Of a DNA stretch of 64,000 nucleotides, positions 1 through 64,000 are shown one piece after another (the first letter of the stretch is position 1; each line of letters begins with the position of its first letter). The notes under the pieces were generated by a model. It was given only the letters and a program-made list of their open reading frames with translations. It ran no database searches and was not told the origin of the DNA. The DNA comes from Guyparkeria sp. SCN-R1. GTDB lineage: Bacteria > Pseudomonadota > Gammaproteobacteria > Halothiobacillales > Halothiobacillaceae. The position numbers and the translations under genes are program-made. The DNA lies in NCBI RefSeq assembly GCF_003932495.1, contig NZ_QZMT01000011.1, positions 1 through 64,000 of the forward strand, given 5' to 3'.

Positions 1-4
1 CCAT

Positions 5-47
5 AAGAAAACCCCTGTCAGTTGGATGGGTGTCCAACTTTCAGGGG
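5..47 (-). terminator. Hairpin with T-tract, or IS3-like inverted-repeat end
   Basis: Positions 12-26 and 33-47 form a 15-nt inverted repeat with 13 paired positions. On the minus strand the stem is followed by TTTTCTT, the form of an intrinsic terminator. Part of the same sequence, TGTCCAACTTTCAGGGGTCA at 31-50, also resembles the terminal repeats of IS3-family elements, which often end in TGACCCC with a TTGGACA-like core. No minus-strand gene ends here inside the window, so an insertion-sequence remnant is as likely as a working terminator. Confidence 0.35.
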
Positions 48-97
48 TCACTTCATTTGAAGCGGGGTTTTCTGATATGGACATGCCGATATCGCAC

Positions 98-113
98 CTG
101 GTGGCTATGGGTG
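98..113. repeat. Left copy of a tRNA-Met 3'-end direct repeat (putative att site)
   Basis: CTGGTGGCTATGGGTG matches positions 2505-2520 exactly. The right copy is the CCA end, discriminator, acceptor strand and start of the T stem of the tRNA-Met gene. After three differing bases both copies continue with TCGAA. A detached copy of a tRNA 3' end downstream of that tRNA is the usual signature of site-specific integration by a tyrosine recombinase. No integrase is visible between the copies. Confidence 0.6.
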
Positions 114-238
114 CCATCGAAAATACGGCCACAGACCGCAACGCAACGCGGTTTGTGTCAGTGTGGACCATTCCGCCTCCCACTCTGGTCCCCACCTTTG
201 CGGCCGGTTGCAAGCAAATCACAGGGGGACAATCTGAC

Positions 239-385
239 ATGACAGCCAAGGCAATGACAGCAACGGGCCACGGACAGTCCGCCCGATTCAAGACAGCCGC
301 CAGCCGGGTAGGGGGGCAGCATGATGGCCTGGGAAAAGCTTTCCCCGACTCCGGCGGACATTCCGCAGCTTGTAGCTCACGCTGA
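239..385 (+). CDS. Unknown 48-aa ORF, island-encoded
   Basis: I do not recognise this short ORF. Its main support is a good purine-rich ribosome-binding sequence, AGGGGGA at 223-229, nine bases before the ATG. The predicted peptide is rich in Ala, Gly, Ser and Thr and has no membrane segment or clear domain. It overlaps the start of the next ORF at 321 in another frame, which would allow translational coupling. It could equally be leader sequence rather than a gene. Confidence 0.25.
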   Translation: MTAKAMTATGHGQSARFKTAASRVGGQHDGLGKAFPDSGGHSAACSSR

Positions 386-734
386 GGGCGTCCGGTATGA
401 CTTCAGATCAAAGAAGTGGGTAGGCGACCTCTCGAAAGAGACAGCCCGCGCCACCCTTAAGGCCCTGGTATTCGCGGCCGATGATCTAACGCGCTCGATC
501 CCGGCGGTTGTACAGGTGACCGATGACGCATCATCACAGCGCGAAACGGAAAGCGCGCCCCGGTCTACGTCCGACTACGCCTCGTGGTTAGGGGACGCTC
601 TAATAGCACGCGACCAGGTGGCGACCACGATCACCAGCGCGGCCACGCTTGCCGGTCAGGCTACCGGCGCAGCCTATCTGCTCTTTGAGTACGTTGCCAG
701 TGCGCAGGAAGCGGAAAGCCGGAAACAGACCTAG
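321..734 (+). CDS. Hypothetical protein, island-encoded
   Basis: The predicted product is 137 aa with no motif that I recognise. It begins MMAWEKLSPTP and is a soluble, mixed-charge protein without a signal peptide; the second half (residues 90-135) is Ala/Thr-rich and probably helical. The start is supported by a strong purine tract (AGGGGGG) five bases upstream. A GC-rich hairpin followed by T residues lies just downstream at 763-795, so the ORF looks like a complete transcription unit. It lies between the two tRNA-Met-derived direct repeats, which suggests accessory DNA. No function can be assigned. Confidence 0.5.
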   Translation: MMAWEKLSPTPADIPQLVAHAEGVRYDFRSKKWVGDLSKETARATLKALVFAADDLTRSIPAVVQVTDDASSQRETESAPRSTSDYASWLGDALIARDQVATTITSAATLAGQATGAAYLLFEYVASAQEAESRKQT

Positions 735-762
735 GCATTGCTTCACCAGTGCACCGGCACAG

Positions 763-795
763 CCCCGCCTGAACAACCGGCGCGGGGTTTTCTCG
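763..795 (+). terminator. Intrinsic terminator after the 137-aa hypothetical gene
   Basis: CCCCGC (763-768) pairs with GCGGGG (782-787), followed by TTTTCTCGTT. It lies 29 bp after the stop codon of the gene ending at 734. The stretch from here to 983 shows no gene, only short T-runs and falling GC content. Confidence 0.6.
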
Positions 796-983
796 TTGTA
801 CCTGGCGACCCATCCGCCAGCGATGGAACGCGGCACCCTCGTTTTTTGATTTTTCGGACGCAAAAAACGCTACCCGCAGTCGTTCTGCCTCTGGGGTTGG
901 TTGAACTTTTCTGCGCTTAGGCCGTCCATTTATCGCTTGGCTAGTGTCATCCATTTGTCATCTTGTTAGCAGTTAGAAACCAG

Positions 984-1103
984 AATGTAGCTAGGCGATT
1001 ATTCAGGAATCCGAATACAGTTGGGCGAGTATCTAGGAATCACAATACCGTTATTCGGGTATTTAGAAAACCCGATATAGCTGGGTGAGTATTTAGAAAT
1101 CAC
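984..1103 (+). repeat. Four 30-bp imperfect tandem repeats upstream of the P-loop gene
   Basis: Units lie at 984-1013, 1014-1043, 1044-1073 and 1074-1103 with no spacer between them. Most copies show AATA(C/T)AG(C/T)TGGGCGAGTAT followed by TTAGAAATCAC. The first half carries an interrupted dyad, AATAC then ten bases then GTAT. A degraded fifth unit may precede the array (AGTTAGAAACCAG at 971-983). The last unit ends five bases before the ribosome-binding sequence (AAAGGTG) of the gene at 1115. Phased dyads next to a start codon suggest an operator array or iteron-like binding sites; this is inference. Confidence 0.75.
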
Positions 1104-1114
1104 AAAGGTGAATT

Positions 1115-1681
1115 ATGGCAAAACTGACGATCATTGTCGGCGTCGGGGCCTCCGGGAAGTCAACGCTACGTAAGCAGATTTGTGAAAAGACTGGTGCCCG
1201 GGGTTTTGAAGACGGGACTGCGGTGCCGCGGGGCAATGACAGACGAAGAGCCGGTCATCGCGCTCTTCCGGAGTTGGTGGCGAGACTGCTCGGGCCATCC
1301 GCACAAGATTGTGTGTTGGACGAGTCACATCTCGTGCATGAGAGGTTTCGGAAAGAGTTTCAGCGTTTTTGTGACAAACACCTGCCCGGAGTCGAACAAG
1401 AGTGGATTTTCTTTAACAATGACCTGGCTGCCTGCGCAAGTAACGCTTATTTCGACGCTATGAACCATGGGAGGAAAGACGCGAGCCGCTTTCGATCAAT
1501 ATTGGGTCAGAGCAAGAAGTACGTCGTCCCGGAAGTTGGTAGCTATCCCGGCCACGACCAAGTGCTCTCTGTCTATCAACAAGAGAAACCGCAATTTCGG
1601 ACTGGCGAAGAAGAAAAAGCGCGTAAGTGGTTAAAAGCCGCTATCAAAGCGGTTGAGAATGGTGAGGAGTTCCCAGTTTAA
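1115..1681 (+). CDS. P-loop NTPase, AAA_33/zeta-toxin-like small-molecule or polynucleotide kinase fold
   Basis: This 188-aa product opens with a Walker A motif at residues 10-17 (GVGASGKST region) typical of small P-loop kinases. An LDESH segment near residue 70 could serve as Walker B. A small helical lid-like middle and a Lys/Glu-rich C-terminus follow. That architecture is seen in AAA_33, zeta-toxin and phage-type kinases, but the substrate cannot be read from the sequence. The start is fixed by AAAGGTG seven bases upstream, directly after the 30-bp tandem repeats. GC content is lower than in the core genes of the window. It is followed after 44 bp by a broken HNH-nuclease-like gene, so the pair may once have formed a defence or toxin-type module; that is speculative. 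Confidence 0.6.
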   Translation: MAKLTIIVGVGASGKSTLRKQICEKTGARGFEDGTAVPRGNDRRRAGHRALPELVARLLGPSAQDCVLDESHLVHERFRKEFQRFCDKHLPGVEQEWIFFNNDLAACASNAYFDAMNHGRKDASRFRSILGQSKKYVVPEVGSYPGHDQVLSVYQQEKPQFRTGEEEKARKWLKAAIKAVENGEEFPV

Positions 1682-1725
1682 CAGGCCGCCGTTGGGCGGT
1701 TGCAATAGATATTCGGACAAAAATA

Positions 1726-2335
1726 ATGAGCAAACATTTATTTGAATATGTCCAAAAAACTTGTCTCGCCGTTTTAACGAAATCTGACGCAGAATTTCGC
1801 CAAAGAAACGATGGTGATGATGCAAGGAAAACTTTTTACGGAAAATTAAATGGAATCGCTTTATCGGGATTTTTAAGCGTGATTTATTGCCTATGGTCGT
1901 TGGCAAGTCAGTAGGGGCTAATTGGTCAGATAATGAAGGTTGGCTTGTGCCGATTGAATGGACCGTTCAGCCATCGCCGGTTAGACCGAAAACACATATT
2001 GGACGCATCGCTCCGTTGCTTCCGGATAAATACTCGCCGATACAATCCAACGGCAACGGAAATCAAGGGTGCTACCTTGCGCACATATCGAGAGACCTTG
2101 GTTTGCTCTTTCTATCTTTTAATGGACGAGTTGCTCAGCTGGCAGAGCTTGAAGAAGAACTTCAAGAACAAGAAATCGTGGATCAGATACGGGATTCACC
2201 TAGACAGCCCACGGAAAAAGAACCGCTCGTTCGAGCCAGACAGGGACAGGGGGCTTCAGGCTTCGTCTGATGCGGATCGAGCTTACCGGGGTGGAAGACA
2301 CGATAGGTCGAAACGTTTTCAAAGACGCGAACTGA
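1726..2335 (+). pseudogene. Broken HNH endonuclease-like gene (N-terminal and linker parts only)
   Basis: Three reading frames must be joined to read one protein. Residues from 1726 run to about 1870 in frame 1. Frame 3 continues KRDLLPMVVGKSVGANW to about 2250 and includes LLPDKYSPIQSNGNGNQG and TEKEPLVRARQGQG. Frame 2 then reads GFRLRLMRIELTGVED to a stop at 2333-2335. From memory of the family, these blocks match the region before the catalytic HNH domain of a group of bacterial HNH endonucleases. The HNH domain itself is absent. Each frame change lies at a five-base homopolymer (T at 1870-1874, G at 2249-2253) and fits loss of one base, so either real decay or homopolymer sequencing error is possible. 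Truncation before the HNH domain argues for real decay. Confidence 0.5.
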
Positions 2336-2382
2336 GAAGAACCTTCCATATGGAAGTGAGGCGGGTAACAATTGTTTGAGGT

Positions 2383-2419
2383 GAGAGGCGCAGCATTCCT
2401 GATAAGTTGCGTCTCTTTT
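2383..2419 (+). terminator. Possible intrinsic terminator closing the island genes
   Basis: GAGAGGCGCA at 2383-2392 can pair, with one bulge, with TGCGTCTC at 2408-2415, followed by TTTT. It lies about 50 bp after the HNH-like pseudogene on the same strand. Confidence 0.4.
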
Positions 2420-2456
2420 GTCGTTACCATGCCCTTCGGGTGGCCGACCGAGCAAT

Positions 2457-2497
2457 AAAAAAGGCCTAGGTGTTCACGGAGAACGACCTAAGCCTTT
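2457..2497 (-). terminator. Intrinsic terminator of the tRNA-Met transcript
   Basis: AAGGC-TAGGT-GTTC at 2461-2475 pairs with GAAC-ACCTA-GCCTT at 2481-2496 with one mismatch and one bulge. On the minus strand it is followed by six T residues (A-run 2457-2462). It lies just beyond the tRNA 3' end, inside the putative island boundary. Confidence 0.7.
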
Positions 2498-2504
2498 AAT
2501 AATA

Positions 2505-2520
2505 CTGGTGGCTATGGGTG
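2505..2520. repeat. Right copy of the tRNA-Met 3'-end direct repeat (putative att site)
   Basis: Identical to 98-113. Positions 2506-2520 are the functional 3' end of the tRNA-Met gene, so the resident gene stays intact, as expected when an element integrates into a tRNA 3' end. The enclosed segment is about 2.4 kb. Confidence 0.6.
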
Positions 2521-2582
2521 GATTCGAACCACCGACTCCGGCATTATGAGTGCCGTGCTCTAACCAGCTGAGCTACATAGCC
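2506..2582 (-). tRNA. tRNA-Met (CAT), elongator type
   Basis: A complete 77-nt cloverleaf with encoded CCA. The acceptor stem pairs GGCTATG with CATAGCC, the anticodon loop is CTCATAA with anticodon CAT, and the T arm contains GGTTCGAATCC. The body resembles the Escherichia coli elongator tRNA-Met rather than the initiator. It lies downstream of ychF, as in Pseudomonas, and may be cotranscribed with it. Its 3' end appears to be an integration site. Confidence 0.95.
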
Positions 2583-2664
2583 AAGCGAGGCGCGCATTAT
2601 CGGGATTCCCCGACGGGTTGTCAACCCTGTCCGCGCGCCTTTTCACGCGGAATTCGACCTCCGT

Positions 2665-3759
2665 TCAGACGTTGAAGCGGAAGTGCACGATATCCCCTTC
2701 GTGCATGACGTAATCCTTGCCTTCCAGGCGCCATTTGCCGGCTTCCTTGGCCCCTTGCTCGCCACCACCGGCGACGAAATCGTCGTAGGCAACCACCTCG
2801 GCGCGGATGAACCCCTTCTCGAAGTCAGTGTGGATCACGCCGGCCGCCTGCGGGGCAGTCATGCCGCGCTTGATTGTCCAGGCACGCACCTCTTTCACGC
2901 CGGCAGTGAAGTAGGTCTGCAGGCCGAGCAGGTCGTAGCCGGCGCGGATCACGCGATCGAGGCCCGGTTCCTCGAGGCCCATTTCCTCGAGGAACATGGC
3001 CTTGTCCTCGCCCTCGAGGTCGATGAGCTCGGCCTCGGTGGTCGCGCACACGGGTACCACCGTCGCGTCCTCGCGCGCGGCAAGCTCGCGCACCTGGTCG
3101 AGGAAGGGGTTGTTCTCGAACCCGTTCTCGTCGACGTTGGCGATGAACATCAGCGGCTTGGCGGTGAGCAGGTGGAGGTCGTGGAGCAGGGCGAGCTTGT
3201 CGGCCTCCAGCTTCATGGAACGGACCGAGTGACCCTCGTCGAGCACCTCGGCCACCTGTTTGACCAGCTCGAGCTTCGCCGCGGCGTCCTTGTTCTGGCC
3301 GGACTTGGTCTGCTTGGTCAGCCGCTCGACCGCCTTCTGCACGGTATCGAGGTCGGCGAGCGCCAGCTCGGTGTTGATGACCTCGATGTCGGCGGCCGGG
3401 TCGACCTTGCCGGCCACGTGAATCACGTCGTCATTGGCAAAGCAGCGCACGACCTGCACGATCGCATCGGTCTCGCGGATGTTCGCGAGGAACTGGTTGC
3501 CCAGACCTTCGCCCTTGGAGGCGCCAGCGACCAGCCCGGCGATGTCGACGAATTCCATGCTGGTCGGTATAACGCGCTCGGGCTTGACGATCTCGGCAAG
3601 CGTGTCCAGTCGCGGATCCGGGACGGCGACCACCCCGACGTTCGGCTCGATGGTGCAGAACGGGTAGTTGGCCGCCTGGATGCCGGCCTTGGTCAGTGCA
3701 TTGAACAGGGTGGACTTGCCGACGTTGGGCAGGCCCACGATGCCACAGTTAAAACCCAT
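2665..3759 (-). CDS. ychF: Redox-regulated ATPase YchF (Obg-like)
   Basis: YchF is a ribosome-associated P-loop ATPase of the Obg family, linked to translation and stress control. The 364-aa length is standard. The Walker A segment [15 protein letters not shown] is at residues 8-22, a G3-like [14 protein letters not shown] near 72, and NVDE near 208 replaces the usual NKxD, the change that gives YchF its ATP preference. A TGS domain fills the last 85 residues. A GGAG sequence sits seven bases before the ATG. It is preceded on the minus strand by pth, separated by a 266-bp structured repeat, and followed by tRNA-Met. The pth-ychF order is conserved in gammaproteobacteria. Confidence 0.97.
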
Positions 3760-3785
3760 AGGGACTCCGTTGATTCAGTGTTTAG

Positions 3786-4051
3786 GGAAGGTCTGCACGA
3801 TTCGATGACGTCTCTGCGGGACCTCCAAGGACCCAGATGCAAGGCGCAGTCCGCCGTGAAGGGCCGTGGCCCTTTACAAGGGCTGCAACGCCGCGGATGG
3901 GTCCTTGGAGGCCCGCCCGGATGGGGCTCGCGGGTTTGTCCGTACTCGTCGTTGCCGTCCCTCGACGGGCAATGAGCCCGTCTTCGGTCCGGCGCCTAGA
4001 TTGCGAACAAACCCGCGAGCCAGAGATGCCATCGAATCGTGCAGACCTTCC
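3786..4051 (-). repeat. 266-bp structured intergenic element, copy A
   Basis: The ends form a 22-bp perfect inverted repeat (3786-3807 with 4030-4051) that extends to about 30 pairs with a mismatch and a wobble. Two further hairpins lie inside: 3925-3939 with 4007-4021 (15 bp, perfect) and 3822-3835 with 3898-3911 (14 bp, perfect). A 7-bp hairpin (3964-3970 with 3976-3982) is nested in the first. Read on the minus strand, the element aligns along its length with the copies at 14575-14840 and 52066-52331, which have exactly the same length. It fills the gap between the end of pth and the start of ychF. No coding function is apparent. Confidence 0.85.
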
Positions 4052-4100
4052 TTAGGCGCGGCCGGGCAGGGCGGTCGCGGAATGTGTGCGTGTTGCCCTC

Positions 4101-4685
4101 TCAAGAGGACGGCCGGTAGCTGTTGATGGCCTGCATCAATGCCGGTTCGTCGGCACGGATCAGGTCGGGCGCCAGGTGACGGATTTCGATCACGGCGTCG
4201 TCGATCAGCCGGCGTTCGTCGGGCGGGGCGCTGGTGAGCACGTAGCCGACCACGGCGTCGCGGTGTCCCGGATGCCCCACGCCGATACGCAGGCGCCAGA
4301 AATTCGCGCTGCCCAGGGCCGCCTGGATGTCCTTGAGGCCATTGTGACCGCCGTGACCGCCGCCGCACTTCAGGCGTAGGCGGCCGGGCGGCAGGTCGAG
4401 TTCATCGTGGATCACGAGGATCTCTTCCGGGGCAATCTTGAAGAATTGCGCCAATGGACCCACGGATTGCCCCGAGCGGTTCATGAAGGTGTCCGGGCGC
4501 AATAGCCGCAGGTCAACCCCGTCGACCATCACCCGGGTAACCGCGCCCTTGAATTTCCGCTCCTCGGCCCAGTGGCCGCCCAGCGTCGCCGCAATCGCAT
4601 CCACGGCCCAGAAGCCGGCGTTGTGACGCGTGTTGTCGTACTTCTGCCCGGGATTACCCAGTCCCACGATCAGCTTGATACTCAT
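4101..4685 (-). CDS. pth: Peptidyl-tRNA hydrolase
   Basis: Pth cleaves peptidyl-tRNA released from stalled ribosomes and recycles the tRNA in the cytoplasm. The product is 194 aa, the usual bacterial length. VGLGNPGQKYDNTRHNAGF near residue 7 contains the catalytic His. PDTFMNRSG near residue 67 supplies the conserved Asn, and HDELDLPPG near residue 93 the conserved Asp. The gene follows rplY and precedes ychF on the same strand, a standard gammaproteobacterial cluster. A bidirectional hairpin terminator separates it from rplY, so it probably has its own promoter, although I see no clear one. Confidence 0.97.
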   Translation of the reverse strand: MSIKLIVGLGNPGQKYDNTRHNAGFWAVDAIAATLGGHWAEERKFKGAVTRVMVDGVDLRLLRPDTFMNRSGQSVGPLAQFFKIAPEEILVIHDELDLPPGRLRLKCGGGHGGHNGLKDIQAALGSANFWRLRIGVGHPGHRDAVVGYVLTSAPPDERRLIDDAVIEIRHLAPDLIRADEPALMQAINSYRPSS

Positions 4686-4735
4686 GGGCGCGGATTATCG
4701 CATAGCTTGATTGCACCCATACCCGGACCGGAATG

Positions 4736-4766
4736 AAAAAACCCCGATCGATGGATCGGGGTTTTT
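4736..4766 (-). terminator. Intrinsic terminator after rplY
   Basis: CCCCGATCG at 4742-4750 pairs with the complementary GATCGGGG ending at 4761. On the minus strand it is followed by six T residues, about 20 bp after the rplY stop. The plus-strand side also has five T residues, so it could work in both directions. Confidence 0.85.
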
Positions 4767-4786
4767 CGGACATCGGCTGGGGAAGA

Positions 4787-5443
4787 TCAGGCTTCTTCTT
4801 CGCCTTTCTCTTCCTCGCCACCGGTTTCGGGCTGCTCTTCCTCTTCCGGCTCCTTCTCCACCTTCGGCGGGTGGATGGCGACGACGGCAACGTCGTGACC
4901 TTCACCCAGCGCGAGTTCCGGAATGGCAATGCCTTCCGGCAGCTTGATCTCGGAGAGGTGGATGGACTCGTTGACGTCCAGGTCGGCCAGATCGATGGTC
5001 AGGTACTCCGGCAGCTGACGCGGCAGGCACTCGATCTCGATCTCGTTGTGGATGACGCTGATTACGCCACCGGCCTTGGCGCCCTTACTCTCTTCGCGGT
5101 TCTCGAAGTGCAGCGGGACGTGCATGCGCATCTTCTGACCACGGGTGATGCGCTGGAAGTCAGCGTGCAGCACGACGGTGGTCTTGTACGGGTGACGATG
5201 CAGGTCACGCAGGACCACCTCGTCGGTCTCGCCACCGACATTGAGCTCGAGGATATGCGAGAAGAACGCCTCGTGGTCGAGGTGCTTCAGGAGCTCGTTG
5301 TGATTGATGGTCAGCGAGACCGGCGGCTTCTTGCCACCGTAGACGATTGCCGGGATGTTCCCTTCGCGACGCAGGCGGCGGCTCGCACCCTTCCCCAGGT
5401 CATCGCGAACGGACGCTTCAATCTTGAAAGTTTCTTGAGACAT
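4787..5443 (-). CDS. rplY: 50S ribosomal protein L25/general stress protein Ctc
   Basis: Binds 5S rRNA in the large ribosomal subunit. The chosen start gives MSQETFKIEASVRDDLGKG and 218 aa, the long Ctc-type form with an N-terminal L25 domain (residues 1-95) and a C-terminal TL5 beta domain (to about 190). A highly acidic Glu-rich tail of about 30 residues ends the protein. A longer reading frame begins upstream at 5551, but its extra 36 residues do not look like the family and a GGAG lies just before the 5443 ATG. It sits between prs and pth in the conserved order. Confidence 0.95.
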   Translation of the reverse strand: MSQETFKIEASVRDDLGKGASRRLRREGNIPAIVYGGKKPPVSLTINHNELLKHLDHEAFFSHILELNVGGETDEVVLRDLHRHPYKTTVVLHADFQRITRGQKMRMHVPLHFENREESKGAKAGGVISVIHNEIEIECLPRQLPEYLTIDLADLDVNESIHLSEIKLPEGIAIPELALGEGHDVAVVAIHPPKVEKEPEEEEQPETGGEEEKGEEEA

Positions 5444-5541
5444 GATTGGGTCCACTCCAGAAATAAAAACCGCCGGGGCGACGATTGTCCGGCTCCCGGC
5501 GTCTGATGTACGGCTGCGGCCCGCGACCAAGCCACAACCGA

Positions 5542-5573
5542 CGCGCGCCACTCGATCAATCGAGTGGCGCGCG
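5542..5573. repeat. Perfect 15-bp inverted repeat between prs and rplY
   Basis: CGCGCGCCACTCGAT at 5542-5556 is exactly complementary to 5559-5573, with two bases at the centre. No T-tract follows on either strand, so it is not a standard intrinsic terminator. It lies in the 185-bp prs-rplY gap and could be a protein-binding palindrome, an RNA processing hairpin or part of the rplY leader. Confidence 0.6.
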
Positions 5574-5628
5574 AATTGTACAGGGAAAGCCGTTCGGGAG
5601 GAAGGGTAGAGGGGCTTTCTTTGCCTGG

Positions 5629-6588
5629 TCAGTCGTCGTTGTAGAGCGAGCTGACCGATTCGTCGGTGTGAATGCGGCGAATCGTCTCGGCAAGCATGCC
5701 GGCGACCGAAAGCACCCGGATGCGCTCACAGGCCTCGGCCTCGGGTTTCAGCGGCACGGTGTCGGTCACCACCAGCTCGTCGAGGGACGATGCCTCGATG
5801 TTGCTGATCGCGTTGCCCGAGAGGATGGCGTGGGTAGAGTAGGCCACCACCTTGCGGGCTCCGTGCTTCTTGAGTGCATCGGCCGCCTTGCAGAGCGTGC
5901 CGGCGGTGTCGACCATGTCGTCGACCAGCACGCAGGTCTTGCCCTTGACCTCGCCGATGATGTGCATCACCTGGGAGACGTTGGCGCGCGGACGGCGCTT
6001 GTCGATAATGGCGAGATCCGCATCGTCGAGGCGCTTGGCAACGGCCCGAGCGCGGACTACGCCACCGACGTCCGGGGAGACGACGATCAGGTCTTCGTAT
6101 TTCTGCCGCCAGATGTCACCCAGCAAGATAGGGGAGGCGTAAACGTTATCCACCGGGATGTCGAAGAAGCCCTGGATCTGGTCGGCGTGCAGGTCGACGG
6201 TCAGGATGCGATCCACGCCGCCGCTCTGAAGCATGTTGGCCACAACCTTCGCGCTGATCGGCACGCGAGACGAGCGGACGCGACGGTCCTGGCGGGAGTA
6301 GCCGAAGTAGGGGACGACCGCGGTGATGCGGTGAGCCGAGGCCCGACGCAGCGCGTCGGTCATCAGCATGAGCTCCATGACGTGTTCGTTCGTCGGATCG
6401 CAGGTCGGCTGGATGACGAAGATGTCGCGACCGCGGACGTTTTCCAGGAGCTCGACGGCGGATTCACCGTCCGAGAAGTGCGCTACCGATGCCTGTCCGA
6501 GTTGGCTATCCAGGCTTTCCGCAACCCGTTCGGCCAATGGCCGATTCGCGTTGCCCGTGAAGACCATCAAGGAGCGTGTTAGTGACAT
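5629..6588 (-). CDS. prs: Ribose-phosphate pyrophosphokinase
   Basis: Makes PRPP from ribose 5-phosphate and ATP, feeding nucleotide, His and Trp synthesis. The 319-aa product matches the class I enzyme. FSDGES near residue 39 and [14 protein letters not shown] near 50 form the flexible-loop region, [11 protein letters not shown] near 132 includes a catalytic-site His, and [14 protein letters not shown] near 221 is the PRPP-binding loop. It begins 17 bp after the 3' end of tRNA-Gln, so the tRNA is almost certainly processed from an ispE-tRNA-prs transcript, the usual arrangement in this group. Confidence 0.97.
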
Positions 6589-6605
6589 CGGTCTCGCCGG
6601 TTATT

Positions 6606-6682
6606 TGGCTGGGCCGGCAGGATTCGAACCTGCGAATGCCGGAATCAAAATCCGGTGCCTTAACCAACTTGGCGACGGCCCA
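6606..6682 (-). tRNA. tRNA-Gln (TTG)
   Basis: A complete 77-nt cloverleaf with encoded CCA. The acceptor TGGGCCG pairs with CGGCCCA, the anticodon loop is TTTTGAT with anticodon TTG, and the anticodon stem is CCGGA/TCCGG. It lies between ispE and prs, the classical position in pseudomonads. A 10-bp inverted repeat (6703-6712 with 6755-6764) sits between it and the ispE stop. Confidence 0.96.
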
Positions 6683-6769
6683 TTCGAAAGAGGTGCGCAT
6701 CTTAACCAAGCGATCCGGGTTTGCCAAGGGCTGGTGCCGGTTTTTTTCCCTTTTCGCTTGGTTAGCGAT

Positions 6770-7699
6770 CTAAGGCCCTGATTTGGCGTGATCGCCCCCT
6801 GATGAGACGAAATACCGTCGCAGGATCTCGTGCCTCCTGACCAGATGATCGCCGATCCGCTGGCCCTCGTTTTCGGAGGAAACCGGGGCAAACAGGCACG
6901 CCCCCGAGCCTGTCATGCGCGCAAATCCCGCTTCGGTTTCCAGGTCGGCAAGCAGGGCAGCCAGTTGCGGCTGCTGAGCCAGCACCAGTGGTTCGAACAC
7001 GTTTTGCCCCTTGTCACGCCAGTGATCAAGCAGCTCGGCATCCGGTTGCTTCGGCAGGGCGCGCTCCAATCGCTCATCGGCGAACAGGCCCGCGGTCGGC
7101 GAGGAGATACGGGGCACGAGCACCAGGTAGATCCCGCTGGTGTCACGCGCCACACCGGAATGCAATTGTTCCCCGATGCCGTGCGCCGTGGCGCTTTCAC
7201 CATGCACGAAGACCGGCACATCGGCGCCAAGCTCCTTGCCGATTTGGGCGAGGATGTCGACGGGGTAATCGAGACCCCAAGCCTGATTAAGCACCTGCAA
7301 CAGGCAGGCGGCAGCGGCTGAGCCACCACCTAGTCCGCCACCCACCGGGACATGTTTCTTTAGCGTGACGTGCGCGCCGCGGGGCGCGGTCCCATCGCCG
7401 AGTCGATCGTCACGGGCCCGCTCGCGCAACCGGGTGGCGGCCCGGTAGAGCAGATCGTCTTGGGGGACGGCGGGTTGTCCCGTGATCGGCTCGTCACCGG
7501 CGACCCATTCCACCCGGATATCGTCGTGAGCGCTGTCGACTAGCAGTTCGTCACCGTAGTCCAGCAGTTCGAAGAAAGTCTGCAACTCGTGATAGCCATC
7601 GGCGCGGCGGGCGTTGATGTGCAGGTAGAGGTTGAGCTTGCAGCCGGCGCGGAACCAGTGGCCTTCGGTGGCGGGATCCATACTGGGGCAGGGTGTCAT
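6770..7699 (-). CDS. ispE: 4-(cytidine 5'-diphospho)-2-C-methyl-D-erythritol kinase
   Basis: A GHMP-family kinase of the MEP isoprenoid pathway. The 309-aa protein starts with the substrate-binding segment AGCKLNLYLHINARRADGYH near residue 18. The glycine-rich ATP-binding loop PVGGGLGGGSAAAA follows near residue 118. The start codon overlaps the lolB stop by four bases (ATGA), indicating translational coupling in a lolB-ispE-tRNA-Gln-prs unit. The N-terminus is a little longer than usual (MTPCPSMDPATEGHWFRAG), so initiation at the second Met is possible. Confidence 0.95.
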   Translation of the reverse strand: MTPCPSMDPATEGHWFRAGCKLNLYLHINARRADGYHELQTFFELLDYGDELLVDSAHDDIRVEWVAGDEPITGQPAVPQDDLLYRAATRLRERARDDRLGDGTAPRGAHVTLKKHVPVGGGLGGGSAAAACLLQVLNQAWGLDYPVDILAQIGKELGADVPVFVHGESATAHGIGEQLHSGVARDTSGIYLVLVPRISSPTAGLFADERLERALPKQPDAELLDHWRDKGQNVFEPLVLAQQPQLAALLADLETEAGFARMTGSGACLFAPVSSENEGQRIGDHLVRRHEILRRYFVSSGGDHAKSGP

Positions 7700-8355
7700 C
7701 GACGTGACTGTCCGGTATCCCAGGAGTCCACCACGATGCGAATTCGCATGCCTTCGTTGGTCAGCTCGACAAAGTGGGGCAGGGTGAGACGCCCGACATC
7801 CTGGTAGCGGGCGTATTCCACCTCCCAGCCTTCGTCGGTGAAGGTCACCAGCCGGCCCTGGTCGTCAAGGCGGTAATCGCCAGTGGAGAGCGCGGCCAGG
7901 GAATCACTCGGCAAACCTCTGAGCCAGCGGGGCAGGGTCGCCAGGGGAATACGCCAACCGGTCTGCTCTTCGAGGAGTGCTTCGGGGTCGTCGGTAACAC
8001 GCCGATTGCCATTGCCATCGGTAAGGAGCATATGATTTGGTGTCCCGGTCATCGCCAGATGACCGGTGTCAAAGGGACCGCTCAACTCGAGCGAGGTCAC
8101 CGTGCCAACCTGCGTCCATTCGAGCTGAACGCTCCCACCGGTGACACCGGACCGGACAGCGGCCCGTCCGCCGAACGCCCAGTCGGTCATCGATTCGAGT
8201 TCCTTCGAGTGCGATTCCCAGGCCGTCAGTTGTGCCTCGCTGGCAGGCTCGGTCGGCTGTGTGCCAAGTAGTGAGGCGCAGCCGGAAAGCAAAGTGGTGG
8301 CAACGAACAGGGCGGCAACGCGCAGCGAAGCGGCAGAAGGTGGGATGACTGACAT
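7696..8355 (-). CDS. lolB: Outer-membrane lipoprotein LolB
   Basis: LolB accepts lipoproteins from the periplasmic carrier LolA and inserts them in the outer membrane. The 219-aa precursor has a lipoprotein signal peptide ending in LLSGC (Cys near residue 26). The mature part has the expected features: a WAFGGRAAVRSG segment near residue 57, an LELSGPFDTGHLAMTG strand pair, and IPLATLPRWLRGLP near residue 135. It overlaps ispE by four bases. LolA, its partner, lies far away in this window at 59301-59969. Confidence 0.92.
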   Translation of the reverse strand: MSVIPPSAASLRVAALFVATTLLSGCASLLGTQPTEPASEAQLTAWESHSKELESMTDWAFGGRAAVRSGVTGGSVQLEWTQVGTVTSLELSGPFDTGHLAMTGTPNHMLLTDGNGNRRVTDDPEALLEEQTGWRIPLATLPRWLRGLPSDSLAALSTGDYRLDDQGRLVTFTDEGWEVEYARYQDVGRLTLPHFVELTNEGMRIRIVVDSWDTGQSRR

Positions 8356-8392
8356 GAAAAAGGACGTCGATTGTTGGTGACGGGGGGACGGC

Positions 8393-10162
8393 TCACGGTT
8401 GACCGTCAGCCGGCATCAGCTCCGGGGCGAATCTCAGCAACGTTTCCAGCAGGGTGCTGTCAGTGGCATCGAGCTCCAGGGCCTCTTGCCACACCTCGAG
8501 TGCCTGGTCGCGCTCGCCGTCAGCCCAGAGGACCTCGCCGAGATGCGCACCGATCTCGGCGTTGGGCGCGCGACGGTAGGCGCTTCTCAACGCCTTGAGG
8601 GCCGATTGAATCTCGCCCTGACGGTATTTGAGCCAACCCAGGCTGTCGAGGTAGGCCGCGTTGTCCGGGTCGATGTGCAGCGCGCGATCGATCAGATCCT
8701 CGGCTTCGTCCAGGTTGCGATTTTCGTCAGCCAGGGTGTAGCCCAGCGCATTGAGTGCCTGGGCGTGCTCGGGGTCACGCTCGATGATCTCGCGCAGCAC
8801 GCTGATCGCCGAACCGGATTCATCCAGGGCAAACAGCGTCATGGACTTTTGCAGACGGAAATCGTTGGCATCCGGCCAGGCATCAAGTGCCTGATCGGCA
8901 ATCTGTAGGCTCTCCTCGAACTGACCGGTTTCGGACAGTGTCGAGGCGAGTGCGAGCATCAGTTGTTGTTGGTCGGCCTCGTCAATCCCGTCGGAGAGCA
9001 GGGCGGTTTCCAACCCGCGGACGGCGGCGTCCACCTGGCCTTGATCGACACGGGCACCGGCCAGCAGCACCTGGGCATTGGCGTAATGCTCGCTGCGGGC
9101 GCTTACCTGCGACAGGGCGGCTTCTGCGCCGCTGAGGTCGGCTTCCTGCAGGGCGACCCGTCCGCGGATCAGGTGAACCACGTCCGACTGGCCGGGCAGG
9201 CGTTCAAGCCGATTCAGTGCCTGTTCAGCCAGATCGGGGCGTTCCAGACGAAAGGCGAACAGGGACAGGTTGCGCAACAGCTCGGCATCGTCGGGCCGAG
9301 TTTCCAGGGTGCGCTCGAGCAGCGCGAGTGCGGCATCTGTTTGTCCGGCCGCCAACCGTGCCTCGATCAGCCCGCTCGTGTAACGCCCCTTGTCGGGAAA
9401 CCGGTTGTGCGCCTTTTCGAGCACCCGGATGGCCTGTTCGACGTCACCGTCACGGTTGGCGATCACCATTGCCAGGTCGTAGGCCATGGTCTCGTCGGGG
9501 CGCAGAGACATCGCCCGATTGGCGGCCTCGCGCGCCAGCGTCATCTCACCGAAGGACAGCGCGAGCTTGGCGACGACCACCTGGGCCTCGTATTGCTGAG
9601 GAAAACGCTCGGCGAGGTGGTGCGTATAGTCCACCGCGCGGTCGCGATCGAGACTTTTCTGCAGGTACTGGCCTGTCTCATTGAAGATCTTCTCGACGTT
9701 GCCGGAATCGGATTCCAGCCACTGGTTGAGCGCCCGATCGGCCTGTTCGGTCTCGCCCAGTTCAAGCGAGGAGATCATCATCACCGCGGCGGCGCGGGCA
9801 TTGTCCGGCGAAAGCTTGCGCAACTGTTCCGCAAGGCTCTGGGCCAGGTCGAATCGGTCGGCAAAGATGGCGGCCTGAATGGCGCGCTCGAGCAGTGCCG
9901 GGTCGTTGCTGTTTTGCGCAACCGCCGCGTAGTGGCTCGCTGCCTGATCATAATTCTTGTGGCGACCGTAGAATTCGCCGGCGAGGATGTTGAAAATCGG
10001 ACTCTGTTCGAACGACTTCAATTCACGGGCGGTAGCGCCGGACTCAGTGGCGCCCACGTTCGATTCAGCCGCGGGTTCATTGGCCGGGCTGATGGAGCAG
10101 CCGGCCCCGAGCAAGGCGAGATTCATTCCGAGGAACAATGCAGCGGACGGGATCGGTCGCAT
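8393..10162 (-). CDS. TPR-repeat lipoprotein
   Basis: The 589-aa protein starts with a lipoprotein signal peptide (LALLGAGC, Cys near residue 22). The rest is almost entirely tetratricopeptide repeats, with Ala- and Leu-rich helix pairs and DAELLRNLSLFAFRLERP and DNAAYLDSLGWLKYRQGE as typical units. Proteins of this kind upstream of lolB are common in Pseudomonas and relatives and are thought to act as envelope scaffolds. The specific partner is unknown. The gap to lolB is 37 bp, so it probably heads the lolB-ispE-tRNA-Gln-prs operon. Confidence 0.85.
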   Translation of the reverse strand: MRPIPSAALFLGMNLALLGAGCSISPANEPAAESNVGATESGATARELKSFEQSPIFNILAGEFYGRHKNYDQAASHYAAVAQNSNDPALLERAIQAAIFADRFDLAQSLAEQLRKLSPDNARAAAVMMISSLELGETEQADRALNQWLESDSGNVEKIFNETGQYLQKSLDRDRAVDYTHHLAERFPQQYEAQVVVAKLALSFGEMTLAREAANRAMSLRPDETMAYDLAMVIANRDGDVEQAIRVLEKAHNRFPDKGRYTSGLIEARLAAGQTDAALALLERTLETRPDDAELLRNLSLFAFRLERPDLAEQALNRLERLPGQSDVVHLIRGRVALQEADLSGAEAALSQVSARSEHYANAQVLLAGARVDQGQVDAAVRGLETALLSDGIDEADQQQLMLALASTLSETGQFEESLQIADQALDAWPDANDFRLQKSMTLFALDESGSAISVLREIIERDPEHAQALNALGYTLADENRNLDEAEDLIDRALHIDPDNAAYLDSLGWLKYRQGEIQSALKALRSAYRRAPNAEIGAHLGEVLWADGERDQALEVWQEALELDATDSTLLETLLRFAPELMPADGQP

Positions 10163-10500
10163 GGCGGGCCTGTCGAAACGGTGGATTCATTCGGTCCGAA
10201 GAGACTTCCGACCGACTGGCGACCATTGTAGTGCAACTGCCCGTGGGCATGGCGGCTGCGTGATGGGAATGGTCGAGGGCCAGGACATCCAGAGCGGAAA
10301 GGTCATGTCCCAGCCGGCTACTATACTTCGTAGAATATATATTATGTTAAATAGCATGCGAAGGATGCCGCGAGAGACATCTTATGCTCCTGCCCATCCT
10401 CACACGGCCACGGTTTTCCAAACCAGAGGTATCCAGCGAATTGCCTGTCGGCCACAAGGAGAAGCACCGTCTCCCCTGAGTCCGACGAAGCAAGCCCTGA
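10163..10500. other. Intergenic region with an AT-rich patch, no gene seen
   Basis: This 338-bp gap contains an AT-rich stretch near 10320-10360 with TATACT and TATATATTATG elements. It could hold the promoter of the TPR-lolB operon, but I cannot place a convincing -35 and -10 pair. No convincing coding ORF or terminator is present. Confidence 0.4.
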
Positions 10501-11108
10501 TCAGAATCGGTAAACCAGACCGACCTGCACGACCGGGTAAAGCTTGTAGTCCTCCAGCTCGTCGTTCAGGTCTTTTTCTTCCTGTTCGGCATACTGGTCG
10601 GCGTAAGGCTGTCGAAATGGGTCGCTCGTTTTTACATCGACAGTCGCATCCGGCGCGCCCTGATACATCACGCCGATGTCCGCCCGGAATGACAGCCCCG
10701 GCTCGTTGTTCGCACTGCTCCAGCCGATGCCGAGGTACCTGGAACGGTGATCCCTCGGATATCGTAGCTGTCCTGGTCACCGACAGCGCTGTAACTGTTG
10801 TCATTGAAGATTACGCCGCCGGTGACGCGGAAGTAACCGCCGAACGGGTGATAGTCACCCAGGAGGCCGGCGTTGCGCAGCTCCAGATCCCCTTCGTACT
10901 CGTTTCCGTCGACCGTGAAGGTTTCCGAATAACTGCCGAAGCCCGTTGTCACACGAGCGCGAAATTTGTTCGGCACGATCGTCATGCCCAGTTCGGGGCC
11001 GATACCCAGCGTGCCAACATTGACACCCACGTCGAACTCGGCGGCTTGAGCACCAGCGCTGGCCAGCATGACGGTCGGAAGCACGGACGTGAGAACAGCC
11101 TTCTTCAT
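10501..11108 (-). pseudogene. Outer-membrane beta-barrel protein gene with a frameshift
   Basis: The 5' part encodes MKKAVLTSVLPTVMLASAG, a clear signal peptide cleaved after AQA, then amphipathic beta strands up to YDIRGITVP. At about 10738-10742 the frame breaks. The other frame continues RYLGIGWSSANNEPGLSFRA and ends YPVVQVGLVYRF, whose terminal aromatic residue is the classic outer-membrane barrel signal. Adding one base would restore a 202-aa barrel of the size seen in small OmpW- or Ail-like proteins; the exact family is uncertain. A 10-bp stem-loop (11134-11143 with 11156-11165) lies in the leader. A real mutation or a one-base assembly error would look the same. Confidence 0.75.
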
Positions 11109-11275
11109 ACAACACCTCAGTTGGTTGCGGTCGAGCCACGGTGTTTCTCGTTAATCACCGTGGCTTCGTCGACCATGAAAAGAGGCATGGTGCCGGACTG
11201 AGGTATTAGGCGCTACGTTATCGGGACATACGTATTTCCGAGATAAGGCGATGTGGGAATCCGTTGTCACGGGGC

Positions 11276-11788
11276 TCACCAGCGGTATTTTCCCCAGAGT
11301 TCCGGGTTGGCCCAGTTACGCGAGTTCAGCCAATCGGGCGTGTCCTTGTAACTCTCGATGTTGAACTCATAGAGCGGAGTCTCTGTCTTCAACCGTCGAT
11401 AGCCCAGTGCGACCATCTGGCGGTCATCGGGACCGCCAACCCGCCCATCACCCAGGTGAACGATGATTCGGCGATTGGCGCGGTCTCGCAGCGCTGCTAG
11501 CAGTCCGCCCAGTGTTCCGGACCAGGTAACACTGTCGACAAGGATTTCGACTGCACCCTCACGACCTCGAATCTCGTCCAGGATGGCTTCCTGATCAGTC
11601 GGCAACCGCCGCGCGGCTTGTCGCGACGAACCTTGCCCGTCATGAGCAGTAACAACCAGCGTGATTCCGGCCATACCACCATTCACCTTTTCACATGCAA
11701 TCAATCGGTTGTCCGCCTCAAGCCGCTCATGACGGTCCTTTTCGCTCAGCCGATGAACGTATAGTTCGGGTGTTTTTTTTGCATTCAC
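11276..11788 (-). CDS. DUF6231-like family protein
   Basis: This 170-aa cytoplasmic protein has no known activity. The C-terminal third matches, from memory, a family found in Pseudomonas and relatives: MVALGYRRL, then YEFNIESYKDTPDWLN and RNWANPELWGKYRW at the very end. The middle has the alternating strands and helices of a small Rossmann-like fold (EILVDSVTWSG, IIVHLGDG). It points away from the tRNA-Leu gene and shares a 41-bp upstream region with it. Family assignment is by C-terminal motif only. Confidence 0.65.
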   Translation of the reverse strand: MNAKKTPELYVHRLSEKDRHERLEADNRLIACEKVNGGMAGITLVVTAHDGQGSSRQAARRLPTDQEAILDEIRGREGAVEILVDSVTWSGTLGGLLAALRDRANRRIIVHLGDGRVGGPDDRQMVALGYRRLKTETPLYEFNIESYKDTPDWLNSRNWANPELWGKYRW

Positions 11789-11790
11789 TG

Positions 11791-11819
11791 TTGACAGTCC
11801 CTCTCAGGATTCCTACTAT
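11791..11819 (+). promoter_or_regulatory. Sigma-70 promoter of tRNA-Leu
   Basis: TTGACA at 11791-11796 and TACTAT at 11814-11819 are separated by 17 bases, close to consensus. The GC-rich bases directly after (GCGCCGCG) resemble the discriminator of stringently controlled stable-RNA promoters. The tRNA starts at 11830. Confidence 0.85.
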
Positions 11820-11829
11820 GCGCCGCGTT

Positions 11830-11914
11830 GCCCAGGTGGCGGAACTGGTAGACGCGCTAGTTTCAGGTACTAGTGGAGAGATCCGTGGAGGTTCGAGTCC
11901 TCTCCTGGGCACCA
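11830..11914 (+). tRNA. tRNA-Leu (CAG)
   Basis: An 85-nt class II tRNA with encoded CCA. GCCCAGG pairs with CCTGGGC in the acceptor stem, the anticodon stem CTAGT/ACTAG encloses TTCAGGT with anticodon CAG, and a variable arm follows, as expected for Leu. It has its own promoter and terminator and stands alone. Confidence 0.96.
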
Positions 11915-11932
11915 AATTGCAAGACCGATATG

Positions 11933-11966
11933 AAGGCCGGTGACTCAAAGGGTTATCGGCCTTTTT
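11933..11966 (+). terminator. Intrinsic terminator of tRNA-Leu
   Basis: AAGGCCG at 11933-11939 pairs with CGGCCTT from 11957, followed by a run of T residues to 11966. Confidence 0.75.
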
Positions 11967-12069
11967 CGTTTCTGATCATCTAATCAACCGGTCATCGCCT
12001 GACCGGTCAAGTCCGATAGACCGGGGCGCCCGCCCGTTACCAAACCACGTGCCGAATCAAGACGATAAC

Positions 12070-12101
12070 AAAAAGGCCCACCAAACATCGGTGGGCCTTT
12101 T
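12070..12101 (-). terminator. Intrinsic terminator after fimV
   Basis: GGCCCACC pairs with GGTGGGCC around a short loop. An A-run on the left (five T residues on the minus strand) and a T-run on the right make it bidirectional. It lies just after the fimV stop and closes both the leu-asd-fimV direction and the tRNA-Leu direction. Confidence 0.85.
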
Positions 12102-12133
12102 CTTGTGGCACTGCGCGCAGCACCCGGGCACTA

Positions 12134-14503
12134 TCAGCCCGCTTGACGTTTCTTCAACTCCTCCAGGCGCTCCAATGCCGCGGTGGCGCCCTCTTCCTGC
12201 AACTCGGATTCGATCATGTCGAAGCTCTCCCGATCACCTACGTCCAGGAAGGCCTCGGCCAATCCCACGCGTGTGTCGATGTCGGCTTCATCGTCGGCGG
12301 CAGATGAGGTGTGTTCGGCCGCATCCACGGAAACGGCCTCGGACTCGTCCGGCTCTTCAGCCAACGGGATTTCGCCCAGATCGAGATCCATGCCTTCATC
12401 CTGGTCGAACGAGGCTGGCGGCTCGTCTCGCTCTCCTGCCGGTTCGTAGCCCGACAGATCCAGGTCCAGCGGCTCTGGTTCATTCGTGTCGCTGGCCGGG
12501 GTATCGACACTCGCCGCCGGGACCTCATTTTTGGGCAATTCGAGTTCGTTCGACTCATCCTGTCGACCGGTCTCCTCCACCTGGTCTGCCGGCGACTCTT
12601 CCCTACTCGGCGTTTCCAGCGCAAACGAGTCGTCAAAGTCCATCGACCGCTCGTCTTCTAACGTTTCATTGTCCGATTCGGGCGTGGCGAGCATGTCGTC
12701 GAGGTCATCGTCCCAGTCCACGTTGGCCGGTGCTTGCTGTTGGTCCGCCTCCCAATCATCGGTCGACTCCACCGTATCGGTTGGCTCCACGGGCTCAGAC
12801 GAAACGTCGTCGGAGGTCACGCCGCCGGACCCTTCCCTTTCGACCATCGGTGTGGAGTCGTCACTCGGCGGACGGGATTCGTCCCCGGTCTCACCGGCAT
12901 CAATGCCCTTGAGACGGTTCAATGCCGACTGCAGGCCGCTGTGCCCGGGGTGCTCGGCCAGGCTGTCCTGCAACAGCTCCACCGCCTGGTGGGTCAGGTT
13001 GAATGACTCGAGCACCCGCGCCTCTTCCAGCGCCATTTCCGGGTTCATCGGATCGTCCATGCCCCTGGCCGACGCTGATTCCTCCGGCGTGTTGTCCGAA
13101 TTCGCGTACGCCGCACCGGATGCCCCAAACGCCGCAGCTGCAGAGCCGCCCGCGGTCGATGCAGTCGTGCCCATGGGCGCAGGTTCGGCGATCGGATCGC
13201 GATCAAGTGATCGCTTGTTCGAGGTGTCGGCAGTGACCGGCATCGGCACGCCCGGTTCCTCGTCGCGACGGGTCCGACGCAGGGCGAGTGCGATCAGCAA
13301 CGCGATGATTACCAGTCCCAATGCGCCGGTGAGGTACTTGCCCCACTCCATCCAGAAATTGCCGGTCGTGCGCTCGGCGTTTTCCAGTTCAGCCCGGGAC
13401 TGCTCGATGACCTCTTGCAATTCGGCAATCTGGGTATCGCGCTCGTCAACGGCGACCTTGACGGTATCAATCTGATCCTTCAGGGCACGGAGCTGCTCGG
13501 TCAAAGCCTCGTTTTCGGCACGGACCGATTCGACTTCCTCCTGGTCCAGCGCCGCCTCGCGGTTGGTCTGCGCGTTGGCCGTTGACTGCGTGCCGTCGGC
13601 GATCGCCGCAAGCGGTTGCTCACGAGTGAGCTCACCGAACCCAGCAAGATTCGCGGGCGAAGCAGCTTGCTCACCACCCTCTTCCGGACCCAAAAGCTCA
13701 AGCGCAGGCAGTCGATCGGTCACCGTTGACTCGTCCGAAGTCGAGCCGTCTGCGTCCACTCGATCGTTGCTTGTGGCCGATGCGCCGGTGTTCGGCACCC
13801 GAAGACGTGCCCCGGCCATCAGGGCGTTGCCGTTGCCGTTGGCGAATGCTTGCGGATTGGCATCAATGATCGCCTGCATCATGGGGCGAACATCGGCGCC
13901 ATCGGACACGTAATCGCGGGCAATCTCGTAGAGCGTATCGCCGCTTTGGACGTCACGCGTTCCGTCGAGGGAAACGTCTTCGGCCGGCTCAACGCGCTGC
14001 CAGCCGGAGGGCGCAGGCGACGAGCGCGAAGACGATTGCGCCGAAGACGTGGGGGCCGCCGCCTGGCTGGAGCCGGTCACTCCTTCGGAGCGAGCGTCCT
14101 GCCCAGAGCCCATCGAAGGCGGATCGAGCAGCAGGTTGTACTCGCGGATCATTCTCCCCTGCGGGGAGTCGACCTCGAGCAGGATACTCAGGATGGGGTC
14201 ACGAATCGGTCGCTTGGAACCGATCAGGACATAATCCTGACCCCGGTCCGATTCGATGCTGAACGTTAGATTGCCCGTGATGTTTTCCAGCGAGACCCCC
14301 GCCTCTCGGTAAAACGAGGGCGGGGCCAGCTTCACGGTGATCTCGTCGAGCGGCTCGTCGCTGGAGCGCGCCAGTGGCACTCGCACATCGAGGGGTTGAC
14401 TCAAGTACGACTGCACCCGGGCCTCGCCCAGGGTGGCGGCCTGGCTGATCAACGGGGTCCCGGCACCCAGAATCCCCGCAATCACCAAACTCAACTTCCG
14501 CAT
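12134..14503 (-). CDS. fimV: FimV/HubP-type polar landmark protein
   Basis: FimV proteins organise the cell pole and promote type IV pilus assembly or twitching. The start at 14503 is preceded by AAGGAG, giving 789 aa. In order: a signal peptide ending SQA (residue ~24), the FimV N-terminal beta domain with LSQPLDVRVPLA, a LysM domain with VQSGDTLYEIARDY near residue 190, a coiled coil near 330-380, one membrane span (LTGALGLVIIALLIALAL, ~395), a long acidic low-complexity cytoplasmic region, and a C-terminal FimV motif with VGLAEAFLDVGDRESFDMI. Downstream of asd is its usual place in gammaproteobacteria. truA, often next, is not here. Confidence 0.92.
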   Translation of the reverse strand: MRKLSLVIAGILGAGTPLISQAATLGEARVQSYLSQPLDVRVPLARSSDEPLDEITVKLAPPSFYREAGVSLENITGNLTFSIESDRGQDYVLIGSKRPIRDPILSILLEVDSPQGRMIREYNLLLDPPSMGSGQDARSEGVTGSSQAAAPTSSAQSSSRSSPAPSGWQRVEPAEDVSLDGTRDVQSGDTLYEIARDYVSDGADVRPMMQAIIDANPQAFANGNGNALMAGARLRVPNTGASATSNDRVDADGSTSDESTVTDRLPALELLGPEEGGEQAASPANLAGFGELTREQPLAAIADGTQSTANAQTNREAALDQEEVESVRAENEALTEQLRALKDQIDTVKVAVDERDTQIAELQEVIEQSRAELENAERTTGNFWMEWGKYLTGALGLVIIALLIALALRRTRRDEEPGVPMPVTADTSNKRSLDRDPIAEPAPMGTTASTAGGSAAAAFGASGAAYANSDNTPEESASARGMDDPMNPEMALEEARVLESFNLTHQAVELLQDSLAEHPGHSGLQSALNRLKGIDAGETGDESRPPSDDSTPMVEREGSGGVTSDDVSSEPVEPTDTVESTDDWEADQQQAPANVDWDDDLDDMLATPESDNETLEDERSMDFDDSFALETPSREESPADQVEETGRQDESNELELPKNEVPAASVDTPASDTNEPEPLDLDLSGYEPAGERDEPPASFDQDEGMDLDLGEIPLAEEPDESEAVSVDAAEHTSSAADDEADIDTRVGLAEAFLDVGDRESFDMIESELQEEGATAALERLEELKKRQAG

Positions 14504-14574
14504 GTCACTCACTCCTTGCTCGTGCCGGTGCGCCGGGTCTCATTGCCCGACTGTCGTTCCGGCGCCTTCCTTAT

Positions 14575-14840
14575 GGGGAACTCTGCTCGAATACCCAATG
14601 CCTCTGGCTTGCCGGCTTGTTCGCCGTCAAGGCGTCGATTCGATGGCGGGCTTGGTGCCCGGCGAGAATCGACAACACCGAGGGCGGGCAAGCCGGCAAG
14701 CCCCTTCGGGCGGGTCGCCAGGCGCCCATCTGCGGTGTTGCACCGCTTGCCAATGACTACGGCCATTGGCGGCGCGCTGCGCCTAGCATCTGGACGCCTG
14801 GCGACCCGCAGAGGCATTGGTTATTCGTGCAGAGTTCCCC
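14575..14840 (+). repeat. 266-bp structured intergenic element, copy C
   Basis: The ends form a 32-nt inverted repeat (14575-14606 with 14809-14840) with 30 paired positions. Inner hairpin 1 is 14606-14619 with 14689-14702 (14 bp, perfect); inner hairpin 2 is 14711-14728 with 14791-14808 (17 of 18). It is the most diverged copy, yet the arms keep pairing: hairpin 1 has GCCGGCTTG/CAAGCCGGC where the other copies have GCGGGTTTG/CAAACCCGC. It fills the gap between the end of asd and the start of fimV. Confidence 0.85.
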
Positions 14841-14871
14841 TTGGCCATTTCGAGCCCGATTGTGCCACAGA

Positions 14872-15894
<1,023 letters not shown>

Positions 15895-16034
15895 GAAGAT
15901 TTCTCCTTGCGATTGGAAGTCTGATGAAATCGGTTGCGGGATGGCGGCATTCGATCGGCTGCCAACCCTGAATCTGACACGATGAATCTAGCCTAGCGCA
16001 TCACGCCGGGCGCACGAAGGGATCCGTAAGCCAC

Positions 16035-17114
16035 TCAGGCACTCAGGGCGTCGACGACGGCCCGGCCCATCTCGCTGGTGGACACCTGTGTCATGCCTTC
16101 CTGCATGATATCCGGCGTACGCAGACCCTGATCGAGCACGGTGACGCAGGCATTTTCAATCCGCTCGGCCAGGTCGCCTCGGCCGAAGGAATAGCGAAGC
16201 AGCATGGCCGCCGACAGGATGGTCGCCATCGGGTTGGCAACGCCCTTGCCGGCAATATCCGGTGCCGAGCCGTGGCTGGGCTCGTAAAGGCCTTGCCCCG
16301 TCTCGTTAAGCGATGCCGAGGGCAGCATGCCGATCGACCCGGTCAACATCGAGGCCTGGTCGGAGAGGATGTCACCGAACAGGTTCTCCGTGACCATCAC
16401 GTCGAACTGCTTGGGTGCCCGCACAAGCTGCATTGCGGCATTGTCGACGTACATGTGCGACAGCTCGACGTCCGGGTACTCCGCGGACAGGCGATTCATC
16501 ACCTCGCGCCAGAGCTCCGAGGTTTCCAAGACGTTGGCCTTGTCCACCGAGCACAGGCGCTTGTTGCGCTTCTGTGCCGCCTCGAAGGCGACTCGGCCGA
16601 TACGTTCGATCTCGGCCTCGTTGTAATGCATGGTGTTGAAGCCTTCGCGCTGGCCGTCGACCTCGCGGATACCGCGCGGCTGCCCGAAATAGACCCCGCC
16701 GGTCAGCTCGCGGACGATCAGGATGTCCAGACCCGACACCACCTCCGGCTTGAGCGAGGAGGCATCCGCCAGGGCGCTGTACAGCATCGCCGGGCGCAGG
16801 TTGGCAAACAGCCCCATCGTCTTGCGGATCGCCAGCAGGCCGCGCTCGGGGCGGAGCGGGCGATCAAGGTTGTCGTATTGCGGGCTGCCGACGGCGCCGA
16901 GCAGTACCGCATCGGCCTCGGCGGCCAGCTGCCGGGTGATCTCGGGAAATGGTTCGCCTTCGGCGTCATAGGCTGCCCCGCCGATCAGGCCGTCGGTGAA
17001 CGACAGTTCCAGGTCGCTGTCGACCACAACGGCCTTGAGGACGTTGACGGCCTGCTCAGTGATTTCCGGGCCGATGCCGTCACCCGGCAGGACGAGAATG
17101 TTCTTCTGGCTCAC
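16035..17114 (-). CDS. leuB: 3-isopropylmalate dehydrogenase
   Basis: Oxidatively decarboxylates 3-isopropylmalate in leucine synthesis. The 359-aa length is typical. [11 protein letters not shown] begins at residue 8; [17 protein letters not shown] near 94 carries substrate-binding Arg residues; [31 protein letters not shown] (residues ~220-250) contains the metal-binding Asp residues; and [20 protein letters not shown] is near 276. It is last of leuC-leuD-leuB, 60 bp after leuD. Confidence 0.97.
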
Positions 17115-17174
17115 GAGATTATCGATCCTTTTGTGTCTGTTTTCTCAGGAAAATCGCGTCGACAAATCAGCGCG

Positions 17175-17837
17175 TTATCCGCCGACGTTGCCCCGCAGGT
17201 CGTTGAACAACCACGGCGTCTTTTCCTGCTGGGCAAGCTCGTACGCCTTGATCTTGTCGGCGTGCTCCAGGGTCAGCGCGATGTCGTCGAGTCCCTCGAT
17301 CAGGCAGTGCTTGCGGAAGCTGTCGATCTCGAATTCGTACGTGGACCCATTGGGGGCCTTGACCACCTGATTCGGCAAATCGATCTCGAGCTCCAGGCCC
17401 GGGTTCGCCTCGACCGCCTTGAAGATCGAGTCGACCTCATCTTCTTTCAGTGCAATGGGAAGCAGCCCGTTCTTGAAGCTGTTATTGAAGAAGATATCGG
17501 CAAACGACGGGGCGATCACGGCGCGAAAGCCGAAGTCGGTCAGTGCCCAGACGGCATGTTCCCGCGATGAGCCGCAGCCGAAGTTCTCGCGCGCCAACAG
17601 GATGGTCGCGCGGTCGAATGGCTCGCGGTTGAGCACGAAATCCGGGTTCTTGCGCCGCTGGCTGTGATCCATGCCCGGCTCGCCCGGATCGAGATAACGC
17701 CAGTCGTCGAATGCCGTCGGGCCAAAGCCGGTGCGCTTGACCGACTTGAGGTACTGCTTCGGGATGATCGCGTCGGTGTCCACGTTCGAGCGGTCGAGAG
17801 GCGCGACGATTCCCTTGTGGGTAGTGAATGCCTGCAT
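17175..17837 (-). CDS. leuD: 3-isopropylmalate dehydratase small subunit
   Basis: Partners LeuC as the swivelling domain of isopropylmalate isomerase. The protein is 220 aa. [19 protein letters not shown] near residue 22 and [15 protein letters not shown] near 85 are family signatures. A strong GGGAGA lies before the ATG, and the gap to leuC is 13 bp, so the two subunits are made from one message. Confidence 0.97.
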
Positions 17838-17850
17838 GGTTCTGTCTCCC

Positions 17851-19254
17851 TTACGCTTGACGGACGTCGACGAAATGGCCCGCGATCGCCGCGGCGGCAG
17901 CCATGGCCGGACTGACTAGGTGCGTGCGACCGCCCTGCCCCTGCCGGCCCTCGAAGTTGCGGTTTGATGTCGAGGCACAGCGCTCGCCCGGCTCAAGCCG
18001 GTCGGCGTTCATCGCCAGGCACATCGAGCAGCCCGGTTCGCGCCACTCGAAGCCCGCCTCGAGGAAGACCTTGTCGAGGCCTTCTTTCTCGGCCTGCTCG
18101 CGCACGAGGCCCGAGCCCGGCACCACCATGGCCAACGTTACGTTGTCTGCCACGTGGCCGCCCTTGATGACTGCGGCCGCGGCCCGCAGATCCTCGATAC
18201 GCGCGTTTGTGCACGAGCCGATGAAGACCTTGTCGATCTGGATGTCGGTCATCGGCGTGTTCGCCTCGAGTCCCATGTACGCAAGCGCCTTGCGCATGCC
18301 CTCGGCCTTGACCGGATCGGACTCGGCCGACGGGTCCGGGACGCGCCCGTTGACCGGCCCGACCATCTCCGGCGAGGTGCCCCAACTGACCTGCGGCTCG
18401 ATCTTGGTCCCGTCGAGGACCACCACCTTGTCGAATTCGGCGTCGGGATCGGACTTGAGGGTGCGCCAATACGCCGCTGCCTGCTCGAACATCTCGCCGG
18501 TGGGCGCGAACGGCTTGTCGCGGAAGTAATCGACCGTCTTCTCGTCGACCGCCACCATGCCGGCGCGGGCACCCGCCTCGATCGACATGTTGCACACGCT
18601 CATCCGGCCCTCGATCGAGAGCGACTCGATCGCCGAACCGGCGAATTCGATCGCGTAACCGGTGCCGCCGGCAGTACCGATCTTGCCGATAATCGCGAGC
18701 ACGACGTCTTTCGCGGTCACACCCGGCCCAAGCTCGCCGTCGACGCGCACCTGCATGGTCTTGGTGCGTTTTTGCAACAAGGTCTGGGTGGCCATGACGT
18801 GCTCAACCTCGGAGGTGCCGATGCCGAAGGCCAAGGCGCCGATCGCGCCGTGGGTCGAGGTGTGCGAATCGCCGCAGACTACGGTCGAGCCCGGCAGCGT
18901 GAACCCTTCCTCGGGCCCGATGATATGCACGATCCCCTGGCGCATGTCGGCCATCGGGAATTCCTGGACGCCGAATTCCTGGCAGTTGCGATCGAGGGTA
19001 CTGACCTGCTCGCGTGAGACGGGATCGACGATCCCGCCAGCCCGATTGGTGGTCGGCACGTTGTGATCCGGCACGGCCAGCATGGCGCCGGTTCGCCACG
19101 GTTTGCGACCGGCCAGACGCAGCCCTTCGAACGCCTGCGGGCTGGTCACCTCGTGAACGAGGTGGCGATCGATATAGAGAAGCGCGGTGCCATCCCCTTG
19201 TTCATGGACGACGTGCGCGTCGAAAAGCTTTTCGTAGAGTGTCTTTCCAGCCAT
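17851..19254 (-). CDS. leuC: 3-isopropylmalate dehydratase large subunit
   Basis: Aconitase-family subunit that binds a 4Fe-4S cluster and isomerises 2- and 3-isopropylmalate. The start [16 protein letters not shown] at 19254 follows GGAGG and gives 467 aa; an upstream extension to 19320 has no family similarity. Cluster Cys residues are in [16 protein letters not shown] near residue 346 and [11 protein letters not shown] near 406. [19 protein letters not shown] near 131 is the active-site loop. Heads the leuCDB run, with a DUF2237 gene 87 bp upstream. Confidence 0.97.
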
Positions 19255-19341
19255 TGGCGTTTTCCTCCGGATGGCCCATGTCGGCGTCAATCGCCGCCCG
19301 GGCAAGTATCCGTTTTGCAATACGTTGGGGCGTTGTTTTCG

Positions 19342-19749
19342 TTAAAACTCGTAAAACCCGTCGTCCAGCCCCGAGGCCGGCGGGTCGACGGCGTGTTCGA
19401 TCAGATCGCGCAGCTTGATGACCCGCAGCACCTCGTGGTGGGTCGAGGCCAGCACCACCGGGGGCGCCACGCCGGCCTCGAAGGCCTCTCGCCACCGCCA
19501 GGCGCAAACGCACCAGCGATCGCCGGCCGCAAGTCCCGGAAAATCGTAGGCCGGGATCGGTCGGCGCAACTCGTTCCCCTGGGCGGCGGTGTAGTCGAGA
19601 AACGCGTCATCAAGCTCCGCGCAAACCCCGTGCACGCCACCGTCCTCGGCCCCAACCAAGCATCGGCCGTCGCGGTAAAAGCCGGTGACGGGGTCCACCG
19701 AGCATCTCGCCAGTGGCAGACCGAGCACGTTGAGGGCGTCTGTTTTCAT
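19342..19749 (-). CDS. DUF2237 family protein
   Basis: A small protein (135 aa from MKTDALNVLG) of a widespread family without an established function. Matching features are NVLGLPLARCSVDPVTGFYRDG at the N-terminus (given in part), the HGVCAELDDAFLDYTAAQGN middle, and FPGLAAGDRWCVCAWRWREA with paired Cys residues. Four Cys residues in conserved positions suggest metal or redox use, but this is inference. It is the first gene of the leu run, facing a divergent LysR gene, so it may be coregulated with leucine synthesis. Confidence 0.8.
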   Translation of the reverse strand: MKTDALNVLGLPLARCSVDPVTGFYRDGRCLVGAEDGGVHGVCAELDDAFLDYTAAQGNELRRPIPAYDFPGLAAGDRWCVCAWRWREAFEAGVAPPVVLASTHHEVLRVIKLRDLIEHAVDPPASGLDDGFYEF

Positions 19750-19775
19750 GCAGGAATGATAGTGGCGGCTGATCA

Positions 19776-19821
19776 ATAACTAAAATGGTAATATATAATG
19801 AAGGCCATTCTTAATGGTTAT
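19776..19821. promoter_or_regulatory. AT-rich divergent control region between DUF2237-leu and the LysR gene
   Basis: ATAAC at 19776-19780 and GTTAT at 19817-19821 form the outer arms of an interrupted dyad around a very AT-rich core that contains TATATAAT. LysR regulators typically bind such sequences in the gap with a divergent target. Which strand the core -10 serves cannot be decided. Confidence 0.4.
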
Positions 19822-19858
19822 GACAGAACCAGACGGGGCCGAATTTCGGAGATTGGCG

Positions 19859-20752
19859 ATGAACCCCCTTCATTTGGACACCCAGCAGTTGCTGACTTTT
19901 CTGGCGGTGGCTGAAACCGGTTCGTTCTCGGCGGCGGCTACCCATCTGCACGTCAGTCAACCGGCGGTTTCCAAGCGCCTGGCGCAACTGGAGGAGCGGT
20001 TGGGATTCCGGCTGTTCGATCGGCTAGGCCAGCGGGTCGTACTGACCTACCGCGGTGAGCGGCTACTGCCCGCGGTGCGCGAGGTACAGTCGAGCCTTGA
20101 TGACGTCGCGACCGCAGCCGAGGTCAGTGGCGAAGCCCTCAGTGGCCGGCTGACCCTGTCCCTGAGTCACTATGCCGGGTTGCATCTGCTACCGGAGGTA
20201 CTCGAGCGATTTTCGGAACACTATCCCGAAGTCCTGCTCGATCTCAGTTTCCACGATTCCGAGCGGGCGATCGAGCAGGTGGCGCTGGGCGAGTCGGCGC
20301 TGGCCTATGCCACCCTGCCGCCCCGCCTCGACGATCGGGTGCGCACTCGCGTTCTCTGGGAGGAGACCATGCAGCCGGTGGTGGCCGAACGGCATTGCCC
20401 GGGAGGCAGACCACCGGCGCTGGATCGAATCGGCAAGCGACTGCCATTGATCTTGCCCGCGGAAGCGACCAGCACACGCATGGCCATCGATCGGTGGCTC
20501 GACGATCGGCGGCTTTTGCCACCGGCGATCATCGAGATCAACCAGCTGGATTCGATCGCGGTACTGGCCGCCACGGGGGTTGGATGGGCCGTGTTGCCAA
20601 CGACCCTTCAGCGTGAAGGATTGTTGCGGTTGGAGTGTGGGGACGGCGGTCTGCCTACGCGGCGCCTGGGACGGATCGAGGCGGTCGGGCGGGCGCGCAA
20701 TCCTCTCGCCGAGGCCTTCATGGCGATGGTAGAGGGGCCTGGCAAGGACTGA
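19859..20752 (+). CDS. LysR-family transcriptional regulator
   Basis: The 297-aa product starts MNPLHLDTQQLLTFLAVAE with GGAGAT six bases upstream; an ATG at 19814 would add 15 residues of no family similarity. The winged helix-turn-helix spans residues 8-65 (GSFSAAATHLHVSQPAVSKR recognition region). The rest is the two-lobe effector domain. It is divergent from DUF2237-leuC-leuD-leuB, an arrangement also seen in Pseudomonas, so control of leucine genes is a reasonable inference. The effector is unknown. Confidence 0.88.
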   Translation: MNPLHLDTQQLLTFLAVAETGSFSAAATHLHVSQPAVSKRLAQLEERLGFRLFDRLGQRVVLTYRGERLLPAVREVQSSLDDVATAAEVSGEALSGRLTLSLSHYAGLHLLPEVLERFSEHYPEVLLDLSFHDSERAIEQVALGESALAYATLPPRLDDRVRTRVLWEETMQPVVAERHCPGGRPPALDRIGKRLPLILPAEATSTRMAIDRWLDDRRLLPPAIIEINQLDSIAVLAATGVGWAVLPTTLQREGLLRLECGDGGLPTRRLGRIEAVGRARNPLAEAFMAMVEGPGKD

Positions 20753-20764
20753 ATCGGCCCCGTC

Positions 20765-21610
20765 TCATTCGTTCTCCAGCCAAGAGCGTGTCTCGGGCAT
20801 GAAGTGCACGATGCCTTCGAGGATGCCTGCCGCGTAATTGCCGTTCATCCCATGCCATCCCCCGCGGGCGACGTACAGGCAATTCTCGATGCCCCGCTCC
20901 GCGGTAGCGTCCAGGGCGGCCTGCTTGACCCCCTCCCTGGCATTGGCCACTACGATCGCCTGAAGACCACTGGTCAGCGCGGGCAGGTCGTTGCCGCTGT
21001 CGCCGGCGAAGACCGTCCGGGCATGCGGCATTTGCAAATGCGCCTGGAGAAACCGGATAGCATGCACCTTGGTAGCTCTAGCCGGCAGGACATCAACCAG
21101 TCCGATATCGCGCATCTCGTCGATGCTCCAGATAACGCTGCTGCGCACCCCCGCTTGCGCCAGACGCTCCCTAATTTGCCCGGCAAGCGCGTCTCCATTC
21201 AGGGTCGCTGGGGCGTAATAGCTGAGTTTGTAGGTGTTCTGTTTTTCCGGTTCCTGAGGTTCGATATCCGGGATGTCCTCGAGCATTCCGGCGAGTGTCC
21301 GGCGATCCTCGCCGCCCCAGTCGGCCGCGATCTCGTCCGCCCAGGCTTCCCAGGGGTGCCAGATGCCCTCGTCGACGCGATAGATCGTCGTCCCCACGTC
21401 GCCGATGGCGAAATCCGGGACCGGCAGCGCGAACTCGTCGATTGCCGATTCGAGGAGGTACCGGTCCCTGCCACTGACGTAAGCCAGCGTGACCTCGGGG
21501 CGTTGGACCAGCCGGCGGAACAGATCGCGTGCACCCGGTGATTCCGGCTGGTGGCCGTTCGGGATCAGAGTACGGTCGAGGTCGGTACAGACCAGCAGTT
21601 CACTCGTCAT
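20765..21610 (-). CDS. HAD-IIB hydrolase, sucrose-phosphate phosphatase-like
   Basis: From MTSELLVCTDLDRTLIPNG the protein is 281 aa. DLDRT near residue 9 is HAD motif I with the nucleophile Asp, YVSGRD near 45 is motif II, and VFAGDSGNDLPAL near 203 is motif IV. The GDSGND form and the cap region resemble sucrose-6-phosphate phosphatases. The start overlaps the end of the upstream glycoside-hydrolase gene by 11 bp, so the two are coupled; that neighbour resembles invertase-type enzymes, which fits a sucrose or compatible-solute role. No sucrose-phosphate synthase is in the window, so the substrate is inferred. Confidence 0.75.
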   Translation of the reverse strand: MTSELLVCTDLDRTLIPNGHQPESPGARDLFRRLVQRPEVTLAYVSGRDRYLLESAIDEFALPVPDFAIGDVGTTIYRVDEGIWHPWEAWADEIAADWGGEDRRTLAGMLEDIPDIEPQEPEKQNTYKLSYYAPATLNGDALAGQIRERLAQAGVRSSVIWSIDEMRDIGLVDVLPARATKVHAIRFLQAHLQMPHARTVFAGDSGNDLPALTSGLQAIVVANAREGVKQAALDATAERGIENCLYVARGGWHGMNGNYAAGILEGIVHFMPETRSWLENE

Positions 21611-22859
21611 CGTCGATCCTGAAAAGTGGCTCTCCCTGCAGGGCGTGATGGGCGGTGACCGCAGCGGCGGCACTCCATCCCTGGCATCGTGTCCCGCCTG
21701 GCGTGAGCTTGCGCCCGTGCACGAACTCCGGGAACGACCAGGGCTCATCCTTCATCGACAAGGCATTGGCCGCGTGAATGGCGTCGAGGTGCAGCCGGGC
21801 CTTTACCGTGTGTCCGCGGCTGGCCAGGTCGGCGACATAAAAGCCCGTGAGCATCGGCCAGAGTCCGCCGTTGTGGAACTCGTACGGTTTGTTTTTGAAG
21901 GTGTACGAGAACATCACCTGCAGGTTTTCCCAGTCCCGGTCCACGGGTTCGATGATGGGGTGAAAGGCCGGCAAGAGTGGCACGGCCTCGGGCGTGATCT
22001 TCGCGATATAGGCATCAACCTGGTCGCACTGCCAGTCCTTCGCCACACGGAACAGATTGGCGAGAACGTTCGCGAAGGCGTCAAACCGATAACCGTAGCC
22101 GGTTGGCGAGAAAAACGGCATCCAGTATTGATCGTCTCGATGCGGCGCGGCCTTGCGCCCCTTTTCGTATAGCACCTCGTGATAGATATCCGCCGACTCG
22201 TTGCCGTTAAACCAGAAATTGCCGCGAATCAGGTGAAGCAGCCGGGTGGTTCGATCCTGCAATTGATGGTCTGCCGAACCGTGGACATGAATGTGGATCC
22301 GGCAGAACGAGCGCAACGCCTGCAAATAGAGCAGCTGGTCGTAAAGGATGTAGCCGGACTGGACATACTCGTCGGCCCAGTCGCCGGTTTGCGGCACGTA
22401 AATCAGGCCACGATCGTTGAACTCCCATGCCCCGAGCAAAAACCGCACGCGCTCCAGAGCCGGCAGGATTTCCTCAAGGAAGGCGTCATCCCCGGTGGCA
22501 CGCCAGTACTCGGCGCAACCGATCACGAACCAAAGATCCGCATCCACGCGCCCGGTGGTGCCGCCGTAGCTGATACGTTGAGTGGTGGTGTCAACATTGC
22601 TGGGGATCTCGCCGTGGGGACCCTGGTGACGCGCCAGGGTGCCGAGCGTCTGGCGCATCGTGGCTACGAGCGACTCTTCCCCGGTCATCAATGCGGCCAG
22701 CCCGATGATCACCCCGTCACGGGCCCAAACCCGGCGATAATTGTCCCGCTGGGTGGGCGAGGCAAGGAACCCGTCGTCGGTCGCGCACTGGCGCACCAGC
22801 TCCATTGCCTGCTCCAGGCCTTCCTTGCGCGTGTCGGATGATTTCGTCATCGTCCCCAT
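21600..22859 (-). CDS. (Alpha/alpha)6-barrel glycoside hydrolase, GH100 invertase- or amylo-1,6-glucosidase-like
   Basis: The 419-aa protein lacks a signal peptide. Candidate active-site blocks include RVWARDGVIIGLAAL near residue 44, TTGRVDADLWFVIG near 101, VPQTGDWADEYVQSGYILYD (residues 154-173), YEFHNGGLWPMLTGF near 335 and GWSAAAAV near 398. The order of blocks fits the GH100 neutral invertases and the related GH15/GH63-type barrels; I cannot separate them by eye. AAGGAG lies before the ATG. It overlaps the HAD phosphatase gene and follows arsJ after 86 bp. With a sucrose-phosphatase-like partner, sucrose turnover is the leading hypothesis. Confidence 0.65.
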   Translation of the reverse strand: MGTMTKSSDTRKEGLEQAMELVRQCATDDGFLASPTQRDNYRRVWARDGVIIGLAALMTGEESLVATMRQTLGTLARHQGPHGEIPSNVDTTTQRISYGGTTGRVDADLWFVIGCAEYWRATGDDAFLEEILPALERVRFLLGAWEFNDRGLIYVPQTGDWADEYVQSGYILYDQLLYLQALRSFCRIHIHVHGSADHQLQDRTTRLLHLIRGNFWFNGNESADIYHEVLYEKGRKAAPHRDDQYWMPFFSPTGYGYRFDAFANVLANLFRVAKDWQCDQVDAYIAKITPEAVPLLPAFHPIIEPVDRDWENLQVMFSYTFKNKPYEFHNGGLWPMLTGFYVADLASRGHTVKARLHLDAIHAANALSMKDEPWSFPEFVHGRKLTPGGTRCQGWSAAAAVTAHHALQGEPLFRIDDDE

Positions 22860-22945
22860 CGGTCTCCTTTTCCGCCATCGTCACGTAGACGAGTGTAGAA
22901 GGTAGAGCGCGGAAAGCGGCCCTAAAAGCGGGGCGATGGCTGGCG

Positions 22946-24220
22946 CTACCCGATGGCGCTATCGCCCTCCCCGCCCAGGCTGGATTCCAGCGCGACGAGT
23001 CGCAGACTGAGAAGACCCGCAATCACCACGAAGGCCAGCGCAAAACCGAGGCTGCCGGCAATGCCCAGCCACTGATAGCTCGCCCCCGAAAGCACCGTGC
23101 CCAGCAATCGGCCACCGGCATTTGCGGCGTAGTAGAAGCCGACGTTCTGCGAGGCTTTCTCATCGGCCGAATAGCGCAATACCAGGTACGAGTGGGTGGC
23201 TGAATTCAGCGCGAAGACCACGCCGAAGAACGCCAACCCCAGCGTGATCATCCAGCCCGCGGTCTGACCCGAGGCAATGGCCAGCAGGAGTGCGCCCAGC
23301 GGCAGCACAAGGGCAAAACTCCAGGCGACCGCCGTGCGGGCGCCAGGGCCATCACGTGGGCCATCGTCCGCGACACCGGTATGGATGCCGCCCCTCCGCC
23401 GGCGCGTGCCAAGCAACCAGGGGGCGGCGGACTGAACCAGTCCGTAGCCGATCACCCAGAGGGCGAGATATGCCCCGACCCAGTGGAAATCCCAACCGAT
23501 CGAGACCAGGAAGACCGGCAACGCCACCACGAACCAGACATCACGGGCGCCGAACAGGAACAAACGCGCCGTGGCCAGCCAGTTGATCAGGGGCTCGCGC
23601 GAAAACATCTGCCGAAAGCCGGTCTTGCCCTTGACGGCCCCGAAACCGCCCGGCAGCGTCAGTGTCATCAAAAAGCCCCCTACCAGTAGCGCGGCGAGCA
23701 CCCCCATGGCCCCCTGGAAACCGATGGCGGCCAGCAGCACGGCGCCGAGGAAGAACCCGGCCCCCTTCAGGGCATTCTTCGAGCCGGTGATCCAGGCGAC
23801 CCAGCGGAACAGCTGCGCGTTCCCCTCGCGCGCGACCAGCTTGACCCCGGCCTTGGCCGACATCTTGTTGAGGTCCTTCGCGATGCCGGACAACGCCTGG
23901 GCGAACATCACGTAGGCCACCGTCAGCCAGGCGTCCGGAACCGTCAACATCAGCAAGGCGGCGATCTGCAGCCCGGTGCCGACCTGCATGGTTCGATTCA
24001 GGCCGATACGCGCGCCCAGCCAGCCCCCCATCAGGTTGGTGACGATGCCGAAGAACTCGTAGAAGAGAAACAGCATCGCGATGGCGAACGGCGAGTAACC
24101 GAGCTGGTAGAAATGCAGCACCACCAGCATGCGGATCGCCCCGTCGGTCAGGGTGAACAGCCAGTAATTGCCGGTGATCGTGAGGTAATGGCGCAGTGCC
24201 TGATTCATGGCAAGGGGCAT
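22946..24220 (-). CDS. arsJ: Organoarsenical efflux MFS transporter ArsJ
   Basis: ArsJ exports 1-arseno-3-phosphoglycerate made by a dedicated GAPDH, giving arsenate resistance. The 424-aa protein from MPLAMNQALRHYLTITGNYW has about twelve membrane segments of the major facilitator type. LFLFYEFFGIVTNLMGGWLG, MFAQALSGIAKDLNKMSAK and NSATHSYLVLRYSADEKAS are characteristic regions. It starts 20 bp after the GAPDH gene on the same strand, which is the diagnostic pairing. No arsR or arsC is visible nearby. Confidence 0.87.
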   Translation of the reverse strand: MPLAMNQALRHYLTITGNYWLFTLTDGAIRMLVVLHFYQLGYSPFAIAMLFLFYEFFGIVTNLMGGWLGARIGLNRTMQVGTGLQIAALLMLTVPDAWLTVAYVMFAQALSGIAKDLNKMSAKAGVKLVAREGNAQLFRWVAWITGSKNALKGAGFFLGAVLLAAIGFQGAMGVLAALLVGGFLMTLTLPGGFGAVKGKTGFRQMFSREPLINWLATARLFLFGARDVWFVVALPVFLVSIGWDFHWVGAYLALWVIGYGLVQSAAPWLLGTRRRRGGIHTGVADDGPRDGPGARTAVAWSFALVLPLGALLLAIASGQTAGWMITLGLAFFGVVFALNSATHSYLVLRYSADEKASQNVGFYYAANAGGRLLGTVLSGASYQWLGIAGSLGFALAFVVIAGLLSLRLVALESSLGGEGDSAIG

Positions 24221-24240
24221 GGTGACTCCAGATGCGTGTC

Positions 24241-25254
24241 TCAGGCCCGGCCGATCATCGACACGAGTTCGACTAGTCGTTGGGCATAGCCCCACTCGTT
24301 GTCATACCAGGCGAGCACCTTCACCAGATCCCCGTCTATCACCATCGTCGACGGCGCATCGATGATCGAGGAGCGCGGGTCGTTGGTGTAGTCCACCGAG
24401 ACCAGCGGGCGTGTCTCGAACCCCAGGATGTCCTTCAACTCCCCCTCGGCGGCCGAGCGCAGCAACCCGTTCACCTCATCGACCGTGGTTGAGCGAGCGG
24501 GGGTGAAGACGAAGTCGGTCAACGAGGCGTTGAGTAACGGCACCCGAACGGCAAGACCGTTCAGCCGGCCCTCGAGCTCCGGGAAAATCGCGCCAATGGC
24601 CTTCGCCGAGCCCGTCGTGGTGGGCGACAGCGACATCGACGAGGCGCGAGCGCGCCGCCAGTCCTTGTCGCCCTTGTCGACCACCACTTGCGTGTTGGTA
24701 AGGTCGTGCATGGTGGTCATCGTGCCGCGCTGGATACCCAGCCCTTCGTGGAGCACCTTGACCACCGGTGCCAGGCAATTGGTGGTACAGGAAGCGGCGG
24801 TAACGACCTTGTGATGGCTGGCATCGAACAGGTCGTGATTGACCCCCATGACGACGTTCAGCACCTCATCGTGCTTTACAGGGGCGGCCACGGCGACGCG
24901 CGACACTCCTTGCACCAGGTGTCGAGTGATCTCGTCGAACTGCCGCCACCGCCCGGTGGATTCAATCACCACGTCGACCGCCGAACGGGCCCAGTCGATT
25001 CCCTCGACCGACTCGCTCTGGGTAAAGCGAATATCACGACCGGCCAGCGTCAGGGTGTCGCCCTCCCCTCCAATGGGCTGTTGCCAACGGCCATGAACGG
25101 AGTCGAATTCGGTCAGGTGGGCCATGCAGGCTGCGTCGGCAGCCGTTTCATTGACATGCACCACCTCGAGGTCGAGTTCCGGGCGATCGGCCAATGCCCG
25201 AAAGGCCAATCGGCCGATACGCCCGAAACCGTTGATACCTACCCGAATCGGCAT
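24241..25254 (-). CDS. ArsJ-associated glyceraldehyde-3-phosphate dehydrogenase
   Basis: A GAPDH that, in ars operons, uses arsenate in place of phosphate to make 1-arseno-3-phosphoglycerate for export by ArsJ. From MPIRVGINGFGRIGRLAFRA the protein is 337 aa. The NAD loop GINGFGRIGR is at residues 6-15, the catalytic Cys lies in AASCTTNCLAP near 153, and WYDNEWGYAQRLVELV closes the protein. GGGAGA precedes the ATG. It lies directly upstream of arsJ rather than in a glycolytic cluster, which supports the arsenic role over housekeeping glycolysis. Confidence 0.87.
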   Translation of the reverse strand: MPIRVGINGFGRIGRLAFRALADRPELDLEVVHVNETAADAACMAHLTEFDSVHGRWQQPIGGEGDTLTLAGRDIRFTQSESVEGIDWARSAVDVVIESTGRWRQFDEITRHLVQGVSRVAVAAPVKHDEVLNVVMGVNHDLFDASHHKVVTAASCTTNCLAPVVKVLHEGLGIQRGTMTTMHDLTNTQVVVDKGDKDWRRARASSMSLSPTTTGSAKAIGAIFPELEGRLNGLAVRVPLLNASLTDFVFTPARSTTVDEVNGLLRSAAEGELKDILGFETRPLVSVDYTNDPRSSIIDAPSTMVIDGDLVKVLAWYDNEWGYAQRLVELVSMIGRA

Positions 25255-25303
25255 GACTGAATTCTCCCGTTGGTGTCGATGGCCAAGATCTGCGCGGACA
25301 CAG

Positions 25304-25323
25304 CATATGGAATAAAGGATATG
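25304..25323. promoter_or_regulatory. Candidate operator dyad upstream of GAPDH-arsJ
   Basis: CATATGGAATAAAGGATATG has CATAT and ATATG arms separated by ten bases, 50-70 bp upstream of the GAPDH start. An AT-rich dyad here would suit an ArsR-type repressor or a promoter-proximal site. No regulator gene lies next to it. Confidence 0.35.
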
Positions 25324-25635
25324 ACGCAGCCTACCCCGTGAACATGACAGTTCCGTTTTGCCACTGGCCGGCCCCGGGAAGTATGCCTGTCGTTCCCGGT
25401 TGGTGACACACACTGGCAGACAACGCGAGGGCCGGAATTGCCCGGGTTCCGAGCCGAAAAAGTTTTTCACAGAAACTGTGGATAACTATGTGGAAGAAAC
25501 CCAGAATTGTCGGCCCCACAAGGCAGGAGACGTTATTGGTTAATTTTTAACCAAACTGAAGCACTTGCGGCATAAATGCTTAATAACAACTAGTTAGCGC
25601 GTTTCTTTCGCTAACTGACTGATTCATCGTCCACG
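25324..25635. other. Intergenic region with dyads and a DnaA-box-like site, no gene seen
   Basis: No convincing coding sequence is present. The region has a consensus DnaA-box-like TGTGGATAA at 25477-25485, a perfect 8-bp dyad TTGGTTAA/TTAACCAA at 25536-25554, and a second dyad AGTTAGCG/CGCTAACT at 25592-25616. GC content is clearly lower than in the flanks. It probably includes the promoter of the GAPDH-arsJ unit. Confidence 0.5.
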
Positions 25636-25660
25636 AAAAAGGCGCAACCGACGTTGCGCC
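25636..25660 (-). terminator. Intrinsic terminator after gloA
   Basis: GGCGCAAC at 25641-25648 pairs with GTTGCGCC at 25653-25660. Five T residues follow on the minus strand. A second perfect hairpin at 25683-25701 (GCTGTCAAG/CTTGACAGC) has its T-run on the plus side. Confidence 0.75.
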
Positions 25661-25715
25661 CCGCTTGATGTGGAAAATACCGGCTGTCAAGGCTTGACAG
25701 CGGCCTTTTTTACCG

Positions 25716-26099
25716 TCACTTCGCGCCGATCAATTCGATGGCATAACCGTCCGGATCCGCGACGAAGGCAATGATGGTGGAACCGGCATTCATCGGGCCG
25801 GGTTCACGCAGGATCTTGCCCCCTTTCTCGCGAATCTTCTCGGCCGCCGCGTAGACGTCATCGACCTCGATCGCAATATGGCCATAGCCGTCGCCGAGGT
25901 CGTACTGGTGATCACCCCAGTTGTGGGTCAGTTCGAGCACTGCCGTTTCGCTCTCCTCGCCATAACCAACGAACGCCAGTGTGAACTCACCGGCCGGGTA
26001 GTCCTGCTGGCGCAGCAGCTTCATGCCGAGCACGTCGGTATAGAAGGCCAGGGACTTCTCGAGGTCACTGACACGGATCATGGTGTGAAGCATGCGCAT
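25716..26099 (-). CDS. gloA: Lactoylglutathione lyase (glyoxalase I)
   Basis: Converts the hemithioacetal of methylglyoxal and glutathione to S-lactoylglutathione. The 127-aa protein is a standard single-domain glyoxalase. [20 protein letters not shown] opens the fold with the first metal-binding His; LELTHNWG near residue 75 and [11 protein letters not shown] near 93 supply further conserved residues, including Glu and His ligands. It stands alone, followed by a terminator. The presence of a glutathione-dependent enzyme fits a proteobacterium. Confidence 0.95.
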
Positions 26100-26203
26100 G
26101 GGTCATCTCTCCCAATTGAAATGAATCGAAATCTGGTTTGAATCGGTGGCGCGAGACTGTAGACGATCAGCTCAATCCGTGCGAGTAGGCTCAGCGGCGC
26201 GGC

Positions 26204-28936
26204 TCAACGCTTGTCCAACGGTGTCGGACGATGCAGCAAAAAGCCCTGGATATAATCGACCCCCATCTCGGTCACCTGCCGGTACTGGTCGTCGGTTTCC
26301 ACCCACTCGGCCACGGTCTGTGCGCCCATGACGCGGGAGACCTGGACGATGGCGGAGACGATGACCGCAGCCACGGGGTCGTGTGAAAGATCTTCGACCA
26401 GTCGCCCGTCGATCTTGACGATGTCCGGGTTCAGGCGACGCAGGTATTCGAACGACAGGAAACCGCCGCCGAAATCGTCCAGGGCAAACCGGCAGCCAAT
26501 GCGGCGCATCGCCCCGATCAATCGTTCGGCCTGGTCCAGGTTGATGATTGCCGCGGTTTCTGTGATCTCGAACACCACCCGAGCCGGGTCCACGTCCCAG
26601 TCGCCGAGTTCCTGGCGAATGAAGTCCAGCATCTCGGGTTCCTGCACCGAATGCGCCGAGAGGTTGATGCTGAGGGTGCCGCTATCCGGTGACTGTCGTG
26701 CGAGCCAGCGACAGCTCTGGCGAATCACCCAGCGATCGATTTCGCCCATGGCATGATGTTTCTCGGCTATCTCGATGTATTCACTGGGAAATCTCAGGCG
26801 ACCGTCGGCATCAGTAACGCGCAGCAACATCTCGTGGATTATGGGAATACCTGCCTTAACCGGGGCGATACGCTGGGCGGCAAGATCCAGCCGGTCCTCG
26901 GCGATTGCCGCCCGCAAGGCGTTGAAGCGTTCGATCTGTTGCTCGCGCTCCAGCAACTCGGTGTCCTCGCCCGAGAATTGGACCACCCGGTCGCCGCCCA
27001 GCCGTTGGGCACTCTGACAGGCACGCTCGGCGTCTTCCAGGCGGCGCGAGGCCAGCAGGTCGTCGCTGTCGATCCGGGTCACGCCGACACTGGCCTTGAG
27101 GCGCAGGTGCTCGTGCTCGTCCGGCAATCGAAACGCGTGAATGATCTCGAGCACCTCGCGGGCGACCAGCATGCAGGTATCGCGGCTGGACAGGGGCATC
27201 CAGATGGCGAATTCGTCGACCCCCATGCGTGCGAGTACCGCATCCGACGGCAATTCGAGCGAGAAGTGACTGGCCAGCGAGGCCAAGATGCGGTCACCCA
27301 GCTCGCGGCTGCCGATTTCATTCAGCAGTCGGAATTCGTCCAGGTCCGTCCAGATCAGGCAACTGGCATGGACCGGCTCGTTGCGTGGCACCTTGCCGGG
27401 CATGGCCTGGGAGAGGAATTCCTCCATGGCCTCGCGGTTGAGGACCCCGGTCAACCGGTCGTGCGTGGCCCGGTAGGTCAACAGGGCATGGGCCGAACGC
27501 AGATCGGTGACATCCAGCATCGACACGAGCAGTTGGGTGCCGCCCTCCGCCTCCAGCCGGCTGAGCTTGAGGTTGACGTCAAATCGTTGATTGTCACGTT
27601 CGATCACGCCGTCGACCGAACGCGTTTCCAGGGTCTCGACCCGTTCGACCAGGTCATCGAACGCGCACTGCGGGGACAACCCCTCAATCTGGAGATTGAA
27701 CGCCTCGCAGAAGGACCGCCCGATCAGTTCCCCCTCGAGATCGGCGCGAGCAAATTCTTCGACCGCCCGGTTCGTGAGCAAAATGTGCCCCGAGGCGTCG
27801 GTGAGTACCGCGCCGGTATGCAGGCCCGAGAAGGCACGTCGGAGTCGGCGTTTCTCGGCACCCAGCCGTTTCGTGGCACGGCGGGCCTGCCAGGCGAACA
27901 GGGCGAGCACCGCGGCCAGGATCAGCACCAGGTAGTGCCAGAAGTGCCGCAGCAGCGAGCGCGGCGAGATCGGCTCGGGGAGCCATTTGTCGTGCAGGCG
28001 ATCGACGATGGAGTAATCTAGTGGCGTGCGCCATCCAGCGATACGTGCCTGCTCCGCCGCCGGCGCCTCGGCCGGCATGGCGACCAGTTGGCGGGCAACC
28101 CGGGCTGCGAGCCCCTTCGGCGCTTGGCGGGTGGCGGCAAAGGGCCATTCCGGGACCAACGGTGTATTGCTGGGATACGGAAAACCCTGGCGCTCCGCTG
28201 TCCCGACCGGAACCAGTCGGCTGTCGGGGTAGGCCTCCAGGTAGCGCTGAAAGAAGCTGGAGCGAACTACCCCGGCATGCGCCCGACCATCGAGCACGGC
28301 ATCCACCACGGCTTCCAAAGGCAACCCGGTGAAGATCGGCGTGATCTGGTGTTCCACGTCCAGCCCGGCATCTTCCAACGCCTGCATCCCGAGTAGCCAG
28401 CCGCCCAGTGCATTCGGGCTGGTCCCGGCAACCCGGGTACCCACCAGATCATCCAGTTCGACAAACCCGGTACCCTGGCGGGTAAAGATCACCGCACCCA
28501 ACTGCTCCAGTCGCTGGCCATTGCCCTTGACCACCAGGGTCGCCAACGGCCAGATGGAATCCAGACGCGAAAGCTCTGAAAACTGCAGCGATTGCGTCAA
28601 GACGAAATCAAGCTGGCCTTCGACAAACGCATTGCGCAACTCGGAAAGGAACAGCGGCCGGATGACAAAACGATAGCCCGGGTTGCGTTCGCTCAGGTAG
28701 TCGGCGGTAGCCTGCCAGCGCCTGGCCGCGTCATCCTTGCCGGCGTAGGCGAGCACTCCAACGTGGATCGGCGTTTCTGTGCTGTTCTGAGCTTCCTGCG
28801 CCTGCACCGGGCCGACACCCAAACCCACCGCCAAGGCGAGAAAGGCCAACGCGATCCATCGCCCACCGGAAACCAACAAGTGTCCGCCAAGCGTGTCAGT
28901 CATGCCCAACTTCAAATCCGTGCCGAACAGCGGCAT
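26204..28936 (-). CDS. PhnD-like sensor with PAS, degenerate GGDEF and EAL domains
   Basis: The 910-aa protein appears to be an inner-membrane cyclic-di-GMP enzyme with a periplasmic sensor. In order: a signal or anchor near residue 25; a PhnD-type periplasmic binding domain (HVGVLAYAGKDDAARRWQAT onwards, to about 320); one membrane span (HYLVLILAAVLALFAW, ~340); a PAS domain (~370-480); a GGDEF domain with RMGVDEF in place of GGDEF; and an EAL domain whose signature reads EMLLR, with NLSAHS, FEITETAA, DDFGGGF and VKIDGRL kept. So cyclase activity is probably lost, while phosphodiesterase activity is possible. Start may be 28936 or the ATG at 28903. It is a tandem paralogue of the interrupted gene upstream. 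Phosphonate or phosphite sensing is only a guess. Confidence 0.85.
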   Translation of the reverse strand: MPLFGTDLKLGMTDTLGGHLLVSGGRWIALAFLALAVGLGVGPVQAQEAQNSTETPIHVGVLAYAGKDDAARRWQATADYLSERNPGYRFVIRPLFLSELRNAFVEGQLDFVLTQSLQFSELSRLDSIWPLATLVVKGNGQRLEQLGAVIFTRQGTGFVELDDLVGTRVAGTSPNALGGWLLGMQALEDAGLDVEHQITPIFTGLPLEAVVDAVLDGRAHAGVVRSSFFQRYLEAYPDSRLVPVGTAERQGFPYPSNTPLVPEWPFAATRQAPKGLAARVARQLVAMPAEAPAAEQARIAGWRTPLDYSIVDRLHDKWLPEPISPRSLLRHFWHYLVLILAAVLALFAWQARRATKRLGAEKRRLRRAFSGLHTGAVLTDASGHILLTNRAVEEFARADLEGELIGRSFCEAFNLQIEGLSPQCAFDDLVERVETLETRSVDGVIERDNQRFDVNLKLSRLEAEGGTQLLVSMLDVTDLRSAHALLTYRATHDRLTGVLNREAMEEFLSQAMPGKVPRNEPVHASCLIWTDLDEFRLLNEIGSRELGDRILASLASHFSLELPSDAVLARMGVDEFAIWMPLSSRDTCMLVAREVLEIIHAFRLPDEHEHLRLKASVGVTRIDSDDLLASRRLEDAERACQSAQRLGGDRVVQFSGEDTELLEREQQIERFNALRAAIAEDRLDLAAQRIAPVKAGIPIIHEMLLRVTDADGRLRFPSEYIEIAEKHHAMGEIDRWVIRQSCRWLARQSPDSGTLSINLSAHSVQEPEMLDFIRQELGDWDVDPARVVFEITETAAIINLDQAERLIGAMRRIGCRFALDDFGGGFLSFEYLRRLNPDIVKIDGRLVEDLSHDPVAAVIVSAIVQVSRVMGAQTVAEWVETDDQYRQVTEMGVDYIQGFLLHRPTPLDKR

Positions 28937-29070
28937 GTCATCGTCACCATCAAAGTCCCTTCATGAGCAATCGGCAAACCGGGAATGTTCGCGCATGCGA
29001 CGATCAAGGCCCGAAATGCGAGAGATAGCGTGCCGTCAACACGCGGTCGTTGATTACGTGCCGAACAACG

Positions 29071-31881
29071 TCAGCCCGTCAGTGCCTCGCGCTCCGCGGC
29101 AAGTCGCCCGATCAGTGGTTCCGGGCGATGCAGCAGGTAGCCCTGGGCAAAATCCACCCCGATACGCTCGAGTTGCGCCAGTGTCGTCGGGGTCTCGACC
29201 CACTCGCCCACGGTACGAGCACCCATGACATGCGCCACATCGTGAATGGATTCGACGATGACGGCCGCGACGCGATCGTGCTCCAGGTCGCGGACCAGTT
29301 TTCCGTCGATCTTGACGATGTCCGGTTTCAATCGACGCAGGAACTCGAACGAGATCAATCCGCCGCCGAAGTCATCCAGTGCCACCAGGCAACCGAGCTC
29401 ACGTAGCGAGGCTATCAGTTCGGCCGCCTGATCAAAATTCGCGATGGCCGCTGTCTCGGTAATCTCGAAGCATAACCACGTGGGATCGATCTCGTATCGT
29501 CGCAATTCGTCCCGGACAAAACCGACCAGCTCACCGTCTTTCATCGACTGGCCAGACAGGTTGATCGTCAATCTCGCCGGCGGCGCGGCACCAGCGACCC
29601 GATGATCACGTAGCCCCTGCAATGTCCGGCGAACCACCCAGCGGTCGATTTGCGGCATGTAGTTGAATCGTTCGGCCAGCTCGATCAACGGGGCCGGCGA
29701 ACCCAAGCTCCCATCTTCTCCAGCCAGGCGCATCAACACCTCCAGACGCACGCCGTCGGTCTCGGCAGCGCCGATGGCATGGATCTCCTGGGCGTGCAAT
29801 ACGAAGCGGTCCTGTTCGACGGCCTGCTTGAGCCGGTTGAGTTCGGCAAAATCGTTCTGGCGCAGGGACCGCTCGGCGCCGCTTTCCTCGAATACGACCA
29901 GGCGGTTGCCACCGAGCTTCTGGGCGGTCACGCAGGCCGATTCCGCCTCCTCGAAGACGGTGGCGGCGTTGTAACCCCCGCCGGCCACCAGATCACGGAC
30001 ACCGATACTGGCCGACGTGCGCAGCGACTGATCGTCGCCATCGAGGCGGAACTCCCGAATCGCATGGAGAATCCGTTCCGGCCAACCATCGCCGGCCGAG
30101 GAAGGCAGATAGATGCCGAATTCGTCACCGCCCAGCCGCCCAACCGGGGTATTCGGCGGCAACATCACCCGCAGGTAGCCCGCCAGGCGCCGGACCAGTT
30201 CATCACCCATCCGGTGCGAGCCACCCTCGTTGACGAGGCGGAAATGATCCAGATCCACCCAAAGCAGCGTGCCGCCTTCACTGCCCTGCTTCGCGTCAGC
30301 GAGTTGCATCCGCGACTCGATTTGCTCGAGGAAATGTCGTCGCGTCAGCAGGCCTGTCAACTCGTCGTGCGTGGCTCGGTAGGCCAGCTGACGACTGGTC
30401 TCGTCGAGCTCCGTGATGTCCATCATCGAGATGACCAGCCGCCGCACCCCGCCTCTCTCGTCCATTCCGTCCATCCGGGCGGCCGTGAGGTTGAGCACCC
30501 GTCGAGGATAGCCATGCGCGAGAATCACCGCGTATTCCACCCAGCTGCGAGTGCCAAGCTCTTCGATCATGCCGGCCAGCGAAAAGTCGTGCGTGTCGTG
30601 GCGCAACATCAACGCGAACACGTCCGTCAGGCGCTGATTCATAGCCTCGTTCGGCTGCATACCCTCGGGCAGCAATCGCTCGGCAGAGGGATTGAGGAAC
30701 TGGATGCGTCCCTCGCCATCAAGCGTCACGACCGCGTCGTGCATCGCAGTCAGAGCGGCCCGGTGCTCACGTTCGCGACGGGCCAGGAGCCGGCGGGCAT
30801 GCCATTGCTGCCAAAGCAAAAGAGACAACAGTGCACTCAGGCCAACGGGTGCTAGCCACCAGTACGCGCGCAACCAATCGACCACGGTCATCGGCGGCGT
30901 CAGCCAACGGTCGGCCAGTGACTCCAGGCCGCCGTAATCCACCGGCTCGGACCAACCGGCGATATTGGCGGCACGAAGCGGCGGTGAAGCCGTAGGCATT
31001 GAGAGCAGCGCCAAACGAACCTGTTCGCGCAACGTCAATTCGGCGCGTGTCGTCGCTGCCAACGGCCACTGCGGCACCAGCCGGGTCGAGAGGACATGCG
31101 GATAACCCGGCTCACTGACGCGGTTCAGCACACTGAACGTATCGGTGGCATAGCGCCCGGCCTCGATTTCCCGCGTGAGCACATCGGCCCGAACGATACC
31201 TGCATCGGCCCGCCCGGCCGCCACCGCGCCGAGAACGTTGGTCATCGGCAGGCCGACATATAGCGGCAGGATGTCCTTATCGATCGACAGCCCGGCCCGC
31301 TCGATCTCCTCAGCACCGAGGATCCACGCCCCCAGGGCATTGGGAGCAACCCCCGCCACGATGGCGCCCTACAGGTCGCCCAGATCGCTGATCTCCTCTC
31401 GCCCTGCGAGCCGCACGATCGCCGAACCGAAGCGATTGCTGGGGTTGCCCGCCTCGTCGACCACCCGGGTGGCCAGGGCTTCGAGGCCGTAGTCGGCCCG
31501 CAACTGGACGAATTGAAGTGGCTGGAGGTGCACGAAGTGCAATTCGCCCTGCCGCACGGCACGCGCCACCTCCTGCAGATACAGCGGCCGGATCTCGAAA
31601 CGCGTCCCCTCGATGCGGTCACTGAGATAATCGGCTGTCGGGTTCCAGCGTGCCTTCGCCTCTTCCTTGCTGGTGATCGTGAGCACGCCGATCGTGATCA
31701 GTCGACCTTCGCTGGCCCAGACCTGGGCATGAACCGGCGACTGCCACGCCCCTAACAAGATGGCGGTAAGCAAAAGACGTTGCACTAGAGCAATACCGAA
31801 TCGGTTTCTCCAGCCAGCGAAAGCAAAAAGGCGGGCCGTGGCCATCGCCACGACCCGCCTTGTCGCTCCGGGTGTTTTCAT
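29071..31881 (-). pseudogene. PhnD-PAS-GGDEF-EAL gene interrupted by an in-frame TAG
   Basis: Both halves are in the same frame. The upstream part carries a signal peptide (QRLLLTAILLGAWQSPVHA) and the start of a PhnD-type domain, ending EISDLGDL. A TAG at 31369-31371 follows; the frame then continues GAIVAGVAPNALGAWILG, aligning with DLVGTRVAGTSPNALGGWLL in the paralogue. The remaining part has a membrane span, PAS, an intact GGDEF (RLGGDEFGIYLP) and an EAL-like domain (EVLMR, NLSGQS, FEITETAA, DDFGGG, VKIDGKL). One base change from a sense codon explains the stop. The start is uncertain: ATG at 31881, or GTG at 31785, which lies beyond the argG terminator and begins a compact signal peptide. 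Confidence 0.8.
31825..31861 (-). terminator. Strong intrinsic terminator downstream of argG
   Basis: GGCGGG (31830-31835) and CGTGGC (31837-31842) pair with GCCACG (31847-31852) and CCCGCC (31854-31859), with one mismatch and a 4-base loop. Five T residues follow on the minus strand. It overlaps the longest possible start of the next gene, which argues for that gene starting further downstream, or for attenuation. Confidence 0.75.
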
Positions 31882-32013
31882 GACACCCATTTCCCTGTGG
31901 TTTGCCACTCGCTGCATGCCAGACATCCCTTGCCTGTGAATCACACCCTTGCGGGTACGGTGTGGCTCGTCCCTGTCACGCAGGGAGGTGCCCTGTAATC
32001 CTTCCGGGGCACC
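31870..32013 (-). promoter_or_regulatory. Chain of five hairpins between argG and the terminator (3' UTR or leader RNA)
   Basis: Reading the minus strand from argG, consecutive stems are 32007-32013 with 31987-31993; 31981-31985 with 31971-31975; 31959-31964 with 31942-31947; 31905-31908 with 31897-31900; and 31883-31888 with 31870-31875. The last loop contains an ATG at 31881. A terminator hairpin follows at once. Such a layout fits a structured argG 3' UTR, a processed small RNA, or an attenuator for the PhnD-EAL gene. It does not match a riboswitch class that I know. Confidence 0.45.
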
Positions 32014-32026
32014 CTTTCGCGACCGA

Positions 32027-33262
<1,236 letters not shown>

Positions 33263-33316
33263 CAGAACTCCTGATTTCGATTTGTGTTTGCGATGTGCTT
33301 GGCACGAGATCGCGCC

Positions 33317-33344
33317 ATTATATAGACACCGCTGCGCCATGACA
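33317..33344 (-). promoter_or_regulatory. Probable sigma-70 promoter of argG
   Basis: On the minus strand TGTCAT (33339-33344) and a perfect TATAAT (33317-33322) are 16 bases apart. The -35 is weak. The argG start is 55 bp further on. The remainder of the argG-aceE gap, to 33590, has a 10-bp stem with one G-T wobble (33523-33532 with 33549-33558) close to the aceE start and no gene. Confidence 0.5.
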
Positions 33345-33590
33345 GGGCATAGGGGTTTTCAATCCCCCGATTACGCCATGCCGAGCGGCGTCAATACGGC
33401 ACTTGCCGTTTGCCCCCCGCTCCCCGATGGCGGCGTGAAACGGCTTCGCCATGCGCTCGAACATAGGAAAACTCGGCGTAATCGCGCATAATGAGGCGCA
33501 AATTTTGGTCCGGTGCGACCATCGAAGCCCCGCCATGAAGCGCTTTGCCGGGGTTTCGGACGCACCCAACGACAGCTTTGAGGAGTGCTT

Positions 33591-36248
33591 GTGACCGATT
33601 ACATCGATCAGGATCCGCAGGAAACCCGGGAATGGCTTGACGCACTCGAGGCAGTGGTCAGCTTTGAAGGGACGGAAAAGGCCCGCCATCTGATTGGCAG
33701 CATGATCGAGCTGGCGCGCCAGCACGGCATCGACACCCCCTACTCCGCGACGACCCCCTACATCAACACCATTCCGCCCGAGAACGAGCCGCAATACCCC
33801 GGCGACCGTCAGCTCGAGCAGCGCCTGCGCGCCCTGATCCGCTGGAATGCCATGGCGATCGTGGTGCGGGCCAACAAGGAGAACTCGGTCGGCGGTCATA
33901 TCGCCTCCTACCAGTCCAGCGCCACCATGTACGAGGTCGGCCTGAACCACTTCTTCAAGGGTCACGACCACCCGGAAGGCGCCGACATGGTGTTCTTCCA
34001 GGGTCACGTCGCACCAGGGATGTACGCTCGGGCATACCTCGAGGGGCGTATCACCGAGGAGCAACTGCTCAACTTCCGGCAGGAAGCGCACAAGGATGGC
34101 TTGAGCTCCTACCCGCACCCCTGGCTGATGCCGAACTTCTGGCAGTTCCCGACGGTCTCGATGGGCCTGGGTCCGCTGATGGCGATCTACCAGGCACGCT
34201 TCATGAAGTACATGGACGCGCGAGGTTTCGGCAAGGTCAACAGCCGCAAGGTCTACGCCTTCCTCGGCGATGGCGAGATGGACGAGCCGGAATCCCTCGG
34301 CGCAATCGGCCTGGCCGTGCGCGAGAAGCTCGACAACCTGGTGTTTGTCGTCAACGCCAACCTGCAGCGCCTCGATGGCCCGGTTCGCGGCAACGGCAAG
34401 ATCATCCAGGAACTCGAGGGCAGCTTCCGCGGCGCCGGCTGGAACGTGATCAAGGTCATCTGGGGACCGGGCTGGGACGAGCTCCTCGCCCGCGACAAGT
34501 CGGGCAAGCTTATCGAACGGATGATGGAAGTTCCCGACGGCGAATACCAGGCCTACAAGGCGAAGGACGGCGCATTCGTCCGCGAGCACTTCTTCGGCAA
34601 GTACCCGGAGACCGCCGAGTTGGTCAAGAACATGACCGACGACGAGATCTTCTCGCTCACCCGGGGTGGCCACAGCCCGCGCAAGATGTACGCGGCCTAC
34701 AACGCGGCCAACGAGTGCAAGGGCAAGCCGACCGTCATCATCGCCAAGACCATCAAGGGCTACGGTATGGGCCCGTTCGGCGAAGGCGCGATGACCGCTC
34801 ACCAGCAGAAGAAGCTGGACAACGACGGGTTGAAGTACTTCCGCGACCGCTTCGGCCTGCCGATCTCCGACGAGCAGCTCGAGAAGAACGTGCCGTTCTA
34901 CAAGCCGGACGACAGCCACGAGCTGATCAAGTACATGAACGAGCGACGCAAGGATCTGGGCGGTTACCTGCCCTCTCGCGTCGACCGCGCCGAGTCGATC
35001 CCGGCGCCGGAGCTCAAGGCGTTCGACATGATCCTCAAGGGCACCGGCGAGCGCGAGATGTCCTCGACCATGCTCTTCGGTCGCATCCTGGCGATGATCC
35101 TGCGCGACAAGAAGCTCGGCAAGCGCGTCGTACCGATCATCCCGGACGAAGCCCGGACCTTCGGCCTCGAGGGGCTGTTCCGCCAGGTGGGTATCTACGA
35201 CCCGGCCGGTCAGCTCTATGAACCGGTCGATTCCGACCAGGTGGCCTGGTACAAGCAGGCTGCCAATGGCCAGGTATTGCAGGAAGGCATCAACGAGGCC
35301 GGCTCGATGTCCTCGTGGCTGGCCGCGGCAACCGCCTACGCCAACTACGGCGAGGCGATGGTGCCGTTCTACATCTACTACTCGATGTTCGGTTACCAGC
35401 GCGTGGGGGACCTGGCCTGGCTGGCCGGCGACATCCGGGCGCGGGGTTTCTTGATCGGCGCGACCGCGGGTCGGACCACGCTGGAAGGCGAAGGCCTGCA
35501 GCACAACGACGGCCACAACATCATGATGTTCTCGGCCGTACCGAGCTGCCGCGTCTATGACCCGACCTACGGCTACGAAATGGCCATCATCATTCGTGAT
35601 GGCCTCAAGGCGATGGTCGAGGAAAAGCAGGATTGCTACTACTACATCACCGCCATGAACGAGAACTACTCGCACCCGGCCATGCCCGAGGGTATTGAGG
35701 AAGGGGTTCTCAAGGGCGCCTACCGCCTGCGCGAGAGCAAGAAAAAGCTCAAGAGCCGTGTCCAGCTCATGGGTTCCGGCAGCATCCTGCGCGAGGCCGA
35801 GGCCGCCGCCGCGATGCTCGAGGACGAGTGGAAGGTGGCCGCGGACGTCTGGTCGGCCACGAGCTTCACCGAGCTGGCCCGCGAAGGCCAGGCCTGCGAG
35901 CGTCACAACCGCCTGCACCCGGATGCCAAGCCGAAGACGCCGTACATCACCACGGCGCTCGAGGAGCGTAATGCCCCGGTTATCGCGGCGACCGACTACA
36001 TCCAGGCCTACCCGGACCAGATCCGTCGCTTCGTTCCGAACACGTTCACCATCCTGGGCACCGACGGCTATGGCCGGTCCGACACCCGTGCCGCGCTGCG
36101 GCGCTTCTTCGAGGTCGACGCTGCCCACATCGTGGTTGCCGCGCTCAAGGCCCTGGCCGACGAGGGGGCCATCCCGGCTGCCAAGGTCACCGAGGCGATC
36201 AAGAAGTATGGCATCGATCCCGACTGCGGCCCGCCCATCGAGCGCTAA
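33591..36248 (+). CDS. aceE: Pyruvate dehydrogenase E1 component, homodimeric type
   Basis: Decarboxylates pyruvate with thiamine diphosphate and acetylates the E2 lipoyl groups. The GTG start at 33591 follows GAGGAG with normal spacing and gives 885 aa, typical for the homodimeric E1; a GTG at 33585 would overlap the ribosome-binding sequence. The thiamine motif is GDGEMDEPESLGAIG near residue 225, with NANLQRLDGPVRGNGKIIQE shortly after. NPxx-type substrate residues lie in SSATMYEVGLNHFFKG near 105. It heads aceE-aceF-lpdA. Confidence 0.97.
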   Translation: MTDYIDQDPQETREWLDALEAVVSFEGTEKARHLIGSMIELARQHGIDTPYSATTPYINTIPPENEPQYPGDRQLEQRLRALIRWNAMAIVVRANKENSVGGHIASYQSSATMYEVGLNHFFKGHDHPEGADMVFFQGHVAPGMYARAYLEGRITEEQLLNFRQEAHKDGLSSYPHPWLMPNFWQFPTVSMGLGPLMAIYQARFMKYMDARGFGKVNSRKVYAFLGDGEMDEPESLGAIGLAVREKLDNLVFVVNANLQRLDGPVRGNGKIIQELEGSFRGAGWNVIKVIWGPGWDELLARDKSGKLIERMMEVPDGEYQAYKAKDGAFVREHFFGKYPETAELVKNMTDDEIFSLTRGGHSPRKMYAAYNAANECKGKPTVIIAKTIKGYGMGPFGEGAMTAHQQKKLDNDGLKYFRDRFGLPISDEQLEKNVPFYKPDDSHELIKYMNERRKDLGGYLPSRVDRAESIPAPELKAFDMILKGTGEREMSSTMLFGRILAMILRDKKLGKRVVPIIPDEARTFGLEGLFRQVGIYDPAGQLYEPVDSDQVAWYKQAANGQVLQEGINEAGSMSSWLAAATAYANYGEAMVPFYIYYSMFGYQRVGDLAWLAGDIRARGFLIGATAGRTTLEGEGLQHNDGHNIMMFSAVPSCRVYDPTYGYEMAIIIRDGLKAMVEEKQDCYYYITAMNENYSHPAMPEGIEEGVLKGAYRLRESKKKLKSRVQLMGSGSILREAEAAAAMLEDEWKVAADVWSATSFTELAREGQACERHNRLHPDAKPKTPYITTALEERNAPVIAATDYIQAYPDQIRRFVPNTFTILGTDGYGRSDTRAALRRFFEVDAAHIVVAALKALADEGAIPAAKVTEAIKKYGIDPDCGPPIER

Positions 36249-36363
36249 GACCTACCGCCCCTGCCCCGCTCATCTCGGCATGAGGCGGGACAACGGCCCC
36301 ATTCGATCCGACGCCCGTGTAGTTTGAGCGGGCGCGCATGCAACCTTTCATGGAGACAGGCTG

Positions 36364-37683
36364 ATGGCCATCAAGTCGATCACCCTCCCCGATATCGGCA
36401 ATTACGACAACACCCCGGTTATCGAGGTGCTGATCTCGCCCGGCGACCGGGTGGAAAAGGAAGACTCGCTGATCACGCTGGAGTCCGACAAGGCCACGAT
36501 GGAGATCCCGTCCCCCTACTCGGGCGAGATCAAGAAGGTGCTGGTCAAGGTTGACGACACGCTGAAAGAAGGTGACCTGATCGCCGAAATCGAGGCCGAA
36601 GAAGACGCCGAGGCGCCGGCGGCCGAGGAAAAGCCGGCCGAACAGCCGACGGCCGACGAACCTGCCGAGCAAAAACCGGCCGAACCGGAGAAGCCGGCTG
36701 CTACCACCGAGAAGCCCGCCTCGTCCGGGCCTACAGCGGCGCAAACACCGGCGCCGGTGAACCGTCAGAGCGCCGGTGCGAAATCGCACGCGAGCCCGTC
36801 GGTGCGCCTGTTCGCCCGCAAGTTGGGCGTGGATCTGGCCAACGTCACCGGCACGGGCCCCAAGGGTCGCATCCTGCAGGAGGATGTCGAAGGGGCAATC
36901 AAGAAGGTAATGGAGGGCGCGGCCAAGGGTGGCGCCGCTACCGGGGCCGGGATTCCACCGCTGCCGGAGATCGACTTCTCCCAGTTCGGCGAGATCGAGG
37001 AAAAGCCGCTCTCGCGCATCAAGAAGCTTTCCGGCAAGCACCTGTCCACGGCCTGGCTCAATATCCCGCACGTCACGCAGTTCGACGAGACGGACATCAC
37101 CGAACTCGAGGATTTCCGCAAGTCACTCAAGCCGCGGGCCGAAAAGGCCGGTATCAAGATGACGCCGCTGGTTTTCGTGCTCAAGGCACTGGCGCACGTA
37201 CTGCGCGAGTTCCCGCACATGAATGCCTCGCTCGCTCCGGACGGCGAGAACCTGATCGTCAAGAAATACATCAACCTCGGGGTGGCGGTGGACACGCCCA
37301 ACGGCCTGCTGGTGCCAGTGGTGCGTGACGTCGACCAGAAGGGCATCTTCGAGCTCTCCGAGGAACTCATGGCCATCTCGGAGCGGGCCCGCAACGGCAA
37401 GCTCACCGGCGAGGATCTCTCCGGCGGGACGTTCTCGGTTTCCAGCCTCGGCGGCATCGGCGGGACGCAGTTCACGCCGATCGTCAACGGCCCGGAAGTC
37501 GGCATCCTGGGGGTTTCCAAGGCCAGCATGCAGCCAGTCTGGAACGGCTCGGAGTTCGAGCCACGCCTGATGCTGCCGCTGGCGCTTTCCTACGATCACC
37601 GCGTCATCGATGGCGCCGAGGGGGCACGGTTCATGACCACGCTCTCGCGCACGCTCACCGATCTTCGCGAACTGATGCTGTAA
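36364..37683 (+). CDS. aceF: Pyruvate dehydrogenase E2, dihydrolipoyl acetyltransferase
   Basis: Core of the pyruvate dehydrogenase complex. The 439-aa protein has one N-terminal lipoyl domain (lipoyl Lys in [12 protein letters not shown] near residue 43), a long Ala/Pro/Glu linker (~80-140), a peripheral-subunit-binding domain ([20 protein letters not shown], residues ~145-164) and a catalytic acetyltransferase domain with [13 protein letters not shown] near 410. Enterobacterial E2 has three lipoyl domains; here there is one, with another at the N-terminus of the E3. GGAGA lies before the ATG. Confidence 0.97.
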
Positions 37684-37693
37684 GGAGCACCGG

Positions 37694-39457
37694 ATGACCA
37701 TCGAAACCATCAACCTGCCGGACATCGGCAACTTTGACGAAGTCGAGATCATCGAGGTGCTGGTCGAGGCCGGCGACGCGGTCGAGGCCGAGGACTCGCT
37801 GATCACGCTCGAGACCGACAAGGCCACCATGGAGATTCCGGCCCCCGCTGCCGGCACGATCACCGAGATGCTCGTCGGCGTGGGCGACAAGGTCAGCACG
37901 GGCAAGCCGATCGCCAAGTACGAGCCGGCCGCCGGTGGCGAGTCGAGCGAAGGCGCCGATGCGCCCGCCGAGCAAGCGCCTGCTACCGAAGACAAGGCGT
38001 CCTCCCCTGCCCCGGCCGCCGCTGCCGCCACCGACGAGAAGGCGGACGTCGAGTGCGACATCTGCGTGCTCGGCTCCGGGCCGGGCGGCTACACCGCTGC
38101 CTTCCGCGCCGCGGATCTAGGCAAGAAGGTCGTGCTGATCGAGCGCTACCCTGTGATCGGCGGCGTGTGCCTGAATGTCGGCTGCATACCCTCCAAGGCA
38201 CTGCTGCACGTCTCCGAGGTGCTCAACGAAACCCGCTCGATGGGCGCGCATGGTGTGACCTTCGCCGAGCCGAAGATCGATCTCGACAAGCTGCGCGGCT
38301 TCAAGGACAAGACGATCAAGAAGCTTACCGGTGGTCTCGAGGCCCTGGCCAAGCAACGCAAGGTGCAGATCGTGCGCGGTTACGGCCGCTTCATCGATCC
38401 GCACCACGTCGCCGTTACCGATGACGATGGCAAGGAAACGCTGGTCAGGTTCGACAATGCCGTCGTCGCGGCCGGCTCGCAGCCGGTGAAGCTGCCGTTC
38501 ATTCCGCATGACGACCCGCGCGTGATGGACTCCACCGACGCCCTCGAGCTTGAGGAAGTGCCGGGCAAGATGCTCGTTATCGGCGGTGGCATCATCGGGC
38601 TGGAAATGGCGCAGGTCTACGATTCGCTGGGTGCCGATATCTCGATCGTCGAGCTGGCCGACACCATCATCCCGGGGGCCGACAAGGACCTGACCCGCCC
38701 ACTGCTGAAGATCCTCAAGAAGCGCTACCAGGACATTTTCCTCGGCTCCAAGGTGACCAATGTCGAGGCCAAGAAAGATGGCCTTCATGTCACATTCGAG
38801 GGCAAGAACACGCCGGAAACGGCTGTTTTTGATCGCATTCTTGTCGCAGTCGGTCGCGCACCGAACGGCAAGAAGTTCGATGCGGACAAGGCAGGCGTAT
38901 CCGTGGATGAGCGAGGCTTCATCGCCGTCGACGAGCGGATGCGGACCAACGTCGAACACATCCATGCCATTGGTGACGTCGTTGGTCAGCCAATGCTCGC
39001 GCACAAGGCTGTCCATGAAGGCAAGGTGGCCGCGGAAGTCATCTGTGGCCTGCCGTCCGCCTTCACGCCGATGGGCATTCCCAGCGTCGCCTACACCGAT
39101 CCGGAGGTTGCCTGGGCCGGCAAGACCGAGGACGAACTCAAGGCCGAGGGTGTCGAATACGAGATGGGCGCCTTCCCCTGGGCCGCCTCGGGCCGGTCAT
39201 TGAGTCTCGGTCGTGACGAGGGGCTTACCAAGGCCCTGTTCTGCAAGGAGACCCATCGCCTGCTGGGTGCCGGTATCGTCGGCCCCAACGCCGGTGAACT
39301 GATCGCGGAAGCCATGCTGGCAATCGAGATGGGTGCCGACATGGCCGACATCGGCCTGACGATCCACCCCCACCCCACCCTGTCGGAGACGCTCGGTTTC
39401 GCCGCCGAGATGGCCGAAGGCACGATCACGGATCTATTGCCGCCCAAGAAACGCTGA
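37694..39457 (+). CDS. lpdA: Dihydrolipoyl dehydrogenase with N-terminal lipoyl domain
   Basis: E3 of the pyruvate dehydrogenase complex; reoxidises dihydrolipoamide with NAD. The 587-aa length is due to an extra N-terminal lipoyl domain ([12 protein letters not shown] near residue 43) joined by an Ala-rich linker to the flavoprotein. [19 protein letters not shown] near 125 binds [18 protein letters not shown] near 155 has the redox Cys pair, [13 protein letters not shown] near 295 binds NAD, and [10 protein letters not shown] near 557 has the catalytic His-Glu. AAGGAG precedes the ATG ten bases after aceF. Confidence 0.97.
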
Positions 39458-39484
39458 TCGAGCGCCGGCAAAGGGAGGTCGCCA

Positions 39485-40270
39485 GTGGAATACCTGTTAT
39501 TCGCCATCCTCGGGATGGTCGGTGGAGTGGCCGCCGGCCTGCTCGGTATCGGTGGCGGGCTGATCATGGTCCCCGTCCTGCTGATGATTTTCCCGACCAT
39601 CGGCATCAGTGGCCCTCATCTCGTACATATCGCCATCGGCACCTCGCTGGCGGCGATCGTGTTTGCCTCGATCACTTCGGTCTACAGCCATCACCGGCAT
39701 GGGGGCGTACTCTGGGACGTGTTCGCACGGTTTGCTCCGGGGATGGCGCTCGGGGCGATACTCGGCTCCACCGTGGCGCATTACCTCCCCGGCGACGTAC
39801 TCAAGATCGTCTTCGGCGTGCTCGAGATCGCGGTGGCCCTGCAAATGGCCTTCGGCAAGACCCCGCCGGCCAGTCGACAGCTGCCTGGCATTGTCCCGCT
39901 CACCGGGGTATCGAGCACCTTCGGGGCGATCGCCTCGATCATGGGCATGGGTGGCGGCGCGATGACGACGCCGTTCTTCCTTTACTGCAATATCACCGCC
40001 CGCAACGCGATTGCCACCAGTGCCTCACTGACTCTGCCAACCGCCTTGTTCGGGGCCGCGGGTTACGTGGTCAGCGGCTGGACGATCGACGGGCTGCCCG
40101 AAATGACGGCCGGCTATGTCTATTTGCCGGCACTGGCCGGCATCGCCGTGTTCTCTGTGCTTTTCGCTCCCATCGGTGCCAAACTCGCCCAGATACTGCC
40201 GGCCTTGGCACTCAAGCGCATCTTTGCCTTTGTGCTGATGGGGCTGGGCGTTCACATGATCCTTTCCTGA
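39485..40270 (+). CDS. TauE/SafE-family sulfite-exporter-type membrane protein
   Basis: A 261-aa inner-membrane protein with seven to eight predicted spans. Two inverted repeats carry the family glycine-rich loops, GGVAAGLLGIGGGLIMVPVL at residues 13-32 and SSTFGAIASIMGMGGGAMTT at about 142-161. Members transport sulfite, sulfoacetate or other small anions, or are uncharacterised. GGGAGG stands before the GTG start (GTGGAATAC). It is separated from lpdA by 27 bp and may be cotranscribed. Substrate cannot be deduced. Confidence 0.88.
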   Translation: MEYLLFAILGMVGGVAAGLLGIGGGLIMVPVLLMIFPTIGISGPHLVHIAIGTSLAAIVFASITSVYSHHRHGGVLWDVFARFAPGMALGAILGSTVAHYLPGDVLKIVFGVLEIAVALQMAFGKTPPASRQLPGIVPLTGVSSTFGAIASIMGMGGGAMTTPFFLYCNITARNAIATSASLTLPTALFGAAGYVVSGWTIDGLPEMTAGYVYLPALAGIAVFSVLFAPIGAKLAQILPALALKRIFAFVLMGLGVHMILS

Positions 40271-40333
40271 TATGGGTCCGCTCCGGGCCTGATCCCGCTC
40301 CGCTATCGACCTCAGTCCTTCGGGGGCATTGGC

Positions 40334-40828
40334 ATGACACGCAAGAAACGCATCGCGGTCTATCCGGGCACGTTCGACCCGATCACCTACGGTCACGTCG
40401 ATCTCGCCCAGCGTGCCGCCCGCCTGTTCGATGAAGTGATCGTTGCGGTGGCCGGTGATTCGAGCAAGCACACCCTCTTCTCTCTGGAAAGGCGTCGGGC
40501 CTTGGCCGAAGAGGCGATCAACGATGACACCGGCACGATTCGCGTCGATTCGTTCGATGGCCTTCTGGTGGACTTTGCCGCCGAGGTGGGCGCCACCGCC
40601 CTGGTGCGAGGACTGCGCGCGGTGAGCGATTTCGAGTACGAAATCCAACTGGCTGCCATCAACCGACGTCTGAACAGCAAACTCGAGACCGTGTTCCTAT
40701 CCCCGGCCGAAGATCTCGGATTCATCTCGTCGAGTATCGTGCGCGAGCTGGCCCGGCTGGGTGGCGACGTGACCGACTTCGTGCCGCCCGCCGTGGTTCA
40801 GGCACTCAAGGAGTCGCGCCGCGACTAG
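40334..40828 (+). CDS. coaD: Phosphopantetheine adenylyltransferase
   Basis: Fourth step of coenzyme A synthesis, forming dephospho-CoA. The 164-aa protein has the nucleotidyltransferase motif GTFDPITYGHVDL (residues 11-23, with T/HxGH-type GH), VAGDSSKHTLFSLERRR near 40, ALVRGLRAVSDFEYE near 89 and SSSIVRELARLGGDVTDFVP near 131. It lies 63 bp after the TauE-type gene and 154 bp before the ferredoxin gene, a common coaD-ferredoxin order in gammaproteobacteria. Confidence 0.97.
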   Translation: MTRKKRIAVYPGTFDPITYGHVDLAQRAARLFDEVIVAVAGDSSKHTLFSLERRRALAEEAINDDTGTIRVDSFDGLLVDFAAEVGATALVRGLRAVSDFEYEIQLAAINRRLNSKLETVFLSPAEDLGFISSSIVRELARLGGDVTDFVPPAVVQALKESRRD

Positions 40829-40883
40829 AGCCACGCAAGTAGGCGCGGTTTTTCTCCACCAGGGTGTGCCGGAAAATAACTGA

Positions 40884-41231
<348 letters not shown>

Positions 41232-41255
41232 GCTCGTCCGAGCCTCGTCCCAAGA

Positions 41256-41286
41256 AAAAACCCGCCGAACGTTCGGCGGGTTTTTT
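41256..41286 (+). terminator. Bidirectional intrinsic terminator between ferredoxin and the ACP gene
   Basis: CCCGCCGAAC/GTTCGGCGGG at 41261-41280 is a perfect 10-bp palindrome. Six T residues follow on the plus strand, and an A-run on the left serves the minus strand. It ends both convergent units. Confidence 0.92.
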
Positions 41287-41317
41287 ACGTTTGGGCATTC
41301 GAAACGCGGGAGATCTC

Positions 41318-42903
<1,586 letters not shown>

Positions 42904-42926
42904 TTACAACCGGCCGGCAAGGCGTG

Positions 42927-43405
42927 TCAGGCGATGTACTCGACCTCGACGATCTCGAAGGTCCGGGTCTTGCCTCCCGGGGCATTAAAGGTGACCTCGT
43001 CGCCAACCGACTTGCCGATGAGGGCGCGGGCGATCGGCGAATGGATAGAGACAAGGTCCTTCTTGATGTCCGCCTCGTCGTCGCCGACGATCTTGTAGCG
43101 AATCTCGGAGTCGGTATCCAGATCGAGGAGCTCGACCGTGGCGCCGAAGATCACCTTGTCTCCTGGCGGCATGCGGGTGACATCGATGATCTGCGCATGC
43201 GACAGCTTCGCCTCGATCTCCTTGATCCGACCCTCGACGAAGCCCTGCTCCTCACGGGCAGCATGATATTCGGCGTTTTCCTTGAGATCGCCCAGCTCGC
43301 GCGCCTCGGCGATCGCCGCGATGATGCGGGGACGCTCGACACCGCGCAGCCGCTTGAGCTCTTCCTCCAGGGCCGCCGCACCGGCGGCCGTCATCGGGGT
43401 CTGAT

Positions 43406-43409
<4 letters not shown>
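42927..43409 (-). CDS. greA: Transcription elongation factor GreA
   Basis: Stimulates transcript cleavage by stalled RNA polymerase. From [20 protein letters not shown] the protein is 160 aa: an N-terminal coiled coil with the acidic tip ([20 protein letters not shown], residues ~36-55) and a C-terminal FKBP-like domain with [16 protein letters not shown] near 128. Its ATG overlaps the carB stop in an ATGA, indicating coupling in carA-carB-greA, a common arrangement. Confidence 0.97.
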
Positions 43410-46639
<3,230 letters not shown>

Positions 46640-46693
46640 GCTCGACTCACCTGCCAGCCGTGACTGGGCAGTTGGTTATTCTGGAAAGGCGGC

Positions 46694-47848
46694 TCAGCGA
46701 CGGGCGTCGATGCTCTCGACGAACTGATCGAACAGCAGGTCGAGGTCATGCGGCCCGGGGCTCGCCTCGGGGTGGCCCTGGAAACTGAAGGCCGGACAGT
46801 CGGTACGGCGGATGCCCTGCAGGCTGCCGTCGAACAGAGACCGATGCGTGGCCTCGAGATGGGCCGGCAGGCTGTCCTCCTCGACCGCGAAGCCGTGGTT
46901 CTGGCTGGAGATCAGCACACGCTTGCTGCCGATATCCTGGACCGGGTGGTTCGCCCCATGGTGGCCGAACTTCATCTTGCTGGTCTTCGCGCCGCTGGCC
47001 AGGGCCAACAGCTGGTGTCCCAGGCAGATGCCGAACAGGGGGATGCCGGTCTCGAGCACGCGCTCGATATCGGCGATCGCCTTGGTGCAGGCCGCCGGAT
47101 CACCCGGGCCATTGCCGACCAGGATGCCGTCGGGGTTGGCCGCCAGCAGCTTCTCGACCGGTGCGTCGGCCGGGAACAGCGTGATGCGGCAACCGCGATC
47201 GACCAGCTTGCGCAGGATGTTTTGCTTGAAACCGTAATCGTAGGCGACCACGTGGCGGGTCGCGGCTGGCCGATCCGCCTCGTCCACCCACCAGGAACCG
47301 GCGGTCCATTCGCGCAGCTCGCGGGTGCCGACCTCGGGGATCAGGTCCATGCCGGCGAGGCCCGCGAAGCCCTGGGCCTTCACCACCGCGGCGGTGGCAT
47401 CGAGCTCGCCGCCGGCGACGATGCAGCCCTTCATGGCACCCTGGTCGCGTAGGCGCCGAGTCAGCTCGCGGGTGTCGATCTCCGAGATGGCGACCACACC
47501 ATGCTCACGGCAGTAGTCTTCGAGGGATTGTTCGCCACGCCAGGAGCTCATCTGACCGGAATCACGAACCACCAAACCGGCGACGTGGACCGAGTCGGAT
47601 TCGGCGTCTTCGGCATTGGTGCCGACATTGCCGATGTGCGGGTAGGTGAGGGTCACGATCTGACGGCAGTAGGACGGGTCGGTGAGAATCTCCTGATAGC
47701 CCGTCATTGCGGTGTTGAACACCACCTCGCCCACCGATTCCCCATCGGCCCCGATGGAGGTGCCGTAAAAAACGCTCCCGTCTTCAAGAGCCAGGAGCGC
47801 CGTATTGGCCGGGAGCCCGGTGTTCGCGTCTGAGACCGTGCTATCCAA
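46694..47848 (-). CDS. carA: Carbamoyl-phosphate synthase small subunit
   Basis: Glutamine amidotransferase subunit. I chose a TTG start at 47848 because it gives [20 protein letters not shown] in family register, 384 aa, and GGGGGAAAG lies just upstream; no ATG fits, and the open frame to 48004 looks non-coding. [20 protein letters not shown] (residues ~30-49) is conserved. The glutaminase triad comprises Cys in [13 protein letters not shown] near 278 and the His-Glu of [11 protein letters not shown] near 362. It is 178 bp downstream of dapB on the same strand. Confidence 0.94.
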
Positions 47849-48026
47849 GAACTTTCCCCCACAGATTTGTCGTGTCGCCCCGCCCGAGTTGGCGCTGGCC
47901 GCCGAGGCAGCCGGCACCCCTCGGTTTCGGGGCGCAATTATGACTGAAACGCCCCGATGCTGTCCACGGCGACAGGCGCCTAATCGGGGCGTTCCCTGAA
48001 CCACCCCGCGCCGATTTGCCGGGAGA

Positions 48027-48914
<888 letters not shown>

Positions 48915-49460
48915 CTAGAGCTTGAAAAAGCCGGCACGGTAGTGCGACAGCTCGGCCACCGAACCCCGAATGTCGTCCATCGCCTGGTGATTCGAGTTCT
49001 TGCGGTAACCGGCCAGCACCTCCGGCTGCCAGCGACGAGCAAGTTCCTTGATAGTCGACACATCCAGGTTGCGGTAGTGGAAATACGCCTCGAGCTCCGG
49101 CATCAACCGAGCGAGGAACCGACGATCCTGACAGATGCTGTTGCCACACATCGGCGACTTGCCTTCCGGGACATACTGGCGGAGAAAGTCCAGCGTCCGC
49201 GTCTCGCCGCAACGCAGATCACAGTCGCTCTGGCGCACACGTTCGATCAGCCCGCTCTGCCCATGCACACGCTGGTTCCATTCATCCATTCCGGCGAGCT
49301 TGGCCTCGGGCTGGTGAATCGCTACCACCGGCCCTTCGGCCAGGACATTCAGGTGCTTGTCGGTCACCAGGGTCGCAATCTCGATAATCGTGTCTCGGAC
49401 CGGATCGAGCCCGGTCATCTCGAGATCGATCCAGATCAGATTGTCTTCCGGGGCGTGCAT
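48915..49460 (-). CDS. orn: Oligoribonuclease
   Basis: Degrades 2- to 5-mer RNAs, including pGpG, the end product of EAL-domain phosphodiesterases such as the one encoded at 26204-28936. The 181-aa protein is a DEDDh exonuclease: [12 protein letters not shown] near residue 10 has the first Asp-Glu, [12 protein letters not shown] near 110 the second Asp region, and [16 protein letters not shown] near 157 the His-Asp. It is divergent from mgtE and 75 bp upstream of dapB. Confidence 0.96.
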
Positions 49461-49657
49461 GGACTCTCTCCTAAATTGATGGCAACCGTGGCAAGCGAGG
49501 CGCCGAGAAGCCTAGCACGTCAATGCAAGCACGCAGCCGCGCCTTGCGCGGACCACCCTGCCCGGAGGCGCCTGGTGTCCGCTATACTGGCCGCCGGCTC
49601 ATCCATCCTCGACGGCAGCCACCGCCTGCCTCCGAATTGCCCCGGATTTCCACGTTC

Positions 49658-51091
49658 ATGGCCGAACTCACTGACATTGATCGCCAAGAAGAGCTCGATT
49701 CGCTGATCCACGAGATCCGCGACACGCTCTCTCAGGAGACGAGGACCGACCCGGGCAGCGATGCGGGGGATGGATTCGCCCTCCTGTCGGATCTGGCCAA
49801 GCACGACCTGGCGCAGCTGGCGCAAAAGATCGAACGGCTACACTCCGCCGACGTGGCCAAGGTGCTCGAATCCCTGCCGCAGGACGAGCGCCTGATCATC
49901 TGGGAACTGGTCCATTCCGATCGCGACGGCGAGGTGCTACTCGAGGTATCCGATTCGGTCCGGGACACCCTGATCGAGGTGATGGATCGCGAGGAGATCC
50001 TCAACGCCGCCTCCACCCTCGACACCGACGAACTCGCCGACCTGGCCCCCGATCTCCCCGAAGGGATGATGCAGGACGTCTTCACCGCCCTGCCGATCGA
50101 CGATCGCGAGAAGCTGCGCTTCGTCATGTCCTACGACGAGGACACCATCGGCGCGTTGATGGACTTCGACCTGGTCACGGTCCGAGGCGACGTGACCATC
50201 GAGGTGGCGCTGCGCTACCTGCGGCGAATGGACTCGTTGCCGGATCACACCGACAAACTGTTCGTCACCGATCGCGACGGGTTATTCGAGGGCGTGATCC
50301 ATCTGAAGACCTTGTTGCTCAACGACCCGGAAACGGTCGTGGCCGATGTGATGGAAGCCGACGCGGTGCGCTTTCACCCCGAGGACAAGGCACGTGATGG
50401 CGCGGATGCCTTCGAGCGCTACGACCTGGTTAGTGCGCCGGTGGTCGATGAGGTCGACCGACTGGTCGGCCGGGTCACCATCGACGCGGTGGTCGATTTC
50501 ATTCGCGAGTCCTCCGACGAGGAGCGACTCTCCCAGGTCGGCCTTTCCGAGGAAGAGGACATCTTCGCGCCAGTGCGCAAGTCGGTGAAGAACCGCGCCC
50601 CCTGGCTGGCCGTGAATCTTGTTACGGCGATCGTCGCCGCGCAGGTCATCGGCCTGTTCGAGGGCTCGATCCAGGAACTGGTGGCACTGGCCGTCCTGAT
50701 GCCGATCGTCGCGGGCATGGGCGGCAACGTCGGCAACCAGACCATCACCATGATCGTGAGGGAACTGGCCTTCCGGAAGCTCGGTGGCGGTGATATCCGC
50801 CTGCTTTACGGCAAGGAGCTCAAGGTCGCACTGATCAACGGGGTCGTCTGGGGCGGGGTCCTCGGCCTGGTCACCTTCCTGATGTACCAGAACGCCGGGG
50901 TTTCCGCGGTCATGGTCGCGGCGGTAAGCCTCAACTTCCTGAGCGCCGCCTTCTTCGGCGTCACCATCCCCATCCTGCGCACCCGCATGGGCCGCGATCC
51001 GGCGCTCGGCAGCGCGGTCATGATTACCGCGATCACCGACTCGGGCGGTTTCTTCATCTTCCTGGGGCTCGCCACCCTCTTCCTGCTTTGA
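49658..51091 (+). CDS. mgtE: Magnesium transporter MgtE
   Basis: Mg2+ channel or transporter of the inner membrane, gated by its cytoplasmic domains. From MAELTDIDRQEELDSLIHEI the protein is 477 aa. Residues 40-165 are the superhelical MgtE_N domain, about 170-290 are paired CBS domains (VTVRGDVTIEVALRYLRRMD region), and five membrane spans follow from about 320. GMGGNVGNQTITMIVRELA near 376 is the pore signature. A TATACT element at 49583-49588 could be the -10. A longer frame from 49523 lacks family similarity. Confidence 0.95.
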   Translation: MAELTDIDRQEELDSLIHEIRDTLSQETRTDPGSDAGDGFALLSDLAKHDLAQLAQKIERLHSADVAKVLESLPQDERLIIWELVHSDRDGEVLLEVSDSVRDTLIEVMDREEILNAASTLDTDELADLAPDLPEGMMQDVFTALPIDDREKLRFVMSYDEDTIGALMDFDLVTVRGDVTIEVALRYLRRMDSLPDHTDKLFVTDRDGLFEGVIHLKTLLLNDPETVVADVMEADAVRFHPEDKARDGADAFERYDLVSAPVVDEVDRLVGRVTIDAVVDFIRESSDEERLSQVGLSEEEDIFAPVRKSVKNRAPWLAVNLVTAIVAAQVIGLFEGSIQELVALAVLMPIVAGMGGNVGNQTITMIVRELAFRKLGGGDIRLLYGKELKVALINGVVWGGVLGLVTFLMYQNAGVSAVMVAAVSLNFLSAAFFGVTIPILRTRMGRDPALGSAVMITAITDSGGFFIFLGLATLFLL

Positions 51092-51100
51092 GCTAGCGGC

Positions 51101-52066
51101 ATGACTCGAAAGATTCGCCTGAGCAAACAGCAGCAACGCCATATCGACCGCCGGCGGCGCGTCGATGACCAGGCCGAGACCTCGCTCTCTCCGGGCATCG
51201 TGGTGACCCATCACGGCCATGACCTGTTGATCGAGGACAGTGATCACCAGCTTCACCGTGGTCGCGCCCGGCGGACGGTGGGTCGCCTGACCACGGGCGA
51301 CCGCATCCGCTGGCACTGCGACGAGCAAGGTAACGTGATGATCGAGCAGCGCGAGGACCGCCGGAACCTGCTGATCCGTCCGGACGCCTACGGCAAAAAG
51401 AAGATGATGGCCGCCAATATCGACCAGGTGATGGTCATCACCTCGGTGTTGCCCTGGATGAACCCGGACGTGGTCGAACGCACCCTGGTGGCCGTTTTTG
51501 CCCTGCCAGCCACGCCTGTGATCGTGCTCAACAAGGTCGATCTCTTGCCCGGCCTGCCCGCCGGCGAGCGCCGCAGCATCGAGGAAAACATCGCCCTGTG
51601 GGAGTCGCTGGGTTTCGAGGTCATTCGTACCTCGGTGAAGTCCGGCGAGGGCATCGAGGCGCTTCGCAGCCGGCTCCATGAACAAATCACGCTGATGGTT
51701 GGGTTGTCAGGGGTGGGCAAGACGTCCTTGTCGCGGGAGGTTACCCCCAGTGCCGATCAGGCGGCCATCGGCGAAATCTCGACGTTCAACCGCGAAGGCA
51801 CCCACACCACGCGTGCCAGCACGCTCTACCGATTTCCGGATGGCGACGGTGGGCTGATCGACGCCCCCGGTGTGCGGGATTTCCCGGTCGAGGAAGTGCC
51901 CTCAGCCGCCCTGGATGAGGGTTTCCCCGAGATCCACGCCGCGTCGGCCTACTGCCGTTTCAACGACTGTCGTCACATCAACGAACCAGGGTGCGCGGTG
52001 CGTGCGGCCGTGGCCGATGGCGACATCCTTGAGCGCCGCCTCGCCCAGTACCAGGCGATGCGCTAG
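51101..52066 (+). CDS. rsgA: Small ribosomal subunit biogenesis GTPase RsgA
   Basis: Circularly permuted GTPase that checks late 30S maturation. The 321-aa protein has an OB-fold (residues ~30-105), then the motifs in permuted order: NKVDLLPG near 140, GLSGVGKTSLSREV near 205 and IDAPGVRDFPVEEV near 255, then a zinc-binding tail CRFNDCRHINEPGC near 285. It starts nine bases after mgtE. Its stop codon TAG (52064-52066) contains the first base of the 266-bp structured element that follows. Confidence 0.96.
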   Translation: MTRKIRLSKQQQRHIDRRRRVDDQAETSLSPGIVVTHHGHDLLIEDSDHQLHRGRARRTVGRLTTGDRIRWHCDEQGNVMIEQREDRRNLLIRPDAYGKKKMMAANIDQVMVITSVLPWMNPDVVERTLVAVFALPATPVIVLNKVDLLPGLPAGERRSIEENIALWESLGFEVIRTSVKSGEGIEALRSRLHEQITLMVGLSGVGKTSLSREVTPSADQAAIGEISTFNREGTHTTRASTLYRFPDGDGGLIDAPGVRDFPVEEVPSAALDEGFPEIHAASAYCRFNDCRHINEPGCAVRAAVADGDILERRLAQYQAMR

Positions 52067-52331
52067 GGAACCGCTGCACGATTCGATGGCGCCTCTGGCT
52101 GGCGGGTTTGTTCGCAATCAAGGCGCCGTACCGAAGGCGGGCTCATTGCCCGGCGAGGGGCGGCAACGCCGAGTGCGGCCAAACCCGCGAGCCCCATACG
52201 GGCGGGCCGCCAAGGGCCCATTTGCGGCGTTACAGTCCTTGTGAAGGACCCCGCCATTCACGGCGAACTGCGCCTTGCAACTGGGCCCTTGGCGGCCCGC
52301 AGAGACGCTATCGAATCGTGCAGCGGTTCCC
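52066..52331 (+). repeat. 266-bp structured intergenic element, copy B
   Basis: A 22-bp perfect terminal inverted repeat (52066-52087 with 52310-52331). Inner hairpin 1: 52097-52110 with 52180-52193, 13 of 14 paired. Inner hairpin 2: 52203-52220 with 52282-52299, 18 bp perfect. It aligns with the minus strand of copy A at 3786-4051, with numerous paired substitutions in the stems. It fills the gap between the convergent rsgA and HIT genes and begins at the last base of the rsgA stop codon. Confidence 0.85.
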
Positions 52332-52363
52332 CAGATGAACGGCTAAGCCCCGGCTGACCCGGT

Positions 52364-52708
52364 TCAGCCCGGTGGCCACTGCATCGCGCGCCCGCCAAGC
52401 AGATGCAGGTGCAGGTGGTAGACCTCCTGTCCCCCGTCACGGTTGCAGTTGAACACCGTGCGGTAGCCCGACTCGTCGATACCTTCCTGGGCGGCAAGCT
52501 CATGGGCAACAACGAACAGCTCTCCTACCAGCGGCGCATCGTCGGGCGAGATGTCATTGACTGTCGGAATGGACTTTTTCGGGATGATCAGCACATGTAC
52601 CGGCGCCTGGGGATTGATGTCTCGAAACGCCAGTATGCGGTCGTTCTCGAACACGATATCCGCCGGAATCTCGCGATTGATGATCTTGCTGAAGATGGTC
52701 TCGCTCAC
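52364..52708 (-). CDS. Histidine triad (HIT) nucleotide-binding protein
   Basis: A HinT-type hydrolase of purine nucleoside phosphoramidates. The 114-aa protein has the catalytic triad in VYHLHLHLLGGRAM near residue 97, and IFSKIINREIPADIVFENDR at residues 5-24, as in the HINT branch. PVHVLIIPKKSIPTV near 38 is also conserved. It is convergent with rsgA across a structured repeat and divergent from the RND efflux genes. Confidence 0.95.
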   Translation of the reverse strand: MSETIFSKIINREIPADIVFENDRILAFRDINPQAPVHVLIIPKKSIPTVNDISPDDAPLVGELFVVAHELAAQEGIDESGYRTVFNCNRDGGQEVYHLHLHLLGGRAMQWPPG

Positions 52709-52798
52709 GATCGAGCCTCCGTACGTGAATTCCCGCCCAGCTTAGCCTAAGTTCAAGGCTCCTCGGCGCGACATCCCGCCGCCGCAGGCGTTCCCAGA

Positions 52799-52827
52799 TT
52801 GCTGGCGAGCGAATTCATTAGTACACT
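52799..52827 (+). promoter_or_regulatory. Candidate promoter of the RND efflux operon
   Basis: TTGCTG (52799-52804) and TACACT (52822-52827) with 17-bp spacing, each four of six to consensus. It lies in the 213-bp divergent gap between the HIT gene and the RND adaptor. No regulator gene of the TetR type is adjacent. Confidence 0.4.
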
Positions 52828-52921
52828 ACCTTTTTTCCGCGGCTGCCTTGCTGGCGTCCGCCGGATTGACGTGCTCCTACCCATGGCAGGCCCGACCTGT
52901 CGCCGACACGGTACATCACCC

Positions 52922-54076
52922 ATGTCCTCGATCCGCGCCCTTTCCACACTCACGACTCGCCGACTGGTTGCTGCGGTGGTTCCGGCAGCCCTCATGCTGG
53001 CCACCAGCCTACCCGCCAAGGCTCAACAGGGTGACCAACCACCCCCCAAGGTGCCGGTCATCCAGATCGAGCCGAGCAGTGCGTCCGTTTACAAGGAATA
53101 TACTGGTCAGACCGAGGCAAACCGCTTTGTCGACGTCCGCGCCCAGGTGAACGGTATTCTCGAGTCTCGAGATTACGTCGAGGGGGCTCGTGTCGAGGCG
53201 GGGGACGCCCTCTTCCAAATCGACGACCGTCCGTTCCGTGCCGCGGTCAACGAGGCCGAGGCCGACCTGAGCTCGGCGCGGGCAACATTGGCCGCTGCCC
53301 AGCGCGACTGGCGCCGGATCAGTTCCCTGTTCGATCGTGGGGTCGCAAGCGAGAAGCAGCGGGATGATGCCCGCTCGGCGCTCGAAACCGCCCAGTCCGC
53401 CGTCCAGGTGGCCGAGGCACAACTCGAATCGGCGCAGATTGATCTTGACTACACGTCGGTATCGGCGCCGATCCCGGGCATTACTAGTCGTCGTGCCGTC
53501 GATCCCGGCAACCTGATCAGCGTCGGTGACCGACTGGTCAGCATCGAGGAAATCGACCCCATCCAGGTCACGCTCTCATACCCGGTTGACGATCCCTTCG
53601 CCGACACGACCGCCCTCAACCCGTCCCCCGAGCGGACCACGCCCGCCGAGATCGCCGGTATCACCGGGCCCGAGGGTGAAACGATCACCGGCAATCTCGA
53701 TTATCGCTCGGCGAGCATCGAACGCGGCACCAACTCGATCGAGTTGCGCGGCGTATTCGACAACCCCGGGGATGTCCTGCGACCGAACCGTTACGTCCGG
53801 GTCCGCTTGAAGGTCGACGAGGTCGAGGACGCGGTGATCATCCCGGAAACCGCTATCGGCACTGGTGCAGAGCCCAATAGCACGGTGGTATACGTCATCG
53901 ACGACGAGAACAAGGCCGCCCAGCGCCGCGTGGAGCTCGGTCCGATGAGCGACCAGGGACGCATTATCCTGTCCGGTCTTGAGTCGGGCGATCGGTTGGT
54001 GATCGACGGACTGCTCAAGGTGCGCCCGGGCGCACCGGTCGACCCGCAAGACCCGAGTGAAAGCAAGGACGACTGA
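52922..54076 (+). CDS. RND efflux periplasmic adaptor (MexA/AcrA type)
   Basis: Membrane fusion protein linking an inner-membrane RND pump to an outer-membrane channel. From MSSIRALSTLTTRRLVAAVV the protein is 384 aa with a signal peptide ending AKAQ (~residue 35). The lipoyl halves (TGQTEANRFVDVRAQVNGIL, ~65-84, and LDYTSVSAPIPGITSRRAVD, ~178-197) flank an alpha-hairpin of heptads (~105-170); a beta-barrel and membrane-proximal domain follow. It lacks a clear lipobox, unlike AcrA. Followed by the pump gene after 71 bp; no outer-membrane channel gene is adjacent. Confidence 0.93.
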   Translation: MSSIRALSTLTTRRLVAAVVPAALMLATSLPAKAQQGDQPPPKVPVIQIEPSSASVYKEYTGQTEANRFVDVRAQVNGILESRDYVEGARVEAGDALFQIDDRPFRAAVNEAEADLSSARATLAAAQRDWRRISSLFDRGVASEKQRDDARSALETAQSAVQVAEAQLESAQIDLDYTSVSAPIPGITSRRAVDPGNLISVGDRLVSIEEIDPIQVTLSYPVDDPFADTTALNPSPERTTPAEIAGITGPEGETITGNLDYRSASIERGTNSIELRGVFDNPGDVLRPNRYVRVRLKVDEVEDAVIIPETAIGTGAEPNSTVVYVIDDENKAAQRRVELGPMSDQGRIILSGLESGDRLVIDGLLKVRPGAPVDPQDPSESKDD

Positions 54077-54147
54077 TCGTCACCTGCATTTCGTCGAACC
54101 CTACCTGCCCGTGACGCCCTCGTCGACGAGGGCATCGGAGATCACCG

Positions 54148-57100
54148 ATGTTTTCCAAGTTCTTCATTGACCGCCCGATCTTCTCCACCGTCTTGGCGAT
54201 CGTGATCATGATCGCCGGCGGGGCTGCGTTCACCGGGCTGCCCGTCGAGCAGTACCCGGAGATCGTGCCTCCCGAGGTCGAGGTGAGTGCCACGTATGCC
54301 GGCGCCGACGCCGGCACTCTGGCCGAGTCCGTCGCCGCGCCACTCGAGCAGGCCATCAACGGCGTCGACGACATGCTCTACATGACGTCGGGCAGTTCGG
54401 ATGCGGGCACGATGAACCTCTCGGTGACCTTCGCCACCGGTACCGACCCCGATCAGGCGACTATCGACGTCAACAACCGTGTCCAGCGCGCCCTGCCCCA
54501 GCTACCGCAGGAAGTGCGGGACCAGGGCGTGGTGGTGAACAAGAAGAGCAGCTCGCTGCTGATGGTGATCACGCTGATCTCCGAAAACGAGCAGTTCGAC
54601 ACCAAGTTCCTAAGCAACTACGGCCTGATCAACATCCTCGACTCGCTCAAGCGGGTGCCCGGCATCGGCGATGCTCGCCTGTTCGGTGCGCAGGATTATT
54701 CCATCCGGGTCTGGTTCGACCCCGCGAAACTGGCGCACTTCAACCTCACCCAGGACGACATCGCCGAGGCGATCCGTGAACAGAACGCCCAGTTTGCCGC
54801 CGGCAAATTCAACGACTCACCCAACAAGGAAGGCGAGGCGTTCACCTACACCATCACCTCACAGGGGCGTTTTTCCGACGTCGAGGAATTCCAGAACATC
54901 ATCCTCGCCTCATCCGAGGACGGCGGGACCCTGCGCCTGAGCGACGTGGCCGAGGTTGAACTCGGGTCGCAGCGCTACGGCTTCAATGCCACCTATAACG
55001 GCGCGCCCACCGTCCCGATGGGGATCTATCTCGCCCCGGGCGCGAATGCCCTCGAAACCGTGGCCCAGGTGCGTGAGGAGATGGCAGAACTCTCCGAGCG
55101 ATTCCCGGGCGACATGGGCTACGAGATTCCGCTGGATACCACCGACTTCGTGCGTATCTCGATCAAGGAAGTGCTCAAGGTATTCGTCGAGGCACTGATC
55201 CTGGTCACCCTAGTGATCTTCATCTTCCTGCAGAAACCACGCGCGACCATCGTGCCGCTGATTGCCATACCGGTCGCCCTGATCGGCGCGCTGGCCGGCC
55301 TGTTCCTCAGCGGCATGTCCATCAACCTGCTGACCCTGTTCGGCTTCGTGTTGGCAATCGGCATCGTGGTGGACGATGCAATCATCGTCATCGAGAACGT
55401 CGAACGCCTGATGCGCGAGGAGGGCCTAAAGGCCCGGGAAGCGTCGATCAAGGCCATGGAGCAAGTGACTGGGCCAATCGTTGCCACCACACTGGTGTTG
55501 CTCGCAGTGTTCGTACCGGTGGCCTTTATCCCGGGGCTTGCCGGTGAGATGTATCGCCAGTTCGCCGTGGCCCTGTCTATCTCGGTGGTCCTCTCCGGCG
55601 TGGTCGCCCTGACGCTCACCCCGTCGATGACCGCCCTGCTCCTCAAGAATCACAAGGAGAAGGAGCCGGTGCTGCCGTTCCGGATCTTTAACCGGGGCTT
55701 CGATGCCTTCCGCGACGGCTACATGAAGATCGTGCATTTCTTCCTGGTCGCCTGGCCGGTCGGCTTGCTGATCTTCGCCGGCGTCGTGGTGGCTGCCGTG
55801 GTGATGTTCCGTAGCACCCCGACCGGTCTCGTCCCCGAAGAGGACCCGGGCTACTTCATCTCTACGTTGAATCTGGACCCGGCGGCGAGCCTCTCTCGCA
55901 CGGGGGAAGTGCGGGACGAGTACTCGGCGATGATCCGCGAGAACCCTGACGTGCAGATGCAAGTCGCCTTCGCCGGCTTCGATCTTCTCGCCGGCACGCA
56001 GCGCCCCTACAAGGGGGTGGCCTTCACGCGGCTCAAGGACTGGTCGGAGCGCCCCGACGACGAGCAAAGCGTCCAGACGACGGTCAAGAAGGCCATGGGC
56101 GCGGGAACCCAGATCGAGGAAGGCATGATCATGGCGTTCGTGCCGCCGCCGATCCGTGGCATGTCGACCACTGGTGGCTTCGAGGCCTATCTGCAGCAGC
56201 GCGGCTCGGCCGACGTCAAGGCGCTCGCTGAGGCCGCTAACGCCTTGGTCGCCGCCGCCAACAAGCGACCGGAACTGGCAGGGGTACGCACCACTTTCGT
56301 AGACAACACCCCGCAGTTCCGCATGGACGTGGACCGGGAGCAGGCCTACGCGCTCGACGTGCCGGTCGCGGCGGTCTTCCGCACCATGCAAGGCACCTTC
56401 GGCACTCGTTACATCAATGACTTCACGCTGTTTGGCCGTAATTTCCAGGTCAATATGGCGGCAGATGCCGAGTTCCGCGCCGATCCTCAGGATCTGGAAA
56501 ACGTCTTCGTACGCAGTGGTGATCAACAACTCGTGCCGATCAGCTCGGTGGTCACCCTCACCCGTACGACCGGGGCGGACGTGATCGATCGCTTCAACAT
56601 TTTCCCATCCGCCAAGATCATGGGCAGTGCGGCCGAGGGATACTCCTCGGGCCAGGCCCTGATCGCCATGCAGGAAGTCATCGACCAAGCGCTCGGCGGC
56701 GGTGATTACACCCTGGGCTGGGTCGGGTCGGCGTTCCAGGAGCTTTCCAGTGGCTCCGCCGGCGCGATCGCCTTCTTGCTGGGCGTGATCATGGTGTTCC
56801 TGATCCTCGCCGCGCAGTACGAGCGTTGGTCCCTGCCCTTTGCCGTGATCACCGCCGTGCCGTTCGCCGTGCTCGGCGCGCTGATCGCCATCTGGATGCG
56901 TGACTTGAACATCGACATCTACTTCCAGGTCGGCATGTTGGTGTTGATCGCGATGTCGGCGAAGAACGCCATCCTGGTGGTCGAGTTCGCCTCCAAGATG
57001 CACACCGAGGAAGGCCTGTCGATCAAGGACGCTGCGCTCAAGGCCGCTCGCATCCGTTTCCGGCCCGTGATCATGACCTCGATGGCCTTCATCCTGGGCG

Positions 57101-57279
57101 TGCTGCCGCTGGCGTTGGCGACCGGCGCGGGCGAGGCGGCCCGCAATTCGCTGGGCACGCCGATCGTGGGCGGGATGATTCTGGCAACCTACGTGGCAAT
57201 TTTGTTCATCCCGATGTTCTTCGAATTGCTGCAGACCGGCAGTGAAAAGCTCTTTCGCCGGAAGAAGGCACCGGCCTGA
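54148..57279 (+). CDS. RND multidrug efflux permease (AcrB/MexB, HAE1 type)
   Basis: Proton-driven trimeric pump. The 1043-aa protein has the two-fold RND plan: span 1 (FSTVLAIVIMIAGGAAFTGL, residues 12-31), a large periplasmic loop, spans 2-6 including LFGFVLAIGIVVDDAIIVIE (~393-412) with the paired proton-relay Asp residues, a second loop, and spans 7-12 ending LATYVAILFIPMFF. The matching Lys is expected in span 10 (AMSAKNAILVVEF). Opening MFSKFFIDRPIFSTVLAI is classic. Substrates are unknown. Confidence 0.95.
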   Translation: MFSKFFIDRPIFSTVLAIVIMIAGGAAFTGLPVEQYPEIVPPEVEVSATYAGADAGTLAESVAAPLEQAINGVDDMLYMTSGSSDAGTMNLSVTFATGTDPDQATIDVNNRVQRALPQLPQEVRDQGVVVNKKSSSLLMVITLISENEQFDTKFLSNYGLINILDSLKRVPGIGDARLFGAQDYSIRVWFDPAKLAHFNLTQDDIAEAIREQNAQFAAGKFNDSPNKEGEAFTYTITSQGRFSDVEEFQNIILASSEDGGTLRLSDVAEVELGSQRYGFNATYNGAPTVPMGIYLAPGANALETVAQVREEMAELSERFPGDMGYEIPLDTTDFVRISIKEVLKVFVEALILVTLVIFIFLQKPRATIVPLIAIPVALIGALAGLFLSGMSINLLTLFGFVLAIGIVVDDAIIVIENVERLMREEGLKAREASIKAMEQVTGPIVATTLVLLAVFVPVAFIPGLAGEMYRQFAVALSISVVLSGVVALTLTPSMTALLLKNHKEKEPVLPFRIFNRGFDAFRDGYMKIVHFFLVAWPVGLLIFAGVVVAAVVMFRSTPTGLVPEEDPGYFISTLNLDPAASLSRTGEVRDEYSAMIRENPDVQMQVAFAGFDLLAGTQRPYKGVAFTRLKDWSERPDDEQSVQTTVKKAMGAGTQIEEGMIMAFVPPPIRGMSTTGGFEAYLQQRGSADVKALAEAANALVAAANKRPELAGVRTTFVDNTPQFRMDVDREQAYALDVPVAAVFRTMQGTFGTRYINDFTLFGRNFQVNMAADAEFRADPQDLENVFVRSGDQQLVPISSVVTLTRTTGADVIDRFNIFPSAKIMGSAAEGYSSGQALIAMQEVIDQALGGGDYTLGWVGSAFQELSSGSAGAIAFLLGVIMVFLILAAQYERWSLPFAVITAVPFAVLGALIAIWMRDLNIDIYFQVGMLVLIAMSAKNAILVVEFASKMHTEEGLSIKDAALKAARIRFRPVIMTSMAFILGVLPLALATGAGEAARNSLGTPIVGGMILATYVAILFIPMFFELLQTGSEKLFRRKKAPA

Positions 57280-57295
57280 CGACCCCTGATACGTG

Positions 57296-57814
57296 ATGAA
57301 TGCCGACAGTTACGAAACGCTGATTCCCCTCGGTCATCCGGATGAACCCTACGGTGGCAGCCTCTGGGTGCGGCTGACCTTCACCGATGGGGTGCTCGCG
57401 CGCATGCAGGTGGAAGAAGGCCCGGTCGACGCCCCGAAGCCAAATCGCGCCCTACCATCCGAATACACCGACGTCGGGCGGGAGCTCAGCGGCTGGCCTA
57501 CACGTATCGACAACCGATTCGACTGGACGACCCACCCAGGCTTTCCCAGGGTAGGAACTGCATTCCAGCGGTCGGTGTGGTCGGCATTGTGCCGAGTGCC
57601 ACGGGGGCAGTCGGTCGGTTACGGCGAACTTGCCCAGCAGGTGGGCCGGCCGGGGGCCGCGCGGGCCGTGGGTCAGGCGGTGGGCGCCAACCCTTGGGCA
57701 CCACTGATCCCGTGTCACCGCGTGCTAGCGGCGAATCACGGCTTGGGTGGTTACGCGCAGGGCACGCGCATCAAGGCACGATTGCTGGCTATCGAGGGGA
57801 TTGCCTACCGCTGA
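57296..57814 (+). CDS. ogt: Methylated-DNA--[protein]-cysteine S-methyltransferase
   Basis: Removes alkyl groups from O6-alkylguanine by suicide transfer to its own Cys. The 172-aa protein has the active-site IPCHRVLAANHGLGGYA near residue 141, the helix-turn-helix with RGQSVGYGELAQQVGRPGAA (residues ~103-122), and an N-terminal domain. The ATG at 57296 is preferred over GTG at 57293; neither has a strong ribosome-binding sequence. It is 16 bp after the RND pump and might be coexpressed, though function gives no reason. Confidence 0.92.
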   Translation: MNADSYETLIPLGHPDEPYGGSLWVRLTFTDGVLARMQVEEGPVDAPKPNRALPSEYTDVGRELSGWPTRIDNRFDWTTHPGFPRVGTAFQRSVWSALCRVPRGQSVGYGELAQQVGRPGAARAVGQAVGANPWAPLIPCHRVLAANHGLGGYAQGTRIKARLLAIEGIAYR

Positions 57815-57833
57815 GGTCGTGGTCCGGGGCCCT

Positions 57834-59255
57834 TTAGCCGGATGCGGAGTCGGACGACGCCGGGGCCCGTTTCTCACTGGCCTGGTCGTCGAGTTCGTCC
57901 CAATACCGCATCCGCTCGGCGATGCTGCGTTCCAGGCCGCGTTCGACCGGTGTGTAGAATCGCTCGCCAACCAGTCCGTCGGGCAGGTAGGTCTCACCGG
58001 CGGCATAGGCCTCCGGCTCATCGTGGGCATAGCGATACCCTTTCCCCCAGCCCTCGCGTTCCATGAGGGCCGTGGGTGCGTTGCGCAGGTGCATCGGCAC
58101 GGGGTCGGTGCCACGTTGCTTGACCGTGGCCAGTAACGCCTTGTGCGCGGTGTACACGGCATTGCTCTTGGGGGCGACGGCCAGGTACATGGCAGCCTGG
58201 GTGAGCATCAGCTCGCCTTCGGGCACACCGAGACGATCAAAGGCCGTCCAGGCATCCAGCGCCATGGTCAACGCGCGCGGATCGGCATTGCCGATATCCT
58301 CGGAGGCAATGCGCACCAGTCGACGGGCCAGGTATGACGGGTCGGCCCCGCCATCGAGCATGCGCAGCAGCCAGTACGCCCCGGCATCCGGATTCGACCC
58401 GCGGATCGCCTTGTGCATGGCCGATATCTGATCGTAGAACTCGTCTCCACCCTGGTCGAAACGCCGCGGTGACTGACTCAGGAGCGCCTCGAGCGTCTCT
58501 TCGCCCACCTCGCGTGCCGTTCCGTCGCTATTATCTCCGGCGAGTTGCGCGGCCAATTCCAGCAGGGTGAGCAGGCGTCGCGCATCCCCGTCAGCTGCGG
58601 CCACCAGTCGATCGGCGATGGCGGGCTCCATCACCAACGGCAGCCCACCCGTCGTTTCCCGCACACCCTCACGGTGCGTCAACGCCCGGTCAAGCAAGGC
58701 ATGCATCGCCGCATCGTCCAGGGGCTGCAGGCGGTAGACCCGCAGCCGAGAGAGCAACGCATTGTTCAACGAAAACGAGGGGTTCTCGGTGGTCGCGCCG
58801 ACCAGGACCAACACGCCCCGCTCCACCGAAGGAAGCAATTGGTCCTGTTGCGACTTGTTGAACCGGTGGATTTCATCGAGAAAGAGGACGGTGAGACGCC
58901 CTGACGACTGACGCCGTGCACGCGCCGCCTGTATGACGGCCCGCAGTTCACGCACCCCCGCCTCGACTGCAGACATGTAGACGATTTCTGCTTGCAGACG
59001 CTCGGCGTAGAGACCGGCCAGCGTGGTCTTGCCTACGCCGGGAGGCCCCCAGAGCAGGCAGGAATGGGCCTGACGCTTTTCCATCGCCATACGCAACGGT
59101 GCCGATTCGCCCACCACGCGCACCTGCCCAGCAAATTCATCGACATGACTTGGCCGCAGGCGGTCGGCCAGTGGCCGATAGACCGAGGGGGGCTCGCCCC
59201 GAGGCTCCGTTTCCTCGACACCGAACAGATCGTCCTGCGAACTCAACTCGCCCAC
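57834..59255 (-). CDS. rarA: Replication-associated recombination protein A
   Basis: AAA+ ATPase (MgsA, WRNIP1 homologue) acting at stalled replication forks. The 473-aa protein has PLADRLRPSHVDEFAGQ near residue 26, Walker A LWGPPGVGKTTLAGLYAE near 68, Walker B LFLDEIHRFNKSQQDQLLP near 123 and sensor ATTENPSFSLNNALLSR near 154. The C-terminal tetramerisation region includes AIRGSNPDAGAYWLLRML (~272). It is downstream of lolA and ftsK on the same strand, as in Escherichia coli (ftsK-lolA-rarA). Confidence 0.96.
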   Translation of the reverse strand: MGELSSQDDLFGVEETEPRGEPPSVYRPLADRLRPSHVDEFAGQVRVVGESAPLRMAMEKRQAHSCLLWGPPGVGKTTLAGLYAERLQAEIVYMSAVEAGVRELRAVIQAARARRQSSGRLTVLFLDEIHRFNKSQQDQLLPSVERGVLVLVGATTENPSFSLNNALLSRLRVYRLQPLDDAAMHALLDRALTHREGVRETTGGLPLVMEPAIADRLVAAADGDARRLLTLLELAAQLAGDNSDGTAREVGEETLEALLSQSPRRFDQGGDEFYDQISAMHKAIRGSNPDAGAYWLLRMLDGGADPSYLARRLVRIASEDIGNADPRALTMALDAWTAFDRLGVPEGELMLTQAAMYLAVAPKSNAVYTAHKALLATVKQRGTDPVPMHLRNAPTALMEREGWGKGYRYAHDEPEAYAAGETYLPDGLVGERFYTPVERGLERSIAERMRYWDELDDQASEKRAPASSDSASG

Positions 59256-59300
59256 CTTGCGACCATATCTATGAGCACCACGGTGACGATCACGTCAGCC

Positions 59301-59969
59301 TCACTGGATGGCCGGTGGCTCGCGGGCCTCGACCACGTCCACGCCCTCGGGGGCCTCGAAACGGAAGGTCGACTCGTCCACCGGTTGGTTGAAACGACGG
59401 GACTCAAAGGACACCCGGGTGGTCTGATCGAGCTGGTCGATAAAGCGCATTTCGCGGATGCCCCGCTCGTCGACGCCCAGGAGGACCTCGCGGAAGTCGC
59501 CTTGCTCGTCCAGGGGACGCAAAGCGAACCACTTCAAGTCGCCCTCACCTTCGAGGGGGCGAACGCGAAAGACCTCGGTGATCGGCCGTTCACCAGTCAG
59601 GATCGCGATGGGTGCGCCATCGGTCGCCGACAAGGGCGAACGGCTGGCCTGCCGCAGATCGGGTTCGTAGACCCAGAGCGTCCCGTCGTTCGCGATGAGT
59701 TCCTGCACGTACGGGGTTTCGTATCGCCAGAAGAACTGCCCCGGGCGCTTGAGCATGAACGTACCCGACGATTCACGACGTACTTCTCCCTTGGAGTCTC
59801 GCCGCTCCTGGACGAAATTCGCTGACAATGTCTCGATATCGGCCAGCTGTTTGACCAGCGCATCAACATCTTCCGGTGGTGTGGCAAGAGCCAACGGCGA
59901 GACCAGCGCGGTGGTCAGAAAAGCCAACGCGGCAAGAAAACCGCTGTTGCGAAAATAATGTCTGTTCAT
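59301..59969 (-). CDS. lolA: Outer-membrane lipoprotein carrier protein LolA
   Basis: Periplasmic chaperone that carries lipoproteins from LolCDE to LolB. The 222-aa precursor has a signal peptide with FLAALAFLTTALVSPLALA (cleavage ~residue 29). The mature fold begins LADIETLSANFVQERRDSKG, followed by GTFMLKRPGQFFWRYETPY and DGTLWVYEPDLRQAS, all family hallmarks. It lies between ftsK and rarA in the conserved order; its partner lolB is at 7696-8355. Confidence 0.95.
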   Translation of the reverse strand: MNRHYFRNSGFLAALAFLTTALVSPLALATPPEDVDALVKQLADIETLSANFVQERRDSKGEVRRESSGTFMLKRPGQFFWRYETPYVQELIANDGTLWVYEPDLRQASRSPLSATDGAPIAILTGERPITEVFRVRPLEGEGDLKWFALRPLDEQGDFREVLLGVDERGIREMRFIDQLDQTTRVSFESRRFNQPVDESTFRFEAPEGVDVVEAREPPAIQ

Positions 59970-60066
59970 GAATCACCAGGTCGTGGGTGGGACCGATTCG
60001 ACGCCCGGCGTACGGCCGGGTTCCAACCCGTATATACGAATCGCTTGAAACTGCCCGAATACGGAC

Positions 60067-62403
60067 CTATTTCGGCGGCGGAGGTGCGATCACTTCACGG
60101 CTGCCATTGGAGCCCAGTGCACCGACAACGCCATCGGCTTCCATCTGCTCAACCAGCCGCGCCGAACGGTTGTAGCCGATCTTGAGGCGGCGCTGGACGT
60201 AGGAAATCGAGGCCTTGCGGGACTCGGTGACGATCGCGACCGCCTGATCGTACAACTCGTCGATCTCCTCGCCATCGGCCCGCACCGGCTTTTCACCGGG
60301 CAAGGTCACATTGGCGGCAGTGTCCTCGGACAGCACTTCGTCAACGTACTCAGGCTCGCCAAGGGTCTTGAGCGCCTCGACCACGCGATGCACCTCTTCG
60401 TCCCCGACGAAGGCGCCGTGAACCCGCATCGGCATGCCGCTGCCCGGCGGGAGATAGAGCATGTCACCGTGTCCGAGCAACTGCTCGGCGCCCATCTGGT
60501 CAAGAATCGTGCGGGAATCCACCTTGGAGGAAACCTGGAAGGCGATACGGGTGGGGATGTTGGCCTTGATCAGGCCGGTAATCACATCCACCGAGGGCCG
60601 CTGGGTGGCGAGGATCAGGTGGATGCCGGCGGCGCGAGCCTTCTGGGCCAGGCGCGCGATCAATTCCTCTACCTTCTTGCCGACGACCATCATCATGTCG
60701 GCAAACTCGTCGACCACGATCACGAGATAGGGCATCGGCTCGAGTGTAGGCGGCGGCAGGTCGGGATCGAAGGCCTGGGCGTGATCGTAGAACGGGTCCT
60801 TGATCGGCTCGCCCCGGGCAATCGCCTCGCGGATCTTCTCGTTGGCGCCCGCGATGTTTCGCACGCCAAGCTTGGCCATCAGCCGATAGCGGCGTTCCAT
60901 CTCGCCAACCGCCCAACGCAGGGCATTCGATGCCTCCTTCATGTCGGTGACCACGGGGGCCAGCAGGTGCGGGATGCCCTCGTAGACAGACAATTCCAGC
61001 ATCTTCGGATCAATCAGGATCAGCCGGACTTCCTCGGCGGTCGCCTTGTAGAGCAGGCTCAGGATCATGGCGTTGACCCCCACCGACTTGCCCGAACCGG
61101 TGGTCCCCGCTACCAGCAAGTGCGGCATGCGGCCTAGATCCGCCATGATCGGTTCACCGCCGATGTCCTTGCCCAACGCCACGGTCAGCGCAGAACGCGC
61201 CTCCCGGTAGCGGCGGGACTCGAGCAGTTCACGCAGCGCGATGATCTCGCGTGCCGTGTTGGGGATTTCCAGCCCCACGGTCGACTTGCCAGGAATAACC
61301 TCGACTACACGGACCGAGATAATCGACAAGGCACGAGCCAGATCCTTGGCAAGGTTCGAGATCTGGCTGACCTTGACTCCCGGGGCCGGTTGAAGCTCAA
61401 ACCGAGTAATAACCGGTCCAGGGTGAGCGGCTACCACTTCGACGGCCACACCAAACTCGGACAGCCGCGCCTCGATGACCTCCGACATGTGTTGCAGGTC
61501 GTTCTTGTCAAAGCCACTGCTCTGCTGGACGGGGCGGTCCAGCAGTTCAAGGATGGGCTTCCCATTAGCCGTACCGAGTTCCGGCTGCGGCCGCGTGCCG
61601 GGTTTCTTCTTGGTCGGGACGATCGAGGCCGCGGGCGTGGGTTTCGGCGACGACGCGGCCTTGGCCCGGGGCTTAGGCTTGATTTCCGCCGGCGGCGTTT
61701 TTTTGCGACACTGCTCGACCTCTTCATAGCTCGCCCCGATTTCCGGGATCGGCGTGGGTCCCGGCCGACGGGACAGCGGCAACCGAGCCACAACCCAGCC
61801 AGAAATTGCCCGCACGCCATTGACAAAGCGCAGCAACGTCGCGCCGATCAAATCGAACAGAGCGAACCAAGAAAGCCCCGTGGTGGCAGAGACGCCAAGC
61901 ATCATCAGACCGAGCAGGACCAACGTACTACCCAGCGCGCCCAGCAAGCGAACCATGCCCTCGGCAAGCACGAGACCCAGCACCCCGCCGGCTGAAAGAC
62001 CGGTGGGTGCCGACAAGGGCTCATGGTTGATCGATGCAAGCACGCTCACACAGAGCACCAGGAGCAGAACGCCAAGCCACTGAATGGCAAACGGCAGGTC
62101 TGCCCAAGGCTTACCCTGCCGCGCACGGCGGAAGGTACGCCACAACAGCGGCAATAGGGCCGGCACCAACATGTAGGCACCAAAACCGACCAGGTAACGC
62201 GCACCGTCAGCTACCCAGGCGCCCACCAATCCCGCCGCATTGCGCACTTCACCGGAGCCAGTGACACTAAAAGCGGGGTCACCCGGATGATAACTGAGCA
62301 ACGCGAGCAGATAGACGCCCAGCAATAGAGCCACGACCAGTAATGCCAGCTCCAACAGGGCAAGCTGGGGACGGAAGATCGCAGGCTTGGTCATTCCGGG
62401 CAT
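60067..62403 (-). CDS. ftsK: DNA translocase FtsK
   Basis: Septal DNA pump that clears chromosomes during division and activates XerCD. The 778-aa protein has four to five N-terminal membrane spans ([20 protein letters not shown] near residue 12 onward), a short Lys/Pro-rich linker (~225-280), a motor with Walker [16 protein letters not shown] near 430 and Walker [12 protein letters not shown] near 555, and a C-terminal winged-helix gamma domain ([20 protein letters not shown], ~735). The linker is much shorter than in Escherichia coli FtsK. Start may be the ATG at 62403 or 62394. Confidence 0.96.
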
Positions 62404-62537
62404 CTTGGGCTGCCTATCCTTAATATGCTCAACAGGTTACTCGCGTTTCTTTGAGTGAAGGATCGAGTCGCGATCATAGCAAGCCGACAACATCGGTGCC
62501 AAGTGCCTCATCGTCCAAAACTCCCGCCGAATAGCGT

Positions 62538-62564
62538 TTGACAACCGATTCGGTCGACTATCAT
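62538..62564 (+). promoter_or_regulatory. Weak candidate promoter of msrB
   Basis: TTGACA (62538-62543) is perfect, but the best -10, TATCAT (62559-62564), is only 15 bases away. It lies in the 213-bp divergent ftsK-msrB gap. Confidence 0.3.
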
Positions 62565-62616
62565 CGTCCGGGCACGATGAACCAACCAAACACCGACAAG
62601 CAAACGGAACGCATGC

Positions 62617-63018
62617 ATGAGCAACGAACCTGATCAATGGCGCGAGACCCTTAGCGAAGAACAGTACCGTGTTTGTCGCCTTGGCGGCACGGAAGCACCT
62701 TGGTCGGGCGCCCTTAACGACGAAAAGCGCCCGGGGCGCTTCGACTGTGTCTGTTGCGGGCGTCCGCTGTTCGTCAGCGACGCCAAGTTCGATTCGGGCT
62801 CCGGCTGGCCCAGCTTCTTCCAACCCGCCAGTTCCGAGGCGCTAATCACCCGGAGTGATACCAGCCACGGCACGATCCGCACCGAAGTCCTCTGCGCCGG
62901 CTGCAACGCCCATCTCGGCCACGTATTCGACGATGGACCGCAGCCAAGCGGCCTGCGTTACTGCATAAACAGCGTCTGCCTGAACTTCGTACCAACCGAA
63001 GAAAACCCGGCTATTTGA
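62617..63018 (+). CDS. msrB: Peptide-methionine (R)-S-oxide reductase
   Basis: Repairs oxidised methionine in proteins. The 133-aa cytoplasmic form has two zinc CxxC pairs ([11 protein letters not shown] near residue 42 and [15 protein letters not shown] near 92), the [10 protein letters not shown] loop near 61 and the catalytic Cys in [11 protein letters not shown] near 115. There is no signal peptide. It is divergent from ftsK; its last eight bases overlap the end of the convergent sspB gene. Confidence 0.96.
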
Positions 63019-63571
63019 CAACCCGGAGGCTCGGGCCACCCTTGCCGCCACCCGACGGTGGGGGATCATCGTCTGGGCCCTCTCCATCTGAATCGGCATC
63101 CGATCCGCCGTCCGAGTCATGGGACGGCGGATCGGCAGCCCCCTTATCCGCTGCCCCGTCCTCTCCACCCGGGACGGCACGCAGCTGAGGACGCCCCTTG
63201 CCCTCGGCCCTGGGTGCCGGCGCCCCCTCACGGTCTTCCTCGGACTGAGGGAAGGTCTCTTCCGGTTCGTCCGGGAAGGTCGCCCCCTGCCCAGAGTCAC
63301 GATCGACAATCGCGCGCACCGCGTGCATGGGGACGAATACCCGCTCGGGTTTACCACCGAAACGCGCCTCGAACGAGATCCCCACGCGATCCATGTGGAA
63401 ATCACGCACCGCCGAGGGGCTGATATTGAGCTGAATGTGACCGTCTTCAACGAACTGTGTCGGCACCATCACCTCCTCGGCATCGGCATTCACTACCAGG
63501 TGAGGCGTGTGTCCCTGGTCGAGAATCCAATCATAGAAGGCAGGAACGAGGTAAGGACGCTTCGAGAGCAT
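63011..63571 (-). CDS. sspB: ClpXP specificity-enhancing factor SspB
   Basis: Adaptor that delivers ssrA-tagged peptides to ClpXP. The 186-aa protein has the SspB fold at residues 1-105 ([20 protein letters not shown] start, [38 protein letters not shown]). A long acidic, low-complexity linker follows, and the short hydrophobic C-terminal tail GPSLRVVK matches the ClpX-binding tail (Leu-Arg-Val-Val-Lys). It is downstream of sspA, as usual. The leader includes a possible remnant arm of the 266-bp element. Confidence 0.93.
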
Positions 63572-63574
63572 TAA

Positions 63575-63600
63575 GAAACCTCTGCACGAATGGAATGGCG
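63575..63600. repeat. Possible remnant outer arm of the 266-bp element
   Basis: GAAACCTCTGCACGAATGG and the following AATGGCG resemble the left arms of copies B (GAACCGCTGCACGATTCGATG) in part and C. No matching right arm or inner hairpins are visible in the 161-bp sspA-sspB gap. The match is short and could be chance. Confidence 0.35.
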
Positions 63601-63732
63601 ATTCGGCGTGGCTCGGTCCGCACCGATGAAAGGCACCCGGTTACGCAACCGACGCCACCGCAAACGCCCTGTTCCAGGCTGGAACGTTCGGGCAGTCAGG
63701 GCGGCGTTCCAGTCCTTGGGAAGAGCCGTCGA

Positions 63733-64000
63733 TCAGCCGCGCATCTCGCGTTCGACTTCGGTGAGGCTTGCCTGGAACGTCGGACGGCTGAACACCCGAT
63801 CCATATAATCCAGGATCGGTTTGGCGCCGGGGCCGGAGAGCTCGATACCGTACTTCGGCAGGTACCAGAGCAGTGCTGCCAAGGTGACGTCAGCCAGCGA
63901 GAATTCCTCGCTCATGAAGAAAGGCATGGCCGAGAAGATCGGGGCGGCCGACAACAGTTCTTCCTTCAGTTGCTTGCGGGCACGGGCGACAGTCTTCTCG
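63733..64000 (-). CDS. sspA: Stringent starvation protein A, C-terminal part
   Basis: RNA polymerase-associated protein with a glutathione S-transferase fold. Only the C-terminal 88 codons are in the window; the gene continues beyond 64000. The visible residues (ELLSAAPIFSAMPFFMSEEF, TLAALLWYLPKYGIELSGPG, YMDRVFSRPTFQASLTEVER) match the all-helical GST C-domain of SspA, and sspB lies 161 bp downstream, which confirms the identity. Confidence 0.9.
   Translation of the reverse strand, partial: EKTVARARKQLKEELLSAAPIFSAMPFFMSEEFSLADVTLAALLWYLPKYGIELSGPGAKPILDYMDRVFSRPTFQASLTEVEREMRG

Follow-up and report, generated by a model that had tools for sequence, protein, structure and literature searches.

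Positions 98-2504 of the window studied here most probably hold the remnant of a decayed integrative element, which is non-autonomous, retains both of its att sites and resembles a cis-mobilizable element (probability roughly 0.75). The window, meaning the whole stretch of 64,000 nucleotides that was analysed, comprised positions 1-64,000 of the forward strand of contig NZ_QZMT01000011.1 (contig C11) from Guyparkeria sp. SCN-R1 (GCF_003932495.1; draft genome of 2.42 Mb), and its first base was the first base of the contig. A first-pass annotation of this DNA had described a small tRNA-Met island without an integrase and had offered three alternatives for it: a relic, a satellite moved in trans, or the interior of a larger tandem island. 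The island itself was borne out by empty sites in five congeners, and the relic proved the best supported of the three, given the broken nuclease gene, the absent integrase and the absence of arm sites on the tRNA side. The features of the locus, with the evidence for each, are listed below.

1-57: end of a multicopy insertion sequence (IS), resembling IS3 in its terminal sequence TGAAGTGACCCC..AAAGTTGGAC, lying at the contig edge and interrupting the native tRNA/lnt terminator
58-97: native flank of the chromosome, made up of one half of the tRNA-Met/lnt terminator (alignment; directly beside tRNA-Met in G005 and other congeners)
98-113, plus strand: att copy distant from the tRNA, a 16-bp repeat of the tRNA-Met 3' end (exact sequence match)
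114-826: far-end module that recurs at 83-84% DNA identity in the Guyparkeria sp. WRN-7 element, which has an integrase
187-196, plus strand: putative arm-type integrase site GGTCCCCACC (repeat comparison)
321-734, plus strand: 137-aa ORF of unknown function, intact in WRN-7 too (dN 0.11, dS 0.48)
973-1105, plus strand: 30-bp tandem repeat in four degenerate copies, the last of which stops shortly before the start codon of the P-loop ORF (repeat analysis)
1115-1681, plus strand: intact P-loop ORF of 188 aa with Walker A motif GASGKST, a near-orphan (weak AAA_33 and phage kinase matches)
about 1726-2280, plus strand: HNH endonuclease pseudogene, its N-terminal part split over two frames and its C-terminal HNH domain absent (homology)
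2453-2498, minus strand: terminator-like hairpin with a U-run, directly downstream of tRNA-Met and replacing the native one (fold)
2505-2520, plus strand: tRNA-proximal att copy, the 3' end of tRNA-Met (exact match and tRNA position)
2506-2582, minus strand: intact tRNA-Met (CAT), the integration target (tRNA search)

Boundaries of the insertion at tRNA-Met

The 16-mer CTGGTGGCTATGGGTG, which consisted of 15 nt of the tRNA-Met 3' end including CCA plus one base, was exact at both att positions. A search of the 2.42-Mb genome recovered these two copies only, compared with an expectation of about 0.001 for any given 16-mer, and a chance repeat was thereby ruled out; the repeat named in the first-pass annotation was confirmed, and the 16-mer did not recur elsewhere in the genome as it had cautioned. 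In Rfam, the tRNA alone reached the gathering score. The G+C content was 0.523 for 98-2504 and 0.483 for 827-2504, compared with 0.628 in the rest of the window, in agreement with the lower-GC DNA reported earlier between the repeats. The DNA between the att copies is foreign. When the distal att pattern was searched against a collection of genome contigs, five matches were obtained, one being WRN-7 and the other four, in other genera, being taken as chance; viral contigs gave no match.

Comparison of the tRNA-Met locus among strains, which had been recommended as a check, revealed an empty site in five congeners (G001, G002, G005, G009 and G010), where tRNA-Met was followed by a short hairpin and a G+C-rich terminator and then by the lnt region in collinear order. 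The 2.4 kb were therefore not conserved in relatives, and the island was missing even from G002, the closest relative sampled. In SCN-R1, the native flank lay immediately outside the far att copy and was cut there by the IS end. The lnt gene was located on contig C24; at the end of this contig the remaining half of the native terminator adjoined the opposite end of the IS. When the flank halves from C24 and C11 were joined without 98-2504, they aligned end to end with G005. Because the joined flanks rebuild the empty site of the congeners, the insert is, as read from these alignments, exactly 98-2504, with only an IS required to its left. The bridge between C11 and C24 would pass through this IS, which is multicopy; it is consistent with both terminator halves and with the order of genes in relatives. 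Seven more IS copies were present in the genome, mostly at contig ends. Copies with the same IS3-like ends were inserted in terminators and broke the assembly at many contig ends (C10, C15, C27, C30, C3).

Gene content and the related element in WRN-7

No ORF for an integrase, another recombinase or a transfer gene was found within 98-2504, consistent with the earlier statement that no recombinase lay inside. The P-loop gene and the nuclease remnant reported in the first-pass annotation were both present. The 137-aa ORF appears to be under purifying selection, judging from its dN and dS values against WRN-7; searches of Pfam, PADLOC and NCBIfam gave nothing for it, and PHROGs nothing below E 0.07. 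The 30-bp repeats that directly precede the P-loop ORF may be an operator or iterons; nothing convincingly similar was found in the rest of the genus. For the P-loop protein, relatives were weak matches at most in the genome and viral collections, phages and plasmids, with one match of 30% on a Bosea plasmid and one weak match among 369 genomes. The protein is perhaps kinase-like. Its single-sequence AlphaFold2 model was too poor (mean pLDDT of 44.6), and the top Foldseek match, T4 polynucleotide kinase at E 0.02, was discounted. The nuclease remnant was 45.8% identical to an annotated HNH endonuclease on a Photobacterium plasmid; its frame was broken near 1880, and the match stopped at a GQG motif ahead of the catalytic HNH domain.

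A larger element occupied the same tRNA-Met gene in Guyparkeria sp. WRN-7 (G004), and a second att copy was found in only these two strains among 27 genomes of the order. The order in WRN-7 was tRNA, a 9.4-kb element (L045:7726-17145), an att copy, approximately 1.1 kb of foreign DNA and lnt; the outer att had been lost. Beside the tRNA the element carried a tyrosine integrase gene; its other products were an AlpA-type regulator, two replication proteins (Toprim and DUF927) and an HNH nuclease, and no conjugation or mobilisation gene was recognised in it. It used the same att core, and its far end was 83-84% identical to 98-826 of the window, the 137-aa ORF included. It is likely an autonomous relative of the island. 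The stub past its att copy opened with a 53-bp terminator, to which the tRNA-side end of the island was 94% identical. The WRN-7 locus thus displays the tandem accretion of an integrase element beside a stub, the tRNA-side end of which matches the SCN-R1 island.

The hairpin at 2453-2498 had a folding energy of -26.4 kcal/mol (z of -8.1) on the tRNA strand. The WRN-7 element and the native empty site each had a tRNA terminator of their own, and as the island, the WRN-7 element and the native site carry different ones, each insertion replaces the terminator of tRNA-Met. In G007 and G008, the terminator beside the tRNA resembled the tRNA-side end of the island and the neighbouring genes were different.

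Direct repeats of the GGTCCCCAC type were present at both ends of the WRN-7 element and at the far end only of the SCN-R1 island. They are candidate arm-type sites for the integrase. In WRN-7 a second copy of GGTCCCCACC was situated 12 bp away from the first, and this copy was degenerate in the island. No occurrence of GGTCCCCACC, the arm motif on the tRNA side in WRN-7, was detected at the tRNA-side end of the island with up to one mismatch. The island has probably lost its integrase-side arm along with the enzyme. The SCN-R1 genome encoded three tyrosine recombinases, one XerC-like and one XerD-like (labels that rest on sequence and gene context) and one distant integrase on contig C18, whose partial alignment with the WRN-7 integrase showed 26% identity; an enzyme closely related to the WRN-7 integrase was not found in the genome. 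The C18 integrase belonged to a second integrative element (L065:4514-9374), which lay downstream of an opgG-like gene, also encoded a replication-type protein and had no tRNA at its integrase end. In G002 (L083, contig C3), an integrase sharing 59% identity with the WRN-7 enzyme was encoded near a tRNA-Phe gene.

Decay of the element and alternative explanations

The preferred explanation is that an element entered the 3' end of tRNA-Met by recombination over the 16-bp core, presumably through a tyrosine integrase, as the att core and the WRN-7 element suggest. The insertion would have restored the tRNA and brought a new terminator beside it. The integrase and its arm would then have been lost, a step that combines their observed absence today with a presumed former integrase, and the nuclease gene would have decayed by the frameshift and truncation seen in it. 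The island would now be immobile unless an element of the same site specificity joined it in tandem or acted in trans. This course is supported by the exact att cores, the broken HNH gene and the absence of both the integrase and the tRNA-side arm sites. However, the 188-aa P-loop and 137-aa ORFs are intact, so that decay is incomplete, and an intact parent element with the P-loop gene or the SCN-R1 HNH gene was not found in the relatives or collections searched. The tRNA-side end with its terminator also counts against decay: because it is common to the WRN-7 stub and resembled in G007 and G008, it resembles the true end of an element more than the scar of a random deletion.

As a special case of decay, the island may have arisen by fusion of two tandem elements, an internal deletion having removed the middle att site and the integrase and joined the tRNA-side end of one element to the far end of the other. 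The two ends do match different neighbours in WRN-7, the far end matching the integrase element and the tRNA-side end the stub beyond it, and tandem accretion is present in that strain. However, a single element with both ends gives the same layout, and when an internal att remnant was looked for in the island none was found; we regard fusion as possible but unlikely.

Movement in trans was a further suggestion of the first-pass annotation. Under this explanation the island is a small non-autonomous satellite that never carried an integrase and was moved by WRN-7-type elements having the same att core and far-end module. Little supports it beyond the intact att cores and the one arm common to the WRN-7 element, and an integrase closely related to that of WRN-7 was not found in the SCN-R1 genome. 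The module shared with an integrase-bearing element, with its ORF apparently under purifying selection, the recurrence of this tRNA-side end, again without an integrase, beside other cargo in the WRN-7 stub, and the absence of the island from G002 are also in its favor. On the other hand, arm-type sites were absent from the tRNA-side end, with a single good one at the far end, the nuclease gene was broken, and the complete 2.4-kb unit occurred once among the 27 genomes of the order (in SCN-R1). An origin of this kind is therefore rather improbable. Less probable again is its more specific form, in which a minimal satellite combining the recurring tRNA-side terminator end with the far-end module of an integrase-bearing satellite would be moved in trans between Guyparkeria genomes with exchangeable cargo.

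It is very improbable that a larger tandem island extends to the left, with the present one as its interior, and this earlier proposal was contradicted by the data: although the window starts at a contig edge where the assembly is broken, the native terminator half adjoins the left att copy, its other half and lnt sit at the C24 end beside the opposite end of the same IS type, so that no larger island is required, and the genome contains two att copies only.

Relation to known kinds of island

A cis-mobilizable element (CIME) is a decayed ICE or IME that has lost its integration and transfer genes and kept its att sites (PMC5704250, after Pavlovic et al. 2004). The remnant in SCN-R1 is similar in that it was without integration and transfer genes, retained both att sequences (an exact 16-bp pair) and was located at a tRNA 3' end; the tandem arrangement of the WRN-7 integrase element with a related stub is also what the accretion model predicts. 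Both kinship to an integrase-bearing element and decay were seen. However, CIMEs derive from ICEs or IMEs, whereas the WRN-7 relative had no recognised ICE/IME transfer gene and was more like a phage satellite; the parent of the island may have been an ICE/IME or a phage satellite, and excision and cis-mobilisation of the island are putative.

Among Dehalococcoides ssrA islands, 15 lack integration modules and were suggested as possible CIMEs (PMC3146451). They resemble the SCN-R1 island in being integrase-less and bounded by direct repeats of the end of an RNA gene; they differ in forming tandem arrays with rdhA cargo at ssrA, whereas the SCN-R1 island is a single 2.4-kb unit at tRNA-Met. An autonomous genomic island has its own integrase beside an att site, which the SCN-R1 island does not. 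The integrase, AlpA-type regulator and primase/helicase of P4- or PICI-like phage satellites were present in the WRN-7 element and absent from 98-2504. The WRN-7 element itself has its att core in common with the island, as well as the far-end module, in which the 137-aa ORF and an arm-type site lie, but is larger, encodes its own integrase and the other proteins named above, and has a different tRNA-side end.

Integrase-less remnant islands have already been described in other bacteria; the SCN-R1 case is ordinary, and its resolution is unusually good. It leaves the general picture of tRNA islands unchanged and provides a clean example of their wear: the insertion is exact, five relatives have the empty site, and a relative that is likely autonomous occupies the same tRNA beside a tandem stub. 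It also illustrates that each inserted element supplies its own terminator for the tRNA gene.

The 2.8-kb inserts of G007 and G008 were considered as a sister island and rejected, the terminator alone being similar. Between tRNA-Met and lnt, where a second att copy was absent, these two genomes carried a P-type cation ATPase gene (L047:659-3800 and L048:932-4100).

Follow-up and report, generated by a model that had tools for sequence, protein, structure and literature searches.

The cloverleaf-shaped elements described here are probably non-autonomous transposons, i.e. miniature inverted-repeat elements (MITEs) of the IS5 type, that carry an old folded core. Judging from sequence comparison, we give this reading a probability of about 0.7.

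Three copies lie in the window, the 64,000-nucleotide stretch of Guyparkeria sp. SCN-R1 DNA that was analysed, and all were found, with the expected fold, where the earlier note had placed them. Copy A (3786-4051, minus strand, 266 bp, with GGAAGG..CCTTCC ends) sits between the minus-strand ORFs 4101-4685 and 2665-3759. It is bracketed by two CTAA target repeats, the left one at 4052-4055 and the right one at 3782-3785 (both minus strand), and in the consensus structure its hairpins 1 and 2 occupy approximately 3925-4021 and 3820-3917 (minus strand), respectively. Copy B (14575-14840, plus strand, 266 bp) lies between the minus-strand ORFs 14872-15894 and 12134-14512 and its flanking target repeats are decayed or ambiguous. 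It is only 75% identical to copy C over 241 aligned bases, placing it in a different, second subfamily. Copy C is better delimited as 52067-52330 (plus strand, 264 bp, GGAACC..GGTTCC ends), flanked by CTAG on the left (52063-52066, plus) and CCAG on the right (52331-52334, plus), the TAG stop codon of ORF 51101-52066 being part of the left repeat. Thus, the equal length of 266 bp claimed for all three copies holds for A and B, while for C the same figure arose because one base of each flanking repeat had been included. The hairpin-1 arms are as quoted in that account: GCGGGTTTG/CAAACCCGC in the copies at 3786 and 52066, and GCCGGCTTG/CAAGCCGGC in the copy at 14575.

In each copy, an outer stem closes two long hairpins, an arrangement that we term the cloverleaf. 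Minimum free energies are -188.7, -195.4 and -194.6 kcal/mol for A, B and C, with z-scores of -15.96, -16.12 and -15.10, respectively, and 0/200 dinucleotide-shuffled sequences fold as well. The arms had been said to covary and this is borne out. We aligned 45 copies, drawn from 57 forward full-length ones by omitting 12 near-duplicate or redundant sequences: both sides have changed in 49 of the 82 pairs, a count reached by 0/500 shuffles, and controls in which the pairing was slid collapse. In a set of 27 elements drawn from many genera, 65/82 pairs occur in as many as three or four of the Watson-Crick types. The hairpin tips, in contrast to these changing arms, carry a conserved motif, CAAGGCGC..GCAACGCC, which is arranged as a mirror image in the two hairpins.

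The family extends far beyond the window. The earlier note was prepared to give up its proposal if only these copies existed; in the host genome, the fetched loci include 28 distinct copies of full length, and there are 43 and 46 BLAST matches when partial and opposite-strand ones are counted. A full-length set of 47 copies measures 261-279 bp, with ends that pair. Unexpectedly, covariance-model searches recovered relatives in 83/369 Gammaproteobacteria genomes, representing 66/272 genera. In 30 of these distant copies that were read, arms and ends have been rewritten but the length (258-269 bp), the fold and the mirror-image tips remain. Some ends resemble GGAANNTCTG, others read TGTASTGCG, TACTCTTTCAAGG, TGTCCTGTC and more. 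Homologs of copy A gave no match in plasmids or phages, and a distant copy gave none in E. coli genomes.

The option of a non-autonomous mobile element, one of three that had been put forward, is borne out by comparing filled and empty sites in relatives. Site A is empty in two related loci (L088 and L089) and shows the clean CTAA/CTAA duplication; at site B the element is present in G000 and G002 and absent from the remaining 8 of the 9 relatives read; at site C it is present in G000 and G009, absent from the remaining 7 of the 8, and flanked by CTAG/CCAG. Exact 4-bp flanking repeats are found at 12/47 copies, as compared with a mean of 3.3 and a maximum of 9 in 1000 random re-pairings. The ends, GGAANNTCTG, and the YTAR-type targets agree with those of IS5-family insertion sequences (IS). 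To locate IS ends, a rule requiring 3/4 equal flank bases was applied, which yielded 17 end pairs, and YTAR stands at both flanks of 13; the consensus of the 17 is GGAANCTCTGAACAA, against GGAANCTCTGCACGAAT for 45 elements. One IS, L274, reads GGAAGGTCTGCACAAC with CTAG on both sides, and NCBIfam NF033581 assigns the transposase to the IS5 family. The elements are thus shorter than 500 bp, apparently encode no protein, bear terminal inverted repeats, duplicate their target and have empty sites, as expected of MITEs, and their ends and YTAR target resemble those of IS5-family IS. Together, the empty sites, the CTAA duplication and the IS5-type ends and targets therefore point to IS5-type MITEs.

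Comparison with known systems indicates where the element is familiar and where it is not. The earlier note knew of no named family with this description and offered a match to a described MITE as grounds for withdrawal. Ends and target, the features compared, do agree with a published one, MITEPsy1 of Pseudomonas syringae: MITEPsy1 has GGAAGGTCTGAAAAAGCC ends and a 4-bp duplication of CTAG or YTAA, its transposition has been shown and its likely mover is the IS5-family relative ISPsy2, whereas it measures 100 bp rather than ~265 bp and a conserved cloverleaf is not mentioned in the accessible part of that report (PMC3189936). Likewise, IS5-family IS (NF033581; here L211 and L274) share the GGAANNTCTG ends and YTAR-type target, but are ~1.2 kb long and encode a transposase, and a search of 33 transposase loci for the cloverleaf gave no match at E 0.1. 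Further bacterial MITEs, ERIC and Correia among them, are also dispersed, mostly intergenic, stably folded and bounded by terminal inverted repeats; they differ in using mostly a TA target and forming one long stem-loop, and the portions of the literature at hand do not describe a class-wide covarying multi-hairpin core (PMC2229807, PMC10969869). CIR repeats similarly consist of two arms joined by a linker, with a structure kept across species, but as far as the available text goes they are ~110 bp long, lack an outer stem, carry GANTC at a tip and belong to Alphaproteobacteria (PMC2229807). Membership of that family was rejected: distant copies measure 258-269 bp and have another tip consensus, and the copies were sampled in Gammaproteobacteria.

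As for the mover, an IS5-family transposase very probably recognises the GGAANNTCTG ends in trans and mobilises the GGAA-type copies. Against this stand the lack of any PF01609 transposase in 10/11 Guyparkeria genomes searched, a weak co-occurrence (the element is present in 12/37 genomes with an IS5-type transposase and in 71/332 without) and the other ends of many distant copies. No autonomous IS5-type partner in the same genome was found among the 11 Guyparkeria genomes. Two candidates were discarded: L212 in G001, the sole PF01609 match in the genus, has ends unlike those of the element, and a 3.5-kb interval between facing ends in G009 contains other genes, its ORFs, inspected by eye, including no transposase. 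In four genomes with TGTASTGCG ends, no IS-sized partner bearing them was seen, adjacent facing ends being ~250 bases apart or closer.

We then considered whether the core does anything at all. It could be functionless, the palindrome arms of a passively carried MITE being repaired from each other by template switching. Deletion derivatives of 55-199 bp that retain both ends are consistent with this (11/15 intervals read, all picked for having both ends), as are double changes in place at shared sites, 5 in the 11 pairs with both flanks and 34 in all 20. The copy at site B in G002 also fits, since it retains 97.7% identity despite the loss of hairpin 1; this broken copy in addition argues against a simple function for the host. 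The same 11 pairs, however, show 37 pair-breaking and 22 one-side-only changes; in-place repair is therefore inefficient. Arm copying also does not account for a length, junction and tips kept across many genera. Overall, we regard a functionless core as improbable. Whether stems change less than loops at shared sites depends on the structure applied: the consensus structure gives 2.8 vs 4.9% (p 0.004), the union of both folds gives 3.6 vs 3.9% (p 0.69) and one member's fold, a biased measure, 2.7 vs 7.5%. Element identity exceeds flank identity in 11/11 comparisons at 10 shared sites (copy L009 enters two of them; L335/L028 was added and the both-flank comparison L336/L307, being redundant, was left out), but the sample is biased toward conserved copies, since similarity or intact ends served to find them. 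Sites B and C of the window, which were not chosen in this way, agree: 97.7% over 177 aligned bases vs 88.4% on each flank at B, and 96.5% vs 91.2 and 90.6% at C. End-to-end pairing amounts to 17.2 of 18 in elements vs 14.4 in IS, more than transposition appears to require, which favours a core with a role of its own.

A structured RNA had also been proposed. In that case the element would be transcribed, and its fold, by serving as terminator, RNase III site or trans-acting RNA, would influence either the host or the spread of the element itself. The stable fold and strong covariation are compatible with this reading, as are a U-G pair conserved at two positions of hairpin 1, an excess of raw G-U over A-C cells (89/20 in hairpin 1, 22/13 in hairpin 2, 47/15 in the outer stem), the predominance of convergent (12) over divergent (3) gene pairs among 32 flanking pairs, and RNA roles reported for other MITEs in the part of PMC2229807 available. 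Counted per pair position, however, G-U and A-C appositions are similar (14/15, 10/8 and 13/10), and copies show no preferred direction with respect to genes, 7 running with them and 10 against. Distant outer stems have 11/13 G-U/A-C cells. At gathering score, Rfam finds three tRNAs in the window and no element match; at a lax threshold, 11 element loci gave four weak, chance-level miRNA matches, all below gathering. A strand-specific RNA is thus unsupported, although the raw counts of G-U cells and the alignment fitted to the model (76/42 cells, 30/18 positions) lean the other way, and we consider an RNA role doubtful. Taken together, the G-U and A-C counts lean, not decisively, towards folded DNA over a one-strand RNA.

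For the core we prefer a cruciform or other folded-DNA site. At slightly less than even odds, it would work as a cruciform or as single-strand hairpins, the mirror-image tips binding a putative protein that aids copying or upkeep. On the MITE reading, the core is an old module, not derived from the IS, with arms that stay paired but are free in sequence. The conserved U-G positions and the raw and fitted G-U excess count against this role, as does the opposite-strand score of Guyparkeria copies, which is less than half as high; in its favour, the scores of the two strands differ by no more than 14% at 9/35 loci. Integron attC sites are recognised by their folded shape while arm letters drift, and offer an analogy only for how the core might work, attC being a single hairpin used by a tyrosine recombinase without target duplication. 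More speculatively, and rather unlikely in our view, a very old core could be recognised by its shape, with a protein reading the tips of the folded DNA, arms free to drift while paired, and ends swapped repeatedly to suit whichever YTAR-targeting transposases were available. If true, the element would be a mobile DNA selected for its structure, with ends that can be exchanged, and hosts might retain it for a use of its own.

Mobilisation as a REP/REPIN-like element by a hairpin-reading Y1 (HUH) transposase is very improbable: the repeat is dispersed and rich in hairpins, and Y1_Tnp matches occur in 6/11 Guyparkeria genomes, G000 among them, but the distribution is patchy relative to the element, which four genomes (G004, G005, G006 and G008) carry without a Y1 match, and IS5-type ends with target duplication indicate a DDE enzyme.

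MITEs are usually viewed as short-lived remnants of insertion sequences. Here, a single fold, an almost constant length and both tip motifs recur in about a quarter of the gammaproteobacterial genera sampled (66/272), even though arms and ends have turned over. Should the fold function as DNA, the family would make natural selection on DNA secondary structure tractable to study, and the tips could be used as bait for the putative protein that reads them. As an unannotated repeat, the cloverleaf element may also disturb assembly, terminator prediction and non-coding RNA screens in the genomes that carry it. A minor feature of the fold concerns the junction, where the single-sequence folds of A, B and C include an extra, tiny two-pair helix; it is absent from the RNAalifold prediction, yet the CCC..GGG letters there are conserved.

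The window holds three copies of a mobile repeat of about 265 bp, in which an outer stem closes two hairpins: A at 3786-4051 (minus strand), B at 14575-14840 (plus) and C at 52067-52330 (plus). All three had been located in an earlier note, whose limits for C (52066-52331) are here corrected, and the fold claimed for them is borne out (z about -15 to -16; none of 200 shuffles folds as well). ORF 4101-4685, adjoining A, encodes a protein that shares 90% identity with one from Guyparkeria sp. LH_M38, and the host is therefore a Guyparkeria relative; by eye, we take the product to be peptidyl-tRNA hydrolase and the neighbouring genes to be YchF, Asd and FimV. BLAST against the host's own genome gave 46 matches with A and 43 with B, partial and opposite-strand matches counted. 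A profile built from A, B and C yielded 47 distinct full-length copies among 87 loci, 28 of them in the own genome, so that the three are not the only copies. At least three sequence subfamilies have length and fold in common. By BLAST, A has matches in 10 of the 11 Guyparkeria genomes and in 4 of 16 genomes of other genera in the family.

Judged from its ends and target, the element is a mobile IS5-type MITE (non-autonomous transposon). Each insertion site is empty in some relatives. At site A, loci L088 and L089 lack the element, and the window copy is flanked by a CTAA duplication. At site B, the host (G000) shares its copy with one of nine relatives, G002, while the other eight lack the element (L169-L177). 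At site C, G009 alone of eight relatives has a copy as G000 does, and seven have none (L179-L186; L187 is unreadable there). The 4-bp flanking repeats are exact in 12 of the 47 copies, where random re-pairing averages 3.3 and peaks at 9, and match at three or more of four positions in 23; YTAR, the IS5-family target type, lies on at least one side of 28.

An IS of 1211 bp is found in G019, a genome of the same family, with GGAAGGTCTGATCAAT ends, TTAA at both sides and an IS5-family transposase (Pfam DDE_Tnp_1 and DUF772, NCBIfam NF033581), relatives of which occur at E 1e-30 in 37 of 369 class genomes. Ends were sought in 20 of the 30 returned loci and obtained in 16 (the search gave none in L273, L278, L279 and L282), making 17 with L211; for L271 and L277 the pair chosen was the one ranked second, which has GG ends flanked by YTAR. 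One IS (L274) has GGAAGGTCTGCACAAC ends and CTAG at both sides. The end consensus is GGAANCTCTGAACAA for the IS and GGAANCTCTGCACGAAT for the elements. Both ends and target resemble those of MITEPsy1, which, according to PMC3189936, has GGAAGGTCTGAAAAAGCC ends, duplicates CTAG or YTAA and transposes in vivo. A covariance-model search found no cloverleaf in 33 loci with IS5-type transposases, some cut by contig ends; thus the ends alone are common to element and IS, as is described for type II MITEs (PMC10969869).

The two ends of an element also match each other better than those of an IS. End-to-end match over 18 positions is 14.4 for IS and 17.2 for elements, and positions 5-6 agree in 8/17 and 39/45, respectively (Fisher 0.0024), a conservative comparison since IS end pairs were selected for good match. 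The element ends would therefore pair more than transposition needs, the arms either being maintained as complements for more than end recognition or serving as templates for each other.

The stems do change together, as the earlier note had proposed. In a structure-blind MAFFT alignment of 45 copies from genus and family, RNAalifold predicted 82 pairs, 49 of them changed on both sides. Pairing cells amount to 96.4%, versus 83.8% in shuffled alignments, a test inflated by kinship among the copies, and 36-43% with partners slid by 1-3 columns, a comparison that favours the predicted structure since it was derived from this very alignment. The covariation score is 0.356 versus 0.131 and at most 0.073, respectively, and none of 500 shuffles attains any of the five measures.

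A covariance model (R1) built from these copies extends the family, at E 1e-5, to 83 of 369 gammaproteobacterial genomes in 66 of 272 genera, Guyparkeria providing three of the 83; with five candidates scored per genome and a short calibration, copy numbers are meaningless and E-values rough. Full-length matches outside the host's family include Azotobacter chroococcum NCIMB 8003 (114.3 bits) and Halomonas sp. PA16-9 (113.7 bits). Thirty copies were examined (27 new best-scoring loci plus L072, L087 and L075), one of which, L243, is near the Guyparkeria type. They measure 258-269 bp by model ends, with GC 0.49-0.70, and nearly all share the fold, the exceptions being L268 (one long hairpin as MFE) and L250 and L253 (altered hairpins). 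Among 27 model-aligned elements (three from Guyparkeria), 95.7% of cells pair and three or four Watson-Crick types occur at 65 of the 82 pairs, in an alignment that leans to the model. Conserved letters concentrate at the junction and hairpin tips, where ATCAAGGCGC..GCAACGCCGA (hairpin 1) and GGCGTTGC..GCGCCTTGCA (hairpin 2) are near reverse complements. The ends differ among distant copies (GGAACCTCTGATYAAT, GGGCACCTCTATT, TGTASTGCGNC, TACTCTTTCAAGG, TGTCCTGTC and others), many adjoining CTAG or TTAA; the core thus outlives its ends. Adjacent facing TGTASTGCGNCNC ends at element spacing or closer occur in G110, G233, G227 and G041. On sequence grounds, this conserved, covarying core makes the element a new, widely spread variant. 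Rfam holds no matching family and no such element appeared in the parts of the open-access literature that were covered, in line with the earlier note, although it may be described under another name; words starting transpos-, MITE or mobile are absent from the main text of a paper on the Guyparkeria pangenome (PMC9032823).

Of the three roles envisaged earlier, the mobile element thus stands, a structured RNA is not favoured, and we lean towards a direction-free role of the core as DNA. RNA is expected to tolerate G-U on its own strand and avoid A-C. Raw G-U/A-C cells favour G-U (hairpin 1 89/20, hairpin 2 22/13, outer stem 47/15), mostly because hairpin 1 has two conserved U-G positions and two positions of the outer stem are G-U in 13 and 14 copies; counting each position once gives 14/15, 10/8 and 13/10. 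The model-fitted alignment also leans to G-U, with 76/42 cells and 30/18 positions; model-free pairing of distant outer stems gives 11/13 cells. Scores on both strands lie within 14% in 9 of 35 loci (153.7/150.7 in L265); in Guyparkeria copies the opposite strand scores less than half as much, which makes the mirror image a partial one. A rough ORF rule placed 32 of the 33 elements of the own genome, incomplete ones among them: 12 lie between convergent genes, 3 between divergent ones and 17 in tandem settings, of which 7 run along the gene direction and 10 against.

Both flanks matched in 11 of 20 candidate shared-site pairs. In these 11, pair-keeping changes number 22 one-sided and 5 two-sided, pair-breaking ones 37 plus 2 two-sided. 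In 11 comparisons, a set that differs from these by one pair, the elements are 91.7-99.3% identical and the flanks 81.8-92.0%, the element being higher in 11/11, in a search biased toward conserved copies. Sites B and C show the same, but the G002 copy at site B has lost hairpin 1; this is a lead that elements may change more slowly than their flanks. A function of the core is inferred.

Copy B, common to G000 and G002, is missing from G001, G009 and G006; its flanks are 89.7 and 94.0% identical to G000 in G009 and lower, 88.4 and 88.4%, in G002. Precise loss or transfer may explain this distribution. At site C, the left target repeat CTAG (52063-52066) provides the stop codon of ORF 51101-52066, whose counterparts at empty sites run a few codons further. 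Two adjacent Y1-transposase-type stretches lie in the host genome (G000:C2:7970-8649; L228, L241), and Y1 matches are scattered in the genus (6/11 genomes).

Fifteen intervals between facing ends comprise 11 shortened (55-199 bp), one of 277 bp and three enlarged (338-346 bp), the last with additional hairpins within hairpin 2; the 338-346-bp elements of G002 (L192, L196, L198) have a branched insert there that includes a hairpin like CGGGGTTCATGGACGAACCCCG. An insert of about 12 bases, flanked by GGGCC and GGCCC, occupies the hairpin 1 loop in L019, L006/L054, L047, L197 and L198; L351 and L311, orthologues of own-genome L019 and L054, are without it, which suggests that such inserts arise again and again at a single spot. 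Directly after the site C copy, L179 carries a string of 13-base repeats (about GGGCGGTTACCCA) that look akin to these loop inserts; the window has none at the corresponding position.
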